From positions 248,001-312,000 of the forward strand of contig NZ_JAQPCG010000004.1 of assembly GCF_028464145.1 (NCBI RefSeq): DNA of 64,000 bases, written 5' to 3'. A program made the translations under genes and the position numbers. Origin of the DNA: Maribacter sp. PR1. Its GTDB lineage: Bacteria; Bacteroidota; Bacteroidia; Flavobacteriales; Flavobacteriaceae. This document shows, one piece after another, positions 1-64,000 of the stretch (its first letter is position 1; each line of letters begins with the position of its first letter). The notes beneath the pieces are model-generated. The model was given only the letters and a program-made list of their open reading frames with translations, did not search any database and was not told where the DNA came from.

Positions 1-691
1 CCAATTCTTTCTTCAAGAGCGTTGTGGCAGGTTTTAAACCTTTTTCCAAGTCTTTTTTAAACTGCTCTATCTGTTTTGCCAATATCATATGACAAACCCC
101 ATTAAAATAACTCAAGGAGGCTATAGAGTTGGCATACTTTGCCTCGTCCAATTTTTTAATCAGTTCTCCAATCTCCAAATTAAACTTGCCCACATGCAGG
201 TGACCCATTATTTCCTTATCATAGGATTTTAATAAAGAAACCAGTGTTTCACTATCCGAGGCCTCAATATCCTTTTGGTATTCCTTGATATCTACTCTAA
301 GACAATTAAATACCACGTGCTCCTCCCTATTAAAAATGAGTTTGGTTGTATGCTCGTTATCATTAAAGACAACTGCAGTTTGCAATTCCTCTAACTTTGT
401 AACAATTTCGTGTCCGCTGAATTTATGGAAACAATTGCCCTTAAGGCAATAAAACAAATATACTGTTTCGTCATTTTTTTTGTCCATAAGTAGCTCAAAG
501 TCCTTTTTAAGGGACAGATCAAATTCCATTGCAGTGAGCCCCTTTTCCAGGTTTACTACATTTATTTGTCCTGAGCCAATAGATGGATCTACAACCAACA
601 CCGGAACTCCCTTGTCATTTGTGACTTCACCTTTGAACTTCTCATTTAAGAGATATAGCTCTTGTAAAGCATTTCTTCTTCTTTTTTTCAT
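1..691 (-). CDS. AraC-type regulator, N-terminal sensor part (cut by window edge)
   Basis: Reading the minus strand from ATG at 691 gives 230 codons without a stop, ending at the left edge, so the C-terminus (and the expected AraC helix-turn-helix) lies outside the window. The protein begins MKKRRRNALQELYLL and contains a G-S-G-Q-I-N-V-V segment followed by G-L-T-A-M-E-F-D. This corresponds to the G-x-G-x-I and G-x-x-x-M-D/E segments in the sensor domains of the two complete AraC proteins downstream, which is the basis for the family call. It would be the third tandem paralog. The ligand is unknown. The DNA-binding half cannot be seen here, so the call rests on paralogy alone. Confidence 0.7.
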   Translation of the reverse strand, partial: MKKRRRNALQELYLLNEKFKGEVTNDKGVPVLVVDPSIGSGQINVVNLEKGLTAMEFDLSLKKDFELLMDKKNDETVYLFYCLKGNCFHKFSGHEIVTKLEELQTAVVFNDNEHTTKLIFNREEHVVFNCLRVDIKEYQKDIEASDSETLVSLLKSYDKEIMGHLHVGKFNLEIGELIKKLDEAKYANSIASLSYFNGVCHMILAKQIEQFKKDLEKGLKPATTLLKKEL

Positions 692-917
692 ATCGGTATT
701 ATTTAACGGTTTTGTAGGATTTTACCCTAAAGTAAAGATAAAGCGACTTATAATGAAGCCTTGCCGAAATAAGATAAATATTTAACGAAATACGGCAAAA
801 ACCCCCATATTTGGCCGAATTAAACAACTTACTGCTAATGGGTTACATTTTTTGGTGTTTCCATCAAAACCAGTACTGTAATTTAACTTACTTGCAAGTG
901 TAAAATAGTGAAGGAAG

Positions 918-1619
918 ATGTATTTTAAATTATCGAATACGGCGGCGAAGGAGACATTGGAGAAGATGACGAAGACCTATTTTAAATATCCAAATCTTTA
1001 TAGACCCCAAAATATTATCCACGGATTAACCGAGGCAACATTGCCAATTGTTACTATGGAAGAACCAGATCAACTTTCGTTGGCCATCTGGGGGCTACTT
1101 CCGGAGAGCCATACTGATGACTGGAGTGTGTTTCAAAATAATTTCAATACCCTTAATTTTCACGAAGAATCCATGGACTCCAAACTTTGGTATGCGGAAA
1201 CCATGAAAGAGCGGAGGTGTTTAATTCCGATTACCGGTTACTTTACTACTCTTGTTGAAAATGGGGAATTTTATTTTTTTAAAATTGAACTAAAGAGTGG
1301 GGAGCCTTTTTACCTTGCGGGCGTTTATAATATTTTAGAGGATGGGTTCATCACCTGCTCTATTTTAATAGGGCGAACCGATGATTTTATAAAACAAGTT
1401 CAGAATACTGTAGATACGATGCCAATTACAATATCCAACGAAGAACGGGATGAATGGCTCAGTCAGGAGACGAGCCCGATGAGAATCAAACAACTTTTAA
1501 AAAGACCCGTTAAACAAGATTTCAAAGCCACTTCGATTTCGAACGAGCTCTATAATTTTGACGATATAAATAATAACCTATTTGCCTCTTTTGAAGTACC
1601 TAGTAAAGAACTAGGTTAA
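918..1619 (+). CDS. SRAP (YedK/HMCES-fold) protein, catalytically degenerate
   Basis: The 233-residue protein fits the SRAP fold: a P-x-x-x-x-x-G-L segment, L-A-I-W-G-L-L-P at 55-62, T-L-N at 78-80, R-R-C-L-I-P at 99-104 and T-M-P-I at 167-170. SRAP proteins normally crosslink to abasic DNA sites through an invariant Cys2, exposed after Met removal. Here residue 2 is Tyr. The Glu of the G-F-x-E-W motif is Thr110, and the His three residues before M-P is Val165. The likely active-site Asn (N80) remains. The start is supported by an AAGGAAG Shine-Dalgarno-like run just upstream, and no in-frame M-C start is visible. It may be a DNA-binding or structural paralog rather than an active enzyme. The fold call is fairly sure; the role is unknown. 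Confidence 0.75.
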   Translation: MYFKLSNTAAKETLEKMTKTYFKYPNLYRPQNIIHGLTEATLPIVTMEEPDQLSLAIWGLLPESHTDDWSVFQNNFNTLNFHEESMDSKLWYAETMKERRCLIPITGYFTTLVENGEFYFFKIELKSGEPFYLAGVYNILEDGFITCSILIGRTDDFIKQVQNTVDTMPITISNEERDEWLSQETSPMRIKQLLKRPVKQDFKATSISNELYNFDDINNNLFASFEVPSKELG

Positions 1620-1625
1620 AGGTTC

Positions 1626-2642
1626 TCATGACTTTAAATGCTTTCTATACTCGGTAGGCAAGACCCCGTAGGCCTCATTGAAAATTTTTGAAAAATAACT
1701 TCTACTCTTTATCCCGACCAGGTATACAATCTCGGAAATAGTTAAGTCCGTAGTTTTAATATAGTCCCTGGAAACTTCCAGTTTTAATTGCCTTACATAC
1801 TCATTCACGGTTTTAGAATATAAAACCTTAAAACCCAACTGCAATTTTTTAGGACTCAGTCCTGATTTTCTAGATAATACTTGCACTGATATAGGTCCAG
1901 AAATATTATCGATAATGTAATCGGCAAGGTGATGTATCTTTTTAATATCCTCTTTAGAGATGGATTCTTGAACTTTCCCTTCACTTTCAGAGTTGTGATG
2001 TTCCAAAAGTTGAAGGGAAAGAATTAGATAGATTCTGCCCTCAATGGAAAGCGTCCTCATAATACCACTATCATGAACATTATTCAACTCTTTGACCTCG
2101 TCCGCTATTTTCAAGCTATAGCTACCCCCGTGGGAATAGGGCATATTATTTTTATCATCGTTGAATACCGAAAGCAACAATTCATTTAAGTGGGATACAT
2201 TGTTATTCTTCTTCTTTAAATACTCTTTTTTGAATATTCTTATACTGTTTACCTTTAATTCCTCTTTTGCAGGGAAGATGAAATTTTTTTCTTGAAAGCG
2301 TTCTGGTGAAATTATTATATTTTGATATTGCTCCAATTGAAACTTATTGCCCAAGTGGCCCTCCTTATAAGTAATAGCGCCCTTGGATATAAAAATGAAC
2401 TCTACCGGGGAAATACCTTTTGACTTAATGGTAATTTTTGTATCATCATAGAATGTTATTTGACTGTCCATTAAAGATACCCCCCAGTCAAAGCCTATAT
2501 TCCTAATAACCCCTTTACCTAAGTCATTATCGAAAGAAAGTGTTCGTTCACCCCAACGTTCTTCCAGAGTGCCTTCTAAGCGCTCCTTGAGTTGATTGAG
2601 GATGTCCTCATCCTTTACACTTTTAATAACGATTTCTTTCAT
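1626..2642 (-). CDS. AraC-family transcriptional regulator
   Basis: The 338-residue protein has an N-terminal sensor domain (about 1-220) of no recognised class and a C-terminal double helix-turn-helix (about 240-338). The second HTH is clear: L-T-I-S-E-I-V-Y-L-V-G-I followed by S-R-S-Y-F-S-K-I-F and P-T-E-Y-R-K. It lies 6 bp from the convergent SRAP gene and 160 bp downstream of a paralog in the same orientation. Shared sensor-domain signatures (G-x-G-x-I, G-V-x-x-M-D) tie it to both neighbours. Target genes are not evident. Confidence 0.88.
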   Translation of the reverse strand: MKEIVIKSVKDEDILNQLKERLEGTLEERWGERTLSFDNDLGKGVIRNIGFDWGVSLMDSQITFYDDTKITIKSKGISPVEFIFISKGAITYKEGHLGNKFQLEQYQNIIISPERFQEKNFIFPAKEELKVNSIRIFKKEYLKKKNNNVSHLNELLLSVFNDDKNNMPYSHGGSYSLKIADEVKELNNVHDSGIMRTLSIEGRIYLILSLQLLEHHNSESEGKVQESISKEDIKKIHHLADYIIDNISGPISVQVLSRKSGLSPKKLQLGFKVLYSKTVNEYVRQLKLEVSRDYIKTTDLTISEIVYLVGIKSRSYFSKIFNEAYGVLPTEYRKHLKS

Positions 2643-2802
2643 AGCTATTCTTTATAAAACAACTATCGCAAAGAAATTATAATTTGATCGTATCCATTAA
2701 CATTTATGAAACGATCGTTAACACAAATGCGCCGTTTTGCAAATAAAAAATTTGTTAAAGAGATGGGTAATATACTTCTATACAACCCATACAATCAACT
2801 AT

Positions 2803-3861
2803 TTAAGCGGATTTAGTAGGAGTACTATCCTTAGAAGCGTTTAGCCTTTTTAGGTATTGAGAGGGAGTCATGGAATAGCGTTCCTTAAAGAGTTTTGAAA
2901 AATAACTTCTTGAGTTAATTCCAATCTTATACGTAATCTCGGTAATGTTTAAATCGGTTTTCTCCAAAAGTCCCTTGGCCAGTTGCATGCGCTCATTTTG
3001 AATGTAATTGTTTACGGACATACCGTATAAATGCTGAAAACCATTTTGAAGTGTATTTTGATTAAGACCCACCCTTTTGGCCAAAGCGATGATATTATCT
3101 ACTTGATCAAGTTCAGCTCCTATAATCTCAGCGGCTTCCTCCAGCTTCTTTACCGTAGCCTGCCTTAATATTTTTCTATTGTCGGGATCAGAGGAATCAT
3201 CTACGTATTGTCTCAAGTGATGCGCTAATATTTCATAACATTTCCCTTCTATAAATACACTTTTGGGGAAGCCAGTATGCTCGCACTCCTTAATGGCCTC
3301 CATACATTGTGCAATATCCAGACTATAATTCGCTTTGTAAAAGAATAGGTTCACACCATTAACATCTCTGAATAACGCTTCTAGTTCAGAGTCCATATCA
3401 GGTAAAAAATCACCTATCTTTTCCTCGAATAGTTTACGGTTTATTTCAAGATTAAAGAAGCAAATAGGTTCATTGGCGGGTAAGACAACCATGTTACGGT
3501 GTTTGCTATTGCTGGACAACATAGCACTTTCTAGATGTCTAATATCATGAGAATCCTCTTTCCCATTAAATCTGTGAACGAAGGCAGATTCTCTGTTATA
3601 AAGAATTTCCAAGGGCTGTACCAAGGACTGGTTCAATTCAAAATGTACCTCTTTTTTTAAACGCACGTCCAAGTCCATGATTCCCACACCATGTGAGAAT
3701 GAAATGGCCCTTATTGTTCCCGTTCCGGCATCTTCTGGAATGTCAATACATATCTCATTATTTTCCTCTTCATAGTCCACACCCAACCTCTTGGCAATAT
3801 CTTTGACCACATCGACCACATTCAGGTCCTTAAGTTCTACTTTCTCGCTCTTCTCACCCAT
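2803..3861 (-). CDS. AraC-family transcriptional regulator (paralog)
   Basis: The 352-residue paralog of the next gene has the same layout: sensor region about 1-230, AraC HTH about 250-345 with L-N-I-T-E-I-T-Y-K-I-G-I and S-R-S-Y-F-S-K-L-F, the same recognition segment as its neighbour. Nearly identical recognition helices suggest the paralogs bind related sites, while the divergent sensor halves may respond to different signals. Its upstream region carries a perfect 12-bp palindrome and two GGGTTAAA direct repeats, possible autoregulatory sites. Confidence 0.88.
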   Translation of the reverse strand: MGEKSEKVELKDLNVVDVVKDIAKRLGVDYEEENNEICIDIPEDAGTGTIRAISFSHGVGIMDLDVRLKKEVHFELNQSLVQPLEILYNRESAFVHRFNGKEDSHDIRHLESAMLSSNSKHRNMVVLPANEPICFFNLEINRKLFEEKIGDFLPDMDSELEALFRDVNGVNLFFYKANYSLDIAQCMEAIKECEHTGFPKSVFIEGKCYEILAHHLRQYVDDSSDPDNRKILRQATVKKLEEAAEIIGAELDQVDNIIALAKRVGLNQNTLQNGFQHLYGMSVNNYIQNERMQLAKGLLEKTDLNITEITYKIGINSRSYFSKLFKERYSMTPSQYLKRLNASKDSTPTKSA

Positions 3862-3903
3862 GTTTTAAAGCCATAAGCCTACAAGATAATACAATTTCAT
3901 ATA

Positions 3904-3934
3904 GGGTTAAACAGTATGACCCAATTGGGTTAAA
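3904..3934. promoter_or_regulatory. Palindrome and direct repeats upstream of AraC gene
   Basis: ACCCAATTGGGT (3919-3930) is a perfect 12-bp palindrome. GGGTTAAA occurs at 3904-3911 and again at 3927-3934, 23 bp apart start to start, about two helical turns. The block is 43 bp upstream of the AraC start at 3861. AraC-type proteins often bind direct repeats at this spacing, so a role as operator is plausible but untested. Confidence 0.35.
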
Positions 3935-4105
3935 GAATATCACAAAACCCTTTATTTGCCAATTTTACCATTCAAAAAAACGTGATATTCGAATGAGTCA
4001 ATGATTCCCCTTATACAACAAAGAGGTTTCAGTGTTTTATCTCATCTTTACCAAAGTAGAAAGAGGGATAGCCCCTTGAGTATAATTAATCTTAAACACA
4101 CAATT

Positions 4106-4267
4106 ATGTTACGTTGGACGATAACTTTTATCATATTAGCCATTATAGCCGGAGTTTTAGGTTTTGGTGGTATTGCAGCTGGAGCTGCAGGAATAGCTAA
4201 GGTGCTATTTTTCATTTTTATTGTACTTTTCCTAATCTCATTAATTAGAGGAAAAAAAGTAATATAA
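4106..4267 (+). CDS. Small membrane protein, DUF1328 (YtjA-like)
   Basis: The 53-residue protein has two hydrophobic segments separated by a Gly/Ala-rich stretch ([14 protein letters not shown]), which is the DUF1328 signature. An in-frame ATG exists at 4001, but the extra 35 residues are polar and not family-like, so the start M-L-R-W at 4106 is chosen. Members are small inner-membrane proteins of unknown function, often expressed in stationary phase or stress. An acidic lipoprotein gene follows 44 bp downstream and may be co-transcribed. Confidence 0.85.
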
Positions 4268-4311
4268 AAACAACAGCCTACTAATAAATTATTAATCTTA
4301 AATTGAAAATA

Positions 4312-4494
4312 ATGAGAAAGTCGATACTAATGTTCCTTTTTTGTCTAATGACAGTAGGAGTTGCATTGAGCTGTAGAGAAGAAAAATCTACAGGGGAAAA
4401 AATTGAAGATGGTGTAGAGGAAGTTGGAGATGAAGTTGAAGAGGGCGCTGAAGAAGTTGAAGATGCTGTTGAAGATGCTGCCGATGATCATTAA
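4312..4494 (+). CDS. Small acidic lipoprotein
   Basis: The 60-residue product has a lipoprotein signal peptide (MRKSILMFLFCLMTVGVALS, lipid-modified Cys at residue 21) and a mature part made almost wholly of acidic E-E-V/E-D-A-V heptad-like repeats ending in D-D-H. It should sit as an anionic amphipathic helix on a membrane leaflet. A TTG codon at 4303 is in frame, but the ATG at 4312 gives the better signal sequence. A strong terminator follows. No specific function is known. Confidence 0.75.
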   Translation: MRKSILMFLFCLMTVGVALSCREEKSTGEKIEDGVEEVGDEVEEGAEEVEDAVEDAADDH

Positions 4495-4516
4495 AATAGT
4501 GTAAACACTAACTTTG

Positions 4517-4542
4517 AAGAGGGCTTTATAGCCCTCTTTTTT
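4517..4542. terminator. Intrinsic terminator (probably bidirectional)
   Basis: AAGAGGGCT pairs with AGCCCTCTT (9 bp) around the loop TTAT, followed by a T run. It lies between the convergent lipoprotein and AsmA-like genes and can serve both. Confidence 0.9.
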
Positions 4543-4553
4543 ATGTCATTCAC

Positions 4554-6113
4554 CTATTTCTTTTTACCGCTACCTGTAATTAAATCAATTAGCCCATCTT
4601 CCAAACCAACCCATAAGTAGTTAAAAAATGATTTGTTCTGGTTTCTCTCAACCTCGATATTTCCATAACGAAAGCCGTCCTTATCTGCCTTGGAACCATC
4701 GTTAATGAACAAATTTCCTAGGAACGAGATTATCTTTTTCACATGGTCGCGTTCTTTATTCAGTAGTTGTATTTTAAAATCCTCATAGTTCATTTTAATA
4801 TCTCCTTGGGCTACAAAATCCCCTCCGCTCATCGTAAAGTACATTTGGTCAATAGTTCCCTGTGCCCTTAGCCTTGCGTTGGGTACCAAAAAATCATTTA
4901 AACTGGAAGTTTTTAAGTTGCTAAGCTCTCCGGATACTATAAACTCCTCTTTAGGATCAAATACATTGAACTTCCAATCCAACTTAAACATTCCGCTTCC
5001 CATGAATTTAGAGTCAATTTTAATAGCTACCACTTCCTCACTATTTTGCATATTTGAAAAGTTTAAGACATGAACTCCCAAATCCTCAAAGGTTAGTATG
5101 CCCGGTCTGGCATTGTTGGGAGCATTTTCCTCATAAGCTAAATAGCCTTCTTCAATTGCAATGGTCTTAATCTGAAGTTTAACGGGTAATTCTCGGATAA
5201 GTTCCGCGTATAATGGTCTTTTTATTTGATTATCCAAAAGGGTTTTATCCCGATATAAATCAAACATGGGCTTTTGTACGGTGATGGAATCAAAATTTAG
5301 ATAAAGTACTTCATTAACCACATCTAAATCGTGCCTTTGTATTAGAATAGAGGGCACTTCCAATTTTAGGTGATCCCGCTCATACCGAATCTTTTCACTT
5401 AATTCCTTTCTTGAATATTTTGTGTTGAACCTAAAATCTAAAATTTCTATAGTCTGGTTATCCATACTATATTCGCCAATAAAGAACTCTTCAAATTCAC
5501 CCGCAGGTCCACTTATATTGGAAAAAGTCAAATCATAATCTTGAAATTTGAAGGGTATATATTCTTTAATTTGAATTGAATCCGTGCCTACATCCTTCAT
5601 AGAAAAATCGATGGTCTCAATTTTTAAAAGATTCTGTTCCCCTGATGAATCCAATATTTCCACTTTGCCCTTCTTAAATACTATTTCGTTTACTGAAATT
5701 GGTTTTAAGAGATTAATGGGTTTGTTTGCTTTCGAAATATTGGTGGTATCCTTTGAGCAGGTTCTAAAGTTTAATGAAGGTTCATCCAATTCAATTTTGC
5801 GGGCATGGATTTCATCTTTTGAAAAGAATCGCCAATAACTAAATCCTTTGACAAGGATTTCATCGGAATGTATTCTTATTTCACAAGATGATGTTTGGCG
5901 TCCGGTACTATTTACATCTGCGTTCCTAAACTCCAAATCGCCTTTAATAAGACTAATGTTTACTTGATCATAGGAATATTGAATATGGTTGGGCACCTTA
6001 CGTTCCAAGAAATCGACAATGGCTTTTTTCATTTGCCATTCCGCTAAAAAATACAATCCTGAAAAGAGAATGATAATACCTAGTGCCCATTTAATAATAC
6101 GTTTAAAGTTCAT
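4554..6113 (-). CDS. AsmA-like / DUF748-type envelope protein
   Basis: The 519-residue protein starts with a short cytoplasmic tail and one membrane segment (about residues 8-25, W-A-L-G-I-I-I-L-F-S-G-L-Y-F-L), followed by a long periplasmic beta-rich region. That region has repeated statements of the type L-x-F-x-x-A/S-x-V and I-x-I-x-x-D typical of AsmA/TAM-like lipid-transport or assembly proteins. In this family the N-anchor plus elongated beta-groove is thought to bridge inner and outer membranes for phospholipid or protein assembly. No catalytic motif is visible. It stands alone on its strand, separated from the convergent lipoprotein by a terminator. Confidence 0.65.
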   Translation of the reverse strand: MNFKRIIKWALGIIILFSGLYFLAEWQMKKAIVDFLERKVPNHIQYSYDQVNISLIKGDLEFRNADVNSTGRQTSSCEIRIHSDEILVKGFSYWRFFSKDEIHARKIELDEPSLNFRTCSKDTTNISKANKPINLLKPISVNEIVFKKGKVEILDSSGEQNLLKIETIDFSMKDVGTDSIQIKEYIPFKFQDYDLTFSNISGPAGEFEEFFIGEYSMDNQTIEILDFRFNTKYSRKELSEKIRYERDHLKLEVPSILIQRHDLDVVNEVLYLNFDSITVQKPMFDLYRDKTLLDNQIKRPLYAELIRELPVKLQIKTIAIEEGYLAYEENAPNNARPGILTFEDLGVHVLNFSNMQNSEEVVAIKIDSKFMGSGMFKLDWKFNVFDPKEEFIVSGELSNLKTSSLNDFLVPNARLRAQGTIDQMYFTMSGGDFVAQGDIKMNYEDFKIQLLNKERDHVKKIISFLGNLFINDGSKADKDGFRYGNIEVERNQNKSFFNYLWVGLEDGLIDLITGSGKKK

Positions 6114-6170
6114 AAGCTACTAAGCAGAAGAAGTCAAATTAAATATCAACCCATTTAAATATACGTATTA

Positions 6171-6575
6171 TTACGATTTCTTCAAGCCTGCACTATCGGG
6201 TTCCATGAATTTTTTAAAACTAGCTGCGCTTTCAAGCTCTATATAGTCTTCTCCGTCAAGGGCAATTGGATATTTTAACAGGTGTGGTTCTTTCTCTAAA
6301 ATTTTAAGCCAATCGTTTTCCTCTAGCTCCTGCTTATTTTCCCCATAAGTTTCTAAAAAATCAGGGTGATCTTGTGCCACTAAATCTCTTATTTCTTTAT
6401 CTAGCCCATCTGCCAATTCTGCCCACTGGGTTCCGGTTACATTGGTTTTGGAAACATCGACAGCTAAGTTTTTTTTCTTGGAAGATTGTATGTAGGCATG
6501 TATTTGTTTGCCTATAGAATTTTCCGAACTGTAGTATAAAGTAATCTGTCTTTTATCCATTGCAATGACTCCCAT
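6171..6575 (-). CDS. ArsC/Spx-like thioredoxin-fold protein lacking cysteines
   Basis: The 134-residue protein resembles the arsenate reductase/Spx family: an N-terminal strand I-T-L-Y-Y-S-S-E-N-S (where ArsC has the C-x5-R loop), a G-T-Q-W-A-E segment, and K-Y-P-I-A-L-D-G-E-D-Y where ArsC has its R-P-I/V strand. There is no cysteine anywhere, so a redox or arsenate-reducing role is excluded. A regulatory or scaffold role, as for some Spx-like proteins, is possible. Start could be Met1 (6575) or Met6 (6560). Confidence 0.6.
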   Translation of the reverse strand: MGVIAMDKRQITLYYSSENSIGKQIHAYIQSSKKKNLAVDVSKTNVTGTQWAELADGLDKEIRDLVAQDHPDFLETYGENKQELEENDWLKILEKEPHLLKYPIALDGEDYIELESAASFKKFMEPDSAGLKKS

Positions 6576-6711
6576 TTTGTTTGATTTTTTAAAATTAGTA
6601 CTCCTCCTGCCCCTAACTTAGCTCATATCCAATTAAAAGTATTCGTAACGCTACTAAAGTAGGTATTCACCATTAAAATACATTATATTGTTCTTCACTT
6701 AAAGATACTAA

Positions 6712-8136
6712 ATGAAGACCATATTATGGATAGCCTATTTGACCGTTACTCTTTGGAGTATTGTCAACATTATCTTTTATGGAAAGCGATCCACCAAGAT
6801 GATAAGCTGGTCTTTAGCCATAATAATCCTACCCTTTTTAGGTCCTATTCTCTATTACCTCTTTGGTATCAACCGTCGAAAATTCAAACTTTTTAGGTTA
6901 AAACAAACCGAAAAAAGAAAACTATATTCAGAAACCTACAAAGAGCTCAAGGGAGGAGAAAAAAGCGTGCACGAGTTCGAAGACTACAAGCACAATAAAA
7001 TAGCTACCCTTATTAGAGAGAATAGTTATTTTGCTCCTTACGAGAACAATAAAATAGAACTCCTTAATGATGGGGAGGAAGCCTTTGGAGCTATTTTTGA
7101 TGCCATTGAAAAGGCGGAAAAATTTATCCATCTACAATATTATATTCTGGAGAAAGGAGACCTTTTGGACCGATTTTACGAACTATTTGAAAAAAAGATC
7201 AAAGAAGGTGTGGAAATTCGAATGTTGTATGACGCCCTGGGAAGCCATTCTATTCGTGGAAAAGTGGTTAAACGATTCAAGGAATTAGGTGTTCATGTAT
7301 TTTCCTCTATGCCCATTGAATTTGGAAATCTCTTGTTCACCCTTAACTATCGAAATCACAGGAAGATAGTTGTCATTGATGGTAAAGTGGGTTTTACTGG
7401 AGGCTTTAACGTTTCGGATAAATATATAAAATCCATTTCGGAGCTAGGGCTTTGGCAAGATCTTCATGTAAAGCTGCAAGGGCCCGTGGTCAATAGTCTA
7501 CAACGTGTTTTTATTAAGGATTATCATTTCTCCAGTGATGAGGACCTCCTTTTAGAGGATAAATATTTTCCGAAAATCGATGCTTTTGGGGATAGTATAG
7601 CACAGGTGGTTTCAAGCGGACCTGATTCCAAATATCCGGCCATTATGCAACAATATTTGGCAATGATCAGTGCTGCAAAAAAAAGTATTTGTATTGCCAA
7701 TCCCTATTTTATTCCAGGATTACCGGTTCTGGAAGCCCTTCAAATCGCTGCTTTAAGTGGAATTGAGGTTAATCTTCTGACCCCAAAAAATTCCGATTCC
7801 CTTTTGGCCAAGTACAGTATGTTTTCTGGATTCGAGGGTCTATTGAATGTGGGAGCCAATATATACCTGAGGCCCGATTTTTCGCATAGCAAGGTTATTG
7901 TCATCGATGGAGAAATTGCTTCGGTTGGTTCGGGTAATTTTGATTACCGAAGCTTTGAACATAACTTTGAGACCAATGTGCTCATTTATGATAAGGAGAT
8001 AGCTAAAAAAGTAGAAGAATTATTTTTTGGCCACTGTAATAATAATATTCAATTAGAGTTAGTTGCATTTAAAAAGAGATCTATTTTCTTTAAGTTTATG
8101 GAAGGTCTTGCTAAATTCTTTAGCCCATTATTATAA
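6712..8136 (+). CDS. cls: Cardiolipin synthase
   Basis: The 474-residue protein has two N-terminal membrane segments (about 5-22 and 32-52) and two phospholipase-D H-K-D motifs: N-H-R-K-I-V-V-I-D-G with His216, and H-S-K-V-I-V-I-D-G with His392, each followed by G-G-F-N or G-S-G-N-F-D. Length and layout match bacterial ClsA-type enzymes that condense two phosphatidylglycerols to cardiolipin at the inner membrane. A putative membrane-associated zinc peptidase follows 47 bp downstream on the same strand, probably in the same transcript. Confidence 0.93.
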   Translation: MKTILWIAYLTVTLWSIVNIIFYGKRSTKMISWSLAIIILPFLGPILYYLFGINRRKFKLFRLKQTEKRKLYSETYKELKGGEKSVHEFEDYKHNKIATLIRENSYFAPYENNKIELLNDGEEAFGAIFDAIEKAEKFIHLQYYILEKGDLLDRFYELFEKKIKEGVEIRMLYDALGSHSIRGKVVKRFKELGVHVFSSMPIEFGNLLFTLNYRNHRKIVVIDGKVGFTGGFNVSDKYIKSISELGLWQDLHVKLQGPVVNSLQRVFIKDYHFSSDEDLLLEDKYFPKIDAFGDSIAQVVSSGPDSKYPAIMQQYLAMISAAKKSICIANPYFIPGLPVLEALQIAALSGIEVNLLTPKNSDSLLAKYSMFSGFEGLLNVGANIYLRPDFSHSKVIVIDGEIASVGSGNFDYRSFEHNFETNVLIYDKEIAKKVEELFFGHCNNNIQLELVAFKKRSIFFKFMEGLAKFFSPLL

Positions 8137-8183
8137 AACTTGATATTTTGCTTTTATTTTCATTTCTAATTCTAAACCTCTTT

Positions 8184-8747
8184 ATGAAAACTACAGAACC
8201 ACACATAATTCCTGAAGCAATAAAACAGGAGGCATTGGTGGCACTATCACACTATCCTGAGCTTGAGAATACTCCAATTGAATTTAAGTTTAAAAAGCAC
8301 ATAAAAAAATCTACTATGCAGGCTCAACCTGCTTTTTGGAGTGTTTTTAAAAACAAGAGAAAACGGAAGTATAAGATACTGATCAGTGAAAATATTAAAA
8401 TAGCGGATACCCTATATCAGACCAAGAATATGCCTTCCGAAATCATGATAGGATGGTTAGGACACGAGTTGGGCCACATTATGGATTTTGAGGAACGAAG
8501 TGGTTTAAACCTAATAGGTTTTGGCATTAAATACCTTACTTCTAAAAATTATATTAGGGATGCCGAACGTCGGGCGGATTCGTTTGCAGTTCATCATGGA
8601 ATGGAGAAGTATATCCTGGCCACCAAGGAATTTATTTTGGAAAAAGCGGGGCTTTCGGAAAAGTATATCAATAGAATAAAAAGGCTCTATTTGAGCCCGG
8701 AAGAAATCATGTTATTGGTTGATGAACGTGATGCCTTACTAGACTAA
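8184..8747 (+). CDS. HExxH zinc metallopeptidase-like protein
   Basis: The 187-residue product contains G-H-E-L-G-H (zinc-binding HExxH) followed about 35 residues on by R-D-A-E-R-R-A-D-S-F-A, where the Glu would be the third zinc ligand as in gluzincin-type peptidases. The start is placed at the first ATG (8184); a TTG at 8148 would add a hydrophobic 12-residue leader and cannot be fully excluded. It lies directly downstream of cls. No substrate is known. Confidence 0.65.
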   Translation: MKTTEPHIIPEAIKQEALVALSHYPELENTPIEFKFKKHIKKSTMQAQPAFWSVFKNKRKRKYKILISENIKIADTLYQTKNMPSEIMIGWLGHELGHIMDFEERSGLNLIGFGIKYLTSKNYIRDAERRADSFAVHHGMEKYILATKEFILEKAGLSEKYINRIKRLYLSPEEIMLLVDERDALLD

Positions 8748-8758
8748 GCTTTCGCCAC

Positions 8759-10282
8759 CTAACTTTGTTTATCTACAAAATCTTCCCATTCCTGAAATTT
8801 TTCCTCTCCCATAACCCTTTCCATTTTAACCTGCCCACCTTTCTTCTTATTCTGATCATTCCAATCATAGAAAACATCGGGTTTCACAATAAATACTTTT
8901 ACTCCTTTTAGCGCCTTTGAACGGGCCACTTTATAATTTTTATTGGCACCCTTTAAAGATGTGTCCAACGTTTTGGCAGCTTCCTTTGGGTCTACATCAG
9001 CATGGGAACCCAAGTACCAAGTATGATAAAAACCATCCTCGTATTTTTTGGCGCATAACGTATATTCGGGTACCTCGATATCTAGTTTGTTTTCCAGTTC
9101 TTGAAGTGCGTCATCTAACTTGTTTACGGATAATTGGGAACCAACAGTGTTCAGAAAAAATTTGGTTCTTCCTGTAATCTTTATTTCAGCGCGTTCTACA
9201 TCGGTAAACTCTATGGTATCACCAATAAGGTAACGCCAAGTGCCACTTACCGTACTTATGATAAGCACATAGTTTTGACCTTTTTCAACTTCTGCGAGTG
9301 TTAAGGATGGAGCATCCTGGTCCAAGGATCCATCCTCCAAAATATAATCAGGATCAAAGGGTACAAACTCAAAATAAATACCGTTGTCGGTCACCAGCTT
9401 CATGGCATCCGTTTCAGGCCTGTTTTGAAAAGCAATGAAACCTTCGGAAGCTAAATAGGTATCAATTACCGTTATGGGTCTTCCCATTAAGGCATTAAAA
9501 CTCTTTTCGTAGGGGCCAAAAGCTACACCTCCGGAAGTATACACTTCAAGGTTTGGCCAAATTTCATGTATATGGTTTAAGTTGTGTGATTTTATAACTT
9601 CTTTTAACATCAACTCTATCCAAGAAGGGATACCGCTTAATCCGCCAATGTCCCAATTGGGAGCTTCTTCGACAATTTTTTCAACCCGTTCGTCCCAATC
9701 ATCTATTTCAGCAATTTCTTCGCCTGGCTTATAGTATCCCCTAAACCAAGATGGAATATTACTGGCGCTTATTCCACTAATTTCACCCTCTAAGTGATCT
9801 TCCTTTTCGATCAGATCCGTAGAACTACCGAGCATTAAAATTCCTTTCTCAAAAAAATCGGACGGAAAATCAAAGTTGCTCAATGCCAAGACCTGTTTAA
9901 TTCCTGCCCACCGGATGGCCTTGATCATTTCCTCGGTTACTGGAATGCGCTTGCTGGTCTTTCCAGTGGTACCTGAACTTAAAGCAAAGTAGTCCGGGTT
10001 GCCAGGCCAAGTAACATTTTCCTCACCCTCATGAAGTTTGTACCACCACGCATCGTTGATACTTTCATAATCAAAATAGGGAACTTGTTCCGAGAAACTT
10101 TTCCCAATATTATCGGACGCCAAAATCCCTTGAAAATCATACTTTTCCCCAAATTGAGTTTTTGAAGCTTGCTCCAGTAATGAGGATAATACTTTCTGTT
10201 GTTCTTCTATTGGGTTTTCATCCCCTGCAATGGTATCGGTAACATCTATAAGTCCTTTAATAACACTTCCTATAATGGGCAT
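8759..10282 (-). CDS. GH3-family acyl-adenylating enzyme
   Basis: The 507-residue protein shows the GH3 fold of the ANL superfamily. It has the nucleotide-binding P-loop S-S-G-T-T-G-K-T-S-K-R-I-P at about 102-114, Y-T-S-G-G-V near 248 and Y-L-I-G-D-T-I-E-F near 350. Plant GH3 enzymes conjugate carboxylic acids such as auxin or jasmonate to amino acids through acyl-adenylates. Bacteroidota carry homologs of unknown substrate. It is transcribed convergently to the cls-peptidase pair and is followed on the same strand upstream by a lipid-kinase-like gene about 185 bp away. Confidence 0.88.
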   Translation of the reverse strand: MPIIGSVIKGLIDVTDTIAGDENPIEEQQKVLSSLLEQASKTQFGEKYDFQGILASDNIGKSFSEQVPYFDYESINDAWWYKLHEGEENVTWPGNPDYFALSSGTTGKTSKRIPVTEEMIKAIRWAGIKQVLALSNFDFPSDFFEKGILMLGSSTDLIEKEDHLEGEISGISASNIPSWFRGYYKPGEEIAEIDDWDERVEKIVEEAPNWDIGGLSGIPSWIELMLKEVIKSHNLNHIHEIWPNLEVYTSGGVAFGPYEKSFNALMGRPITVIDTYLASEGFIAFQNRPETDAMKLVTDNGIYFEFVPFDPDYILEDGSLDQDAPSLTLAEVEKGQNYVLIISTVSGTWRYLIGDTIEFTDVERAEIKITGRTKFFLNTVGSQLSVNKLDDALQELENKLDIEVPEYTLCAKKYEDGFYHTWYLGSHADVDPKEAAKTLDTSLKGANKNYKVARSKALKGVKVFIVKPDVFYDWNDQNKKKGGQVKMERVMGEEKFQEWEDFVDKQS

Positions 10283-10466
10283 TTCGTATGATTTTGGTTG
10301 AAAGTTAAAATTACCAATACGCCTATATATAATTTCCTCAAAAAGACTTTTGTTTAACTGCTTTGAAAATAGGGTCTTTGTTACACCACGTAGAGATTAC
10401 CAAGGAACATAAAACACTATTTTCGGATTATCCACACAGAATCAAATTACCTCTAAACTAGACAAT

Positions 10467-11339
10467 TTAGCTGCCGCACAATACTTTTAATTTTTCAGGT
10501 CTTATTTTCGCATGTACTACTTTTTTATGGCCCATAAACTCTCCATCTACCTGAAAAGGAATGGAGTCTTCGCATTTAATGCTGGCCTCTGTTGTTTTTA
10601 TGGTGGTTACAAATTCTTTACTTTGGGATATATCCCCGTAAAATGTTTTGATAATTTCAGCAATATCGAAATTCTTAAAAAGCAATATCTCAAACTGTTC
10701 ATCATCCATAAAACCTGTCGGGTTTATGTTGGCACCCGTACCAAATTTTTTGGCATTCGCAATGGCGACCAAAATCACTTTTTCCCTGAGATTTTCCCCA
10801 TTGGCTTCAACATGTACAAAAAATGGAAATTTACTTTGGGCCAAGGTCGGAATAGTCTGCAATAGATAACCCAACTTACCTCGAACATCGGATTCCTCAT
10901 AATTTTCTATAAGTGCAGCGTTAACTCCCATATCGGCGATATGCAAACAGGTTTGACCATTCACTTCAAGAATATCCATTACCATAAATGCTTCTCCAAA
11001 GGCAATTTTTAACTGCCCTTCCAAATCATCGGGGATATCCAAGTTAGTTGCTAGACCGTTTGCCGAACCACAAGGGAGTACACCTACCAAAATATCTTTG
11101 TCCTTTATTGCATCTACCACTTCCCTTACCGTACCATCACCACCTGCTATAAGTATTCTTGAAAAATTGGATTGCTCTATTATTTTCGCTATTCTTTTTC
11201 CATCCTGCTCTCCGGTGGTTTTATAAATTTCCAATGCTACCATTAATGCTTCCGCCCTTTGCTTTACGGCCTCTATTATTTCCTCTTTATCGTTCCCGCC
11301 TGCTATTGGATTAATGACAAACAATATATTCTTTCTCAT
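10467..11339 (-). CDS. Diacylglycerol kinase-type (YegS/DgkB-like) lipid kinase
   Basis: The 290-residue protein begins M-R-K-N-I-L-F-V-I-N-P-I-A-G-G-N, the phosphate-binding N-P-x-A-G motif, and continues with I-A-G-G-D-G-T-V-R-E-V, the G-G-D-G-T nucleotide signature of the DAGK/NAD-kinase fold. Members phosphorylate diacylglycerol or related lipids at the membrane surface. In-frame codons upstream of 11339 lack an ATG, so Met at 11339 is preferred. It is divergent from the App1-type phosphatase gene, 63 bp apart, suggesting a linked lipid kinase and phosphatase pair. Confidence 0.9.
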   Translation of the reverse strand: MRKNILFVINPIAGGNDKEEIIEAVKQRAEALMVALEIYKTTGEQDGKRIAKIIEQSNFSRILIAGGDGTVREVVDAIKDKDILVGVLPCGSANGLATNLDIPDDLEGQLKIAFGEAFMVMDILEVNGQTCLHIADMGVNAALIENYEESDVRGKLGYLLQTIPTLAQSKFPFFVHVEANGENLREKVILVAIANAKKFGTGANINPTGFMDDEQFEILLFKNFDIAEIIKTFYGDISQSKEFVTTIKTTEASIKCEDSIPFQVDGEFMGHKKVVHAKIRPEKLKVLCGS

Positions 11340-11402
11340 AGGGACAAATGGTTTATCCAAAATTAAGTATTTTCCGAAAGTACAGGTGTAAAGGTCGATC
11401 AA

Positions 11403-12380
11403 ATGAAATTAGATTTACAATTATATAGGGGGTATGCAAATGATACCGAATTGGTGGTATATGGGCATATCTTCGAATCTTGGGGTCCAGGCAATTACAA
11501 AATAGACCGTAACGGCCTTTACCATACCTTTTCTATCTGGAAAATGTTCAGCATCAACCCCTTGAAAAACGTTAAGGTCACCATTGAATTTAAATCCGTA
11601 ACGGCAAGCTCAGTAACGAATGCGAATGGATTTTTCAAATTTAGATTGCCTTATTCTTTTGAACTGCCTCCAGGGTGGCATCCATATACCATAACATGCC
11701 AACCCAAGAACCACCGGTATGGTATTATAGAAACCTCGGAACTGCGAAAGCCCTACAAGACGGGAATCAGTGTAATATCCGATATTGATGATACATTTTT
11801 AGTTTCGCACAGCAGCACGATCTGGAAAAAACTATATGTGCTTTTGACACGAAATGTGCACCAGCGAAAAACCTTTGTAGATGTGGTAGCCCATTACAAG
11901 GCGTTGGAAAGGAACCAGGTCCATGATGGAAGTCCCAATTCATTCTTCTTTGTTTCCAGTAGCGAGTGGAACCTATACTATTTTATAATCCAATTTTCGA
12001 TATTGCAAAAATTGCCCAAAGCGGTTCTCAAGCTTAAGGATATTAAGACGGGGATTTTGGATTTTCTCAAAACCGGCGGCGGTAACCATGACCATAAATT
12101 CCACAAAATAGAAAGCATCATTTCGTTTTACCCAAACAACCGGTATATCCTATTGGGCGATGATTCACAAAAAGATGCGGATATCTATGAACGCATTAGT
12201 GCTACTTATCCCAAAAATATAAAAGCCGTTTATTTGAGACAGGTTTCCAAACATCAAAAATCAGCTATTCAAGCAAAGCTCGATCATATCGAAAATAATA
12301 ACATTCCCACATGCTATTTCAAATCAAGTGCAACAGCCATTGCCCATTCCATAAAAATTGGAATTATTCAAGATTCCTAA
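11403..12380 (+). CDS. App1/DUF2183-type phosphatidate phosphatase-like protein
   Basis: The 325-residue protein has the D-x-D-x-T phosphatase motif as I-S-D-I-D-D-T-F at about 131-138 and a downstream L-L-G-D-D-S-Q-K-D motif, the HAD-type pattern of the App1 catalytic domain (DUF2183). Yeast App1 dephosphorylates phosphatidic acid to diacylglycerol. The adjacent divergent gene encodes a kinase that would act in the opposite direction, supporting a lipid role. No signal peptide is visible, so it is probably cytoplasmic. Confidence 0.85.
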   Translation: MKLDLQLYRGYANDTELVVYGHIFESWGPGNYKIDRNGLYHTFSIWKMFSINPLKNVKVTIEFKSVTASSVTNANGFFKFRLPYSFELPPGWHPYTITCQPKNHRYGIIETSELRKPYKTGISVISDIDDTFLVSHSSTIWKKLYVLLTRNVHQRKTFVDVVAHYKALERNQVHDGSPNSFFFVSSSEWNLYYFIIQFSILQKLPKAVLKLKDIKTGILDFLKTGGGNHDHKFHKIESIISFYPNNRYILLGDDSQKDADIYERISATYPKNIKAVYLRQVSKHQKSAIQAKLDHIENNNIPTCYFKSSATAIAHSIKIGIIQDS

Positions 12381-12686
12381 TCCCTGAAGCTTTAACGGGT
12401 CCAAAGCAACCTCCATTTTAAGGTACTCCTGCCCTTTATTTGGAAAGCTAATGTCTATAGCTCTGAAATTTCCAAGTTTCAAGAGTTTCGGGTTAATCAC
12501 CCAACTGCAAATACAATAAAAAACCAAGTAAGTGGTATATAATCAGATAATTACATTAATTTAAGTTTCAAATATCGTAAATAGGTTTTGTAAATACATT
12601 TTGGAAACTAATTCGATCAAGAACTTTGCCTATTACGCCTATGTGCGTTTACAAAAGAAAAATTGACCAAACCGTAAATAACCACT
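12381..12686. other. Intergenic region with no confident gene
   Basis: This 306-bp gap holds no ATG-initiated ORF of useful length. A minus-strand open stretch (12324-12527, only a TTG start) reads like protein in places (L-K-L-G-N-F-R-A-I-D-I-S-F-P-N) but overlaps the App1 gene and has no start, so it is at most a remnant. No terminator hairpin was recognised. Confidence 0.5.
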
Positions 12687-14528
12687 ATGAAATCCTTACT
12701 TCAAACTTTTCTATTGCTTGCCTTATTCCTATTAATTGGTTGCCAGGAAAATTCTAAAACCTCTAAAATTATAGCTGGGGTATCTAAAGAAAGCAATGCG
12801 CTTGGGAAAACAGTTTACACGACTACTTGCAACTCATGCCATGCAAATAACGCATCGGTAAAGTCAAAAGCGCCCAGTGTGGGCCAACTCTCTCGAATGA
12901 GTCCAAAATCAATATTTTCTTCCTTGACTAGTGGTAAAATGAAGGCACAGGCCGCTGGTTTATCAGATCTTGAAAAAAGAGCTGTCGCTGAATTTCTTAC
13001 CCAACGTTCTTTAAAAGAAACCGAGTTTCCAAAAGAAGCATTTACCACCTTTGTTTTACCGGAAAATCCAACATACTTTTCTGGTCATGGCGGTAATTTA
13101 GAAGGTACGGGCTATGTAAAAGATTCTAAAATTAATGCGGAAAATGTCAATACCCTAGAAGTAGAATGGGTCTTTGGTTTTGATCAAGCTACCCAAGTTA
13201 GAAGTAAACCTGCGGTAGTTGGTGATTGGTTGATTATGGGTAGAGAGTTTGGCAATGTGTATTGTTTGAATCGAAAAACGGGTAAAATTGGTTGGCAGTT
13301 CCAGGCGGATGCAGCAATTAGAGGAGCAGTTGCAGTGGTTGGAAACCCATTGAACGTTTATTTTGCAGATTATACTACCAATGTATATTCCCTAGATGTA
13401 AAAACAGGTAAACTGTTATGGAAACAAAGGTCTGGTAAGCATCCGCAGTCTGCAGTTACAGGTTCGGTTGCCGTAATTGAAAATTCAATGATTGTACCTC
13501 TAACTTCCTTTGAAGTTCTTTCTGCCCAAGATCCAGAATTTGATTGCTGCACCTCTTCTGGCGAGGTAGTTTCCTTAGACACCAATTCTGGAGACATTAA
13601 ATGGAGACACCGGGTAATTGAGGAGGAAGCGAAGGAAAGTGGTAAAAAAAGTAATGGGAAATCTTTTTTTGGACCATCGGGTGCCATTGTATGGGGAAGC
13701 CCAACTATTGATATTGAACGCGGTCTGGTCTATTTTGGTACAGGTGAAAACTATACCGACCCTCCCACAGAAACAAGTGACGCTATACAGGCACTGAATT
13801 TTGAAACTGGTGAACTGGTTTGGTCTTATCAAGCTACGGAAAAGGACACTTGGAATTTGGCATGCCCTGATAACCCAAATTGCCCGGAAAATGAAGGTCC
13901 AGATTTGGATTTTGGAATGGCCCCTATACTCGTCAAAGGAGCCCTAGACGGAAAGGATATTTTGGTTGTAGGGCAAAAATCGGGAGTGGTTCATGCACTA
14001 AATCCAGAAAACGGAACTATAATTTGGCAAACTAGAATTGGAAAAGGGGGTGCTTTAGGTGGTATACACTGGGGAATGGCAACGGACGGAAAGGAACTTT
14101 ATGCCCCTAATGCAGATAATGTGTTGGCGTTAGACTCAAGCAATCCGTCCATAAAGGCTAGCCCAGGACTTTATGCATTGAATGTAGGCACGGGAAAGGT
14201 AAACTGGAGCCAACCAACCCCTGTCGCTGAAGAAGGAAAAATACAAGCAAATTCAGCTGCACCTCTTGCGCTTAAGGATGTAGTTTTTGCGGGCACCCTT
14301 GATGGTCACATACGGGCCTATCACGGTAAAACAGGAGCAATACTTTGGGATGATGACACTGTTAAACCTTATGAAACCGTAAATGGAGTCTTGGGAAAAG
14401 GGGGTTCCTTGGACGGACCTTCCCCAGTAGTTCACGATGATATGTTATATGTGAATTCTGGTTATGGGTCTTTTGGGGAAATCCCTGGCAATGTTCTCAT
14501 TGCCTATAAATTGAATAGCACGAAATAG
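12687..14528 (+). CDS. Cytochrome c / PQQ-type beta-propeller dehydrogenase-like lipoprotein
   Basis: The 613-residue protein has a lipoprotein signal (L-L-I-G-C, Cys19), a cytochrome c domain (about 38-110) with heme motif C-N-S-C-H at 48-52 and a possible Met ligand at M85, then a PQQ-dehydrogenase-like eight-blade propeller with repeated L-x-x-x-T-G-x-x-x-W motifs (for example L-N-R-K-T-G-K-I-G-W). Such enzymes oxidise alcohols or polymers in the periplasm; polyvinyl-alcohol dehydrogenase has the same cytochrome-plus-propeller order. The substrate cannot be told from sequence, and a PQQ-independent role is possible. The gene stands alone, followed by the convergent tyrosine operon. Confidence 0.82.
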   Translation: MKSLLQTFLLLALFLLIGCQENSKTSKIIAGVSKESNALGKTVYTTTCNSCHANNASVKSKAPSVGQLSRMSPKSIFSSLTSGKMKAQAAGLSDLEKRAVAEFLTQRSLKETEFPKEAFTTFVLPENPTYFSGHGGNLEGTGYVKDSKINAENVNTLEVEWVFGFDQATQVRSKPAVVGDWLIMGREFGNVYCLNRKTGKIGWQFQADAAIRGAVAVVGNPLNVYFADYTTNVYSLDVKTGKLLWKQRSGKHPQSAVTGSVAVIENSMIVPLTSFEVLSAQDPEFDCCTSSGEVVSLDTNSGDIKWRHRVIEEEAKESGKKSNGKSFFGPSGAIVWGSPTIDIERGLVYFGTGENYTDPPTETSDAIQALNFETGELVWSYQATEKDTWNLACPDNPNCPENEGPDLDFGMAPILVKGALDGKDILVVGQKSGVVHALNPENGTIIWQTRIGKGGALGGIHWGMATDGKELYAPNADNVLALDSSNPSIKASPGLYALNVGTGKVNWSQPTPVAEEGKIQANSAAPLALKDVVFAGTLDGHIRAYHGKTGAILWDDDTVKPYETVNGVLGKGGSLDGPSPVVHDDMLYVNSGYGSFGEIPGNVLIAYKLNSTK

Positions 14529-14601
14529 AAACCAGTACTTAATACGAGGAAATAGCAGCAATTTATACCATTTTGGACCGTTCTAAGAGCACTTAGCGTA
14601 T

Positions 14602-15492
14602 TTATAAGTGTAGTAAGGCCAGGGCTTCCTCCGTTCTGTTCTCGCCGAGCCATCGCTGTGCCAGTTTGTGGATACTGACCTCATCAACGGTACTTTCCAG
14701 CAATTCCTTGACCTCGGGCAACTCCGCTACCCTATCCATGGATTCCTGTGTCGGCAATACCTCTAAATTCCCCAAACGTCCCAAATTATTACCTGTAAGC
14801 ACCTTGCTATTCTGAACCTTTTTGGGCAACATATCCACTCCTATTCCTTTCTTACGAATGGGTTTTGGGATTTCAAAAAGTGCATCACCATTTGCCCTAC
14901 AATACCAATTTCCGCCCATACGGGCCACTAAATCCAACTTAGGGGTATCTAGTTTGCCTTCAGTATCTAAAAAGGTTTCATTTACATGAATCTTTACCAC
15001 TTTGGCCAAAACCAAGTTTCCAGCGCCACCTTCATCTCCTAAGGAAATTACTTGTTCTACGGTACATTCAAAAGCAACAGGTGCCTCTCCTACTCGGGGT
15101 GGTTTTACAGTATCACTAGAAACCTGGGTAAAGCCAGCTTTTTCGAATTCATTGACACCATGTTCATATTCCGTGCTGGAGAGTGACATCTGTTCCACCA
15201 TATCATAATTTACGATATTGATAACGGTTTCCTTTATCTCTAACACGTTATCCAAGGTATGCTTGGTGGTATTGTCCCTACCCCTCCTGGATGGTGAGAA
15301 AACCATGATCGGCGGATTAACACTAAATAGGTTGAAATAGCTGAACGGGCTCAAATTTACGTTTCCGTTCTTATCTATCGTACTGGCAAAACAGATGGGT
15401 CTTGGCGCTACGGCGGATAACAAATAGCCATGAAGTTCTTGCTGTGAAATAGTAGTTGGATCGATTGTCTTCATGTTCGTTTGCTTTTTCAT
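14602..15492 (-). CDS. Flavin reductase-like FMN-binding protein, last gene of tyrosine operon
   Basis: The 296-residue protein has the flavin reductase split-barrel core: S-A-V-A-P-R-P-I-C-F-A-S-T near 28-40, then N-L-S-P-F-S-Y-F-N and S-P-S-R-R-G-R-D. It is about 90 residues longer than simple flavin reductases and has an extra C-terminal domain. As the 3' gene of the aminotransferase-hppD-hmgA-fahA set, 37 bp after fahA, it is presumably co-transcribed. Homologs often accompany homogentisate genes in Bacteroidota, but the reaction is not defined. Start Met1 (15492) or Met7 (15474) both possible. Confidence 0.85.
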   Translation of the reverse strand: MKKQTNMKTIDPTTISQQELHGYLLSAVAPRPICFASTIDKNGNVNLSPFSYFNLFSVNPPIMVFSPSRRGRDNTTKHTLDNVLEIKETVINIVNYDMVEQMSLSSTEYEHGVNEFEKAGFTQVSSDTVKPPRVGEAPVAFECTVEQVISLGDEGGAGNLVLAKVVKIHVNETFLDTEGKLDTPKLDLVARMGGNWYCRANGDALFEIPKPIRKKGIGVDMLPKKVQNSKVLTGNNLGRLGNLEVLPTQESMDRVAELPEVKELLESTVDEVSIHKLAQRWLGENRTEEALALLHL

Positions 15493-15529
15493 TCGTTACT
15501 TACATTTCTTTCTAAAGCCTTTTTTTCAA

Positions 15530-16765
15530 TTATGTACTGGGTAATAGCGTTCCTCTAACTTCACCAAATCCAACGCGTATCCTCCCTTTTTCTGCATGTC
15601 CACGCATGATTACGGTATCATGGTCCTCAATAAACCTACGTTCACTACCGTCCCCCATTTGAACCGACTTCTTTCCGCCCCAAGATAGCTCCAACATGGA
15701 GCCATACGAGGATTCATCCTTTCCGGATATTGTTCCAGAAGCCATTACATCGCCTACATTTACATTACATCCGTTCACCGTATGATGCGCCAGTTGCTGT
15801 AACATATTCCAATACATATATTTGAAATTGGAAATACTGACCACTTTTTCGGCTGCATTTTTAGGTTGAATACCCACTTCCAACTGAATATCGTAGTTGT
15901 GATTTCCTTCATATGCTAAATAGGGCAACACCTCCGGATCTTGCTCCGGGCCAGGTACCTTAAAAGGCTCCAAGGCCTCCATAGTTACAATCCATGGTGA
16001 CATGGAAGAAGCAAAACTTTTTCCTAAAAAGGGACCTAAAGGTACATATTCCCATTTCTGGATGTCTCGGGCTGACCAGTCGTTGAATAAGACCATTCCA
16101 AAAATATGATCTGCTGCATTTTTCGTAGTAATCCGTTCGCCTAGTTTCGTACTTTTTCCCACGATAAACCCTATTTCCAATTCAAAATCCAAACGTCCAG
16201 AAGCTTGAAAAAATGGTTCCTCAGCACCTTTGGGTAGTATTTGACCCATGGGCCTGTGCACAGGGGTGCCGCTTACTACAATCGAAGAGGCTCTCCCATG
16301 ATACCCTACGGGAAGGTGCTTCCAATTGGGAAGAAGCGCATTTTCTGGGTCTCGGAACATTTTACCTACATTCGTAGCATGTTCTAGGCTACTGTAAAAG
16401 TCCGTATAGTCCCCAATTTTTACCGGAAGATGCATCGTGGCATCCTTTTGATACACAAAGGCCTCGGGTAAATCTTTCAACCTAGAGTTTTCATTCAACA
16501 ATAGCTGTTGAATATCCAAACGTACTTTACTGGTAATGCCCTTGCCCAATCCAATGAAATCATTCAGAAAGGGTTTCAAAAAATAGTGTTTATCTACTTC
16601 CAGTAAATCGGCTTCTGCCAAAACAGCCAAATCAATGATTTGCAAGCCAATAGCTATACCGGCCCTTGGTTGGTTTCCATCCTCGGAGAAAATACCGAAA
16701 GGTAAATTATAAATCGAAAAATCGGAATCGTTGGGGACCTCGACCCAAGTAGACAATAGCTTCAT
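15530..16765 (-). CDS. fahA: Fumarylacetoacetase
   Basis: The 411-residue enzyme hydrolyses fumarylacetoacetate to fumarate and acetoacetate, the last step of tyrosine breakdown. Diagnostic motifs are Y-T-D-F-Y-S-S-L-E-H-A-T-N (metal and catalytic His), P-V-G-Y-H-G-R-A-S-S, F-E-L-E-I-G-F and N-D-W-S-A-R-D-I-Q-K-W-E-Y. The ATG at 16765 is preferred over an upstream TTG (16771). Length matches the family. It follows hmgA with a 13-bp gap, so translation is probably coupled. Confidence 0.96.
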   Translation of the reverse strand: MKLLSTWVEVPNDSDFSIYNLPFGIFSEDGNQPRAGIAIGLQIIDLAVLAEADLLEVDKHYFLKPFLNDFIGLGKGITSKVRLDIQQLLLNENSRLKDLPEAFVYQKDATMHLPVKIGDYTDFYSSLEHATNVGKMFRDPENALLPNWKHLPVGYHGRASSIVVSGTPVHRPMGQILPKGAEEPFFQASGRLDFELEIGFIVGKSTKLGERITTKNAADHIFGMVLFNDWSARDIQKWEYVPLGPFLGKSFASSMSPWIVTMEALEPFKVPGPEQDPEVLPYLAYEGNHNYDIQLEVGIQPKNAAEKVVSISNFKYMYWNMLQQLAHHTVNGCNVNVGDVMASGTISGKDESSYGSMLELSWGGKKSVQMGDGSERRFIEDHDTVIMRGHAEKGRIRVGFGEVRGTLLPST

Positions 16766-16778
16766 TCTCAATGCTGTT

Positions 16779-17939
16779 TTATGAATTCAACCAAGATTTA
16801 TAGTAGTCCCCATCATCCAATTTCATAGCGTTTTCGGTCACCATCAAAGGTTTAAAAGTATCTATCATTACGGCAAGTTCCTCAGAACCTTGCTGCCCAA
16901 TACTCCGCTCTACAGCTCCAGGATGTGGGCCATGTGGAATACCGGCAGGATGCAATGATATATTGCCCGGTGCTACCCCGTTTCGGCTCATAAAGTCGCC
17001 ATCCACATAATACAAGACCTCATCGGAATCTATATTGGAATGGTTATAGGGAGCTGGAATCGATTTTGGATGATAATCATACAATCGAGGTACAAAGGAA
17101 CAAATAACAAATGCCGAAGTCTCAAAGGTTTGATGTACCGGTGGTGGTTGATGTATTCTCCCGGTTATGGGTTCAAAATTATGAATGGAAAATCCGTAGG
17201 GATAATTGTAACCGTCCCATCCTACTACATCGAACGGATTTCCTTCGTAAACCATTTCATGGAGCACCCCTTGCTTTTTTACCTTCATCAAGTGTTCGTC
17301 CATATCGGTATATGTTTCCAAATCCTGAGGTAACTTATAATCCCTTTCACAATACGGTGAATGCTCCAATAACTGCCCAAACCAATTTCGATATCTTTTT
17401 GGGGTGTAGATGGGGGTAAATGACTCCGCATAAAAAATACGGTTCTCGGTAGAATCAAAATCAATCTGATAGATAACCCCTCGAGGTATAATTAAGTAAT
17501 CCCCGTACTCAAAAGGAATCTTCCCAAAAATGGTACGTAGTACACCGGACCCTTTATGGATAAATAACATCTCATCGGCATCAGCATTCTTATAAAAGTA
17601 TTCGGTCATGGATAGCTTGGGTGCGGCCACACCGATATGCACATCGTTATTCACCAACAAGGGCTCCCTTGCCTCCAAAAAATCATCCTTGGGTTCCGTT
17701 TTGAAACTCACTAGTTTTAACGATCGTATGTGCTTTTCCATGGCAATTTTTGGAGAAACATCGGTACTCTTTATAATATCCTTTACCATAGTGGGTCGGT
17801 TATGGTGGTATAGTAAAGAGGACATGCCATCAAAACCTATCGTACCGAACAACTGCTCAGAATATAGTTCCCCATCCGGCCTACGAAACTGCGTATGTCG
17901 TTTAGGAGGAATGTTTCCTTGTTTGTGATATATGGGCAT
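16779..17939 (-). CDS. hmgA: Homogentisate 1,2-dioxygenase
   Basis: The 386-residue protein opens the homogentisate ring to maleylacetoacetate using non-heme iron. The family signatures are present: Y-H-K-Q-G-N-I-P-P-K-R-H at 4-15, and iron-site region N-I-S-L-H-P-A-G-I-P-H-G-P-H-P-G near 330-345, with the preceding D-G-W-D-G-Y-N-Y-P-Y segment. It lies between hppD (56 bp upstream) and fahA. No maleylacetoacetate isomerase gene lies in this operon; that step must be encoded elsewhere or run glutathione-independently. Confidence 0.96.
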   Translation of the reverse strand: MPIYHKQGNIPPKRHTQFRRPDGELYSEQLFGTIGFDGMSSLLYHHNRPTMVKDIIKSTDVSPKIAMEKHIRSLKLVSFKTEPKDDFLEAREPLLVNNDVHIGVAAPKLSMTEYFYKNADADEMLFIHKGSGVLRTIFGKIPFEYGDYLIIPRGVIYQIDFDSTENRIFYAESFTPIYTPKRYRNWFGQLLEHSPYCERDYKLPQDLETYTDMDEHLMKVKKQGVLHEMVYEGNPFDVVGWDGYNYPYGFSIHNFEPITGRIHQPPPVHQTFETSAFVICSFVPRLYDYHPKSIPAPYNHSNIDSDEVLYYVDGDFMSRNGVAPGNISLHPAGIPHGPHPGAVERSIGQQGSEELAVMIDTFKPLMVTENAMKLDDGDYYKSWLNS

Positions 17940-17995
17940 AAATAGCTATTTTAATTGGTATACTACTTTCTTTTAAAGTTACTCATTTTGTAGTA

Positions 17996-19126
17996 TTACA
18001 AAGTACCTCTGAGTTCCTGCTCACGTTCTATGGCCTCAAACAATGCCTTGAAATTTCCCTTTCCAAAAGAAGTGGCACCTTTTCTTTGAATGATTTCAAA
18101 AAACATCGTGGGTCTTGCTTGAACGGTCTTGGTAAATATCTGCAACAAGTATCCTTCATCGTCACGATCCACCAAAATCCCTAGCTTACTTAGCGAGTCT
18201 ATATCCTCGTCAATTTTACCTACCCGTTCCGTAAGAACATCGTAATAGGTAGTGGGAACGGTTAAAAACTCTACTCCCCTACTTTTAAGGTCGGAAACCG
18301 TTTTTACAATATCATCGGTAGCCACGGCAATGTGCTGCACACCTTCTCCTTCGTAGAATTCCAAGTATTCATCCACTTGAGATTTCTTTTTGCCCGGAGC
18401 CGGCTCATTAATTGGGAACTTAATACGACCATTGCCATTACTCATTACCTTACTCATCAGGGCCGTGAACTCGGTTGAAATATCCTTATCATCAAAAGAC
18501 AGAATTTGCTTAAAGCCCATGACCTCTTCGTAGAACTTCACCCAATAATTCATTTTACCCTCTTCCACATTCCCTACCATGTGATCCACAAATTTTAATC
18601 CTACGGGCTCTGGCTGATAATCGGACTCCCATTTTCTATATCCTGGTAGAAATACACCATTATAATCCTTACGTTCTACAAAAATATGAACCACTTCTCC
18701 ATAAGTATGTATACCTGAACGTACTACAGTGCCATCCTTATCTTTTTCGACCTGGGGTGTCATAAAACTCTTGGCACCACGTTTCACGGCTTCCTCATAG
18801 GCATGGGTGGCATCATCTACCCAAAGTGCCGTTACTTTAACACCATCTCCATGTTTATCTATGTGTTTTCCTACATCAGTTCCACTTTTAAGTGGCGAAG
18901 TAAGCACCAATCTTATTTTATCCTGTTGAATTACGTAGGATTCGAGTTCCCTACTCCCCGTTTCCAGTCCTTTATAGGCCAAGGATTTAAAACCAAATGC
19001 CGTTTTGTAATAATGTGCGGCTTGTTTGGAATTGCTTACATACAACTCCAGGTAATCGGTACCGTTGATAGGCATGAAGTCTGTCGATTTTTCCAGTTTC
19101 TTTTCTGTTGCTATTGTAGTTGACAT
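17996..19126 (-). CDS. hppD: 4-Hydroxyphenylpyruvate dioxygenase
   Basis: The 376-residue enzyme converts 4-hydroxyphenylpyruvate to homogentisate. It contains two VOC half-domains. Iron ligands are readable as V-D-H-M-V-G-N (about 201), V-Q-H-I-A-V-A-T (about 279) and the C-terminal F-F-E-I-I-Q-R-K-G Glu. Homologs in Flavobacteria have this length. The upstream 49-bp gap holds a near copy of the operator found at the MarR promoter, so the gene may have its own regulated promoter besides read-through from the aminotransferase gene. Confidence 0.96.
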   Translation of the reverse strand: MSTTIATEKKLEKSTDFMPINGTDYLELYVSNSKQAAHYYKTAFGFKSLAYKGLETGSRELESYVIQQDKIRLVLTSPLKSGTDVGKHIDKHGDGVKVTALWVDDATHAYEEAVKRGAKSFMTPQVEKDKDGTVVRSGIHTYGEVVHIFVERKDYNGVFLPGYRKWESDYQPEPVGLKFVDHMVGNVEEGKMNYWVKFYEEVMGFKQILSFDDKDISTEFTALMSKVMSNGNGRIKFPINEPAPGKKKSQVDEYLEFYEGEGVQHIAVATDDIVKTVSDLKSRGVEFLTVPTTYYDVLTERVGKIDEDIDSLSKLGILVDRDDEGYLLQIFTKTVQARPTMFFEIIQRKGATSFGKGNFKALFEAIEREQELRGTL

Positions 19127-19141
19127 ATTTTTGATTTTTAT

Positions 19142-19161
19142 ATTGTTGTTATTGCAACATA
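19142..19161. promoter_or_regulatory. Candidate MarR operator upstream of hppD
   Basis: ATTGTTG-N6-CAACATA; read on the minus strand it includes TGTTGCAATAACAACAAT, which matches TGTTGCATTAACAACAAT at the MarR/aminotransferase promoter in 17 of 18 positions. It lies 16 bp upstream of the hppD start. Confidence 0.7.
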
Positions 19162-19175
19162 ATTGCTAAAAAATT

Positions 19176-20282
19176 TTAAGTAGTTACTGTTTTTAATTTG
19201 ATGATGGTTTCTAAAGCTTCTAATAATGCCTTATTGGCCTCTCGCGTACCAAAGGAAATCCGAATTTTTCCAGGAGCACCAAAATTTCCTACGGCCCTGA
19301 CCATGATTCCTTTTTGCTCCAACAAATGCACCAATTCCATATCGGGTATTGGGGGTTGAATCATGACAAAATTTCCTTGTGTTGGCCAGTACTTAATATG
19401 GAGAGCACTTAATCCCCTAAGCACAAACTCACGCTCCTTACGAACCAAATCCACCGTGCTTTGAACAAATTCCACATCCTCTAAGGCCGCTATAGCTCCT
19501 TCCAAGGCCAAAGAAGACAGAAGAAAAGGTTTACATATTTTTCTCATATAATTACTGATGTGCAAGGGGGCATAACAATATCCCACTCTTAGTCCGGCCA
19601 AACCATAGGTTTTGGAAAAACTATTAACGGCAATTACATTTTTATTTTGTTTTACAAAGGGAAGCCCTGTTGAATAATCGGACGCTTCCACAAAATGACG
19701 ATATACCTCGTCCAGGACTACGATAACATGGCCCGGAACTTTATTCAAAAAAGCATTCAAATCATCTTCTGGAATGTAATTTCCCGAAGGATTATTGGGT
19801 GATGCCAGAAAGATTAGCTTAGTATGTGGTTTTACTGCATTTAATATACCATCCAAATCATAATCATAATCGGACGTCATAGGGACATTAGTAGCGGTTG
19901 CCCCCATCCATCTTGTAAAAGCGGTATAGGGCAAAAAGCAGGGTTGGCTCACAATCACCTCATCGTCCTTTTTGAGAAAGGCTTTGGAAATCATATCAAT
20001 TATTTCCGAACCACTATTGGCCGTTATAAAATGGTCTTCTGTAAGTTCTTGCTTAAAATCCTTGACCAAGGCCTGTCGCAAACGAATGTCCGTGTTATCC
20101 GGATATTGACTTAAATCATCCAATGTTGCCTTTAATACCTTCCTTACCTTGGGGGAATATCCTAAAGGATTTTCATTAGAGGACAATTTATGTACGTTCA
20201 TACCCTCGGGCATTACAATTTTCTTGCTACCGCCCTTATAGGTGCTATCCTCTAAAATATATGTTTTAAAATGTATCGGCAT
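19176..20282 (-). CDS. HisC-like aminotransferase, probably aromatic (tyrosine) aminotransferase
   Basis: The 368-residue fold-type I PLP enzyme shows S-S-N-E-N-P-L-G-Y near the N-terminus, S-P-N-N-P-S-G-N, V-L-D-E-V-Y-R-H-F and the PLP-lysine motif N-S-F-S-K-T-Y-G-L-A-G-L-R-V-G-Y. The sequence type is the histidinol-phosphate aminotransferase family. Its place as first gene of the homogentisate operon argues for transamination of tyrosine or phenylalanine to the substrate of HppD rather than histidine synthesis. Transcription starts in the regulated gap shared with the divergent MarR gene. Confidence 0.88.
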   Translation of the reverse strand: MPIHFKTYILEDSTYKGGSKKIVMPEGMNVHKLSSNENPLGYSPKVRKVLKATLDDLSQYPDNTDIRLRQALVKDFKQELTEDHFITANSGSEIIDMISKAFLKKDDEVIVSQPCFLPYTAFTRWMGATATNVPMTSDYDYDLDGILNAVKPHTKLIFLASPNNPSGNYIPEDDLNAFLNKVPGHVIVVLDEVYRHFVEASDYSTGLPFVKQNKNVIAVNSFSKTYGLAGLRVGYCYAPLHISNYMRKICKPFLLSSLALEGAIAALEDVEFVQSTVDLVRKEREFVLRGLSALHIKYWPTQGNFVMIQPPIPDMELVHLLEQKGIMVRAVGNFGAPGKIRISFGTREANKALLEALETIIKLKTVTT

Positions 20283-20334
20283 GACAAAGAATCAGTTATC
20301 CATTCGGGGCTTAAAATTACAAAAAATATTTCAT

Positions 20335-20354
20335 ATTGTTGCATTAACAACAAT
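20335..20354. promoter_or_regulatory. Candidate MarR operator in divergent promoter
   Basis: ATTGTTG-CATTAA-CAACAAT is a perfect 7-6-7 inverted repeat between the aminotransferase and MarR genes. Its core recurs upstream of hppD. Position near both starts suits repression by the divergently encoded MarR protein. Confidence 0.75.
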
Positions 20355-20370
20355 TTTAACGATTTTTATG

Positions 20371-20378
20371 TATTTTTG
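20371..20378 (+). promoter_or_regulatory. -7 element of MarR promoter
   Basis: TATTTTTG fits the Bacteroidota -7 consensus TAnnTTTG, 19 bp upstream of the MarR ATG and 17 bp downstream of the inverted repeat, so a protein on the repeat would cover the -33 region. Confidence 0.55.
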
Positions 20379-20396
20379 TCCACATAAGCTTCTATT

Positions 20397-20855
20397 ATGG
20401 ACAGAACAGAGGGATTTGGCGTTTACATTGATCGCACCTTAAAGAAGGTGCAAAGTACTTTTTTACAGGTATTTATGGACAATGATATTGACCTGACCAT
20501 AGAGCAATGGGTCATCCTTCAAAGAGTGCACTTAGAAGGAAAAGACGCCTCACAGGCCGATATTGCCAAATCGAACTTTAGAAATAGGGCCACCACCTCT
20601 CGCGTTATCAGTGGACTTTGCAAAAAGGGCTTGCTTAGAAAATCCAGGTTCAGAGATGACCAAAAACGCTATAAGTTAATAATGACCGAAGAAGGTAAGC
20701 AACTTATTGAGCGCGTAATGCCACTTATCCAAGACTTAAGGAAAGTTAGCACCATCAATATCTCCGAAAATGATTTTGAAATATTTTATCAGGTTTTAGA
20801 CCAATTATATGACAATTTTGATAAATACGAAGGCTACCAATCCACCATGGACTAA
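20397..20855 (+). CDS. MarR-family regulator of the tyrosine operon
   Basis: The 152-residue protein is a winged-helix MarR repressor: helices around W-V-I-L-Q-R-V, the recognition region S-Q-A-D-I-A-K-S-N-F-R-N-R-A-T-T-S-R-V-I-S-G-L and the wing S-R-F-R-D-D-Q-K-R-Y-K-L. Divergent placement next to the aromatic operon, with matching inverted repeats at two promoters, makes local control of tyrosine catabolism (and autoregulation) the best guess. The effector might be a pathway intermediate such as 4-hydroxyphenylpyruvate or homogentisate; this is inference. Confidence 0.9.
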   Translation: MDRTEGFGVYIDRTLKKVQSTFLQVFMDNDIDLTIEQWVILQRVHLEGKDASQADIAKSNFRNRATTSRVISGLCKKGLLRKSRFRDDQKRYKLIMTEEGKQLIERVMPLIQDLRKVSTINISENDFEIFYQVLDQLYDNFDKYEGYQSTMD

Positions 20856-20962
20856 TTACTTTTTCTATTAGACTATCTTTTATTGATTTTGATTTTACCA
20901 CTATGGAATTTTTACTAAATTTGCACCCACATTTAAAAAACCCATCGTTTTAAATGTTATTG

Positions 20963-21036
20963 GGTCGCGTAGCTCAGCTGGATAGAGCATCTGCCTTCTA
21001 AGCAGACGGTCAAAGGTTCGAATCCTTTCGCGATCA
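20963..21036 (+). tRNA. tRNA-Arg (anticodon TCT)
   Basis: A 74-nt cloverleaf: acceptor GGTCGCG/CGCGATC with one G-T pair, D arm GCTC/GAGC, anticodon stem TCTGC/GCAGA with loop CTTCTAA (anticodon TCT, reads AGA), variable CGGTC, T arm AAAGG-TTCGAAT-CCTTT, discriminator A. CCA is not encoded. A terminator follows. Confidence 0.97.
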
Positions 21037-21054
21037 CGAATAAATAGTTCAATA

Positions 21055-21088
21055 AGAAAAAACGCCGAGCTTGCTTGAGCGTTTTTTT
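21055..21088 (+). terminator. Terminator of tRNA-Arg
   Basis: A G/C-rich hairpin (ACGCCGAGC with GCTTGAGCGT, one bulge and a G-T pair) is flanked by A and T runs, 19 bp after the tRNA. Confidence 0.85.
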
Positions 21089-21128
21089 GTTTGGTCTATT
21101 TTCAGCACGGAGTGCTTTAAGGATATTC

Positions 21129-21145
21129 AATCCTTTCGCGATCAC
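21129..21145 (+). repeat. Duplicated tRNA-Arg 3' end (att-like repeat)
   Basis: AATCCTTTCGCGATCAC repeats tRNA positions 21021-21037 exactly (17 bp). Just upstream, AAGGA-TATTCAA-TCCTT still forms a T-arm-like stem, so this is a degenerate tRNA 3' half. The 91 bp between the copies hold only the terminator. It looks like a scar of integration or recombination at the tRNA. Confidence 0.8.
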
Positions 21146-21148
21146 TTC

Positions 21149-21188
21149 AAATAAAAAGTCCATTATTCGTATAATGGACTTTTTATTT
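21149..21188. terminator. Strong bidirectional terminator
   Basis: A perfect 18-bp stem (21149-21166 with 21171-21188) around loop TCGT, with A-rich 5' and T-rich 3' arms. It lies between the tRNA region and the convergent L,D-transpeptidase gene. Confidence 0.9.
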
Positions 21189-21234
21189 CGGAAAACCGGA
21201 CATTATAGTTTTAATGGTATTAAAAACAAAAGAA

Positions 21235-22182
21235 TTAATCTGATTTTGAATTATTCTCACTATAAATATCCTTCAAAATAGCAACTACCTTACCTTCTTC
21301 ATAAGTCACCAAATCATAGCGAATCTTTAATTTGGTGCCTATGGGTGAGTGAAAATAAATAATCCAAGCATCAGCTTCCCTAGTACCAATACATCCATTA
21401 GAATAGGCCCTGCCTAAAGTTTCAGGATTGGTAGTAGGATGTATCATTTGTCCATTTCGTATTCCGTTGATTTCTGTTTCGACCCACGGAATTTGTGGCA
21501 TGATAGTCGTTTTTCCATCATCTCGTTTTGTAACATAAAACTGTTTTCCATCTACCGGATTGTAGAATTCGGGATGCCTAACATGGTTAATTATATTTCC
21601 TCTACCTATTTTGGTACGTAAGTCTGTAATACGGTCCCCAAATTTCAAATACCGTTCCCTGTTTTGCCCTACACGAACAGGAAACGTATACAGCAATAGA
21701 GAATCTTGAAATATCCTTAATTTGAATTCAGGAACATTAACATCGATTTCCGTATCTGCAAAATCCTTGAGTATTTGAACAGCAGTAATGGAATCGGGAA
21801 TCTGAAGTATACTTCCTTTAGTTAGAACTGTCAATTGTCGTTGGTCATAAACAAAAGAATCACGGGCAATCATTCTATAGTAATCCGTATTAGCCAAAGT
21901 ATCCATAATCCATGGATTATTCCTTACTAAAATATGTTCTGACAATGCATAGGGCACTAAAGAATCATAACCAATTACCAAGGAATCAATATAATTGAAG
22001 TACTCCTTGATGGCTACATTCCTATTTATTAGCACCTTTGTTGGCAGTTTGAATTCCTTTTCAAGAGTATTTGAACTAATCTTTTTTGCTTGCACTTTTT
22101 CTTGAGTATAAGAGTTTTTTGCATTGCAAGAAGACAAAATTAAAAGCAGGTACCAAACACCAACGTAAACGAATCTAACCAT
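21235..22182 (-). CDS. L,D-transpeptidase (YkuD) lipoprotein
   Basis: The 315-residue protein has a lipoprotein signal (L-I-L-S-S-C near 14-19). The C-terminal YkuD domain carries G-Q-M-I-H-P-T and the catalytic S-N-G-C-I-G motif. Such enzymes form 3-3 peptidoglycan crosslinks or attach proteins to peptidoglycan in the periplasm. The region before it (about 60-150) has no recognised domain. It stands alone, upstream neighbour LOG gene being about 100 bp away on the same strand. Confidence 0.88.
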   Translation of the reverse strand: MVRFVYVGVWYLLLILSSCNAKNSYTQEKVQAKKISSNTLEKEFKLPTKVLINRNVAIKEYFNYIDSLVIGYDSLVPYALSEHILVRNNPWIMDTLANTDYYRMIARDSFVYDQRQLTVLTKGSILQIPDSITAVQILKDFADTEIDVNVPEFKLRIFQDSLLLYTFPVRVGQNRERYLKFGDRITDLRTKIGRGNIINHVRHPEFYNPVDGKQFYVTKRDDGKTTIMPQIPWVETEINGIRNGQMIHPTTNPETLGRAYSNGCIGTREADAWIIYFHSPIGTKLKIRYDLVTYEEGKVVAILKDIYSENNSKSD

Positions 22183-22280
22183 ATCAGCCTTTTAAATTTT
22201 TCAGTAGAACTATCACTTTTGCCTTAAATTCTTTGGTGAATAAAAGTAGTTCTTAGGTTAAGATAAAGATATGACCTCTA

Positions 22281-23045
22281 TCATGTTCGTTTTGGTCGGG
22301 TCTCACCAAACCACCATTTAGTTTCCATGGGTTTTTTAACGAGTCCAAATCTTTTGACAGCATATTCCTTAAGGTGCTGCGTCATTTCCTCCACGGAATC
22401 TGTCAAAAACAAGAGATTCATGTCCTCCTGCGAAATACTTTCATTTTTGGCCATAGTCTGAATATGGTCGTAGAGTTCTTTATGAAATGCCTTTCCAAAA
22501 ATCACCACTGGGAAATGGTGGATTATTTTGGTTTGAATTAATGTCAAGGCTTCAAAGAGTTCATCCAAAGTGCCAATCCCCCCTGGCATGACCACAAATG
22601 CATACGAATATTTCAACAACAAAAACTTACGTACAAAAAAATACGGAATATTTATCCATTTGTGCAGATACGGGTTGGGTTCTTGCTCAATTGGTAATAT
22701 GATATTACAACCAATGGAATAGCCATTATTTAAATAGGCACCCTTGTTAGCTGCCTCCATGATTCCCGGACCTCCACCAGTCATGACTGCAAAACCCATT
22801 TCGGATAGTGCCTTTCCCACATCTACCGCTTGTTTGTAATAAACATTATCCTCTTTGAACCTTGCTGATCCAAATACTGTAACGCAAGGCCCAATAAAGT
22901 GTAATTTACGAAAGGCCCTGACGAAGTGATATTGCACCTTAAGGGTAAACCATAGTTCTTTGAATCGACTACGCGGACCATCTAAAAAAGAGCGTTCCTC
23001 ACTTAGGTAGAAAGAGTTCGGGTTATTTTTTGGCACCTGTTCCAT
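22281..23045 (-). CDS. LOG family (TIGR00730) Rossmann-fold protein
   Basis: The 254-residue protein has M-T-G-G-G-P-G-I-M-E-A-A-N near 89-101 and P-G-G-I-G-T-L-D-E-L-F-E near 154-165, the paired signatures of the LOG family. Some members are cytokinin-activating phosphoribohydrolases that cleave nucleotide 5'-monophosphates; others are of unknown substrate. It diverges from the Mla-type transporter operon, with 116 bp between the start codons. Confidence 0.9.
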   Translation of the reverse strand: MEQVPKNNPNSFYLSEERSFLDGPRSRFKELWFTLKVQYHFVRAFRKLHFIGPCVTVFGSARFKEDNVYYKQAVDVGKALSEMGFAVMTGGGPGIMEAANKGAYLNNGYSIGCNIILPIEQEPNPYLHKWINIPYFFVRKFLLLKYSYAFVVMPGGIGTLDELFEALTLIQTKIIHHFPVVIFGKAFHKELYDHIQTMAKNESISQEDMNLLFLTDSVEEMTQHLKEYAVKRFGLVKKPMETKWWFGETRPKRT

Positions 23046-23161
23046 TGCTTATTTTTTGTACAATAAAAGTAAGACATGTCCAAAGGGTAGAAGATGACAA
23101 TTCTCATTGCAGCCATGATATTGGTCATTTTTAAAGTAGCCTTTTCGATTTATATTTGAGA

Positions 23162-23965
23162 ATGAGCTACGTCATAAAACCAGTATTTGCTAAATCAAAA
23201 ATGGTTAACAGAATAAAACAGTTCTTCATTCAAATAGGGGAGTTGTCTTATTTTTCATCTCGGTTTTTCAAGGAGACCTTTAATCTTCCTTTTGAATTCA
23301 AGGAACTGCTACGTCAATGTTACCAAATGGGGAATCGTTCCTTAGTGTTGGTTGTAATGACCAACTTCATTATCGGTTTGGTGCTAACATTACAATCACG
23401 ACCTACCATGATTCAATTCGGTGCCGTATCAATGATGCCCAATATGGTGGGAATTTCTATAGTAAGAGAAATAGGGCCGGTAATTACAGCCCTGATCTGT
23501 GCAGGTCGCATCGCTTCAGGTATTGGGGCCGAGTTAGGGTCTATGCGGGTTACGGAGCAAATTGATGCTATGGAAGTATCTGGAACCAATCCATTCAAAT
23601 ATTTGGTCGTGACACGAATTTGGGCTACAACGCTAATGATTCCGCTACTGGTCATTTTTGGGGATTTAATTGCACTATATGGGTCGGCCTTGGTGGAGAA
23701 TTTGAAAGGACAAGTATCTTTTCAACTATATTTTAATACCGTTTTTGATGCATTGAGTTTCGGTGATTTGGTCCCGGCAACTGTAAAATCCTTTTTTTTC
23801 GGTTTCGTTATTGGCTTAGTTGGTTGCTATAAAGGATATTACAGTAAAAAAGGTACGGCCGGTGTTGGCATAGCAGCCAATTCGGCAGTGGTCATGGCCT
23901 CCCTCCTGTTATTTGTTGTGGATTTTATTGCCGTTTTTGTTTCCGATATTTTTTATGAAATCTAA
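23162..23965 (+). CDS. mlaE: ABC transporter permease, MlaE family
   Basis: The 267-residue membrane protein has five to six hydrophobic segments and MlaE signatures such as G-P-V-I-T-A-L-I-C-A-G-R-I-A-S-G-I-G-A-E and M-R-V-T-E-Q-I-D-A-M-E-V. With the ATPase and MCE protein downstream it forms the core of an Mla-type phospholipid transporter in the inner membrane. The ATG at 23162 is chosen over a TTG six bases upstream. Confidence 0.92.
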   Translation: MSYVIKPVFAKSKMVNRIKQFFIQIGELSYFSSRFFKETFNLPFEFKELLRQCYQMGNRSLVLVVMTNFIIGLVLTLQSRPTMIQFGAVSMMPNMVGISIVREIGPVITALICAGRIASGIGAELGSMRVTEQIDAMEVSGTNPFKYLVVTRIWATTLMIPLLVIFGDLIALYGSALVENLKGQVSFQLYFNTVFDALSFGDLVPATVKSFFFGFVIGLVGCYKGYYSKKGTAGVGIAANSAVVMASLLLFVVDFIAVFVSDIFYEI

Positions 23966-24761
23966 ATTTAAAAAAATGCCTCTATTAGCGTCTAAAGATT
24001 TAAAGCAAACAAAAAATGATCACAGTCGGAAGGTGGTCATCCATATTAGAGATCTACGTAAAAGTTTTGGAAGCAACCATGTTTTGAACGGTTTTAATAT
24101 GGTGCTACACCAAGGAGAAAATCTTGTAGTCATGGGTAGATCAGGCTCGGGCAAGTCCGTGATGATAAAATGTCTTGTTGGGTTGATGACTCCAGATAGT
24201 GGTTATATAGAGGTTATGGGCAAGGAAATAGCCACCTTAAATCGTCTAACCTTGGACGAACTACGTTTGGATATAGGATTTCTTTTTCAGGGAAGCGCAT
24301 TGTATGATTCCATGACGGTGCGTGAGAATCTGGAATTTCCATTGCGCAGGCACAAAAAAAAACTAGGTGTTGTACAAGATACGGCTCCGCTTGTTCCAGA
24401 GGCCTTGGAAAACGTAGGTCTGGGCCATACGATGGATTTAATGCCGTCGGAGCTTTCTGGAGGGATGAAAAGACGTGTGGCCTTAGCACGAACGCTCATT
24501 CTGAAACCAAAAATTATTCTATACGATGAACCCACCAGTGGACTGGATCCGATAACAGCAAAGGAAATTATTGAGTTAATGCGAAGCATTCAAAAAAAAT
24601 ATGGGACTTCCTCATTGATTATAACCCATGATGTGGACTGTGCCCGTGTGATATCGGAACGAATGATTCTTTTGGTAGACGGTATAAACTACGCAGGCGG
24701 TACATTTTCTGAATTATCGTCATCATCAGACCCAAAAGTAGAAGCGTTTTTTAAAAAATAG
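23955..24761 (+). CDS. mlaF: ABC transporter ATPase, MlaF type
   Basis: The 268-residue ATPase has Walker A G-R-S-G-S-G-K-S, signature L-S-G-G-M-K-R-R-V-A-L-A-R, Walker B I-I-L-Y-D-E-P-T-S-G and switch His in T-H-D. The start at 23955 overlaps the end of mlaE by 11 bp (coupled); a second ATG at 23976 is possible. It should energise lipid movement by the MlaE permease. Confidence 0.92.
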   Translation: MKSKFKKMPLLASKDLKQTKNDHSRKVVIHIRDLRKSFGSNHVLNGFNMVLHQGENLVVMGRSGSGKSVMIKCLVGLMTPDSGYIEVMGKEIATLNRLTLDELRLDIGFLFQGSALYDSMTVRENLEFPLRRHKKKLGVVQDTAPLVPEALENVGLGHTMDLMPSELSGGMKRRVALARTLILKPKIILYDEPTSGLDPITAKEIIELMRSIQKKYGTSSLIITHDVDCARVISERMILLVDGINYAGGTFSELSSSSDPKVEAFFKK

Positions 24762-24765
24762 TACT

Positions 24766-25746
24766 ATGACAAAAACTAAACTGGAAAATTTAAGACTAGG
24801 CATATTTGTCGTAATAGGAACGGTTTTATTGCTTTTTGCAGCTTTTCTTATTGGCAATAGACAGAATATGTTCAAAAAAACCTTTGAGATAAGCGCTATT
24901 TTTAAAAATGCAACAGGACTTCAAAATGGTAATAATGTTCGTTTTTCCGGGATAAACGTGGGCACTGTAAACGGTATTGAAATGGTAAACGATACCACGA
25001 TACGGGTAAAAATGACCATCGAGAATAGCATGCGAAATCATATTAAAAAAAATGCAATTGCTAGCATTGGGTCCAATGGATTAGTGGGTAGTATGCTAAT
25101 CAATATAGCACCTGGTGAGGGAAGTAGTGAACTTATTGTACCGGGAGACGAGCTGCAATCCCTTAGTAAAATAGGCACTCAGGATATGATAAGCACCTTA
25201 AATATTACCAATGAAAATGCAGCTTTGTTGACGGCCGACCTTTTAACAGTCTCAAAAGCACTTACCGAAGGCAAAGGTACATTAGGGAGATTGCTCAATG
25301 ACACCATTTTGGCAGACCACTTACAGCAAACACTAAAAAACCTTAAGCAAACTAGTGAAAGTTCAAATACCACTATGGGCGAGTTGAATCGCATAGTAAG
25401 AAACCTTGACTTGGAGGAAAGTGCCGCAGGCGTATTGCTAAATGACACGGTTTCGGGGGGAAGAATCAAAAATATTATTCAAAACCTTGAAAATTCTACC
25501 TTTCAAATAGAAAAAATAACACTGGACTTGAACACTATTGTAGGCGATATTAAAGGGGGTGACGGGGCAATTGGCTATTTATCCAAAGACACTATATTGG
25601 TAAATCAATTGGATAGAACTATGCGGAACATTGAACAGGGAACGGAGCGTTTTAATGAAAATATGGAAGCACTTAAACATAATTTTTTGACCCGCGGGTA
25701 TTTCAGAAAGTTAGCAAAACAGAAGAAAAATGAAGAAAAACAGTAG
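24766..25746 (+). CDS. mlaD: MCE/MlaD-family substrate-binding protein
   Basis: The 326-residue protein has one N-terminal anchor (about 11-28), an MCE domain (about 36-120: N-A-T-G-L-Q-N-G-N-N-V-R-F-S-G-I-N-V-G), and a long C-terminal helical region with repeated G-T-L-G-R-L-L-N-D-T-type motifs at three places (about 169, 222, 266), typical of MCE proteins that build a lipid tunnel. Four bases separate it from the ATPase. No MlaB/MlaC partners are adjacent. Confidence 0.92.
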   Translation: MTKTKLENLRLGIFVVIGTVLLLFAAFLIGNRQNMFKKTFEISAIFKNATGLQNGNNVRFSGINVGTVNGIEMVNDTTIRVKMTIENSMRNHIKKNAIASIGSNGLVGSMLINIAPGEGSSELIVPGDELQSLSKIGTQDMISTLNITNENAALLTADLLTVSKALTEGKGTLGRLLNDTILADHLQQTLKNLKQTSESSNTTMGELNRIVRNLDLEESAAGVLLNDTVSGGRIKNIIQNLENSTFQIEKITLDLNTIVGDIKGGDGAIGYLSKDTILVNQLDRTMRNIEQGTERFNENMEALKHNFLTRGYFRKLAKQKKNEEKQ

Positions 25747-25913
25747 GACCAAGTTGACTATATCAAGAACCATTTTTTGTGCTATATAAGTACAAAGTCA
25801 CTAGTTAAGGCATAAAAAAAGTATTCTATAATACTTAATTCTAAAAGAAAATGTGTCCAAACCTTATTTTACTAAAAAATATATCTAATTAAATTCTTTT
25901 TCTCCCATATTCT

Positions 25914-27707
25914 ATGATTAAAAAAGCGTTGTTTTATTTATTTCTAATCATGCTTGCTGTTGTTTTGTTTTTAAACACAAACTTTAAAACAATCGCCGCA
26001 GGAATTGCAATTTTGCTTTTAGGCATGATTATGTTGGAAGATGGGTTTAAGGTATTTGCGAAAGGCCCTCTACAAAAAATTTTAAAAAAGACGACAGACA
26101 AACTTTACAAGAGCATTTCAGCTGGTGCAGCCGTCACTGCATTGATTCAATCAAGTTCATTGGTATCCGCAGTAACCATATCTTTTGTTAGTGCAGGGTT
26201 GATAACTCTCAGTGGTGGTATGGGCATAATTTTTGGCGCCAATATTGGAACAACTGCCACGGCTTGGCTTATTGCAAGTTTTGGTCTAAAAATCAACATT
26301 GCGATTTTGGCTATGCCTATGCTCATATTTGGGATTGTTTTTTCCTTACAGGAAAAAGCTCATTTAAAAGGACTTGGGAATATTCTAGCAGGATTGGGAT
26401 TTTTCTTTTTGGGAATACATTACATGAAAGAAGGTTTTGATGTATTTAAAGAATATATTGATCTTACCCAGTATGCCATTCCCGGTTTCTTAGGGGTTGT
26501 TGTATATGTGGGTATAGGAATCATTGTTACCTCAATTCTTCAATCCAGCAGTGCAACTTTGGCGTTGATATTGACCGCCTTGGCTGCCGGACAAATACAA
26601 TATGAGAATGCCTTGGCCTTGGCTATTGGCGCCAATATCGGAACAACCATAACAGCAATATTGGGCTCCATAAGTTCTAACGTTGCAGGGAAAAGATTAG
26701 CGGGAGCCCATTTAATTTTTAATTTCGTTACAGGAACTGTAGCCTTGGCAATCATTTTTCCTCTTGCCAATTTCGTGAATTACCTATCCATAATCACCGG
26801 GGTTTCTAGTGAGAACTTTACGCTAAAATTGGCAATATTCCATACCATATTCAACATCTTGGGCGTAATTATTATGATACCGCTTATAAAAAAGACCGAA
26901 AGACTTCTAATCAAATTTTTCAAAGAAAATAAACAAAAAGACATTGAACAACCTAAGTATCTAAATGAGAGCATACTGAAGTTTCCAAGCACGGTAGTAT
27001 CGGCATTAACCTTGGAATCAAAATATATGTATGAAAACGCCATTTTCGAAATAATAGCACATGCCCTAAATATTCACCGGGAAGATATTAAATCCGACTT
27101 GGACCCGAGGCAAATTTTAAAAAAAACAAAAGAGGATTTTAAAACAGATGTTCGCAACCTATACTATAGTAAAGTAAAAACCATATATGGTGAAATACTA
27201 CGATATGCGACCACTGCTCAAAGTACCTTGAAAATGGGAAAAGACCTAAACGATAGAATTTCAGAAATCAAGATTGCCAACCGTAAAATGGTAGAAATCA
27301 TAAAAGTTGTTTTGGAACTGGGATTAAACGTATCGCTCTATCGTGACTCAGAAAATATTCATATGGTTAAGGAGTATAACAAGTTTCGAGAGAAAATAAT
27401 AAGGGTATTGCGGGTGGTATATTTATTAAGGACCCAGGTGGATAAGGAAATTTACGATACAAAACTTTTAACTCTTAAAGAAAAAGCCAAAGACGGAAAA
27501 TATCAATCCACCAAATCTATCAACGCACTCATAAGGGCTAATCTAATTTCCCCTCAGATGGCATCCTCTTTGGTAAATGATAAAGACAACTTAAACGAAA
27601 TCATTAAAAATCTAATAGAAGTTGCAGAACTTCTCTATGGAGAAAAAGATTCCCTGTTGGAAACAGCCGAGCACAAAGTTGAGCATAAAATAACTATGGA
27701 AAATTAA
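25914..27707 (+). CDS. Na+/Pi cotransporter family protein with PhoU-like tail
   Basis: The 597-residue protein has about 8-9 membrane segments and the two inverted Na/Pi repeats with Q-S-S-S (A-L-I-Q-S-S-S-L and I-L-Q-S-S-S-A) plus twin G-A-N-I-G-T-T motifs, which form the ion and phosphate site. Residues about 350-597 are helical and PhoU-like. It probably imports phosphate with sodium, fitting a marine cell. It precedes the stress island but lacks its palindromic box. Confidence 0.92.
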   Translation: MIKKALFYLFLIMLAVVLFLNTNFKTIAAGIAILLLGMIMLEDGFKVFAKGPLQKILKKTTDKLYKSISAGAAVTALIQSSSLVSAVTISFVSAGLITLSGGMGIIFGANIGTTATAWLIASFGLKINIAILAMPMLIFGIVFSLQEKAHLKGLGNILAGLGFFFLGIHYMKEGFDVFKEYIDLTQYAIPGFLGVVVYVGIGIIVTSILQSSSATLALILTALAAGQIQYENALALAIGANIGTTITAILGSISSNVAGKRLAGAHLIFNFVTGTVALAIIFPLANFVNYLSIITGVSSENFTLKLAIFHTIFNILGVIIMIPLIKKTERLLIKFFKENKQKDIEQPKYLNESILKFPSTVVSALTLESKYMYENAIFEIIAHALNIHREDIKSDLDPRQILKKTKEDFKTDVRNLYYSKVKTIYGEILRYATTAQSTLKMGKDLNDRISEIKIANRKMVEIIKVVLELGLNVSLYRDSENIHMVKEYNKFREKIIRVLRVVYLLRTQVDKEIYDTKLLTLKEKAKDGKYQSTKSINALIRANLISPQMASSLVNDKDNLNEIIKNLIEVAELLYGEKDSLLETAEHKVEHKITMEN

Positions 27708-27780
27708 TGCTTTTTTAAGTATTGTTCTTGTCTTCTTTATAGTAAAAAATCAGAAAACAAATACCAGGAAACAGGATTTT

Positions 27781-28302
27781 TTACAGATGGTCTTCGTCCT
27801 TAAAAATAGGGTCTAGTCTATCCGCAATTTTCCTGATAAAAAGTGGCACATCCTTTATAATGGATTCCCCTGTGATGGCATCCACCCCTTTCATTTTATA
27901 GGAGCCTTCCCCAGATGTTGTAAGCACAACTATTCTGTCCTGGTAGTTATCCGTCCTTTCTATAAATATTTTTACTGTTACCGGAGGTTTCCAGTTCTCC
28001 CAAGTATGAACAATCAATAAAGCATCATAATCCTTTGGATTTATCCTTTGCAAATCTTTAATATCGATTACTTGGATGTAAATGGAATCCATGGAGTACC
28101 GATCAACAATTCCCTTGACCACCTTATCCTTAAAATCACTTCCCTGAGCGGCTATCAATAACTTTTTTTCCAAACCTGGAGTTTTAACCTCATAGGGTTC
28201 CACAAGATCCATGGAATATCGATTTTGATACCAAAGTAGAAACAAGAAAAAGACGCTCAATACGCCAAGAAATACATATAAAAATTTTTTAAAACCTTTC
28301 AT
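27781..28302 (-). CDS. Membrane-anchored flavodoxin-like protein
   Basis: The 173-residue protein has one N-terminal membrane segment (about 7-24) and then a Rossmann-like pattern: K-L-L-I-A-A-Q-G-S-D-F-K, D-Y-D-A-L-L-I-V-H-T-W-E-N-W, R-I-V-V-L-T-T-S-G-E-G-S. This looks like a flavodoxin fold exported to or anchored at the periplasmic side. No FMN-loop signature is clear. Function unknown. It lies 81 bp downstream of the small-ORF pair in the same direction and may share its transcript. Confidence 0.6.
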   Translation of the reverse strand: MKGFKKFLYVFLGVLSVFFLFLLWYQNRYSMDLVEPYEVKTPGLEKKLLIAAQGSDFKDKVVKGIVDRYSMDSIYIQVIDIKDLQRINPKDYDALLIVHTWENWKPPVTVKIFIERTDNYQDRIVVLTTSGEGSYKMKGVDAITGESIIKDVPLFIRKIADRLDPIFKDEDHL

Positions 28303-28385
28303 TTTAGTACATTTTAACTTATTCTCGGTTCAATGAAACTCGCCTTCAAATGTTTCAATTAGCTGTAGAAATAGTTGGGTCAGTT

Positions 28386-28604
28386 TTACAATTTCCTATT
28401 TTTGTGAGTCTGTAAATGATGTCTAAGAAGTTCTTTTAAGCTTTCTAGGTAATTCCGTAGCGTATCCACGTCTATATCCGGATGTGTTGAGGATGAAATA
28501 GTTATTGGGCTTTCATCCAAAAATTGGTACAGCTCTGGATAGTTGGTCTCAATATTGCTTACCAGCTTTGTTATGTCGTTCAATATAGGTCGTAAATTAT
28601 TCAT
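28386..28604 (-). CDS. Small hypothetical protein
   Basis: A 72-residue helical protein (M-N-N-L-R-P-I-L-N-D-I-T-K-L-V), no recognised family. It starts 11 bp after the end of the preceding gene on the same strand, so the two form one transcription unit driven by the box at 29120. Confidence 0.65.
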   Translation of the reverse strand: MNNLRPILNDITKLVSNIETNYPELYQFLDESPITISSSTHPDIDVDTLRNYLESLKELLRHHLQTHKNRKL

Positions 28605-28615
28605 AATTCCATGAT

Positions 28616-29065
28616 TCAGTCGTCCATAATGCCTGCGAGTTTTTCACTATCGATGATGTATTCTGTTATCTTGAATACTTCCATTCTATTATTCCGAAAC
28701 GATTTTACAAATTGGGCAATTTCCTCTTCCAAGTGTGCATGTTTCTTCTTCATAAAGTCATGATCCGCATAGTTCGGATTTTCAACCAAATATCCCAATC
28801 GCACCTCATGCTCTAGGATAGTTTCCAAGAGTGCCTTTACCTTCTCCTTAAGACCAAAGAGACTGTTTTTGAGTTTCTTCACAATATCAATATTTTCTGA
28901 TTTTGTTATCCATAAAAAATACTTGTTTACCAGATGATGTAAAAAACTTAGGTCGTCCCGATAAAATTCCAAATCAGATTTCCAATAGTTGGTCAATACA
29001 TAAAGTTCTTCCCATTTTGCATTTTTTGAGAATGAAGTCTGATTGTTTTTTTTCCTATCGCTCAT
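28616..29065 (-). CDS. Hypothetical helical protein, first gene of box-controlled unit
   Basis: A 149-residue, almost wholly alpha-helical cytoplasmic protein rich in charged residues (W-E-E-L-Y-V-L-T-N-Y-W-K-S-D-L, then heptads around L-E-H-E-V-R-L-G-Y). It resembles four-helix-bundle proteins but no family is named with confidence. Its start codon lies 54 bp from a palindromic box with a perfect TATATTTG -7 element, mirror image to the universal stress gene opposite, so it belongs to the island regulon. Confidence 0.7.
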   Translation of the reverse strand: MSDRKKNNQTSFSKNAKWEELYVLTNYWKSDLEFYRDDLSFLHHLVNKYFLWITKSENIDIVKKLKNSLFGLKEKVKALLETILEHEVRLGYLVENPNYADHDFMKKKHAHLEEEIAQFVKSFRNNRMEVFKITEYIIDSEKLAGIMDD

Positions 29066-29089
29066 TACATATCAGTTTTTGATTATCAT

Positions 29090-29133
29090 CAAATATAGCC
29101 GTAGGATAGCGGAATAAAAATGATGAATGTCAT
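29090..29133 (-). promoter_or_regulatory. Box-controlled promoter for gene at 29065
   Basis: Box ATGATGAATGTCAT (29120-29133), -7 element TATATTTG (29097-29090, perfect), at the island's standard 36-bp offset. Confidence 0.75.
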
Positions 29134-29150
29134 AAGCTTCAAATACCTGT

Positions 29151-29194
29151 ATGACATTCGTCATTTCAAGTAAAAATGCCTCTGTCTAATTTTA
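29151..29194 (+). promoter_or_regulatory. Box-controlled promoter for USP gene
   Basis: Perfect box ATGACATTCGTCAT (29151-29164) with -7 element TAATTTTA (29187-29194, one mismatch). The box ends 54 bp before the ATG, the same distance as for the divergent gene. Confidence 0.8.
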
Positions 29195-29218
29195 GAAAGT
29201 TGTATCTAAAATTTAGCG

Positions 29219-30064
29219 ATGAAAACAATTCTGTATGCTACTGACTATTCTGAAGAGTCCATTGCCGCGTTCCATTGGGCTAACTTAATTAAAAAGAAAT
29301 ATGAGGCGAATTTAATTGTGGTCCACGTTTTTAACGACCCTGTTTCTTTGGCTAGTCCGGTTTCTATGACCTATCTTAAAAAAGAAAAAAGTAAATTTCT
29401 GAAACATGGGACGAAATTGAAAAATTTCTGCGAGAAACATCTTGGACATGAATTAGATAATTCAGATATAAAAATTATGGTTGACGAAAATAATTCTGTT
29501 TCAGATGGTATCTTAGAAAAGGCAATAAAGTTGGATGCCAATTTGATTGTGTTAGGAACGAAAGGATCTAGTAAGGGAATAGAGTTTCTTTTTGGGAGTA
29601 CTACAAAGGCCCTGATAAGAAAATCATCTTGTCCAGTTTTGGCCGTTCCTTCAAAATCAAAAATTTCATCAATAGGAAGAATAGTATATACAACCGATTT
29701 TGAACAAGCCGATATTTTTGCCCTCAATAGGCTAATTGATATTGCCAAAAAATTCAATGCCGAAATAAGGGTAGTCCATATTACCACGAAAAATGAATAT
29801 GCTGGTGAAGAGCAAATGAATTGGTTTCAAGAAATGTTATTAGAAAAAGTGGTGTCTCCCAAACTAGAATTCGAGCTCATTTTTTCTGACGAAATATTGG
29901 AAGAATTAAGTTCATATGTTGAAGATTCTGAAGCAGATCTATTGGTAATGTTAGAACGGAAAGAAGATAGTTTTTATCAAAAATATCTGCAGAAAGATAT
30001 GGTAAAGAGAATGGTAAAAAATATTGAAGTTCCTTTACTCAGCTTTAATGTGAGAGGTCTCTAA
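29219..30064 (+). CDS. Universal stress protein, tandem UspA domains
   Basis: The 281-residue protein has two UspA-like halves. The first (1-145) begins K-T-I-L-Y-A-T-D-Y-S and keeps an ATP-binding-like G-T-K-G-S-S-K-G...G-S-T-T motif; the second (about 150-281) begins R-I-V-Y-T-T-D-F and has lost the glycine motif. Tandem USPs of this kind act in the cytoplasm during energy or redox stress. It is the first plus-strand gene of the box regulon. Confidence 0.9.
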   Translation: MKTILYATDYSEESIAAFHWANLIKKKYEANLIVVHVFNDPVSLASPVSMTYLKKEKSKFLKHGTKLKNFCEKHLGHELDNSDIKIMVDENNSVSDGILEKAIKLDANLIVLGTKGSSKGIEFLFGSTTKALIRKSSCPVLAVPSKSKISSIGRIVYTTDFEQADIFALNRLIDIAKKFNAEIRVVHITTKNEYAGEEQMNWFQEMLLEKVVSPKLEFELIFSDEILEELSSYVEDSEADLLVMLERKEDSFYQKYLQKDMVKRMVKNIEVPLLSFNVRGL

Positions 30065-30209
30065 TACTTTTGACAAATCTTCCCTTACCACTATACTTTC
30101 CGTGGCATTCAGCTTATGACCCCATCTGTGCGCTTTCCAAAATCGTTGTTTTGAGTTACCAAAATGGATAGATAATAAAGGTAGTTGAAACGTTTTTTGA
30201 TATAGGAAT

Positions 30210-30311
30210 ATGTATTTCAAAGACAGAATGGATGCTGGCGTGCAATCAACTAAAAGGTGAAAGCAATATAAGAATGAAGTAGTTTTGGCCATATCGCAAT
30301 GTAACAATTGA
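30210..30311 (+). pseudogene. Phosphoribosyltransferase N-terminal remnant
   Basis: One frame from ATG 30210 reads MYFKDRMDAGVQSTKR, a TGA (30258-30260), then KQYKNEVVLAIS and a second stop. Stress-island phosphoribosyltransferases typically begin with F-K-D-R-x-D-A-G-x-x-L and continue K-Y-K-N-x-x-V-V-L-A-I-P-R-G-G-V. The agreement on both sides of the stop points to a decayed gene of that family, lacking everything after the first strand. It fills part of an otherwise empty 458-bp gap. Confidence 0.6.
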
Positions 30312-30456
30312 ACCTGCTTCTATTTCTAGAATAGCAAAATTTACCTATTGCCTTACTCGATATGAGGGACTTATATTCTTCTTAAGGATACATGTTTATT
30401 TTGATGTTTTTAGTTATATAATTTTAAATAAATATGTATTCCCAGTTTTTTTCTAG

Positions 30457-30500
30457 ATGACCAATGTCATATGTCCTTCCCCTTGTAAAAACTAGTTTTG
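30457..30500 (+). promoter_or_regulatory. Box-controlled promoter for PPOX-like/ppsA unit
   Basis: Perfect box ATGACCAATGTCAT (30457-30470) and perfect -7 element TAGTTTTG (30493-30500). Confidence 0.85.
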
Positions 30501-30522
30501 GAAAAAGAAAAGAATCTAGGCC

Positions 30523-30978
30523 ATGAGAAGAAATTTAGAACCCGCTGAAAACATTGAAATTCTGTCCAGCAACTATATAGGAAACTTAGCATACATATTG
30601 GGAGCAAGTCCCTATATAGTGCCAATGACCTATTATTATGACAAAGTAAGCAATACCATTACAAGTTACTCTTCTGAAGGACACAAGATTGCCGCAATGC
30701 GCAAAAACAATACTATAGCTTTAATGGTAAACCAAATTAAATCAGTAGCGAATTGGCAGACTGTTCAAGTACATGGCACTTTTGAAGAATTAAAAGGTAT
30801 TGATGCAAAACATATGCTTCATGAGTTTTCGGAAGGTGTAAAAGATATTTTGAGTCGCAACGAAGGGACAGACACCGAATACATTAGTGAGTTTTCGGCC
30901 AAGATTGAATCGGAAGGTTCGCCCATTGTATTTCGTATTAAAATCAATGAGATTACAGGTAAGAAAAGGGAATCTTAG
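30523..30978 (+). CDS. Pyridoxamine 5'-phosphate oxidase-like FMN-binding protein
   Basis: The 151-residue split-barrel protein has L-A-Y-I-L-G-A-S-P-Y-I-V-P-M-T-Y-Y-Y and a W-Q-T-V-Q-V-H-G-T-F strand, the pattern of the NimA/PPOX-like flavin family. Such proteins bind FMN or F420-like cofactors and reduce small molecules, or act as nitroreductase-like stress proteins. A homologous fold occurs in hypoxia regulons of other bacteria. It precedes PEP synthase by 72 bp and is probably co-transcribed. Confidence 0.8.
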   Translation: MRRNLEPAENIEILSSNYIGNLAYILGASPYIVPMTYYYDKVSNTITSYSSEGHKIAAMRKNNTIALMVNQIKSVANWQTVQVHGTFEELKGIDAKHMLHEFSEGVKDILSRNEGTDTEYISEFSAKIESEGSPIVFRIKINEITGKKRES

Positions 30979-31050
30979 AAAGGTCCTCCATAAGTTTATG
31001 TGTAAACATTTAGCAAATTACCTCCATTAAATCCAAAAATCCTCTTTGTA

Positions 31051-33447
31051 ATGCTTATAAAAAAATTCAGTCATATTGGTATCACGGATATTTCATCTGT
31101 AGGAGGTAAAAATGCCTCTCTGGGAGAAATGTATAATCAATTGTTACCAAAAGGTGTAGGCATTCCCAATGGTTTTGCCAGTACGTCCACTGCTTTTTGG
31201 AATTTCTTAAAGGAAAATGATATACAGCAAGCTCTGGAAAATATCATATCAGGATTGGACAGGAAACAGTATATGAATTTAAACCTAATAGGTACACGGG
31301 CAAGGAACTTAATTCTTAAAAGCGAATTTTCTAAAGCATTTTCTAAAGCAATTATACTTGCCTACAAGGACCTTTGTGGTAATGGTGAATTGGCCGTGGC
31401 CGTGCGCAGTAGTGCAACGGCAGAGGACCTTCCCGATGCCAGTTTTGCAGGTCAACACGATACTTTTTTAAACGTAAAGGGAGAGTCGGAGCTTTTGGAG
31501 GCTGTAAAAAAATGCTTCTCCTCTCTCTATACCGATCGCGCCATCAAATACCGAGAGGATAAGGGATTCAATCACAAAGATGTTGCCCTTTCAGTAGGTG
31601 TACAGCTTATGGTACGTTCAGATAAAAGCTGTTCGGGTGTCGGTTTTACCATAGAACCGGAATCTGGCTTTGAAAACGTTGTTTTACTCTCAGGGGTCTG
31701 GGGCTTGGGTGAAAACATCGTACAAGGCACCGTAAACCCAGACGAGTTTTATGTCTTTAAACCCAACCTTAAGAAAGACATTTACCCCATTATTCAGAAA
31801 AAACTGGGCAACAAAAAACTGACCATGGTCTATGCCTCGGAAAATGAAAAGGAAACCACCTTCAACATCGATACTCCATTAAAGCAGCAAGAACAGTATG
31901 TATTAACCGATAATGAAATTATAACCTTGGCCAAGTGGGCCTTACTAATAGAGGAACATTACCAAAAACCCATGGATATTGAATGGGCCAAGGATGGAAT
32001 CACAAAAGAATTGTTCATCACCCAGGCCCGTCCAGAAACGGTCCATCATACCAAGAATAAAAACATACACGTAGAGTATCAACTGTTGAAGGAGGGCAAA
32101 GTAATGGTAAAAGGAGATGCGGTAGGGTCCAAAATCAAAATTGGCAATCCTGTACTTTTGAACTCTCCCTTAGAAGCAGGACCTTTGACCAAAGAGTCCA
32201 TTATTGTGACAGACACCATTACTCCAGATTGGGATCCTTTGCTGAAAAAGGTTGGCGGAATTATCACAAATAAAGGCGGCAGAACCAGTCATGCGGCCAT
32301 AGTTGCCCGTGAATTGGGCGTTCCGGCAATTGTAGGATGTGGCAACGCTACCGAAAAAATAGTCAACGGCGAAATGATTACTATGTCCTGTGCCCAAGGA
32401 AAGATCGGGTATATCTATAAAGGGGAACTCCCTTTTGAGGAGCGCGAAATCGATTTTTCAGGCATCCATCTTCCAAAAACAGAAGCCAAAATGATTTTGG
32501 CCGATCCCGAAAACGCTTTTCAACTTTCATTTTATCCCAATAATGGAATCGGTTTATTACGGATGGAATTTATCATTACGCATTCCGTCCAGATACACCC
32601 TATGGCCTTGGTGAAATTTGATGAAATAAAAGACTCCAAAGTAAAAAATAAGATAGAGCAATTGACAAGCCAATACGCCAACAGGACCGACTATTTTGTT
32701 GATAAACTAGCGGAAGGAATAGCAGTTATAGCAGCGGCCTTTTATCCAAAAGAAGTCATTGTAAGGTTAAGTGATTTTAAGACGAACGAATATGCCAACC
32801 TAATTGGGGGATCGGATTTTGAACCCTTCGAGGAAAATCCTATGTTGGGTTTTAGGGGTGCATCACGGTACTACAGTGATTTATATAAAGATGGTTTTGC
32901 CCTGGAATGTGCCGCTATAAAAAAAGTACGGGGAAAAATGGGGCTACTGAATCTTAAAGTGATGGTTCCTTTTTGCAGAACTGTCGAAGAAGGTAAAAAA
33001 GTGCTTAAAGTGATGGAAGATAATGGACTTAAACGTTCCGAAAATGGTCTGGAAGTCTATACCATGGTAGAGATTCCAAGCAATGTTATATTAGCCGAAG
33101 AATTTGCAAAAATCTTCGATGGGTTCTCTATTGGGTCTAATGACCTGACCCAATTGACATTGGGCATTGATAGGGATTCTGAAATTATGGGAAAACTGTT
33201 CGACGAAAATGATGTAGCCGCCAAACGCATGATATCTATGGCAATTAAATCTGCAAAAAAATCAAATATAAAAATTGGATTGTGCGGTCAAGCTCCAAGC
33301 GACTTTCCCGAGTTTGCAAAATTCCTGATTCAAGAAGGGATTGATAGTATTTCCTTTAATCCCGATGCTTTACTTCAGGGTATTGAAAATATAAATACTG
33401 CCGAACAACACAAAGCCACTTTCGGAATGGCTGAAAGTAGCAATTAA
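31051..33447 (+). CDS. ppsA: Phosphoenolpyruvate synthase
   Basis: The 798-residue enzyme makes PEP from pyruvate and ATP. It has the N-terminal ATP-grasp domain (V-G-G-K-N-A-S-L-G-E-M near 17-27, V-R-S-S-A-T-A-E-D near 116-124), the swivelling phosphohistidine domain G-G-R-T-S-H-A-A-I-V-A-R-E-L with His414, and the C-terminal TIM barrel ending in G-L-C-G-Q-A-P-S (catalytic Cys). A 5-4-5 inverted repeat GTTTA-TGTG-TAAAC (30994-31007) lies in the leader. In this island it may adjust carbon flow when ATP or oxygen is limiting. Confidence 0.95.
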   Translation: MLIKKFSHIGITDISSVGGKNASLGEMYNQLLPKGVGIPNGFASTSTAFWNFLKENDIQQALENIISGLDRKQYMNLNLIGTRARNLILKSEFSKAFSKAIILAYKDLCGNGELAVAVRSSATAEDLPDASFAGQHDTFLNVKGESELLEAVKKCFSSLYTDRAIKYREDKGFNHKDVALSVGVQLMVRSDKSCSGVGFTIEPESGFENVVLLSGVWGLGENIVQGTVNPDEFYVFKPNLKKDIYPIIQKKLGNKKLTMVYASENEKETTFNIDTPLKQQEQYVLTDNEIITLAKWALLIEEHYQKPMDIEWAKDGITKELFITQARPETVHHTKNKNIHVEYQLLKEGKVMVKGDAVGSKIKIGNPVLLNSPLEAGPLTKESIIVTDTITPDWDPLLKKVGGIITNKGGRTSHAAIVARELGVPAIVGCGNATEKIVNGEMITMSCAQGKIGYIYKGELPFEEREIDFSGIHLPKTEAKMILADPENAFQLSFYPNNGIGLLRMEFIITHSVQIHPMALVKFDEIKDSKVKNKIEQLTSQYANRTDYFVDKLAEGIAVIAAAFYPKEVIVRLSDFKTNEYANLIGGSDFEPFEENPMLGFRGASRYYSDLYKDGFALECAAIKKVRGKMGLLNLKVMVPFCRTVEEGKKVLKVMEDNGLKRSENGLEVYTMVEIPSNVILAEEFAKIFDGFSIGSNDLTQLTLGIDRDSEIMGKLFDENDVAAKRMISMAIKSAKKSNIKIGLCGQAPSDFPEFAKFLIQEGIDSISFNPDALLQGIENINTAEQHKATFGMAESSN

Positions 33448-33513
33448 CACCCAATAAAAGTATGGATGTAATTTTTTAGTTTATTTTAGATTCTTTCAAC
33501 AAATATGATACTT

Positions 33514-33532
33514 TAGGTAAAGAATTTACCTA
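33514..33532. repeat. Perfect inverted repeat upstream of pta
   Basis: TAGGTAAA-GAA-TTTACCTA, 8-bp arms and 3-bp centre, about 84 bp before the pta start. It differs from the island palindrome and is not followed by a T run, so an operator for another regulator is likelier than a terminator. Confidence 0.45.
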
Positions 33533-33616
33533 CTAAATTTCAGCTTATGTTTTTGGTAACTAAATGGGATTGCATCCAAGAATCCCATAAATTTGTAAGC
33601 CAAAAACCTTTGTCCT

Positions 33617-35710
33617 GTGAGTAAAGCCATTTATATTGCCACCACCGAGCCCAATAGTGGAAAATCAATTGTTTCTTTAGGGTTAATGCAGATTTTACTG
33701 GGGAAAGCGGCAAAAGTTGGTTATTTCAGGCCAATAATAGACGATTTTGAAAAAGGGGACATGGACGGCCACATCCATACCATGATTACCCACTTTGAGT
33801 TGGACCTAGAGTTTAAGGATGCCTATGCCTATACCAGAAGTGAGGTTATAAAACAAAAGAATCTGGATAAGGACGATGAAATTCTTGGCCATATTATACA
33901 CAAATACAAGGCTATAGAAGACCGTTTCGATTTTATCCTTGTCGAAGGAACTGATTTTTCAGGGGAAGGTGCCATAATCGAATGGGACATCAATGTACTC
34001 GTAGCAAAAAATCTGGGTATTCCTACTGTTATCATTGCTAGTGGAACTGGAAAGAGCTTGGACGAACTTGTAGGTAATCTTTTTATGGCCTATGACTCTT
34101 TTAAGGAAAAGGGTGTGGAAGTGTTATTGACCGTGGCCAATAAAGTCGAGCCCGAAAATGTGAATAATGTAATTGCTGGACTACAAAAGAAACTTCCCAA
34201 AAAAGTGCTGGTTGGTGCCATTCCATTGAATCCAATATTAGGAAACCCAACAGTGAAAGAAATTTGCCAAGAACTGGAAGCAAAGGTACTTTTTGGAAAA
34301 GAATTTTTGAACAATCAAGCAGGTGGTTTTAGTGTTGGGGCCATGCAATTAAGGAATTATCTCACCCATCTAAAAAAGGATAGTTTAGTAATTACCCCAG
34401 GAGATCGGGCAGATATTATCTTAGGTGCATTACAGGCAAATATTTCCGCTAATTATCCAAATATTTCCGGAATAGTACTAACAGGGGGATTATTACCGGA
34501 GAAATCTATTGTTAAATTGATCAAAGGGCTCTCGGATATTGTTCCCATACTATCTGTTAAGGAAGGTACTTTTTCTGTCACAAACAGGATTGGAACCATA
34601 CGCCCCAGAATCTACGCGGAAAACACCGAAAAAATCAATACATCCATACAAGAGTTTGAAAAGCATGTTTCTACTACCCAGCTTGCAGAACGGTTGATAA
34701 CATTTAAGGCTGATGGTATTACCCCTAGAATGTTCCAGTACAATCTCTTAAAAAGGGCGAAATCGGCAAAAAAACATATTGTGCTTCCCGAAGGTTCTGA
34801 TGAGCGCATTCTCCTTGCCACAAAGAAATTGATCGATGCAGACGCTGTGACCCTTACTTTATTAGGAAACCCGGTACAGATTAAAAATAAAATCTCAGAG
34901 TTGGACATGGGTCTGGATTCTACATCGATAAACATTATAAATCCTTCGGAATCACCTAATTTCCTAGAGTATGCCACTACCCTTTTTGAGTTAAGAAAAC
35001 ATAAGAACGTAAATCTGGCTATGGCAAAAGACCTGATGGAAGATGTTTCTTATTTTGGTACGATGATGGTATATAAAGGACATGCGGATGGAATGGTATC
35101 CGGTGCGGTACATACCACGCAACACACTATAAGGCCAGCGCTACAATTCATTAAAACCAGGCCGGGTGTTTCTATTGTTTCTTCTGTATTCTTTATGTGC
35201 TTGCCCAACAGAGTTACCATTTTCGGGGACTGTGCCATCAACCCCAACCCAACCGCGGAGCAACTTTCGGAAATTGCTATTTCATCTGCTTCTACAAGTA
35301 TCGCTTTTGGTATTGAACCCAAAATAGCCATGCTATCCTATTCTTCCGGGGCATCAGGCATTGGTGAAGACGTGGACCGTGTGCGAAAAGCGACTGAAAT
35401 CATCAAGAAAAAAAGACCAGAACTTAAAGTTGAAGGCCCCATACAATATGATGCCGCCGTTGACAGTAAAGTGGGTCTTGCCAAACTACCGGATTCACAA
35501 GTAGCAGGCCAGGCAAGTGTGTTTATATTTCCCGATCTAAATACAGGAAACAATACGTATAAAGCCGTACAACGCGAAACGGGAGCATTAGCTATAGGCC
35601 CAATGTTGCAAGGACTTAACAAACCTGTAAATGATTTAAGTCGAGGGTGTACCGTAGAAGACATTTTTAACACGGTTATCATTACGGCCATACAAGCTCA
35701 AGGTATTTAA
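33617..35710 (+). CDS. pta: Phosphate acetyltransferase (long type)
   Basis: The 697-residue enzyme interconverts acetyl-CoA and acetyl phosphate. It has an N-terminal P-loop BioD-like domain (A-T-T-E-P-N-S-G-K-S near 8-17), a DRTGG domain (about 220-330, with T-P-G-D-R-A-D-I-I) and the C-terminal PTA catalytic domain (from about 375; K-K-H-I-V-L-P-E-G-S-D-E-R, S-S-G-A-S-G-I-G). The start is GTG at 33617, giving M-S-K-A-I-Y-I-A. It forms an operon with ackA. Confidence 0.95.
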   Translation: MSKAIYIATTEPNSGKSIVSLGLMQILLGKAAKVGYFRPIIDDFEKGDMDGHIHTMITHFELDLEFKDAYAYTRSEVIKQKNLDKDDEILGHIIHKYKAIEDRFDFILVEGTDFSGEGAIIEWDINVLVAKNLGIPTVIIASGTGKSLDELVGNLFMAYDSFKEKGVEVLLTVANKVEPENVNNVIAGLQKKLPKKVLVGAIPLNPILGNPTVKEICQELEAKVLFGKEFLNNQAGGFSVGAMQLRNYLTHLKKDSLVITPGDRADIILGALQANISANYPNISGIVLTGGLLPEKSIVKLIKGLSDIVPILSVKEGTFSVTNRIGTIRPRIYAENTEKINTSIQEFEKHVSTTQLAERLITFKADGITPRMFQYNLLKRAKSAKKHIVLPEGSDERILLATKKLIDADAVTLTLLGNPVQIKNKISELDMGLDSTSINIINPSESPNFLEYATTLFELRKHKNVNLAMAKDLMEDVSYFGTMMVYKGHADGMVSGAVHTTQHTIRPALQFIKTRPGVSIVSSVFFMCLPNRVTIFGDCAINPNPTAEQLSEIAISSASTSIAFGIEPKIAMLSYSSGASGIGEDVDRVRKATEIIKKKRPELKVEGPIQYDAAVDSKVGLAKLPDSQVAGQASVFIFPDLNTGNNTYKAVQRETGALAIGPMLQGLNKPVNDLSRGCTVEDIFNTVIITAIQAQGI

Positions 35711-35718
35711 AAATCCTT

Positions 35719-36912
35719 ATGGAAAATATGAAAGTACTTGTTCTCAATTCCGGAAGTTCCTCTATAAAATTCAAACTTTTGCAAATGCCTTTGGAAAAGG
35801 TAATCTGTTACGGAATGGTGGAGCGTATAGGTGATGAAGATGCTCTTATGTGCTATAAAAAAGATACAATCAATATTCAAAAAACCATTTCAATAAAGAA
35901 ACATAGTGATGGTTTAAACCTAATTGCCCGTTATTTGGTTCATCCAGAAAAAGGAGCAATTAAAAATCCGCAAGAAATTTATGCAGTTGGTCACAGGGTA
36001 GTACATGGTGGCGATTCCTTCGCGGAAACGACTTTAATTACCGATGCTGTAAAAAAACAAATTAAAAACTATTCTGTACTGGCCCTTTTGCACAATCCCC
36101 CAAATCTGGAAGGTATTGAAATTTCAGAAAAATTATTTCCGAAAGCCAAACAGGTGGCTATATTCGACACGGCCTTTCATCAAACCATGCCGATAAAAGC
36201 TAGAAAGTATGCCATTCCCAATAAATTTTATACCGAAGACGACATTCAGGTATATGGGTTCCATGGTACCAGCCATAAATACGTTTCCGAAAAAGCCATA
36301 GAATATCTTGGCATGGATACATCAAAGATAATATCCATCCACTTAGGAAATGGCTGTAGCATAACGGCTTTAGTTAACGGCCAAAGTGTGGACCACAGTT
36401 TGGGGTTTGCCCCTTCTAATGGCCTGATCATGGGCTCACGTAGTGGCGATATAGACCATGCAATCATTTTTCATATGGTACATAGTTTAGGATATTCCCT
36501 GGAAGAGGTAAAAGAAGTATTGAACAAAGAAAGTGGTATGTTAGGCCTAACAGGATTTAATGATTTGCGCGACATTCAATCAAAAGCCGAAAAGGGTAAC
36601 AAAGATTGCCAATTAGCGCTTGATATGAACGCATATCGAATTAAAAAATATATTGGAGCGTATACCGCTGCAATGAACGGACTTGATGCTCTTATTTTTA
36701 CTGCTGGAATTGGGGAGAACTCCTGCTTAATTCGAAGACTTGCCTGTTTGGATATGGATTACCTAGGTATTGAATTGGATTTAGTCAAAAATGAAAAAAA
36801 GTCAAGTTTGTTACGTGAAATAAATACCGATTGTTCCAAAGTCAAGATTTTGGTCATTCCTACCAATGAGGAATTGGAGATTGCAAAGCAAGTATATAAA
36901 TTACTTTCATAG
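35719..36912 (+). CDS. ackA: Acetate kinase
   Basis: The 397-residue kinase shows L-V-L-N-S-G-S-S-S-I-K-F at the N-terminus, V-G-H-R-V-V-H-G-G, H-L-G-N-G-C-S-I and F-T-A-G-I-G-E-N, the ASKHA signatures of acetate kinase. Eight bases after pta; together they make ATP by substrate-level phosphorylation from acetyl-CoA, useful when respiration fails. A second in-frame ATG at 35728 fits the family start equally well. Confidence 0.95.
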   Translation: MENMKVLVLNSGSSSIKFKLLQMPLEKVICYGMVERIGDEDALMCYKKDTINIQKTISIKKHSDGLNLIARYLVHPEKGAIKNPQEIYAVGHRVVHGGDSFAETTLITDAVKKQIKNYSVLALLHNPPNLEGIEISEKLFPKAKQVAIFDTAFHQTMPIKARKYAIPNKFYTEDDIQVYGFHGTSHKYVSEKAIEYLGMDTSKIISIHLGNGCSITALVNGQSVDHSLGFAPSNGLIMGSRSGDIDHAIIFHMVHSLGYSLEEVKEVLNKESGMLGLTGFNDLRDIQSKAEKGNKDCQLALDMNAYRIKKYIGAYTAAMNGLDALIFTAGIGENSCLIRRLACLDMDYLGIELDLVKNEKKSSLLREINTDCSKVKILVIPTNEELEIAKQVYKLLS

Positions 36913-36924
36913 TCATTTATTGTT

Positions 36925-37300
36925 TCATATAGCAGTCCTATTGCTCCTTCGCCTATTCGTATTATTTTCTTCATGATATCTTCGGATATTATCGGCGCTA
37001 TAATTTTGAACTCGTTCGTAACGTGAACGCATTAAATTTACATTCCTATATTTTGGTGGCAACTCATTTCTACGTACCCAAACACCCCCCTCCAAATAAA
37101 TATAAGTTCTTGCATACAAGTCATAATACATGGTAAACTCAGGAAAATAAACGTATCTAACCACTTCTAGCCTTTTAGGATAGAACCATGGTGGTGGCGG
37201 ATTATTCCCCTTTGAAGTTATAACAACTGGACCACAGCTGGCAAATTGCGAAAAAAACAATTGTTATCAGTAGCGACTTACTTAATTTTCTTTGTTTCAT
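36925..37300 (-). pseudogene. Small lipoprotein gene with frameshift in a T7 run
   Basis: From 37260 to 36925 one frame reads a lipobox F-A-S-C-G, then a basic, tyrosine-rich, P-P-P-P-W-F-Y-P-containing mature part of about 100 residues. That frame has TAA two codons before its only start-like codon (TTG). Reading from ATG 37300 gives a fine signal peptide (MKQRKLSKSLLITIVF) in another frame. Removing one T from the T7 run at 37251-37257 joins them into a normal lipoprotein. Either a sequencing error, a recent mutation, or a phase-variable switch. Function unknown. Confidence 0.7.
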
Positions 37301-37319
37301 AAACTCTATTTTAGGAATT

Positions 37320-37574
37320 ATTAATAGAATAGAAATAGCCCCTGAAACAAAAGTCAACAATATTAAAAGTCAAATTACAAAAGCCTCGGAGCGCTTGGTA
37401 AATCTGGAAGCTAAAGCCATACAGGTGCAGGTAGATGGAGATACGGTACAGCTAAAGGGAAGGGTTCATTCATTTAATGAAAGGGAACTTGCAGAAAAAA
37501 CCGCTTATAAAGCACTTGGCCTGCGGCATGTTCAAAATGATATTGTAGTACAGTACTATCCTGAATTTGTTTAG
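37320..37574 (+). pseudogene. C-terminal BON-domain remnant
   Basis: An open stretch of 84 codons ending at TAG 37572 reads as the last BON domain of an OsmY-like multi-BON protein: I-Q-V-Q-V-D-G-D-T-V-Q-L-K-G-R-V-H-S, E-K-T-A-Y-K-A-L-G-L-R-H-V-Q-N-D-I. There is no ATG in frame, and the sequence upstream runs into the divergent lipoprotein gene. The 5' part (signal peptide and earlier BON domains) is gone, so this is a truncated relic of an envelope stress gene. Confidence 0.7.
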
Positions 37575-37601
37575 TGGAAAAAAATAAAAAAAACGACTAA
37601 A

Positions 37602-37645
37602 CTGACCTAGGTCATTTTGTACAAAAAAATAGCAATATACTTTAG
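37602..37645 (+). promoter_or_regulatory. Box-controlled promoter of putative small RNA
   Basis: Box CTGACCTAGGTCAT (37602-37615, one position off) and -7 element TACTTTAG (37638-37645, one mismatch) at the standard offset. No convincing coding gene starts within 700 bp downstream. Confidence 0.7.
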
Positions 37646-37648
37646 CAT

Positions 37649-37867
37649 TGTATTAAAAGAGAAAAAGTTCATCGGAAAATATAATATACTTAGTATTCGA
37701 TTCGAAAACTAAGCTGTTAGATAAGAAGAGGTTACAAAAATCTATTTTAAACCATTTGTATCTCGAACGGATGTAGCAATGTATACCAGTAGGATTAATG
37801 TAAGTGGAAATTGGGTTGAAGAACATCTTCTAGGAAACCGAGGCACTTCGGTACCTCGGTTTCTTTT
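37649..37867 (+). ncRNA. Putative small RNA under the island regulator
   Basis: Predicted start about 37649 from the promoter position; 3' end at the strong terminator 37834-37867, giving roughly 220 nt. The only ATG ORF (37779-37889, 36 codons) runs through the terminator and is not family-like. A promoter of the regulon followed by a UUCG-capped terminator and no gene is best explained by a regulatory RNA. Confidence 0.55.
37834..37867 (+). terminator. Intrinsic terminator of putative small RNA
   Basis: GAAACCGAGG pairs perfectly with CCTCGGTTTC; the inner CAC/GTA segment is capped by a stable C(TTCG)G tetraloop, and T4 follows. Confidence 0.9.
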
Positions 37868-38021
37868 AATATATGTTATTGGCCTTTAGCTCCGATAGGA
37901 AAACAGGCCATAGTGTAACGGGAGATTCATTTAGTACCAAAATCAACTTTTAAGTCATTTTAGAAAAAAAGCGATTTACGAGCTAGATAGAAAGCATAAA
38001 CAATTTCAAACGTTTCACGGA

Positions 38022-38050
38022 AACAGGAGATTTAGTTCTCCTGTTTTTTT
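38022..38050 (+). terminator. Second intrinsic terminator
   Basis: AACAGGAGA pairs with TCTCCTGTT (9 bp) around TTTAGT, followed by a T run. The 150 bp between the two terminators carries no ORF but a GGCCT...AGGCC hairpin (37881-37909), so a second small RNA or a read-through form of the first is possible. Confidence 0.85.
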
Positions 38051-38271
38051 ATGTGGTATTGGCAATAAAATCGTCAAAATTATCTTCTAAAACTGATTCC
38101 AAAAAACATTCATTATTCTAGTTGAAAAGGTTTTCATACAAAAACCTTTATGTAATGCCCTAACTTTTAAGTGAATCCCCAAAACTCAACAATTTCAAAG
38201 AGGCCAAATCAAGAATGTTTACAACAAATAAACATTAATTAATACCACATAAAGCATCAAACTGACGAAGT

Positions 38272-38315
38272 ATGACCAAAGTCATTTCATGTACATTTTT
38301 TCCGACCTATTTTTA
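38272..38315 (+). promoter_or_regulatory. Box-controlled promoter for YtxH/holin operon
   Basis: Perfect box ATGACCAAAGTCAT (38272-38285) and -7 element TATTTTTA (38308-38315, one mismatch). Confidence 0.8.
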
Positions 38316-38358
38316 GATAGAAAAGTTAATCAACATAATAATTTAAATACCAATAAGT

Positions 38359-38688
38359 ATGACAAACGATAGCGGAAATGTTTTACTGGCACTATTAACA
38401 GGGGCCGCCATAGGTGCGGGAATAGGAATTCTTTATGCTCCCGATAAAGGCGTTGAGACACGCCATAAAATTAAAAGGAAAGTTGACGATACCACTCACG
38501 ATCTTGCCGAGCGTATCTCTCACGCAAAAGATGAACTTACAAAATCGGCAAACGAAAAAAAAGATGCTTTCGATAGAAAATTGGATGAAGCCATCTCAAC
38601 CATGAGCTACAAGGCGGATGATATTATAGAAAATCTAGAACGTAAACTTGAAGAGCTTAAAAAGAAGAATGCCCAATTACAAAAATAG
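38359..38688 (+). CDS. YtxH-domain stress protein
   Basis: The 109-residue protein has one N-terminal hydrophobic segment rich in Gly/Ala (L-L-A-L-L-T-G-A-A-I-G-A-G-I-G-I-L-Y-A-P near 8-27), the YtxH signature, then a long charged helix or coiled coil. YtxH-like proteins are general-stress membrane proteins. First gene of a three-gene unit with a holin-like protein and a small helical protein. Confidence 0.88.
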   Translation: MTNDSGNVLLALLTGAAIGAGIGILYAPDKGVETRHKIKRKVDDTTHDLAERISHAKDELTKSANEKKDAFDRKLDEAISTMSYKADDIIENLERKLEELKKKNAQLQK

Positions 38689-38693
38689 CTAAC

Positions 38694-39044
38694 ATGGCTT
38701 TTGAAGAATTCAAAGAAGACCTCATGGGTGCGGAAGCCGATATGAGGTCCTATGTGGAGACCAGCGACGAGTATCTGAGACTCAGAATATTTAAGGTTCT
38801 TATGCTTTTTGTTACGTCAATCGCTCAATCATTGCTCATCGGTATTGGTTCCGTTTTTGCTTTACTCTTTTTATCGTTCGCCGCCTGCTTGGCAATTTCA
38901 GAATCCTTGGACAGTTATTATAGCGGTTTTATCCTAGTTGGCATTTTTTATGTACTTGTAGGCATTTTGTTCTATGTTTTCAGAAAGAAACTGAACGCTC
39001 CCATCCTAAAGAAATTTTCAAAATATTATTTCGAACAATCATGA
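38694..39044 (+). CDS. Phage-holin-like family membrane protein (DUF1469 type)
   Basis: The 116-residue protein has an acidic N-terminus and two hydrophobic hairpin segments (about 42-68 and 78-100), the layout of the Actinobacterial holin-X/DUF1469 family. Despite the name these are stress-linked membrane proteins, commonly next to YtxH proteins. It starts 5 bp after ytxH and its stop overlaps the next start (ATGA). Confidence 0.82.
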   Translation: MAFEEFKEDLMGAEADMRSYVETSDEYLRLRIFKVLMLFVTSIAQSLLIGIGSVFALLFLSFAACLAISESLDSYYSGFILVGIFYVLVGILFYVFRKKLNAPILKKFSKYYFEQS

Positions 39045-39286
39045 AAAAGGAGTACAGTTCATTTAAAGAAGTAGATACACGATTAAAGATACTAAAGCTA
39101 CAGCGGGAAATTGATCAGGAAAGCCTCAAACTTCATTATTACCATGCCAAGACAGATTTGGCTCCATTGAATTTAATAAAAAGTGTAGGTACGAATATTG
39201 GAACGAACAATACCTGGAAAAATTTGCTTTTGGCCTATTTCGCAAAAAAGGTAGTTGGCTTGATTCGTAAAAGGCGTCAATCATAA
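39041..39286 (+). CDS. Small helical protein (DUF6327-like)
   Basis: The 81-residue protein has a conserved F-K-E-V-D-T-R-L-K-I-L-K-L-Q-R-E-I-D-Q-E helix followed by a basic C-terminus (I-R-K-R-R-Q-S). It resembles the small flavobacterial family usually found third in YtxH-holin operons. Translationally coupled by a 4-bp overlap. The role is probably at the membrane, but not known. Confidence 0.7.
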   Translation: MKKEYSSFKEVDTRLKILKLQREIDQESLKLHYYHAKTDLAPLNLIKSVGTNIGTNNTWKNLLLAYFAKKVVGLIRKRRQS

Positions 39287-39301
39287 ATTCAATTTTATTT
39301 T

Positions 39302-40372
39302 TCATCCGGAATCCGCAACATTTTCTAGTTCTTTTTTATTCAAAATAACAATTCTTCTACTGCGATCTGTGGTAATTAAACCTTCATCCTTAAAATCAGA
39401 AAGGGTGCGAATGGCTGTTTCTGTAGCCGTACCTATCATGCCAGCAAAATCTTCACGGGGAATAGACTTCCCATCTTCCGGTTTGTCTTTAATCAATCCC
39501 TTCTCATATAGCTCCAAGAGAGCCTTTGCGGCACGTTTTCGCACCGAGGCAAAAGCCATATCTACCAATTGTGTCTGAACATTAATTAGATTATTTGAAA
39601 TGATATTGATGAATTTTTGGGAGACCATGGGGTTACCATATAAAAGTTTTAGAAAATCTTTTTTTGGTATCGCACCAATTTCGGCATCCTCCAAAACAAC
39701 TGCATTCTCTACATAGGTCCCTGCCGCATGCAGTAGGGACAATTGTCCTATAAAGTCACCAGGGCCATAAATCCCAGTAACCAGTTCTTTACCAGACTCA
39801 GTACCCTTGTAAGTTTTTATAGCTCCGCTTAAGATAAAATAGAGCGATTGTGCATTATCTCCCTCCCAAAAAATTATTTCCTTTTTTTCAAATTGCTTTG
39901 CGGTACGGTTTTTAGAAAGTCCTTCTAAATCAACATATTCTGAAGCTTCCACCAAAAATGATTGGATACCCTCTAGTTTTTTTGAAATTTCCTTTTCTAA
40001 ATTGTCATGCTTTTTCAAACGACAAGAAATCGCATCCAATAATTCTTCCTCTTCGAAAGGTTTGGTCAAATAATCATCGGCACCAAGGTTCATCCCCATC
40101 CGCCTATCCGACCTATCTGTTTTTGCCGTTAGGAAAATAAATGGAGTACTTGCCGTTCCAATATTATTGGCCAAAGACTGCAACACCTCGTATCCATCTA
40201 TTTGTGGCATCATAATATCGCATAGTACCAAGTCCGGCAAAAATTCCATGGCCTTTTCCAATCCAATTTTACCGTTCTCTGCAGTTATTACGTTATAATT
40301 GGCCAAAGCCATTATCTCTGCCGTATTTTCCCTTACAGTTTCATTGTCTTCTATTAATAGTATTGTTTTCAT
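39302..40372 (-). CDS. REC-CRP/FNR fusion transcription factor
   Basis: The 356-residue protein joins a response-regulator receiver (1-120; phosphoacceptor Asp52 in L-C-D-I-M-M-P, D9, K in L-T-K-P) to a cyclic-nucleotide-binding-like domain (about 160-280; Y-F-I-L-S-G-A-I, G-D-F-I-G-Q) and a CRP-type HTH (about 285-350). The recognition helix reads T-A-T-E-T-A-I-R-T-L, keeping the Glu and Arg that contact the TGA core in FNR/CRP but with Ile where FNR has Ser. It has none of the Fe-S cysteines of FNR, so phosphorylation should be its input. No kinase is adjacent. A left-facing promoter of the same regulon lies upstream, suggesting autoregulation. Confidence 0.88.
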   Translation of the reverse strand: MKTILLIEDNETVRENTAEIMALANYNVITAENGKIGLEKAMEFLPDLVLCDIMMPQIDGYEVLQSLANNIGTASTPFIFLTAKTDRSDRRMGMNLGADDYLTKPFEEEELLDAISCRLKKHDNLEKEISKKLEGIQSFLVEASEYVDLEGLSKNRTAKQFEKKEIIFWEGDNAQSLYFILSGAIKTYKGTESGKELVTGIYGPGDFIGQLSLLHAAGTYVENAVVLEDAEIGAIPKKDFLKLLYGNPMVSQKFINIISNNLINVQTQLVDMAFASVRKRAAKALLELYEKGLIKDKPEDGKSIPREDFAGMIGTATETAIRTLSDFKDEGLITTDRSRRIVILNKKELENVADSG

Positions 40373-40561
40373 TTTCTTCTATATTTAAGGGAAACCAAAC
40401 GGTTATAGTACTACTTGTACCGGTTGTATTTAAAAAGTTGATACTTCCTTTCGTTAATTCCCTATACATTTAACCAGTTGAAAACCAAGACCAGTTCTTT
40501 GTAATTTTATTGCGCTACCTAAAAGAAAAAAATAGCGCTGAACTTTCTGTACATTGCTAAA

Positions 40562-40605
40562 TAAATATATTACAGATATTTAGGTCAGGAAATGACATCA
40601 GTCAT
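40562..40605 (-). promoter_or_regulatory. Candidate autoregulatory promoter of REC-CRP gene
   Basis: Perfect box ATGACATCAGTCAT (40592-40605) with left-facing TATATTTA (40569-40562, one mismatch). It would give a leader of about 185 nt. Confidence 0.6.
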
Positions 40606-40627
40606 ATTGAGGGTACCAAAACCTAAT

Positions 40628-40671
40628 ATGATGATTATCATATTAACCAAGGAGCTTGCTAATTATTTTTG
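40628..40671 (+). promoter_or_regulatory. Box-controlled promoter for patatin gene
   Basis: Perfect palindrome ATGATGATTATCAT (40628-40641) with perfect -7 TATTTTTG (40664-40671). It shows that ATGAT...ATCAT half-sites also count as boxes. Confidence 0.8.
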
Positions 40672-40696
40672 ATCGAGCTTTGAAAAAAAGTCGAGT

Positions 40697-41491
40697 ATGA
40701 ATATAGGTTTGGTACTTTCAGGTGGGGGCATACGGGGTGTAGCACATATTGGTGCAATCAAGGCGCTTGAGGAATTTGGTATTCGTCCATCCCATATTGC
40801 TGGTACCAGTGCAGGTGCCATTGTAGGCGCACTTTACGCTGGCGGTTGCAATTGGGAGGAAATATTGGATTTTTTTAAAACAACTCAAATTTTCAGTATT
40901 AAAAAATATGCAAGAAGCAAACCAGGGTTTGTGGATACTGAGAAATTCTATGACCATTTAAAGTCCTACTTACCTGAAGACAATTTTGCATCATTGGAGA
41001 TTCCCTTATATGTCACCGCCACTAATCTTTTGGACGGTACCCTAAAAGTCTTTAACCATGGAGAACTTATTAAACCAGTTTTGGCATCGGCCGCCGTTCC
41101 AGGGTTATTTGCGCCAGTTCTATTTAAGAAAGGTTATTATGTGGATGGGGGTACATTAAACAATTTTCCTGTGGATCTCATTAAAAAATATTGTGATCAA
41201 ATTGTGGGTGTCTATGTAAACCCCTTTGAAAAAATGAAGAAGACTGATCTTAAGCATGCCCACAATGTATTGGAACGTGCCTATCATATAATGGTAGCTA
41301 ACGAAACCGTTCTTAAGTTTGAAGAATGTGATGTTTTGATTAGGCCAGAGCACATGGCAGACTTTAGTATGTTTTCCCTAAAGAATATGGATACCCTTTT
41401 TGAATTGGGATACGAATCGGCCAAGGAAGCCCTTATAAATAGCGATATTCATAAAAGTCTTGAAAAGATGGACAGTTCTAAAACGAACTAG
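40697..41491 (+). CDS. Patatin-like phospholipase
   Basis: The 264-residue RssA-type protein has the oxyanion G-G-G-I-R-G near 10-15, nucleophile G-T-S-A-G (Ser about 39) and catalytic D-G-G near 155. It should hydrolyse acyl lipids, cytoplasmic or membrane-associated. Under control of a perfect box, convergent with hsp20. Lipid remodelling in stress is a reasonable role. Confidence 0.9.
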   Translation: MNIGLVLSGGGIRGVAHIGAIKALEEFGIRPSHIAGTSAGAIVGALYAGGCNWEEILDFFKTTQIFSIKKYARSKPGFVDTEKFYDHLKSYLPEDNFASLEIPLYVTATNLLDGTLKVFNHGELIKPVLASAAVPGLFAPVLFKKGYYVDGGTLNNFPVDLIKKYCDQIVGVYVNPFEKMKKTDLKHAHNVLERAYHIMVANETVLKFEECDVLIRPEHMADFSMFSLKNMDTLFELGYESAKEALINSDIHKSLEKMDSSKTN

Positions 41492-41624
41492 GTACTAAAT
41501 CGTATTTCTAAACTTTGTACCGCTATCCATATTGTATTAAAATTTCTTTTCTCCGGAAAAAAAAAGAAAAATATGAAAATGTTCTAAGTCTTATAGGACA
41601 CAAACGGATAAAAATTGGAAATTG

Positions 41625-41687
41625 GTAACCCATCCCATATAAACCACTTTTGAATAGACACTATTGGATTATATGGGAGGGGGTTAC
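41625..41687. repeat. Long imperfect inverted repeat between patatin and hsp20
   Basis: GTAACCC-A-TCCCATATAA (41625-41642) pairs with TTATATGGGA-GG-GGGTTAC (41669-41687): 17 base pairs with one small internal loop and a 26-nt apical loop. No T run follows on either side, so it is an unusual terminator or a small repeat-element relic. Confidence 0.55.
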
Positions 41688-41717
41688 TATTGATAAAAGC
41701 TTATCAAAAAAATTATT

Positions 41718-42182
41718 TTATGAAATCTGTACTTTTTTAGGCGGTAGTTTTTTTGCTTCTTCCTTTTTGGCTAGGTTAAAACTTAAGATACCATCGTTGT
41801 ATTTGGCTTTGATAGCTTCTTGTTTAACACTTTCGGGCAATTGTAAAGAGCGCTGGAAAGCGTTGTAACTAAATTCTTTCCGTGTATAATTGTCCTCTTT
41901 CTCCTCATCTGAAACGGACTTTTCAGCAGAGATATTTAAACAACCGTCTTCAATGGTTACTTCAAAATCTTTTTTGGCAAACCCGGGTGCAGCCAATTCA
42001 ATTTCGAACGTATCATCGGTTTCCTTTATGTTCAATGCAGGTTCTGATCTTTTACCGTTCCAGAATTGATCCGGTATCATATCCCTCACCCATCTACGGT
42101 TATCAAAGAAATCGTCCATATCAAAAAAATCTTGGGTAATAAGGTTTCCAAAGGGTCTTCTTTTAAATTTTACGAGTGACAT
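41718..42182 (-). CDS. Hsp20 small heat-shock protein
   Basis: The 154-residue alpha-crystallin-type chaperone has the core P-A-L-N-I-K-E-T-D-D-T-F-E-I-E-L-A-A-P-G-F and G-I-L-S-F-N-L-A-K-K. It binds unfolding proteins. It is transcribed from a box shared with the divergent P-type ATPase. Confidence 0.93.
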   Translation of the reverse strand: MSLVKFKRRPFGNLITQDFFDMDDFFDNRRWVRDMIPDQFWNGKRSEPALNIKETDDTFEIELAAPGFAKKDFEVTIEDGCLNISAEKSVSDEEKEDNYTRKEFSYNAFQRSLQLPESVKQEAIKAKYNDGILSFNLAKKEEAKKLPPKKVQIS

Positions 42183-42221
42183 AACATTTATATTTTAAGG
42201 TTATACATTAAATTTATGACT

Positions 42222-42295
42222 CGAAAATACGCTCGACAATCACTTATTGAAATGATGTAGGTCAGTCTCACCTATTTTTTTTGACTTTATTTTTG
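42222..42295. promoter_or_regulatory. Bidirectional box-controlled promoter, hsp20 and P-type ATPase
   Basis: Box ATGATGTAGGTCAG (42252-42265). Rightward -7 TATTTTTG (42288-42295, perfect); leftward TATTTTCG (42229-42222, one mismatch). Both at the standard offset. Confidence 0.75.
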
Positions 42296-42313
42296 AGAAA
42301 ACAAAAAAGCACT

Positions 42314-44809
42314 ATGTCCGTACATAACTTCGATATAAAAGGATTGACAAATGAGGAAGTTGAAACGTCCAGAAGGAAACACGGATCAAATACATTAACT
42401 TATAGAAGTGAAAACGGTTTTCTTGATGCATTAAAAAGTTTGGCCAAGGAACCTATGGTCATCTTGCTTTTGGTAGCGTCATCCATCTATTTTATTAGTG
42501 GGAATGTAGGGGACGGTATATTTTTGGCAGGGGCCATTGTTTTGGTTGCCTCAATTTCAATTTATCAAGATTCTAGAAGCCGTAAGGCACTTGAAAAACT
42601 GAAAGCACTTACACAGCCCAATTGCACTGTCATAAGGGAAGGAGAGGTCATTGGAATCCCAAGCAATCAGGTTGTTATAGGCGATAGTCTTATGGTCGAG
42701 GAGGGTACCGTAATCCCTGCTGATGGTATCATTATCCATTCTAACGATTTTTCTGTCAGTGAATCTATTTTAACAGGAGAATCCTTTTCGGTTTTCAAGG
42801 ATTCCGAAAAGGATAACAATTCAATTTTTAGCGGTACTACAGTAGCAAGCGGCTTGGCAATTGCCACAGTTACCGCTGTTGGCAATAACACTGAACTGGG
42901 AAAAATAGGGAAAAGTCTGGAGGCTATTCAAGAAGAGAAAACTCCCTTGGAAAAACAGATAGGCAATTTTGTCAAAAAAATGTCTATTTGGGGTGTGGTG
43001 GCATTTCTGCTAGTCTGGGGAATGAACTATTATAAATCCTTTGATCTACTAGACAGTTTACTCAAGGCACTTACCATTGCAATGAGTATTCTGCCTGAGG
43101 AAATACCAGTAGCCTTTACCACATTTATGGCCCTCGGTACCTGGCGATTAATGAAAATGGGGGTATTGGTGAAACAAATAAAAACTGTGGAAACTTTGGG
43201 CAGCGCTACGGTAATCTGTGCGGACAAAACCGGTACCCTTACCCAGAACAAAATGAGTTTGGCAAAACTTTTTGTATTACAGACCGGAGAGACCACAATT
43301 CCCCAAAATGAATTGGGCCAAGCTGAGAAAGAACTGATTACCTTGGCCATGTGGGCCAGCGAACCTATTCCATTCGACCCCATGGAAGTTGCACTTCATT
43401 CCGCCTATGGTCAATTAATAGATGGCGATGAACGACCAAATTATCATATGGTGCATGAATACCCCATCGGCGGAAAACCTCCAATGATGACGCATCTTTT
43501 CCAAAATAAAAATGGCCATAGGGTCATTGCCGCCAAGGGAGCTCCCGAAGCTTTTTTTGAAATTTCGAACTTAACAACCCTTGAGAAATCACAAATAGAG
43601 GAAACCATAAAATCTTTGGGTAAAGAGGGTTATAGGTTATTGGGGGTTGGGCAAGCCCAATTTAAAGGTATTGAATTTCCCGAAAGGCAACAAGAGTTCA
43701 AATTCGATTTTAAGGGAATTGTAGCTTTCTATGACCCCCCAAAAGAAAACATACCCAAGGTATTGGCATCCTTTGATAAGGCTGGAATTGATGTAAAATT
43801 GGTTACTGGAGACAATTCGGAAACTGCAATTGCCATTGCCAAAGAGATTAATTTTGTAGGATATGACCGATGTATGACGGGCGATGAACTAATGCGATTA
43901 AACAATGTTGAATTAAGGGAAAAAGTAAAAACAACCCAGGTCTATACGCGTATGTTTCCCGATGCCAAGCTCCGAATTATCAATGCCATAAAAGCAAATA
44001 ATGAGGTAGTGGCTATGATCGGTGATGGGGTTAATGATGGCCCAGCTCTTAAAGCTTCCCATTTTGGGATAGCTATGGGAAAAAAAGGGACGGAAATTGC
44101 CAAACAGGCCGCTTCTTTGATTCTTGTGGATGATGACCTATCCAAATTAGTGGATGCCATTGCCATCGGAAGAAAAATTTACACGAATCTTAAAAAAGCA
44201 ATTCAATATGTGATATCCATTCATATCCCTATTATATTGACCGTATTTATTCCTTTGGCTCTTGGGTGGCTATACCCAACTATATTTTCGCCCTCGCATG
44301 TTATTTTATTGGAGTTAATCATGGGACCCACATGTTCCATTATCTATGAAAATGAACCTATGGAAAAAAACACCATGGTTCAGAAACCCAGGCCATTTAC
44401 TACTACCTTTTTTAAGTTTAGGGAATTGGTAACAAGTATAATACAAGGACTCGCCATCACCCTTGGGGCTCTCCTCGTGTATCAATATGCCGTGGCGGAA
44501 GGCTTAAACGAATCTACTACCAGAACTATGGTTTTTATTGTACTTATTGCAGCCAATATCTTTCTCACTCTTGTCAATCGTTCCTTTTACTTTTCAATAC
44601 TTACAACGTTGAAGTACAAAAATAATTTGGTGCCGCTGATTATTGGTATTACCATTGTCATAGTAGCATTGTTACTTTACATTCCTGCATTTACCCATTT
44701 TTTTGAATTTGAAATGCTAACTCCAAAGCTATTATTGATAAGTGTACTTTCGGGATTTGGAGCGGTAATCTGGTACGAATTGGTTAAATGGGGCAAACGA
44801 CTAAATTGA
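42314..44809 (+). CDS. Cation-transporting P-type ATPase (P2-like)
   Basis: The 831-residue pump has an N-terminal cation-ATPase domain (L-T-N-E-E-V-E-T-S-R-R-K-H-G-S-N), ion-site helix L-P-E-E-I-P-V-A-F, phosphorylation motif D-K-T-G-T (Asp304), T-G-D-N hinge and G-D-G-V-N-D-G-P-A, plus ten or so membrane segments. Closest to Ca2+/Mn2+ or Na+ type pumps; ion not certain. The promoter's -7 at 42288-42295 rules out the TTG at 42281, so ATG 42314 is the start. Confidence 0.92.
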   Translation: MSVHNFDIKGLTNEEVETSRRKHGSNTLTYRSENGFLDALKSLAKEPMVILLLVASSIYFISGNVGDGIFLAGAIVLVASISIYQDSRSRKALEKLKALTQPNCTVIREGEVIGIPSNQVVIGDSLMVEEGTVIPADGIIIHSNDFSVSESILTGESFSVFKDSEKDNNSIFSGTTVASGLAIATVTAVGNNTELGKIGKSLEAIQEEKTPLEKQIGNFVKKMSIWGVVAFLLVWGMNYYKSFDLLDSLLKALTIAMSILPEEIPVAFTTFMALGTWRLMKMGVLVKQIKTVETLGSATVICADKTGTLTQNKMSLAKLFVLQTGETTIPQNELGQAEKELITLAMWASEPIPFDPMEVALHSAYGQLIDGDERPNYHMVHEYPIGGKPPMMTHLFQNKNGHRVIAAKGAPEAFFEISNLTTLEKSQIEETIKSLGKEGYRLLGVGQAQFKGIEFPERQQEFKFDFKGIVAFYDPPKENIPKVLASFDKAGIDVKLVTGDNSETAIAIAKEINFVGYDRCMTGDELMRLNNVELREKVKTTQVYTRMFPDAKLRIINAIKANNEVVAMIGDGVNDGPALKASHFGIAMGKKGTEIAKQAASLILVDDDLSKLVDAIAIGRKIYTNLKKAIQYVISIHIPIILTVFIPLALGWLYPTIFSPSHVILLELIMGPTCSIIYENEPMEKNTMVQKPRPFTTTFFKFRELVTSIIQGLAITLGALLVYQYAVAEGLNESTTRTMVFIVLIAANIFLTLVNRSFYFSILTTLKYKNNLVPLIIGITIVIVALLLYIPAFTHFFEFEMLTPKLLLISVLSGFGAVIWYELVKWGKRLN

Positions 44810-44828
44810 TACAAGAATAATAAAAGAG

Positions 44829-45482
44829 TTACAGTTTCACCCCAAAAGCCAAATCCCCTGCATCTCCGATTCCGGGAATAATGTACCCCTTACTGTTCAA
44901 TTTTTCATCAATGGCAGCAATCCATAAATGCGTGTTTTCAGGAAAAACCCTTTTAATATGTTCAATTCCAGATTTTGAACCTATTACGGAAAGAATATGA
45001 ATCTGCTCTGGTTTTCCATGACCCTTCAGCGCATCAAGAACATTTTCCAGTGTCTTCCCAGTAGCCAACATAGGATCGGTAAGTACCAAGGTTTTACCGG
45101 ACAAAGAAGGAGCGGCGAAGTACTTCACAATAACTTCAAAAGCATCTTCATCACCCCTATGATGTCGATAGGCCGATATAAAGGCATTCTCGGCACTATC
45201 AAAATAATTCAACATACCTTGATGAAGAGGCAAACCTGCCCGTAGCACTGAACATAATACTAGATTATTCTTTGGTAAGGATATTTCCTTACCACCAAAA
45301 GGTGTTTTTACCGTAGTATTCGTATAATTCAAATTTTTACTCAACTCATAACTTAGGATTTCCCCAATCCGCTCTATGTTGCGACGAAATCGCATGGAAT
45401 CCCTTTGGATATCAGCATCCCTGATTTCCGCAATAAATTTATTCAAAAGCGAGTCTTCCTTGCCAAAGTGATGGACGGTCAT
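44829..45482 (-). CDS. upp: Uracil phosphoribosyltransferase
   Basis: The 217-residue salvage enzyme has the PRPP loop D-P-M-L-A-T-G-K-T and the C-terminal G-Y-I-I-P-G-I-G-D-A-G-D uracil-binding signature. It is the second gene of a unit with the M50-CBS protease 12 bp upstream, a coupling suggesting pyrimidine salvage in low-energy conditions. Confidence 0.96.
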   Translation of the reverse strand: MTVHHFGKEDSLLNKFIAEIRDADIQRDSMRFRRNIERIGEILSYELSKNLNYTNTTVKTPFGGKEISLPKNNLVLCSVLRAGLPLHQGMLNYFDSAENAFISAYRHHRGDEDAFEVIVKYFAAPSLSGKTLVLTDPMLATGKTLENVLDALKGHGKPEQIHILSVIGSKSGIEHIKRVFPENTHLWIAAIDEKLNSKGYIIPGIGDAGDLAFGVKL

Positions 45483-45494
45483 AGTTTAAAAATT

Positions 45495-46583
45495 TTACTT
45501 TAAAGGTACAGATTTGAATAGGATATACTCTCCAATATTGGTCCTATCAATGACACCTGCCAACGTACCCTCTTCCATAACAGGGAAAAAACTTTTCTTT
45601 TCTTTTGCGAACAGTTCCATCACTTTTAATATTTCCATTGATGCATCCACGGTCTTAAAATCTTTATCCATTACATCCTTCACCACAAGCAATGGTGTGC
45701 TTGCATGTTTTAGGACATGTTTTTGGGTAACAATGCCAACAATTTCATCCTTCTCTATAACAACAAAATCCTTTTCGGTTCCCGCAAGGGTAATGTCCAT
45801 CACGTCCTTTATTGTATGGATAGGACTTAACAACGTGATATTCGTCAAGGTCGCTTCCCTGACCATATGACCTTCCAATAGGGAATTTTGTTTTACCATT
45901 TGGTTCTCGCCATAAGCTCCAAAAAAGATAAAAAAGGCAATCAGAATTAAAAATGGATTGAATAAAAGTCCGAGAATGAAAAATAGAATCGCTAGGCCCT
46001 GACCAATAGAAGAGGCTATTCCAGTAGCCTCGACACGACCTAATTTAAAGGACAACAAGGCTCTTAATACCCTACCACCATCCATAGGAAAGGCAGGAAT
46101 TAGATTAAAAACCACCAACATTATATTGGCTATGAAAAGATAGAACAAAAAGTTTTGGAACGTGGGTTGGTACAAAACTTCCTCCAATACGATGGCATCA
46201 AAGTCAAAATAGCTTTTTACAGGAACTACCAAAACAAGTAGGATGGCAATAACCACATTAACGGCAGGTCCGGCAAGGGCAACCAATAGTTCCTGTCTAG
46301 GTTTTTCTGGCATCTTTTCCAACATGGCTACTCCACCAATAGGTAAAAGTGTTATTTTTTGGGTGTTGATATTGAATCTTTTTGCGGTTAGCGCATGACC
46401 TAATTCGTGAAGTACTACACATATGAACAAGACCAAAATTAGGGCTTCATTAAGTAGTATTCTATCCAAATTAGACCCTCGCTGTATCTCCAGGAAAGCG
46501 ACCCAAAACAGCAATAGGGTAAACGTCCAATGTACTTCTATCTTAATCCCAGAAATACTCCCCAATTTTAAAACACCCTTCAT
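45495..46583 (-). CDS. Site-2 protease family (M50) with CBS pair
   Basis: The 362-residue membrane metalloprotease has H-E-L-G-H near 62-66, N-L-I-P-A-F-P-M-D-G-G-R-V second motif near 160-172, six membrane segments, and two C-terminal CBS domains (about 235-355). CBS pairs bind adenylates, so the enzyme may read energy charge. The same architecture (SpoIVFB-like; Rip3 in mycobacteria) occurs in hypoxia regulons. Its box is shared with pfkB. Confidence 0.92.
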   Translation of the reverse strand: MKGVLKLGSISGIKIEVHWTFTLLLFWVAFLEIQRGSNLDRILLNEALILVLFICVVLHELGHALTAKRFNINTQKITLLPIGGVAMLEKMPEKPRQELLVALAGPAVNVVIAILLVLVVPVKSYFDFDAIVLEEVLYQPTFQNFLFYLFIANIMLVVFNLIPAFPMDGGRVLRALLSFKLGRVEATGIASSIGQGLAILFFILGLLFNPFLILIAFFIFFGAYGENQMVKQNSLLEGHMVREATLTNITLLSPIHTIKDVMDITLAGTEKDFVVIEKDEIVGIVTQKHVLKHASTPLLVVKDVMDKDFKTVDASMEILKVMELFAKEKKSFFPVMEEGTLAGVIDRTNIGEYILFKSVPLK

Positions 46584-46600
46584 ATTCTTTTGATTTTAAG

Positions 46601-46674
46601 CGAAAGTATTCTAGAGGTACTTTTTCAACAATGACATTGGTCATATGAGACCACTTGCCATACTATTATATTTG
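46601..46674. promoter_or_regulatory. Bidirectional box-controlled promoter, protease-upp and pfkB
   Basis: Perfect box ATGACATTGGTCAT (46631-46644). Rightward -7 TATATTTG (46667-46674, perfect); leftward TACTTTCG (46608-46601, one mismatch). Confidence 0.82.
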
Positions 46675-46702
46675 AGGAAACACAGGTAAAAAGTCCCATA
46701 AT

Positions 46703-47668
46703 ATGAATAGGATAATTACATTAACGGTCAACCCGGCCATTGACAAAAGCACTACGGTAGCGGGAATAAAACCCAATAGTAAATTAAGATGTAGCAGTCC
46801 CGTCTATGAGGCTGGCGGTGGCGGCATAAACGTTTCGCGCGTGCTGCATGAACTGGGTGGGACATCCTTATGCATGTATATGGCAGGAGGGCCAACGGGA
46901 AGCCACTTAAACGATATGTTGGTTGATTTTGGTATTCCGCAACTAGTAGTTCCCATAGAAGGATGGGTGCGTGAAAACATTGCGGTTACAGACACTAAAA
47001 ATAAAGAACAATACCGATTTGGGATGCCCGGACCCATGATCAAAGAACAAGAATGGAAAAAGACTTTGGAACAACTGGAAGCCGTACTCACAGAAGGCGA
47101 TATCTTGGTGGCCAGTGGAAGCCTATGTCCCGGAATGCCAACTGACTTTTTTGCCAGAATATCTAAAATTGCCGGAGATAAAAATGTGAAATATATACTC
47201 GACACCTCGGGGGAAGCCTTATTGAAAGGCGCACGGACCGGAGTCTATTTATTAAAGCCCAATCTAGGCGAACTCGCTACGCTCTGCGGTGTAAAAACAA
47301 TCTCTTTTTTGGAACTGGAATCTATTGCTCAAACTTTTTTAAAAAATAATCCTTGTGAGGTATTAGTGGTTTCATTAGGACCTCAAGGGGCAGTAATGCT
47401 TACTGCTCAATCCGTTGATTATATTTCTGCACCTATTGTGTGCCAAAAAAGTACCATTGGTGCTGGTGATAGTATGGTCGCAGGAATGGTGCTTGCCCTT
47501 GCCCAGGGAAAATCATTACAAGAAATGGCTAAATATGGGGTTGCTTGTGGAACGGCGGCCACCATGACATCAGGCACCCAGCTATGTAAAAGAAAAGACG
47601 TGGAGGAATTAAACGATTGGATAAGCTCCAATTCAAGTACATCCCAAAAAATTAAAATCAACGTCTAA
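46703..47668 (+). CDS. pfkB: 6-phosphofructokinase, PfkB type
   Basis: The 321-residue ribokinase-fold kinase starts R-I-I-T-L-T-V-N-P-A-I-D, has G-G-G-G-I-N-V-S-R near 38-46 and the catalytic S-T-I-G-A-G-D-S-M-V-A-G. Similarity to E. coli Pfk-2 is high over the whole length. It phosphorylates fructose 6-phosphate. First of three genes with a GCS2-CBS protein and a deacylase. Confidence 0.92.
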   Translation: MNRIITLTVNPAIDKSTTVAGIKPNSKLRCSSPVYEAGGGGINVSRVLHELGGTSLCMYMAGGPTGSHLNDMLVDFGIPQLVVPIEGWVRENIAVTDTKNKEQYRFGMPGPMIKEQEWKKTLEQLEAVLTEGDILVASGSLCPGMPTDFFARISKIAGDKNVKYILDTSGEALLKGARTGVYLLKPNLGELATLCGVKTISFLELESIAQTFLKNNPCEVLVVSLGPQGAVMLTAQSVDYISAPIVCQKSTIGAGDSMVAGMVLALAQGKSLQEMAKYGVACGTAATMTSGTQLCKRKDVEELNDWISSNSSTSQKIKINV

Positions 47669-47693
47669 AGCAAAGTAAATTAAAAAAACTACC

Positions 47694-49550
47694 ATGGGAA
47701 CCAACCAAGTAGATAAAATTGATAAAAATTCTAGAGCAAGGTTCATTAAAAATCTGCTGAACGATATTCAGGCATTAAAAATCATGCTAAAAGAAGGTAT
47801 GATTGAAAGTGAGGTTATGCATATTGGTTCTGAACAGGAGTTTTGTTTGGTTGATGAAAACTGGCGTCCCACCCAAGACGCGATAAGAATTCTAAAAGCT
47901 GTTAACGACTCCCATTTTACGAACGAAATTGCACGTTATAATATTGAGATCAACTTGGATCCTGAAGAGTTAAAGGAGAAGTGTTTCTCAGTGATGGAAA
48001 AAAAACTGAGGTTTTTTCTTAACAAAGCAATGTTGACCGCTAGCAAATATGATAACAAAATTATATTAACGGGAATACTGCCAACAATTACCACACAAGA
48101 GCTTTCCATGGAGTTCATGACACCAAACATCCGTTACGAACTCTTGAACAATGCTGTAAAATTGTTACGTAAGAAAGATTTTGAAATGCATATTCGCGGA
48201 GTGGACGAACTGTCAATTCACCATGATTCAGTTTTATTTGAGGCTTGTAACACCAGTTTTCAAATGCATCTCCAGATTACTCCAGATGATTTTGTATCTA
48301 GCTATAATTGGGCGCAGGCAATTTCAGGTCCAGTACTTGGGATAGCCACAAACTCTCCATTATTGATGGGACGTGAACTTTGGAGCGAGACTCGGATAGC
48401 CTTGTTTCAACAGAGTATAGACACAAGAAGTTCCTCCTATTCCCTGCAAGACAAACTAGCCAGAGTTACCTTCGGAAATGAATGGGCATCAGGGTCTATT
48501 ATCGATATTTATAAGGAGGACATCGCTCAATATGAGGTAATGTTGTCCGATAATGTGGAAAAAGATTCGCTGCTAGAACTTAAAAAAGGTAATATTCCAA
48601 AACTGAATGCCCTCAATCTGCACAATGGAACCATTTATCGCTGGAACCGTCCTTGTTACGGTGCAACTAAAGAGAATGCCCATATTCGAATCGAAAACAG
48701 ATACCTCCCATCAGGTCCTACAGTTTTGGATGAAATGGCCAATTTTGCATTTTGGGTTGGACTAATGAAATCCAGACCCGCTGAGTTTGACGACATAGCA
48801 AAAGTCATGGATTTTCGGGACGCTAAAGATAACTTTATTAAGGCGGCCAGAAATGGTGCCGAAAGTATAATGTTATGGAAAGGTACTGGTATATCCACCA
48901 GAGATTTAGTTACTAAGGAATTACTCCCTTTAGCCTATGAAGGATTAAAAAAATGCGCTATTGACCCTAATGATATCCATCGTTATCTGGAAGTCATTGA
49001 GAAAAGGGCCAAAGGTATTAATGGCGCAAGGTGGAGCATTTTAAATTACCGTCAACTCAAAAAGAACATGAAACAGGACGATGCCGTAACTGCTCTTACT
49101 GGAGCAATTTATGAAAACCAGCAAACATCAGCTCCAGTTTCAGAATGGCCCATGATTCCAAAAGAGTTCAAGGTTCGATCCAATGCCGCATTGGCAAAAC
49201 ACATCATGTCTACCCAATTGCTCACTGTCAATGAAAACGATATGGCAGATATGGCCACTAGCATTATGAATTGGAAAAATATTCATCATGTTCCAGTATT
49301 GAACGACGATAATGAGCTTTGCGGCCTCTTGACTTGGAGCCATATGACAGAATACCTAAAAGAGCAATCGGATTTTACAGCAACCAAAGTAGGGGACCTC
49401 ATGGTAAAGGAAGTAATCTCGGTAAAGCCCGAAACCAATTTGGAGACCGTTTATGAACTAATGGAAAAAAATCATATCGGATGCCTACCCGTCGTGAGTA
49501 AAAGCAACCTTGTTGGTATTATAACCCTAAAAGATATGAGGGAAATATAA
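47694..49550 (+). CDS. GCS2-family ligase fused to CBS domains
   Basis: The 618-residue protein has a carboxylate-amine ligase domain (residues about 30-480; H-I-G-S-E-Q-E-F-C-L-V-D, then G-P-V-L-G-I-A-T-N-S-P and R-I-E-N-R-Y-L-P-S-G-P) related to glutamate-cysteine ligase, and two C-terminal CBS domains (about 500-618). The chemistry should be ATP-dependent amide bond formation gated by adenylate binding; substrates are unknown. It is followed with a 1-bp gap by a desuccinylase-like deacylase that could undo such a bond. Confidence 0.85.
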   Translation: MGTNQVDKIDKNSRARFIKNLLNDIQALKIMLKEGMIESEVMHIGSEQEFCLVDENWRPTQDAIRILKAVNDSHFTNEIARYNIEINLDPEELKEKCFSVMEKKLRFFLNKAMLTASKYDNKIILTGILPTITTQELSMEFMTPNIRYELLNNAVKLLRKKDFEMHIRGVDELSIHHDSVLFEACNTSFQMHLQITPDDFVSSYNWAQAISGPVLGIATNSPLLMGRELWSETRIALFQQSIDTRSSSYSLQDKLARVTFGNEWASGSIIDIYKEDIAQYEVMLSDNVEKDSLLELKKGNIPKLNALNLHNGTIYRWNRPCYGATKENAHIRIENRYLPSGPTVLDEMANFAFWVGLMKSRPAEFDDIAKVMDFRDAKDNFIKAARNGAESIMLWKGTGISTRDLVTKELLPLAYEGLKKCAIDPNDIHRYLEVIEKRAKGINGARWSILNYRQLKKNMKQDDAVTALTGAIYENQQTSAPVSEWPMIPKEFKVRSNAALAKHIMSTQLLTVNENDMADMATSIMNWKNIHHVPVLNDDNELCGLLTWSHMTEYLKEQSDFTATKVGDLMVKEVISVKPETNLETVYELMEKNHIGCLPVVSKSNLVGIITLKDMREI

Positions 49551-49551
49551 A

Positions 49552-50763
49552 ATGGTAAAAGTTTATAGCAAGGCACTTGATCAATCAATCGAAATAGATC
49601 GCATCCTTGGACAAATCAAAGGAGGTACAGCAGGGCCCACGATAATCTTCACCGCTGGAATTCACGGTAACGAACCCTCTGGTATTTTCGCTTTATTAAA
49701 GGCTTTTGATGATATTAAATCAAAGAACATTACTGTTCATGGAAACATATATGCTATTGCCGGCAATGTTTCCGCCCTTGAGCAAGGGATACGTTATCAC
49801 AAGGAAGACCTGAACCGTATGTGGAAAAATGATAGGGTTAAATCACTCTTAGAAAAGCAGAAAATAACTAAAAATGAAGAAGATCACGAACAATACGAAC
49901 TTTACAGAATTATTTCCCAAATTCTAAAAGAAGACAAAGGACCTTTTTATTTTGTTGATTTACATACCACTTCAAGCCCAACAAAACCCTTCATTACAGT
50001 TAACGATACACTATTGAACAGGAAATTCACGCAACAATATCCGGTACCCTTACTTTTAGGGATTGAGGAATATCTGGAGGGCACCCTATTAAATTACATC
50101 AATCAACTTGGCTACGTAGCCTTTGGGTTTGAATCTGGACAACATGATGCCCTTTCTTCCATAGAAAAACATACCGCTTTTGTATACCTTACATTAATCT
50201 ACAGCGGTGTCATCGGTAAAACAGACATAGATTATAATACTTATTATTCTACTCTTTTCAGTTCAACCAAAGATTTAAACCATGCGTATGAAATTGTATA
50301 CCATTACAAAATAGGACATCGGGAAGATTTCTATACAAAACCGGGGTTTACAAATTTTGAGCCGGTAAAAAAAGGGCAACAAATAGCTACCAGTAATTCG
50401 GCACCTATATTTACATCCATGAAGGGAAATATTTTCATGCCCTTATACCAGAAAAAGGGCGAAGATGGCTTTTTTATCATAAAATACATACCTTCAATCT
50501 TTCTTTCCCTTTCTTCATTATTTAGAACATTGCATGTTGATCGTATGCTTGTCCTACTTCCAGGGGTTTCATGGATATCAGACCAGAAAGATGCATTAAG
50601 GGTAGATTTAAGGATAGCGAAATTCTTAGCAAAAAAACTCTTTCATTTAATGGGTTATAGAAGTAGACAGATAGATGAAAATTTCCTCATCGTGAAGAAC
50701 AGGGAGACAGTCTCCAAAAACAAAGAGTATAGGAACACGACTTGGTATCGCAACTCGTACTAG
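49552..50763 (+). CDS. Succinylglutamate desuccinylase/aspartoacylase-like zinc deacylase
   Basis: The 403-residue protein carries the carboxypeptidase-like zinc motif G-I-H-G-N-E-P-S-G near 39-47 and V-D-L-H-T-T-S near 139-145, with E in F-G-F-E-S-G-Q. It should hydrolyse an acyl-amino-acid or similar amide. Translational coupling to the GCS2-CBS gene implies a shared metabolite. Its last 50 residues are basic and not family-like. Confidence 0.8.
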   Translation: MVKVYSKALDQSIEIDRILGQIKGGTAGPTIIFTAGIHGNEPSGIFALLKAFDDIKSKNITVHGNIYAIAGNVSALEQGIRYHKEDLNRMWKNDRVKSLLEKQKITKNEEDHEQYELYRIISQILKEDKGPFYFVDLHTTSSPTKPFITVNDTLLNRKFTQQYPVPLLLGIEEYLEGTLLNYINQLGYVAFGFESGQHDALSSIEKHTAFVYLTLIYSGVIGKTDIDYNTYYSTLFSSTKDLNHAYEIVYHYKIGHREDFYTKPGFTNFEPVKKGQQIATSNSAPIFTSMKGNIFMPLYQKKGEDGFFIIKYIPSIFLSLSSLFRTLHVDRMLVLLPGVSWISDQKDALRVDLRIAKFLAKKLFHLMGYRSRQIDENFLIVKNRETVSKNKEYRNTTWYRNSY

Positions 50764-50807
50764 TAAACTTAAAACCTCATCCTACTTAATTTCTTTGATA
50801 ATCAGGT

Positions 50808-50851
50808 ATGATATAAATCATTAGTTAAAAACCATACAATCAGTAACTTGA
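50808..50851 (+). promoter_or_regulatory. Box with weak -7 upstream of DUF302 gene
   Basis: Perfect palindrome ATGATATAAATCAT (50808-50821); the -7 at the standard offset, TAACTTGA (50844-50851), has two mismatches. Confidence 0.5.
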
Positions 50852-50926
50852 CCCGAGAAATCGCTAATATACATGTATTTTATACGATTCCTTTTAAACA
50901 AATCATATCATTAAAACACTAAATCA

Positions 50927-51325
50927 ATGGACTATTATTTTTCTACCCAATTAAAAAACGTGACGTTTGAAGAAGCAATCTCAAAAACAAAAGAGGCCTT
51001 GAAAAAAGAAGGTTTTGGTGTTTTGACTGAAATAGATATGAAAAACACCTTGAAGCAAAAACTGGATGTTGATATTAAAGACTATAAAATTCTAGGGGCC
51101 TGCAATCCATCCATGGCCTATCAGGCACTTCAGGTAGAAAACAAAATTGGTACCATGCTACCTTGCAATGTAATCGTTCAGGAGAAAGAGGAAGGAAACA
51201 TTGAAATCGCAGCGGTAGATCCAGCCGCATCCATGCAAGCTATAAAAAACAATGCGCTAATCGAAATAGCTGAAAACGTAAGGACAAAACTTAAACAGGT
51301 AATTCAAAATCTGAATAATGTCTAA
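50927..51325 (+). CDS. DUF302 family protein
   Basis: The 132-residue protein is a DUF302 member: T-F-E-E-A-I-S-K-T-K-E-A-L-K-K-E-G-F-G-V-L-T-E-I-D, then G-A-C-N-P-S-M-A-Y-Q-A-L and M-L-P-C-N-V-I-V. The family is widespread in bacteria that face changes in redox and often accompanies stress genes; its biochemical role is unclear. Confidence 0.9.
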   Translation: MDYYFSTQLKNVTFEEAISKTKEALKKEGFGVLTEIDMKNTLKQKLDVDIKDYKILGACNPSMAYQALQVENKIGTMLPCNVIVQEKEEGNIEIAAVDPAASMQAIKNNALIEIAENVRTKLKQVIQNLNNV

Positions 51326-51486
51326 ATGAAGCCCAAACGACTAACATTACTTGGATAGATGTTATTTTTTAATTACCAGTTAATAATAGCCCTATTTTTC
51401 TTTCAGAAATGGAAATGCTACTTACTTTAAAAGTGATAAGGCCTTTAGAACTTTGGGGATCAAAAGACAATAAAATTCTCATAGAT

Positions 51487-51942
51487 CTATTTCCCATATT
51501 TAATTAAAATTGCCATCTGACCTGCATGATGGTTGGTATGTGAGACGATTCTCCCAAAAGCTTCTGCTTTCGTCTTGGTCCCAAATTCTTTGGTCGTAAC
51601 AAGTGTTTCCCAATCCATTACCGTTTGCTGTTCCACAATAGCTTTAAGGGTGTTAAACGAATACGATACATAGTCTTTAAGTTCGGAAAGGTTGGTCCAT
51701 TCACCCGTATCGGTTGAGGCAATTACCGTTTTAGCAATGACCTTTACTCCAGACGCACCAAAAACATTCTTTGCAAAGAGCAATTCTACGTCACCAATAT
51801 GCCTAATCAGAAAACCAACACTATTCACTGAAGGCGGGAGCTTCTTTTTTAGGTCTTCTTCCCTGAGAATTTCAATTTGCTTAGTAAACCGAGTTCTGGC
51901 TTCGGTCCAAAGTTCCACGAACAATTGTGTTTTAGATTTCAT
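51487..51942 (-). CDS. DinB-superfamily protein
   Basis: The 151-residue four-helix protein has H in L-I-R-H-I-G-D-V-E and a His cluster S-H-T-N-H-H-A-G-Q near the C-terminus, the metal-binding triad of DinB/YfiT. Relatives include thiol transferases and stress-induced proteins. It starts 3 bp after the FMN-binding lipoprotein gene and ends the minus-strand unit. Confidence 0.85.
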   Translation of the reverse strand: MKSKTQLFVELWTEARTRFTKQIEILREEDLKKKLPPSVNSVGFLIRHIGDVELLFAKNVFGASGVKVIAKTVIASTDTGEWTNLSELKDYVSYSFNTLKAIVEQQTVMDWETLVTTKEFGTKTKAEAFGRIVSHTNHHAGQMAILIKYGK

Positions 51943-51945
51943 ATG

Positions 51946-52617
51946 TCAAGGATTTAAATACCCTTTATATTTTTGAAGTCCTAAATTAACCATCTGAACT
52001 GCAGCACCACTAGTCACGGTAGCCCCGGAGATACCATCTATAAACACCCCATCATCCATTCTTTTCTCCATGTTTTGTTGAAGAGCAAAGAAATGCTTAT
52101 CCAAATCTATTTTTGTTCCCACAAACTGATTTTCAAAAGACTTTTGCGTCGTTGCCGACCCATAACCATATGTTTCAGCCTTATGGTCAAATTCAATTTT
52201 TTTGATTTCCAAGGTCTTTATATTAACCAATACCTTGGCCCAGATAGCACCGCCAAATCCCCTTCCATTTATTGGCAAAATAGCGGTATTCGTATTTATA
52301 ACTTCAAATATGGGCAAAGCATCAACAGTATTGGATTTTTTCAACTCTTTAAATAGACGAACACCCTCGTTCATGTCAATATCTGTTATAATTCCCTGGG
52401 TATCAATCTTCTTAAAAGCAATTATTTTGTTCATATCCACACTATCTGAAAAAGTAGAATCGGCAAACTTTAGTATTTCCTTTTGTACTGCAGATAATTG
52501 TTTAATCTTAGGTGATTCTTGAATGGTTTCTCCGGGAGTGGGCATGTTAGCCTTCGGTTCTTCCTTACAGCTAAAAACTATAATCATAAGCAATCCAATA
52601 ATCCAAAATGCCCTCAT
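51946..52617 (-). CDS. FMN-binding lipoprotein (NqrC/RnfG-like domain)
   Basis: The 223-residue lipoprotein has its lipid Cys at F-S-C (residue 17) after MRAFWIIGLLMIIVF, and a C-terminal FMN-binding domain with S-G-A-T-V-T-S, where the second Thr position is the usual covalent FMN attachment site in NqrC/RnfG proteins. No Nqr/Rnf partners are near. It may act in periplasmic electron transfer. The ATG at 52617 matches the signal peptide, not the upstream alternative at 52653. Confidence 0.82.
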   Translation of the reverse strand: MRAFWIIGLLMIIVFSCKEEPKANMPTPGETIQESPKIKQLSAVQKEILKFADSTFSDSVDMNKIIAFKKIDTQGIITDIDMNEGVRLFKELKKSNTVDALPIFEVINTNTAILPINGRGFGGAIWAKVLVNIKTLEIKKIEFDHKAETYGYGSATTQKSFENQFVGTKIDLDKHFFALQQNMEKRMDDGVFIDGISGATVTSGAAVQMVNLGLQKYKGYLNP

Positions 52618-52646
52618 AATTGAAATTTTTTTACATTCAAATTTGT

Positions 52647-52836
52647 CTAACAATTAATTCTTTTCTCCATTTTTAAGGAAACAATTGCAATTATAATAAG
52701 CCCCAAACCTATGCCAGATAATATGCTGGCAACCATTATCAATGGCGAGGCTTGTAAAAAGGCAACCCTACTCCACACCAACCATGGTCATTCCTCCAAT
52801 GGCCAAGACACGCTTATCCTCTCTTTTGTTTTCCAT
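52647..52836 (-). pseudogene. Frameshifted small membrane protein
   Basis: From ATG 52836 the frame reads MENKREDKRVLAIGGMTMVG then hits TAG near 52770; one base over, the frame continues V-A-F-L-Q-A-S-P-L-I-M-V-A-S-I-L-S-G-I-G-L-G-L-I-I-I-A-I, a clear two-segment membrane protein, to TAG 52647. The total length is 3n+1. Probably a single indel in a small gene between the SDR and the FMN lipoprotein. Confidence 0.6.
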
Positions 52837-52860
52837 GATTTTATATATTCATAATTAGTT

Positions 52861-53622
52861 TTAGTTGACCAGCATCCCCCCGTCCACCACATGAATACAA
52901 CCAGTGATCATTTTACTGTCATCGGAAGCTAAGAACAGGGCCATATCGGCAATTTCCCTTGACTCTACGTAGCGACCAAAAGGAACGGCAGCTTCAAAAC
53001 CTTTGAGTGCTTCCTGAGGGTTTTTAGGTGATATATCCTTTTCTATCCTCCTCATCATTTCATTATTTACCGGACCAGGATGAATGGTATTCACTCTAAT
53101 TTTATTTGGAGCAAACTCCAAAGCCGCCACCCTCATTATACCAATTACAGCATGCTTAGTGGCCACATAGGCACCTAATCCTGGAAAACCTTTTAGTCCG
53201 GCAACGGAAGAAGTAATCATTACACTTCCGCCAGCCTTCATTTTAGGAATTACATATTTGCAGCCCAACCAAACCCCTTTTAAGTTTACGTCGATAACCT
53301 GATCAAAAATATCATTAGGATATTCTGCAATGGACATGGAAGTTCCCTCTATACCAGCATTTACAAAAAAGATATCAATCCTATTATGGACTTCCAAAGT
53401 ATGGGCAACCATCTTTTCGTTATCCTTAGGTTTAGAAACATCAACAACACAATACGACAAGTTCTCGTGATTTATCTCTATACTAGCCTGCTCCAGTGCT
53501 TCTTTGCTAATATCAGCAATAACAACCTTGGCACCTTGGTCCAAGAACAATTTTGCGGTTGCCATTCCTATTCCTCCCGCACCACCAGTAATAATCGCTA
53601 CTTTATCGTTTAATCGCCCCAT
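52861..53622 (-). CDS. Short-chain dehydrogenase/reductase
   Basis: The 253-residue enzyme has the NAD(P) motif T-G-G-A-G-G-I-G near 12-19, N-A-G near 88, catalytic Ser in M-I-T-S-S-V-A-G and Y-V-A-T-K. It is a classical SDR of unknown substrate. First gene of the minus-strand unit that continues with the broken membrane gene, the FMN lipoprotein and DinB. Confidence 0.9.
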   Translation of the reverse strand: MGRLNDKVAIITGGAGGIGMATAKLFLDQGAKVVIADISKEALEQASIEINHENLSYCVVDVSKPKDNEKMVAHTLEVHNRIDIFFVNAGIEGTSMSIAEYPNDIFDQVIDVNLKGVWLGCKYVIPKMKAGGSVMITSSVAGLKGFPGLGAYVATKHAVIGIMRVAALEFAPNKIRVNTIHPGPVNNEMMRRIEKDISPKNPQEALKGFEAAVPFGRYVESREIADMALFLASDDSKMITGCIHVVDGGMLVN

Positions 53623-53672
53623 AATCTGTTAATCTTTATAAACCGTTTTTATTATTTTCAGAAGGTTATATT

Positions 53673-54311
53673 TTAATTTTTTAAAGCTGTTTTCCGAATT
53701 TCCCAACCTTGATCCTTAATATGTACCCCTACAAGGCCCTCCGCTAAATATTTTGCTCCGATTGAAGGTACTTGATACCGTTTTTTGGTCATTTGGATGT
53801 TCTGTCGCCGTTCTAAAAATTCGTCTATTTCACCGGAGGTATCCAGTAACACATCAAAGAATTTAAACTCATATATATTAAGTTTGAATTCGTTTTGCCC
53901 CTTTAAAGTCTTATCGAACAAAACTCCTGTAGTATAACCATTCTTAAACGGATACACATTTAAAAATTGTGGTTCTATTACCGTGTTTCCTTTTGTGTCC
54001 ATAAAACCATATAAAGGGACTCCATCCTCCACGTTCTTAGTAATTAAACACCTTCCCTCTTGGAAAACAGGATAACGCACTCCAGAAATATCGGAACGGG
54101 ATGTATCCGCATTCTCGTTCCAATAAACATCATCTCTATAATCGATGACCAAAGCCCCTTTTGCATTGATAAAACCCCATTGATTTCCTTGGCGAACCCC
54201 AGCCAATCCCTCACTAAAAGGGGCTATTTCATCAATCCCCTTAAGCCGTTGCCCTACCATTGTTGAGGGTAAAAAACATATAAAAGCAAATAATAACAGT
54301 ATATTTTTCAT
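53673..54311 (-). CDS. Secreted WG-repeat protein
   Basis: The 212-residue protein has a signal peptide (M-K-N-I-L-L-L-F-A-F-I-C-F-L-P) and WG beta-repeats: G-L-A-G-V-R-Q-G-N-Q-W-G-F-I-N-A-K-G and Y-G-F-M-D-T-K-G-N. The position of the -7 element (54340-54333) excludes the longer ORF start at 54335, fixing Met at 54311. Under the same box as the hibernation factor; role in the envelope unknown. Confidence 0.8.
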   Translation of the reverse strand: MKNILLLFAFICFLPSTMVGQRLKGIDEIAPFSEGLAGVRQGNQWGFINAKGALVIDYRDDVYWNENADTSRSDISGVRYPVFQEGRCLITKNVEDGVPLYGFMDTKGNTVIEPQFLNVYPFKNGYTTGVLFDKTLKGQNEFKLNIYEFKFFDVLLDTSGEIDEFLERRQNIQMTKKRYQVPSIGAKYLAEGLVGVHIKDQGWEIRKTALKN

Positions 54312-54332
54312 AACTCGAGTTTTTAATTTATT

Positions 54333-54406
54333 CAAAAATAAAGTAGTGCGGTATAGCCTGAAATGATAAAAATCATTTTATAAGAAGAATAGCGAACTTA
54401 CTTTTG
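54333..54406. promoter_or_regulatory. Bidirectional box-controlled promoter, WG protein and HPF
   Basis: Perfect palindrome ATGATAAAAATCAT (54363-54376). Perfect -7 elements on both sides: TACTTTTG (54399-54406) and TATTTTTG (54340-54333, minus). Confidence 0.85.
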
Positions 54407-54430
54407 AACTGAAATCAAAACGTACTTTTT

Positions 54431-54742
54431 ATGATAGTAAATATTCAATACTTAGACATGCCAGAAAGCGAGTCATTAAGTGCAATAGTAACCCGAAACC
54501 TAAATAAACTAGCCCATAAATATCAATTCATAATCCGAGGAGATGTTTGTTTCAAGTTAGGTCAAGGCACCGATGGCAATAATAAAATTTGCGAAACACA
54601 ACTAAGCGCGCCAGGTCCCCGGATTTTTGCAAAATCCGCTGAAAATAATTTTGAAAAGTCAGCCGCTGAAACTGTAAGCGATTTAGAGCGGCAATTGAGA
54701 AAACGCAAGGAAAAATTTAGTAGACGTAAAAAAGCTTTTTAG
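54431..54742 (+). CDS. HPF/RaiA-type ribosome hibernation factor
   Basis: The 103-residue protein fits the short HPF/YfiA fold (beta-alpha-beta-beta-beta-alpha): N-terminal strand I-V-N-I-Q-Y-L-D-M, conserved D-x-x-L-x-R/K-Q-L-R-K-R-K in the last helix, basic tail R-R-K-K-A-F. Such proteins inactivate 70S ribosomes in starvation. It is 1 bp from the next USP gene and under a bidirectional box. Confidence 0.8.
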   Translation: MIVNIQYLDMPESESLSAIVTRNLNKLAHKYQFIIRGDVCFKLGQGTDGNNKICETQLSAPGPRIFAKSAENNFEKSAAETVSDLERQLRKRKEKFSRRKKAF

Positions 54743-54743
54743 T

Positions 54744-55574
54744 ATGAAAAGAATTTTGGTACCTGTAGATTTTTCCGAAACCTCAACTCATGCCTTGGAG
54801 ATTGCAGCACTAATTGCAAAACGGCAAAAGGCTGAAATTGTAGTATTACATATGCTGGGTCTTTCGGAAGCTGTGTTGTCCAAAAATGAAATACAGGAAT
54901 ACGAGGAGGCAAGATATTATATGGAACTTGCCAAAAAGCGATTCATACCTTTTTTGGATAAACCATATTTGAAAAATATTAGAATAAGGGAAATTGTTCA
55001 AAACTATAAGATTTTTAAAGAGTTCAACGCGTTGGCCCAAGAACAAAATATTGATCTAATAGTCATGGGCTCACATGGAACTAGTGGGGTTAGGGAAGTA
55101 TTGGTTGGATCAAATACCGAAAAGGTAGTGCGTACTTCAGACGTGCCGGTTCTCGTAGTAAAAATGCCAAATCCAGAATTTAAGATCGAAAAAGTGCTTT
55201 TTGCTTGTGACTTTTCCGAAGATGTAATTTTGGCCTTTAAAAATGTTCAGGCATTTACAGACAGTTTTTCTGCCAAATTAAAACTTATCTATATCAACAC
55301 TCCACATAATAGTTTTAAGAGCACGAATGAAATCGAAGAAAAAATCTCAAATTTCTTTTTTAAGGCAAATGATGCCTCACAAGAAGTGGTAATTTATGAT
55401 GACTACACAATTGAGCAAGGATTATTGAACTATTCCCAAAAAGGCGGTTTTGATCTACTTGCCATGCCCACACATGGCAGAACGCCTATTTCTCATTTTT
55501 TATTAGGTAGCAGAAGTATTGGTGAGGATGTTGCCAACCATGCCAATATACCTGTTCTCACCATTAAAATCTAA
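54744..55574 (+). CDS. Universal stress protein, tandem UspA domains
   Basis: The 276-residue protein starts K-R-I-L-V-P-V-D-F-S-E-T-S. Its first half keeps V-M-G-S-H-G-T-S-G...G-S-N-T, an ATP-binding USP motif; the second half ends with M-P-T-H-G-R-T-P-I-S-H-F-L-L-G-S-R, also glycine-motif-like. So both halves could bind nucleotide, unlike the first USP of the island. Co-transcribed with the hibernation factor. Confidence 0.93.
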   Translation: MKRILVPVDFSETSTHALEIAALIAKRQKAEIVVLHMLGLSEAVLSKNEIQEYEEARYYMELAKKRFIPFLDKPYLKNIRIREIVQNYKIFKEFNALAQEQNIDLIVMGSHGTSGVREVLVGSNTEKVVRTSDVPVLVVKMPNPEFKIEKVLFACDFSEDVILAFKNVQAFTDSFSAKLKLIYINTPHNSFKSTNEIEEKISNFFFKANDASQEVVIYDDYTIEQGLLNYSQKGGFDLLAMPTHGRTPISHFLLGSRSIGEDVANHANIPVLTIKI

Positions 55575-55613
55575 AAACACGATACAATTATACACGAACT
55601 GAAACCATTTGAT

Positions 55614-56015
55614 CTATGTCAGCAACAGGTCTAACTTTGCCAATATTATTAATTCTGATTTGTTCTTTCCTGAAAAAGAATTAGCGATAGCTCTTGCGGT
55701 TTTTTTTGCCATAGACTTTATTTCCTCCGTAAAGGCGTGTGGGTGTTCTTTATAAAATTCCTTGAATTCGTCAAAACACTCATCGCTGCTTTTTGTATAC
55801 TCCATGAGTACATCGAAAACAATTTCTATTTGGTTTGCGGAGTCGGTGCCATATCTATCCGTAAAGTCATCTAAACACAGCCAATCTTCCTTTACAATTT
55901 CTTTTAATTTATCCCATTCCTTAACGTGAACCTTACCATCGCTTATCGCCACGGCGTAAAACAATTTGCCTAAACTTTCATAGAGCATGTTCATAGTTCT
56001 AGCTGTATTTTTCAT
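55614..56015 (-). CDS. TerB-like helical protein
   Basis: The 133-residue protein has F-Y-A-V-A-I-S-D-G-K-V-H-V-K-E-W-D-K-L, the acidic D-G-x-V-x-x-x-E motif of TerB/TelA-type metal-binding helical domains. Function in the stress island unknown. The ATG at 56015 is downstream of the promoter's -7 (56045-56038), whereas the GTG at 56036 is not, so 56015 is the start. Confidence 0.65.
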   Translation of the reverse strand: MKNTARTMNMLYESLGKLFYAVAISDGKVHVKEWDKLKEIVKEDWLCLDDFTDRYGTDSANQIEIVFDVLMEYTKSSDECFDEFKEFYKEHPHAFTEEIKSMAKKTARAIANSFSGKNKSELIILAKLDLLLT

Positions 56016-56037
56016 CCTTTCCCTCCTTTTAAACACT

Positions 56038-56081
56038 TAAAAGTATCATTTGCTGCATACTTGGCATATGACAAAAATCAG
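56038..56081 (-). promoter_or_regulatory. Box-controlled promoter for TerB-like gene
   Basis: Box ATGACAAAAATCAG (56068-56081), left-facing -7 TACTTTTA (56045-56038, one mismatch). Confidence 0.6.
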
Positions 56082-56092
56082 TCTATAATCTT

Positions 56093-56100
56093 TATATTTG
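56093..56100 (+). promoter_or_regulatory. -7 element directly before kinase gene
   Basis: TATATTTG is a perfect TAnnTTTG but ends only 4 bp before the kinase ATG, so a transcript from it would start at or next to the start codon. It sits 25 bp from the box start, not the usual 36. Confidence 0.4.
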
Positions 56101-56104
56101 ATTT

Positions 56105-57619
56105 ATGCATGTTTTCAAGAAAGACAGTAATATTTTTAATCTACTTTCAGAAGGGGTTTCCGAGGGTATTATCGTCATAAATGAAGAGCAGACAATTGTA
56201 GCCAGCAATACTTCAACCGAGGAAATGTTTGGATACGGAAAGGATGAACTCATTGGGAAACCATTGGAAATCCTAATACCGAACAGATACCACAACCATC
56301 ACGACACCCATGTCAAAAATTTTATTGACAAGGGTGAAAAACGCCAAATGGGACATGGAAGGGATTTACACGGTATTCGTAAAAATGGTCACGAGTTTCC
56401 CGTTGAGGCAGGTCTCAACCCCTTTGAACTCTATGGAGCTACCTACATCATGGCGCTGATTATTGATATTACGGACCGTAAAAGAAGAGAGAAAGAACTG
56501 AGTCACTGGGCACGTATCTTTGATGAATCCCTGAATGAAATTTATGTATTTGATGTTGATAGTCTCGGTTTTATTAATGTAAATAAGGAAGCCCAACGAA
56601 ATTTAGGATATAACATGCAGGAATTGGTGGAGATGACACCTTTAGACATAAAACCTGAACTCAACCTTTCAGAATTTAGGGCTTTGGCACTGCCACTCTT
56701 GGAAGATGAGATGTGCAAGGTAGATTTTGAAACCAAGCACCTTAGGAAGGATGGTACTTTATATCCCGTAGAAGTCCACCTTCAGCTTTCCTTAATGGAA
56801 GAGAAAAAGGTTTTTATTGCCATTATTTTGGACATAACCGAACGTAAAAATTATACGGAAAAACTGGAAAAAAAGGTAGAAGAGCGAACTAAACAGTTAA
56901 CAGAAGCCTTGGCCAAAGAAAAAGAACTTAATGAATTAAAAACACGATTCTTATCGCTGGTATCCCATGAGTTCAAAACCCCTTTGAGCAGTATTTTAAC
57001 CTCTATTACGCTGTTGGGTAAATATACCGAGACAGAACAACAAGAAAAGCGTGATAAACACGTGAACACTATTAAAAATAAAGTGAAATATCTAGATACA
57101 ATTCTAAATGATTTTCTTTCTGTAGAACGTTTGGAATCCGGCAAGGTAAATTATAAAATCGAAATCTTTTCATTGAGCAAAATTGTTAATGAAGTAATCT
57201 ACAACGCAAATATGTTACTCAAATCTGGCCAAAAAATCCAGTATCCCGATAACATTGATGAAATTATTCTCCAATTCGATGAAAAAACACTGGAATTGGT
57301 ATTGTCCAATTTGATACACAATGCCATTAAATATTCTCCGGAGGATTCCATTATCGAATTAAAGGTAGAAATAGAAGAAGAAGAATTTGTGGTTAAAGTA
57401 ATCGATGAGGGAATTGGTATTCCTAATGAAGAACAAAAGCACATATTTGACAGGTATTTTAGAGCAGAAAATGCCCTAGTTACCCAGGGTACAGGGATTG
57501 GACTGAATATTGCCAAACAACATCTTGAAAACCTGGGGGCAAGCATTAAATTCTCTAGTAGGGAAAATATGGGTTCCACCTTTATTTTACATATCCCCAA
57601 AACACTTAACACTATTTAG
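56105..57619 (+). CDS. FixL-like PAS sensor histidine kinase
   Basis: The 504-residue cytoplasmic kinase has two PAS domains (about 10-125 and 130-250), a coiled linker, HisKA with S-H-E-F-K-T-P-L (phospho-His288) and HATPase_c with N-A-I-K-Y-S, D-E-G-I-G-I, G-T-G-I-G-L. In the first PAS, H-H-D-T-H-V and G-H-G-R-D put His66 and Arg86 20 residues apart, the same spacing as heme-ligand His200 and Arg220 in Bradyrhizobium FixL, with the shared R-x-D/N-G-x-x-F-P context. A heme oxygen sensor is thus possible but not shown. It is 3 bp from its regulator. Confidence 0.9.
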   Translation: MHVFKKDSNIFNLLSEGVSEGIIVINEEQTIVASNTSTEEMFGYGKDELIGKPLEILIPNRYHNHHDTHVKNFIDKGEKRQMGHGRDLHGIRKNGHEFPVEAGLNPFELYGATYIMALIIDITDRKRREKELSHWARIFDESLNEIYVFDVDSLGFINVNKEAQRNLGYNMQELVEMTPLDIKPELNLSEFRALALPLLEDEMCKVDFETKHLRKDGTLYPVEVHLQLSLMEEKKVFIAIILDITERKNYTEKLEKKVEERTKQLTEALAKEKELNELKTRFLSLVSHEFKTPLSSILTSITLLGKYTETEQQEKRDKHVNTIKNKVKYLDTILNDFLSVERLESGKVNYKIEIFSLSKIVNEVIYNANMLLKSGQKIQYPDNIDEIILQFDEKTLELVLSNLIHNAIKYSPEDSIIELKVEIEEEEFVVKVIDEGIGIPNEEQKHIFDRYFRAENALVTQGTGIGLNIAKQHLENLGASIKFSSRENMGSTFILHIPKTLNTI

Positions 57620-57622
57620 AAA

Positions 57623-58675
57623 ATGAAACAAATTTTATTAATCGAGGATGATAGGGCCCTTCGCGAAAATACAGAAGAGCTTTTGGAGCTTTCCGGCTAT
57701 TCGGTGCTAACCGCTCCAAATGGAAAAATAGGGATCCAATCCGCAAAAGAAAACCTACCCGATATTATTGTTTGTGACATTATGATGCCCTTGATAGATG
57801 GTTACGGAGTTTTGGAGGAATTGTCGTCCGATGAAAAAACAAAACACATTCCATTTATTTTCCTTTCCGCCAAAACAGAACATAAGGAAATAAGAAGGGG
57901 AATGGACTTGGGTGCGGACGATTACTTAACCAAACCCTTTGAGGAAGAAGACCTAATTAGTGCCGTAGAGAGTAGATTGGCAAAGTCGCAACTTTTGAAC
58001 CGAATGCTTGATATAAAATCCATCGAACAAGATGTTTCTAATGATGAGATGCGTACGTTGCACGAGCTTAAGAACTTCTTTGATGATAACGGTGAAGTGA
58101 TGGATTTTGTTCAGGGTGATATTATTTACAAAGAACGGTCGCGCTCCAATAAAATTTATCTTATTCTAAAAGGTCTGGTAAAGGGACATTGCATGGATGC
58201 GGACGGTAAAGAACTCACAACATCATTATATAGGGCAGATGATTTCTTGGGCTTTACCTCTTTTTTAAACAATATTCCATACCAAGAATCCGCAACTGCT
58301 CTGGAACCAGTGCAGCTTGCGGGAATTTCCAAGGAAAACCTCAAAGAGATTTTAGGAAAAAATAAGGATATTTCTTTGGAACTGATGGAGCTGTTGACCG
58401 AGAACATTTCCCTCATTAAAGCACAATTACTTCAAATGGCCTATAGTTCCGTTCGTAAGAAAACGGCGCAAACTTTGCTACAGTTCGCCGAAATTATGAA
58501 AACAACAACCGAAGAGCCTATTAAAATTTCGAGGAACGATCTCGCCAGTGTGGCAGGAATTGCAACCGAAAGCCTTATACGTACCCTTTCCGGTTTTAAA
58601 AAGGAGGGGCTAATTGCCATTGAAGGCCGGAATATTCGAATCATGGAACTGGAGGCGTTGCAATATGTCAATTAG
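57623..58675 (+). CDS. REC-CRP/FNR fusion transcription factor (kinase partner)
   Basis: The 350-residue paralog of the regulator at 39302 has the same plan: receiver with Asp52 (I-V-C-D-I-M-M-P), CRP-like sensor domain (about 155-275) and HTH with recognition helix I-A-T-E-S-L-I-R-T-L. The Glu/Ile/Arg pattern equals that of the paralog, so both could bind the same boxes. It also lacks Fe-S cysteines. Operon with the PAS kinase makes this the direct phosphotransfer partner; the orphan paralog may also be served. Confidence 0.9.
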   Translation: MKQILLIEDDRALRENTEELLELSGYSVLTAPNGKIGIQSAKENLPDIIVCDIMMPLIDGYGVLEELSSDEKTKHIPFIFLSAKTEHKEIRRGMDLGADDYLTKPFEEEDLISAVESRLAKSQLLNRMLDIKSIEQDVSNDEMRTLHELKNFFDDNGEVMDFVQGDIIYKERSRSNKIYLILKGLVKGHCMDADGKELTTSLYRADDFLGFTSFLNNIPYQESATALEPVQLAGISKENLKEILGKNKDISLELMELLTENISLIKAQLLQMAYSSVRKKTAQTLLQFAEIMKTTTEEPIKISRNDLASVAGIATESLIRTLSGFKKEGLIAIEGRNIRIMELEALQYVN

Positions 58676-58708
58676 GTTTGAATTTAGCATATTAAAATGC
58701 TGAACAAC

Positions 58709-58752
58709 CTGACAAATATCATGTAGCAGGTTTGTTCACTGGTTTATTTTTG
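58709..58752 (+). promoter_or_regulatory. Box-controlled promoter for USP gene
   Basis: Box CTGACAAATATCAT (58709-58722), perfect -7 TATTTTTG (58745-58752). The -7 element overlaps the GTG at 58752, so that codon cannot be the USP start. Confidence 0.78.
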
Positions 58753-58769
58753 TGTATCAAACCTTTTTA

Positions 58770-59606
58770 ATGAAGTACATTTTAATACCCACAGACTTTT
58801 CCGAGAATGCTTGGAACGCTTTGGAATATGCGGTCCATTTCTTTGAAAGTGAAATCTGTAGTTTTTATATCTTACATGTTGGCGAATTGAGCAATTCAGA
58901 GGTGAATAGGAATTCATTTATATTTCCCCAAAGAGTCATAAGTCCTGCTATAAAAGAGAAATTGAAATCCCTTTTTGAAAGAATCGATAGATTATCAAAA
59001 AATAACCAGCATCATTTTATAGCACTTCAGGAGTATGGCAACTTTGTCGATATTGTACGTAAAACGGTAGATTCCAAAAAAATAAATCTTATTGTAATGG
59101 GCACCAAGGGGGCCTCGGGTTTAAGAACGTCCATTGTTGGAAGTAATACCGGGGACGTTATTACAAAAGTGTTTTGTAATGTATTGGTGATACCAGAAAA
59201 TGCTTCATTTATGATTCCCAAGAGGATTGCCTTTCCTACCGATTATAATCTATACTATACCTACCCCATTTTAAAAACTATTGCAGAACTTTTACGCATT
59301 ACAAAGGCTAATTTTCAGGTCTTTAATGTGGCTCAGCCCAATGTTCTATTCACCCGTTTACAAGAAAAAAATAAAGACTACTTGCAAGATTATTTGGACG
59401 AAACATTTCCAAACACACATAGTTTTCTTAGTATCAAAAATCAGGATATTAAGTCCGCTATTCTAAAATTTGTTGATGATAACCAGATTGATATGTTGAC
59501 AATGGTAGCCAAGAACCTGAATTTCCTTCAGCAACTTCTATTCGATACTACCATCGAAAGACTTAGCTTTCACACCACCATACCTCTGTTGGTATTGCAT
59601 GAATAG
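58770..59606 (+). CDS. Universal stress protein, tandem type
   Basis: The 278-residue protein begins M-K-Y-I-L-I-P-T-D-F-S-E-N-A-W-N-A-L and keeps V-M-G-T-K-G-A-S-G...G-S-N-T-G-D-V-I in the first half; the second half ends in a divergent L-P-L-V-L-H-type strand without the motif. It is one of three close paralogs (with 60887 and 61830). Confidence 0.92.
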   Translation: MKYILIPTDFSENAWNALEYAVHFFESEICSFYILHVGELSNSEVNRNSFIFPQRVISPAIKEKLKSLFERIDRLSKNNQHHFIALQEYGNFVDIVRKTVDSKKINLIVMGTKGASGLRTSIVGSNTGDVITKVFCNVLVIPENASFMIPKRIAFPTDYNLYYTYPILKTIAELLRITKANFQVFNVAQPNVLFTRLQEKNKDYLQDYLDETFPNTHSFLSIKNQDIKSAILKFVDDNQIDMLTMVAKNLNFLQQLLFDTTIERLSFHTTIPLLVLHE

Positions 59607-59704
59607 CTACCGCTATTTTCATTTGCCAATAACCACATTCTTAGGATTTTTTTACTTCTTTTTTAAAAAATAGAAATTGAAAGAATTTGTATATACTATA
59701 GATT

Positions 59705-59722
59705 TTAACAGACGGCTGTTAA
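59705..59722. repeat. Perfect inverted repeat before ROK gene
   Basis: TTAACAG-ACGG-CTGTTAA (7-4-7), 70 bp upstream of the island box for the ROK gene. Not followed by a T run; possible operator. Confidence 0.35.
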
Positions 59723-59792
59723 TTGAAAATAAAACCTAACAAGGAAATCATCATTCAATTTGTTTTACTAGTATTGGATTACAACTGCAGAA

Positions 59793-59836
59793 ATGATATA
59801 TATCAGTTGTAACGTGCTTTAAGTTATTTTTATTTG
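59793..59836 (+). promoter_or_regulatory. Box-controlled promoter for ROK kinase
   Basis: Box ATGATATATATCAG (59793-59806) and -7 TTTATTTG (59829-59836, one mismatch). Confidence 0.7.
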
Positions 59837-59856
59837 TAGAATAACACGTTGGCCAG

Positions 59857-60828
59857 ATGGTAAAGAAAGTCGTATTAGGCATTGATATTGGTGGCACCTA
59901 TACCAAAATAGGCCTTGTCACCAAAAAGGGTGGAATTTTAGATAAGGTTGTTTTTAAAACGGAAGCGCAAAAACCGTTTTCGAATTTCATGGGCAAATTA
60001 AAGGTGGAGGTGGAAACGTTAGTTTTGAGATCAGCCTCGGATATTCAGATACTTCATATCGGCGTTGGCGCCCCTAATGCAAACCCAAATACCGGTAATA
60101 TCGAGAATCCCCCAAATTTGAAATGGGGATTGGCCACTCCAATAAAAAAAATTATGGAGCAAGTTTTTGAACTTCCCGTTGTTTTGGCGAACGATGCGAA
60201 TGCAGCGGCCTTGGGCGAAATGCTTTACGGTGCCGCTCAGGGGATGAAAAATTTCGTAGCACTGACCTTAGGGACGGGATTGGGAAGCGGAATCATTGTG
60301 AATGGACAATTATTGATTGGCGAACATGGTGCTGCCGGGGAACTTGGCCATGTAAACGTAGATAGACAGGGACGCAATTGTAACTGTGGGCTGCAAGGTT
60401 GTTTGGAAACCTATGCATCCGTCACTGGTATAAAACGTACTGTTTTTGAATTGATGGCAACGATGCGCGAAGCATCCCCACTACGTAGTTTAAGTTTTGA
60501 TGAGATGACCGGAACAGCCATTTCCAACGCTGCTATAAATGGCGATGCCATCGCCTTGAAAGCTTTTGAGATGACCGGTGAGATTTTAGGAAGCAAAATG
60601 GCAGATACCGTTGCCCATTTAGATCCAGAGGCATTTATACTTTCTGGAGGATTGAGCAAGGCTGGGAAAATTCTTTTAAACCCCATAAAAAACGGAATGG
60701 AACACCACCTATTCAATGTCTATAAAGACAAGGTTAAGGTGCTATTATCAACCGCTACCAGCTCTGACGCTGTTCTCGGCCCTGCAGCATTGGCTTGGTT
60801 GGAATTCAAAAATACCAAAACCGCATGA
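59857..60828 (+). CDS. ROK-family glucokinase-like sugar kinase
   Basis: The 323-residue kinase has the ATP motif L-G-I-D-I-G-G-T-Y-T-K near 7-17, N-D-A-N-A-A-A-L-G-E near 111-120, E-H-G-A-A-G-E-L-G-H-V and the zinc motif C-N-C-G-L-Q-G-C-L-E of ROK kinases. Glucokinase is likeliest. It separates two USP paralogs and ends within the next USP promoter: its TGA stop lies inside the box. Confidence 0.9.
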   Translation: MVKKVVLGIDIGGTYTKIGLVTKKGGILDKVVFKTEAQKPFSNFMGKLKVEVETLVLRSASDIQILHIGVGAPNANPNTGNIENPPNLKWGLATPIKKIMEQVFELPVVLANDANAAALGEMLYGAAQGMKNFVALTLGTGLGSGIIVNGQLLIGEHGAAGELGHVNVDRQGRNCNCGLQGCLETYASVTGIKRTVFELMATMREASPLRSLSFDEMTGTAISNAAINGDAIALKAFEMTGEILGSKMADTVAHLDPEAFILSGGLSKAGKILLNPIKNGMEHHLFNVYKDKVKVLLSTATSSDAVLGPAALAWLEFKNTKTA

Positions 60829-60868
60829 CCTTTGTCATTTGACGACATTCAGAACACAAATATCTTTA
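60825..60868 (+). promoter_or_regulatory. Box-controlled promoter for second USP paralog
   Basis: Perfect box ATGACCTTTGTCAT (60825-60838) overlapping the ROK stop codon, -7 TATCTTTA (60861-60868, one mismatch). Confidence 0.8.
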
Positions 60869-60886
60869 AGTAAAAATATACCGAAA

Positions 60887-61726
60887 ATGAAAAATATACT
60901 GATACCAACTGATTTCTCGGACAATGCTTGGAATGCCCTTATCTATGGATTGGAATTATTCAAAAAAACTTCATGTACATTTTATCTGGTGAACGTACAT
61001 CCTATTGCATCATATTCAGGGGGTGAACCTGCAATGTATGCTTCCCCTGAAATACTTGAAGAAAGTATTTTAAAAGAGAATAAAGAAAAAATGAAATACT
61101 TGATCAATAAAGTAGAACACCAACCTATGAACACCAAGCATACCTTTAAAACCGAGGTTTCTTATGGTTTTTTAACAGATCATATAAAACAGGAGGTAAA
61201 CAAAAAAGATATTGACCTAATTATCATGGGGACAAAAGGTGCGACCGGGCTAAAGGCCGTTTCTTTGGGAAGTAATACAGGTGATGTAATTACAAAAGTA
61301 CCCTGCGCAGTTTTGGCTGTACCTGAAAATGCAAAATACAGTAGACCTAAAGAAATAGGCTTTCCGACAGACTTTCAATTGGGTTACAATTGGAAAGTAA
61401 TGCAAAATGTAAAGGAATTGGTCTTAGCCCATAAATCGGCCCTACGTTTTTTATATGTCTCGACCAAAGAAGAAGGACTTAGTGAACTTCAACAAAAAAA
61501 TCGCCAATTTTTAGAGGACTATTTTACGGATACCGAATATTCTTTTCATACCCTTACAGGGAAAAAATTGGACGAGACCATTCAAAATTTTGTTGAATGT
61601 CGCAATTTGGATATGGTGGTCATGGTGGCCAAGCACTTGAATTTTGTAGAGCGTATCCTTTTTAGGCCAACGGTGGAAAAAGTAAGCTACCATACAACAA
61701 TTCCATTTTTAGTTCTTCATGATTAA
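60887..61726 (+). CDS. Universal stress protein, tandem type (paralog 2)
   Basis: The 279-residue protein begins M-K-N-I-L-I-P-T-D-F-S-D-N-A-W-N-A-L and has I-M-G-T-K-G-A-T-G...G-S-N-T-G-D-V-I-T-K-V-P-C. Nearly the same as the paralog at 58770 in the first half. The ATG is set by the promoter at 60861; longer upstream reading overlaps the ROK gene and is rejected. Confidence 0.93.
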   Translation: MKNILIPTDFSDNAWNALIYGLELFKKTSCTFYLVNVHPIASYSGGEPAMYASPEILEESILKENKEKMKYLINKVEHQPMNTKHTFKTEVSYGFLTDHIKQEVNKKDIDLIIMGTKGATGLKAVSLGSNTGDVITKVPCAVLAVPENAKYSRPKEIGFPTDFQLGYNWKVMQNVKELVLAHKSALRFLYVSTKEEGLSELQQKNRQFLEDYFTDTEYSFHTLTGKKLDETIQNFVECRNLDMVVMVAKHLNFVERILFRPTVEKVSYHTTIPFLVLHD

Positions 61727-61829
61727 ATTATCAAGAACTACTTATATAACTATTTACGAATAGTACTGCCAATTTTTACAATAACTGCCAAGAGCTATTT
61801 ACAGAGTATAATCATTTAAAAAGAACATC

Positions 61830-62669
61830 ATGGACAAGAGAATATTAATACCTACAGATTTTTCCAAGAATGCTCTGAACGCTGCCAGATATGCCCTAGA
61901 TCTTTATGCAAATTTAAATTGTGAATTTTATTTTCTAAACGTTTTTAGCTTGGATAGCTATACGACCAAATCATTATTCTTGCCAGAACCCGGAAGTACA
62001 GAATACGAAATGGCAAAAGCAAAATCCGAAGCTTCTTTTTTAAAACTTTTGGATATTTTCAAGCAACATCACGACAACCCCAAGCATTCATTCCATACTA
62101 TTTCTACCATTAATTTCCTTTCCGAAGCTCTAAAGCAAACAATAGTCGAAAAAGATATTGAATTATTGGTAATGGGTACCCAAGGCGCTTCTGGGACCAA
62201 GGGCATTATTTTCGGAAGCAATACCGTAAATGCAATGGAAAAAATTACAGAATGCCCTTTATTGGCCGTTCCACAAAATGTAAAATTTTCACCCCCTAAA
62301 GAAATTGTTTTTCCAACAAATTTCAAATCCACTTTTAAACGAAGGGAACTTGTCTATCTTATTGAAATTGCAAAAATGCATGAAACAGCTATTCGATTGC
62401 TATACGTAAGTAAAAAACAAGATTTAACAGAATTACAAGAAACCAATAAACTATTGTTGGAAGATATTATGCAATCTATTGAGCATAGCTTTCATAACCT
62501 AACCGAAAAAGATGTATCCGATGGTATAACCTCATTTGTTGAAAGTAGAAATAGTGATATGATTGCATTTATAAACCATAAGCACTTTTTCTTCAGTAGC
62601 GTCTTCTCTAAACCATTGGTAAAGGAAATTGGATATAAGGCCATCGTACCAATCTTGGCCTTGCACTGA
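61830..62669 (+). CDS. Universal stress protein, tandem type (paralog 3)
   Basis: The 279-residue protein begins M-D-K-R-I-L-I-P-T-D-F-S-K-N-A-L-N-A-A, with V-M-G-T-Q-G-A-S-G...G-S-N-T. Same tandem plan as its two neighbours, but no island box was found in its 103-bp leader, so it may depend on read-through or other control. Confidence 0.92.
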   Translation: MDKRILIPTDFSKNALNAARYALDLYANLNCEFYFLNVFSLDSYTTKSLFLPEPGSTEYEMAKAKSEASFLKLLDIFKQHHDNPKHSFHTISTINFLSEALKQTIVEKDIELLVMGTQGASGTKGIIFGSNTVNAMEKITECPLLAVPQNVKFSPPKEIVFPTNFKSTFKRRELVYLIEIAKMHETAIRLLYVSKKQDLTELQETNKLLLEDIMQSIEHSFHNLTEKDVSDGITSFVESRNSDMIAFINHKHFFFSSVFSKPLVKEIGYKAIVPILALH

Positions 62670-62824
62670 TATCTAAAAATATAATTAATACAGCAAATTG
62701 AATTCATTTTCAACAAAATGTATAGCGCATAGTCCCCTGCAGGATGCTTCCACACCATACTCTGAATGATGGGCATAATTTGCAACAATCATTAATATTC
62801 ATCGTCTATATAGTAAAACACTTT

Positions 62825-63889
62825 ATGAATAAAACAATTATAAGACTAATTCTTATTTTAACTATTACGACTTCAATCAGTTGTCATCAAAACAAAAACT
62901 TATTGAATAATGCGAATCCAACCGAAAAGGGATTCTCTCAATCAAAATTAGATTCATTAGGCAGGTATTTAGAGGATACAGGTTCTGAAGCTTTGATGAT
63001 TCTGACAGATGGAAAAATTGTTTATGATTGGGGAAATACAGATAAAAAACTACTTGTACATTCCATTAGAAAAGCTTTGCTAAATTCTCTTTATGGAATC
63101 TACATTGAAAATGGAACAATTGATACAACTATGACCATTGGCCAACTCAAAATAGATGATATTAATCCACTAACGGAAATAGAAAAAACAGCTACCATAG
63201 CAGATTTATTGAAATCAAGGTCTGGTATTTATCATAACGCAGCAGCAGTTTCAGAAGGTATGTTGGCATCAATGCCTGAACGTGGTATACACAAACCAAA
63301 TGAAGCCTATTACTACAACAATTGGGATTTCAATACCCTTGGATATATTTTGGAAAAACAAACTGGAAAAACGATTTTCGATTTGTTCAATCAACACATA
63401 GCGAGACCATTAGGAATGGACTATTCAAATGATTACATAACAGTTAAAAATCCTGATGATAACTGGACAATCCCGAATGTGGACGGGTTTTATCAGTTTG
63501 AGGAAGATAAATCAAAATACCCTGCTTACCACTTTAGATTATCCGCAAAAGATTTAGCTCTTTATGGTCAACTCTATTTAAATAGAGGGGAATGGAATGG
63601 CAAGCAAATCATTCCAAAAAAATGGATTGAACTTTCTACTAAACCATATTCGATTACAAATGAAGATTATGGAATCGGATATGGTATGCTTTGGAATGTT
63701 TTAATTCCTAACGAAAACAGAAAATCTAAATCATTCTTTCATACTGGTGTTGGTATTCATATGCTCGGAGTTTATCCCGAATCAAATCTTGTTTTGATAC
63801 ATCGAGTAGATACAGAAAAAGAATATGAATTCCATCAAGGAAATTTCTACCAAATGATATCAAAGGTTTGGGATTCAAAAGAAAAATAA
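62825..63889 (+). CDS. Beta-lactamase/serine hydrolase-like lipoprotein
   Basis: The 354-residue lipoprotein has signal M-N-K-T-I-I-R-L-I-L-I-L-T-I-T-T-S-I-S-C and a class C beta-lactamase-type fold: S-I-R-K (nucleophile S-x-x-K) after L-L-V-H, Y-Y-N-N-W-D (the Y-x-N position) and H-T-G in F-H-T-G-V-G-I. Family members are esterases or peptidases as well as lactamases. ATG 62825 is chosen since it starts the signal peptide; the in-frame ATG at 62744 adds 27 unlikely residues. It does not appear part of the box regulon. Confidence 0.85.
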   Translation: MNKTIIRLILILTITTSISCHQNKNLLNNANPTEKGFSQSKLDSLGRYLEDTGSEALMILTDGKIVYDWGNTDKKLLVHSIRKALLNSLYGIYIENGTIDTTMTIGQLKIDDINPLTEIEKTATIADLLKSRSGIYHNAAAVSEGMLASMPERGIHKPNEAYYYNNWDFNTLGYILEKQTGKTIFDLFNQHIARPLGMDYSNDYITVKNPDDNWTIPNVDGFYQFEEDKSKYPAYHFRLSAKDLALYGQLYLNRGEWNGKQIIPKKWIELSTKPYSITNEDYGIGYGMLWNVLIPNENRKSKSFFHTGVGIHMLGVYPESNLVLIHRVDTEKEYEFHQGNFYQMISKVWDSKEK

Positions 63890-64000
63890 AAACTAGGTCC
63901 AATAATGCATATACAACATAGCTACTTCAGGCTATTTGATAGGTTCATATGTCTTTATGAAGTCGAAAAAAAATAAATTTGGCTTGTTTAGGAAAATAAA

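Follow-up and report, generated by a model that had tools for sequence, protein, structure and literature searches.

Boxes and genes of the island

The window analysed here (the whole stretch of DNA, 64,000 nt) contains an island that encodes five universal stress proteins (USPs), with further ones elsewhere in the genome. An earlier note on this DNA had listed 15 palindromic boxes of the form ATGAY-N4-RTCAT, and all 15 were recovered, 10 of them perfect and 5 with one terminal-base change. The same note had seen none before 29 kb, but perfect, correctly spaced boxes also lie at 22271 and 23115. The boxes, the -7 elements of their promoters (consensus TAnnTTTG) and the other features are as follows.

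22271..22284, minus strand: box ATGATAGAGGTCAT, -7 element TACTTTTA (1 mismatch), upstream of a YkuD gene (21235-22182)
23115..23128, plus strand: box ATGATATTGGTCAT, -7 element TATATTTG (perfect), upstream of mlaE-type genes (23156-25746)
28616..29065, minus strand: PhaP-like protein, target of box 29120; its Pfam match is below the curated cut-off
29120..29133, minus strand: box, -7 element TATATTTG (perfect), upstream of the PhaP-like gene
29151..29164, plus strand: box, -7 element TAATTTTA, upstream of a USP gene (29219-30064)
30457..30470, plus strand: box, -7 element TAGTTTTG (perfect), upstream of PNPOx-like (30523), PpsA-like (31051), Pta (33617) and AckA (35719) genes
37602..37615, plus strand: box CTGACCTAGGTCAT, -7 element TACTTTAG, upstream of a noncoding RNA and no protein gene
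37650..37867, plus strand: structured RNA of about 218 nt, ending in an intrinsic terminator; predicted 5' end
38272..38285, plus strand: box, -7 element TATTTTTA, upstream of YtxH (38359-38688) and the gene at 38694-39044
39302..40372, minus strand: REC-CRP1, 356 aa, with receiver, cNMP-binding domain and Crp helix-turn-helix
40592..40605, minus strand: box, -7 element TATATTTA, upstream of REC-CRP1
40628..40641, plus strand: box, -7 element TATTTTTG (perfect), upstream of a patatin gene (40697-41491)
42252..42265, bidirectional: box; left, HSP20 (41718-42182), -7 element TATTTTCG; right, cation P-type ATPase (42281-44809), -7 element TATTTTTG
46631..46644, bidirectional: box; left, M50-CBS protease gene (45495-46583) and UPRT, -7 element TACTTTCG; right, PfkB (46703), a two-CBS-domain protein (47694) and an AstE-like protein (49552), -7 element TATATTTG
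50808..50821, plus strand: box, weak -7 element TAACTTGA (2 mismatches), upstream of a DUF302 gene (50927-51325)
54363..54376, bidirectional: box, both -7 elements perfect; left, WG-repeat protein (53673-54335); right, HPF/S30AE (54431) and a USP (54744)
56068..56081, minus strand: box, -7 element TACTTTTA, upstream of the gene at 55614-56036
56105..57619, plus strand: PAS-PAS-HisKA-HATPase kinase
57623..58675, plus strand: REC-CRP2, 350 aa, directly 3' of the kinase
58709..58722, plus strand: box, -7 element TATTTTTG (perfect), upstream of a USP gene (58752)
59793..59806, plus strand: box, -7 element TTTATTTG (1 mismatch), upstream of a ROK kinase gene (59857-60828)
60825..60838, plus strand: box, -7 element TATCTTTA, upstream of USP genes at about 60887-61726 and at 61830-62669

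The YkuD orthologue in genome G011 likewise has a box, and the mlaE-type genes are preceded by one in G011, G056 and G108 too. Behind box 30457, the PNPOx-like, PpsA-like, Pta and AckA genes would form one operon. Box 37602 seems, from its position, to drive an undescribed structured small RNA; this RNA of ~218 nt is conserved in relatives together with its own box, and a search of 27000-64000 against the curated models of Rfam 15 yielded no match at E values up to 0.5.

A fixed distance between box and promoter

When both strands of the 15 boxes are considered, TAnnTTTG stands at +36 bp at 17 of 30 strand-ends (8 perfect, 9 with one mismatch), the same counts that the earlier note had given, and its single weak element is probably that of box 50808 (plus strand). 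The other 65 offsets, from +14 to +79, each yielded 0 to 3 strand-ends with at most one mismatch. The background rate for such matches in the window is 1.06%, at which the binomial P is 2.8e-26; at a rate of 2% it is 1.2e-21. The fixed +36 spacing is thus an observation, and the corresponding position of the box centre would be about -41.5. The box promoters extracted from the window and from genomes with either candidate regulator alone (described below) lack a conserved -33 TTTG. For the kinase/REC-CRP2 operon a +36 promoter was looked for and not found; box 56068, read on the plus strand, immediately precedes the start of the kinase, and TATATTTG stands at about +25, not +36. The DinB, FMN_bind and SDR genes of the island are also without a +36 promoter.

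The spacing recurs in relatives. It was replicated in fetched regions of five genomes without the FNR-like protein, where 46 of 94 perfect-box strand-ends have it and no other offset exceeds 3, and across 80 named loci, where 83 of 189 have it and no other offset exceeds 8; the counts were 14 of 24 in G011 and 11 of 24 in other fetched loci of the source genome, G000. In 61 of the 65 named loci with full flanks, a +36 promoter lies within 200 bp downstream of REC-CRP2, the place of box 58709 in the window. This recurrence, together with the lack of a conserved -33, lends good support to the proposal in the earlier note of an activator at a fixed, class II-like position.

Across the source genome, a search for the 44-base pattern with at most one mismatch returned 29 box-promoter sites (15 forward, 14 reverse), and the reversed-pattern control returned 0 on either strand. 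A segment of 39 kb, C18:270241-308868, or about 0.8% of the genome, holds 15 of the 29. Thus, the whole-genome motif search that the earlier note had called for finds the island strongly enriched rather than an equal density outside it, but the regulon is not locally complete, as had been claimed, since 14 sites fall elsewhere: 4 in C18:221906-231747, 2 at other places on C18 and 8 on other contigs. At least one of these 8 may be due to chance; the site at C1:511899, which may be such a case, lies inside an opposing long ORF.

Candidate readers of the box

In both the window and the genome search, the box is a palindrome with a TGA core, as in Crp/Fnr-type sites, and three proteins of that type come into question. 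Each of them, REC-CRP1, REC-CRP2 and a standalone FNR-like protein encoded elsewhere in the source genome (G000:C1:542744-543433), has the recognition helix E-x-x-I-R; the aligned place in solved FNR (5cvr/5e44) reads E-T-I-S-R. No cysteine cluster that could hold a 4Fe-4S centre was found before or in the Crp module of the REC-CRPs. In the FNR-like protein the CxxC and the inner cysteine align with those of FNR and the third N-terminal cysteine does not, so that the full set of four cluster cysteines is not found; because this third cysteine is missing, its signal is uncertain. The cbb3 oxidase cluster of the source genome, which includes the FNR-like gene, has boxes as well, 3 of 5 with two mismatches over the pattern.

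The first PAS domain of the window kinase has FixL (1d06; E 8.8e-16) as its best PDB match, followed by DosP, and carries both the heme-ligand His (residue 66) and the regulatory Arg of FixL (residue 86). In an alignment of 31 of 40 kinase rows, from which six duplicates and three kinases linked to REC-CRP1 were omitted, the His occurs in 28 of 31 and the Arg in 24 of 31; the kinase of G011, the nearest kinase relative inspected, has Ile in place of the Arg. In the three kinases linked to REC-CRP1, no FixL-like site turned up with a simple pattern. On these residues and the FixL kinship, we propose that the kinase adjoining REC-CRP2 is a predicted heme-PAS O2 sensor. Its partner is a REC-cNMP_binding-HTH_Crp_2 protein and not a REC-LuxR protein like FixJ. 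REC-CRP1 lacks an adjoining kinase in the window; a kinase precedes it in G011, G056 and G108.

We cross-tabulated sites against regulators in 120 Flavobacteriaceae genomes, uncorrected for phylogeny. REC-CRPs were called in 54 (55 matches minus G002, a receiver-only match) and FNR-like proteins in 71 at our own cut-off of at least 140 bits, from 97 matching at E 1e-20. The median number of sites was 25 with both regulators (n=27), 13 with REC-CRP only (n=27; range 6-37), 11 with FNR-like only (n=44; 2-28) and 1 with neither (n=22; 0-21); against the last group, Mann-Whitney tests that take no account of phylogeny gave P=2e-8 for REC-only and P=1e-8 for FNR-only genomes. Among the genomes with neither, G048 (82% complete, 6% contaminated) has 21 sites and G051 has 7; G039, G073, G086, G087 and G010 (3.0-3.5 Mb, 99% complete) have 0-3. 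Many genomes of this group are small. Several REC-only genomes, such as G075, G036, G108 and G113, hold more distant Crp/Fnr proteins at 117-130 bits. Outside the family, 26 of the 27 REC-CRP genomes found (G377 left out) had 113 sites in total against 13 in the control, a weak enrichment only, and two of them had none.

Of the 27 REC-only genomes, five were examined. Fetched regions of G056, G108 and G075 have boxes on the orthologues of island genes, and those of G069 and G041 have them around REC-CRP2 and USP genes. Because genomes like these keep boxes on island genes without an FNR-like protein at that cut-off, the REC-CRPs are most likely the readers of the island, with FNR-like proteins reading a box of nearly identical sequence at cbb3 oxidase genes. 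Comparative genomics therefore supports the assignment to REC-CRPs made in the earlier note, but the box is not REC-CRP-specific, as inspected genomes that have an FNR-like protein but no REC-CRP carry nearly the same box, with unchanged spacing, in the neighbourhood of CcoI-, CcoN- and HemN-type genes, of a USP gene and of an HPF gene. The source genome has an FNR-like protein, so that either regulator, or the two together, could control its island.

A reading that overlaps with this one, and that we regard as possible if tentative, is that every box is bound by regulators of both classes, whose effects compete or are additive, such that the island integrates two signals, one through the heme-PAS kinase and one through the FNR-like protein. 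The high site number where both occur would fit this reading, as would the recognition helix common to both classes and the box cores, which are alike in promoters extracted by rule from fetched loci. However, REC-only and FNR-only promoters differ in the flank (P=1.3e-4) and in N4 (P=0.006), although these comparisons may reflect G+C content (0.37 against 0.33), and the uncertain signal of the FNR-like protein also weighs against a two-signal island. A T follows the box in 13 of 19 window promoters, 48 of 84 REC-only promoters and 3 of 24 FNR-only promoters (window vs FNR-only, P=3e-4; vs REC-only, P=0.44). These differences suggest a partial separation of REC-CRP and FNR-like sites.

It is unlikely that the FNR-like protein is the true activator of all boxes, with the REC-CRPs acting elsewhere or only modulating. 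The shared box and spacing in FNR-like-only genomes and the boxes of the cbb3 cluster speak for it; we nonetheless reject it as the main reading because 27 genomes without an FNR-like protein at the 140-bit cut-off retain their sites, and the crowding of boxes around REC-CRP2 in named loci and the REC-type flank preference of the window promoters also argue against it. It is very improbable that a repressor, or some unrelated protein that reads palindromes, binds the boxes: the position of box 56068 over the likely kinase promoter fits repression, but the others lie upstream of -7 elements without a conserved -33, as expected for activation, and a TGA core read by an E-x-x-x-R helix is the established Crp/Fnr recognition code.

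A predicted oxygen-loss programme among known systems

Returning to the REC-CRPs as readers of the island, the box, its spacing, enrichment and conservation, the gene content, the domains and the co-occurrence are observed, and from them we infer binding, phosphorylation, an O2 signal, activation and start sites as parts of a model that we consider likely, in which an O2-sensing kinase acts through a REC-CRP as class II activator of a dormancy and fermentation island. As oxygen falls, the heme-PAS kinase would phosphorylate REC-CRP2, which would then bind ATGAY-N4-RTCAT, with its centre some 41 bp upstream of the start site, and recruit the Bacteroidota housekeeping polymerase to -7 promoters without a conserved -33 element. 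REC-CRP1 would be a paralogue, both being predicted response regulators with a Crp-type DNA-binding output. The genes switched on would include those for USPs, the ribosome hibernation factor, HSP20, PpsA, Pta-AckA, PfkB, the M50-CBS protease and the P-type ATPase, together with the structured small RNA. FNR-like proteins at cbb3 boxes, bound at the same position, would join respiration and dormancy by one promoter code.

For a large bacterial family, the model would amount to a predicted oxygen-loss programme whose promoter rule is precise enough for target prediction in the family's genomes. It would also exemplify dormancy islands that arose in separate phyla under different regulators. Activator-dependent promoters without a conserved -33 could be a test bed for class II activation on the unusual sigma factor of the phylum. 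To our knowledge, few low-oxygen regulatory RNAs are known in Bacteroidota, and the structured RNA at box 37602 would be one; FnrS is a low-oxygen small RNA.

Among the matches listed in the open-licence literature, none described this regulon for Flavobacteriia. The island resembles FNR/ANR regulons in its TGA-core palindrome, Crp/Fnr helix and low-oxygen genes such as cbb3, but the REC-CRPs have a receiver domain, lack an N-terminal cysteine cluster and read with E-x-x-I-R, not E-x-x-S-R. FixK-type boxes are TTGAT-N4-ATCAA, whereas the island box is ATGAY-N4-RTCAT. The FixL-FixJ-FixK cascade has a Crp/Fnr-type regulator as its final activator (PMC9104464). The island shares this type of final activator and a FixL-like heme-PAS kinase, but its receiver and Crp module are fused in one protein, and the FixJ-to-FixK transcription step is therefore absent.

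The lxa locus of Burkholderia cenocepacia, as described in part of the same paper, comprises six USPs with metabolic, stress and transport genes, is induced by low oxygen and serves anoxic persistence (PMC9104464); it resembles the island in its USPs and stress genes but belongs to a different phylum, and that part reports no REC-CRP or shared box. In Myxococcus xanthus NmpRSTU, a heme-dependent kinase controls a regulon for oxygen utilisation that includes cbb3 and hemN, in contrast through NtrC-like regulators in a phosphorelay, and "universal stress" occurs 12 times in the text of that paper, at least in part in reference titles (PMC11841059). Most of the USPs of Streptomyces, along with a PPDK, are located close to osdRK (PMC5069765).

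Both OsdRK and DosR/DevR of Mycobacterium are hypoxia-answering two-component systems with USPs and a heat-shock protein, as is predicted for the island. With its many USPs, HSP20, PfkB and hibernation factor, the island has the gene content of a DosR regulon. Heme sensing, PfkB, a Rip3-like M50-CBS protein, hibernation and a cation ATPase are further parallels. The output domain of DosR is of the NarL/LuxR type, whereas that of the island regulators is of the Crp type; the sensor here is a PAS domain and that of the DosR system a GAF domain, and the box, promoter class and phylum differ. We propose that the island is analogous to the DosR regulon, with unrelated parts. We see about an even chance that the Flavobacteriaceae have a DosR-like dormancy programme in which a receiver-Crp fusion short-circuits FixL-FixJ-FixK into two proteins, shares a promoter code with FNR-like proteins and drives structured regulatory RNAs of an undescribed family, in some cases present as tandem copies with a box for each, as a counterpart of FnrS-like RNAs.

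Spacing of the boxes in the window, the genome and relatives

All fifteen palindromic boxes (ATGAY-N4-RTCAT) of the earlier note lie where it had placed them, and the fixed distance it proposed between box start and -7 element (TAnnTTTG), +36, is borne out. When TAnnTTTG was scored at each offset from +14 to +79 at both strand-ends of every box, 17 of the 30 ends matched at +36 with at most one mismatch, 8 of them perfectly, and the other 65 offsets matched at 0–3 ends. Across the window, matches occur at a background rate of 1.06% per position, for which the binomial probability of 17/30 is 2.8e-26 (1.2e-21 at a rate of 2%). The extent of the regulon has to be redrawn: the note saw no boxes before 29 kb, but perfect, correctly spaced ones at 22271 and 23115 place the start of the cluster further upstream, and what it called locally complete has 29 sites (box plus promoter, at most one mismatch over the combined 44-base pattern) across the whole genome. 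The reversed pattern, as a control, gave 0 sites. Since 15 of the 29 crowd into a 39-kb stretch that makes up some 0.8% of the genome, the island, a cluster of boxed survival genes, is real.

TAnnTTTG is the -7 element of the Bacteroidota primary sigma factor; it was confirmed by RNA-seq in Flavobacterium johnsoniae, where the -33 motif could not be identified (PMC7366714). In 84 promoters examined here, no conserved G of a -33 TTTG was seen. If the element starts about 12 bp before the transcript start, the box centre would lie near -41.5, the class II position.

The regulators considered below are:
39302-40372, REC-CRP1 (receiver, cNMP-binding domain, Crp HTH)
57623-58675, REC-CRP2 (same architecture)
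56105-57619, kinase (PAS-PAS-HisKA-HATPase)
G000:C1:541752-548457 (L037), cluster on another contig: FNR-like gene (standalone Crp/Fnr type), USP, metal P-type ATPase (CcoI-type), COX1-FixO fusion (cbb3) and a HemN-type radical SAM protein

Five relatives lacking an FNR-like protein (G056, G108, G075, G069, G041) repeat the spacing: in their fetched regions, the -7 element stands at +36 in 46 of 94 strand-ends of perfect boxes, with other offsets reaching at most 3. Among the best 80 of 563 relatives' REC-CRP2 loci, all named, the closest belong to Maribacter, Pricia and Arenibacter (79–82% identity). These 80 loci give 83/189 at +36 (other offsets at most 8); 75 carry a +36 promoter with a relaxed box, and 61 of the 65 with full flanks have a +36 promoter within 200 bp downstream of REC-CRP2.

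Genes and a structured RNA behind the boxes

Products of the island (Pfam scan) and sites elsewhere in the genome
29219, 54744, 58752, ~60887, 61830: five universal stress proteins (USP)
Further products: PNPOx-like, PpsA-like, Pta, AckA, UPRT, PfkB, ROK, AstE-like, patatin, YtxH, HSP20, HPF/S30AE, M50-CBS, two-CBS-domain protein, DUF302, cation P-type ATPase
Regulatory: two REC-CRP regulators, PAS-PAS kinase
C18:221906-222026: sites at USP genes
C19: sites at a ferritin-like (Dps-type) gene and a USP
C17: site at a second S30AE gene (2 mismatches)
C21: site at a CBS protein (2 mismatches)
C22: site at an Rrf2 gene
37650-37867: structured RNA gene, 218 nt, led by its own box 37602, terminator at its end

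Apart from 37602, every box faces a protein gene in the right orientation, and boxes 42252, 46631 and 54363 serve genes both ways; no +36 promoter was found for DinB, FMN_bind, SDR or the kinase operon. Upstream of the window, L035 (G000:C18:221906-225883) is another cluster of USPs, with four genes and two divergent boxes. The box at L047 (G000:C22:224417-224490) is bidirectional, between the Rrf2 regulator and a gene that by eye is lipoprotein-like.

Behind box 37602 we found no long ORF, and the RNA there has no Rfam match. It folds better than 200 of 200 shuffles (z -3.6). BLAST matches come from 11 of 35 further same-genus genomes, nearly full-length in ten and over 139 bases in G424, and several of these genomes have extra copies; three other-family matches span 34–49 bases. 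Tandem copies occur in some relatives, such as two box-led units at G056:C1:1828587-1829116. A box with -7 at +36 precedes the RNA in all 16 rows first checked (12 same-genus, one a second copy; G011; two of G056; G108) and, of five more rows, in four. For an alignment of 11 sequences, RNAalifold gives 52 predicted pairs; 12 of them show compensatory change, compared with 6.3 for shuffled controls, of which 1 in 500 was as high. Covariation is 0.212 versus 0.149 shuffled (0 of 500 reach it), and slid versions give at most 0.084; further pair types are unexceptional in number (112 of 500 shuffles). Built from same-genus rows alone, a covariance model picks up 7 of the 120 family genomes, and every one of these has REC-CRP (7/54 vs 0/66, P 0.003). 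Five matches outside this genome have upstream DNA (G011, G056, G108 and the newly found G032 and G103), each with a box 113–120 bp before the model start and -7 at +36; a sixth, G037, begins at a contig end. Because most of the 120 family genomes and 24 of the 35 same-genus genomes have no match, the RNA is either restricted or fast-diverging. A second, weak model match lies downstream at 37986-38052 (20 bits, E 0.046) with its own terminator-like hairpin, and G108 has a comparable one (27.8 bits).

Candidate readers, signal and known systems

Three proteins of this genome have E-x-x-I-R in the recognition helix: REC-CRP1, REC-CRP2 and the FNR-like protein. Cross-reading of island boxes by the FNR-like protein is possible. 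That protein has a CxxC plus an inner cysteine, and 3 of the 5 boxes in its cluster show two mismatches over the pattern; the boxes there are CTGAY-type. A second, shorter relative lies at G000:C22:249065-249526. Five inspected genomes with FNR-like only (G059, G107, G017, G044, G072) carry boxes near CcoI-, CcoN- and HemN-type genes, and also near a USP, an HPF gene and unnamed ORFs.

We cross-tabulated 120 Flavobacteriaceae genomes by a full-length REC-CRP match and an FNR-like score of at least 140 bits. As raw counts with kinship ignored, median sites per genome were 25 with both (n=27), 13 with REC-CRP only (n=27), 11 with FNR-like only (n=44) and 1 with neither (n=22), so one class, either one, seems enough to keep the box. 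Exceptions among the "neither" genomes are G051 (7 sites) and G048 (21 sites; 82% complete, 6% contaminated, neither regulator detected at our cut-off). In fetched regions of G056, G108 and G075, all without FNR-like, island-gene orthologues carry boxes. The base after the box is T in 13 of 19 window promoters and 48 of 84 REC-only ones, against 3 of 24 FNR-only. Together, the co-occurrence counts, island boxes without FNR-like and flank differences make the REC-CRPs the most likely predicted readers of the island. REC-CRP occurs in 43 of 296 genomes of a phylum sample.

The kinase at 56105 sits directly upstream of REC-CRP2. Its PAS1 best matches FixL (1d06, E 8.8e-16), then the O2 sensor DosP. 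The predicted signal is oxygen. The FixL heme-ligand His is kept in 28 of 31 kinase rows (two of the others look misaligned or truncated, one has Ala), and 24 of these 31 rows have the Arg; the nearest kinase inspected, that of G011, has Ile for this Arg. REC-CRP2-linked kinases have one or two PAS domains (eight relatives' kinases scanned), and all 12 REC-CRP2 sequences compared agree in receiver residues D9, D10, D52 and K104. In G011, G056 and G108, a multi-PAS kinase belonging to REC-CRP1 precedes it; searched with a simple pattern, these three kinases showed no FixL-like site. In the present genome that kinase is missing from the corresponding place (40373-40592), leaving REC-CRP1 without a neighbour kinase. 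By the kinase start (56068-56111), the box faces TATATTTG, which on the strand of the kinase lies at about +25, a layout alike in G011 (+25) and roughly so in G108 and G075; negative autoregulation there is possible.

The predicted island system resembles DosR/OsdR, lxa and NmpRSTU in its working but is a member of none, because it differs from them in output domain, sensor domain or box. Its working would also be that of FixL-FixK, minus FixJ.
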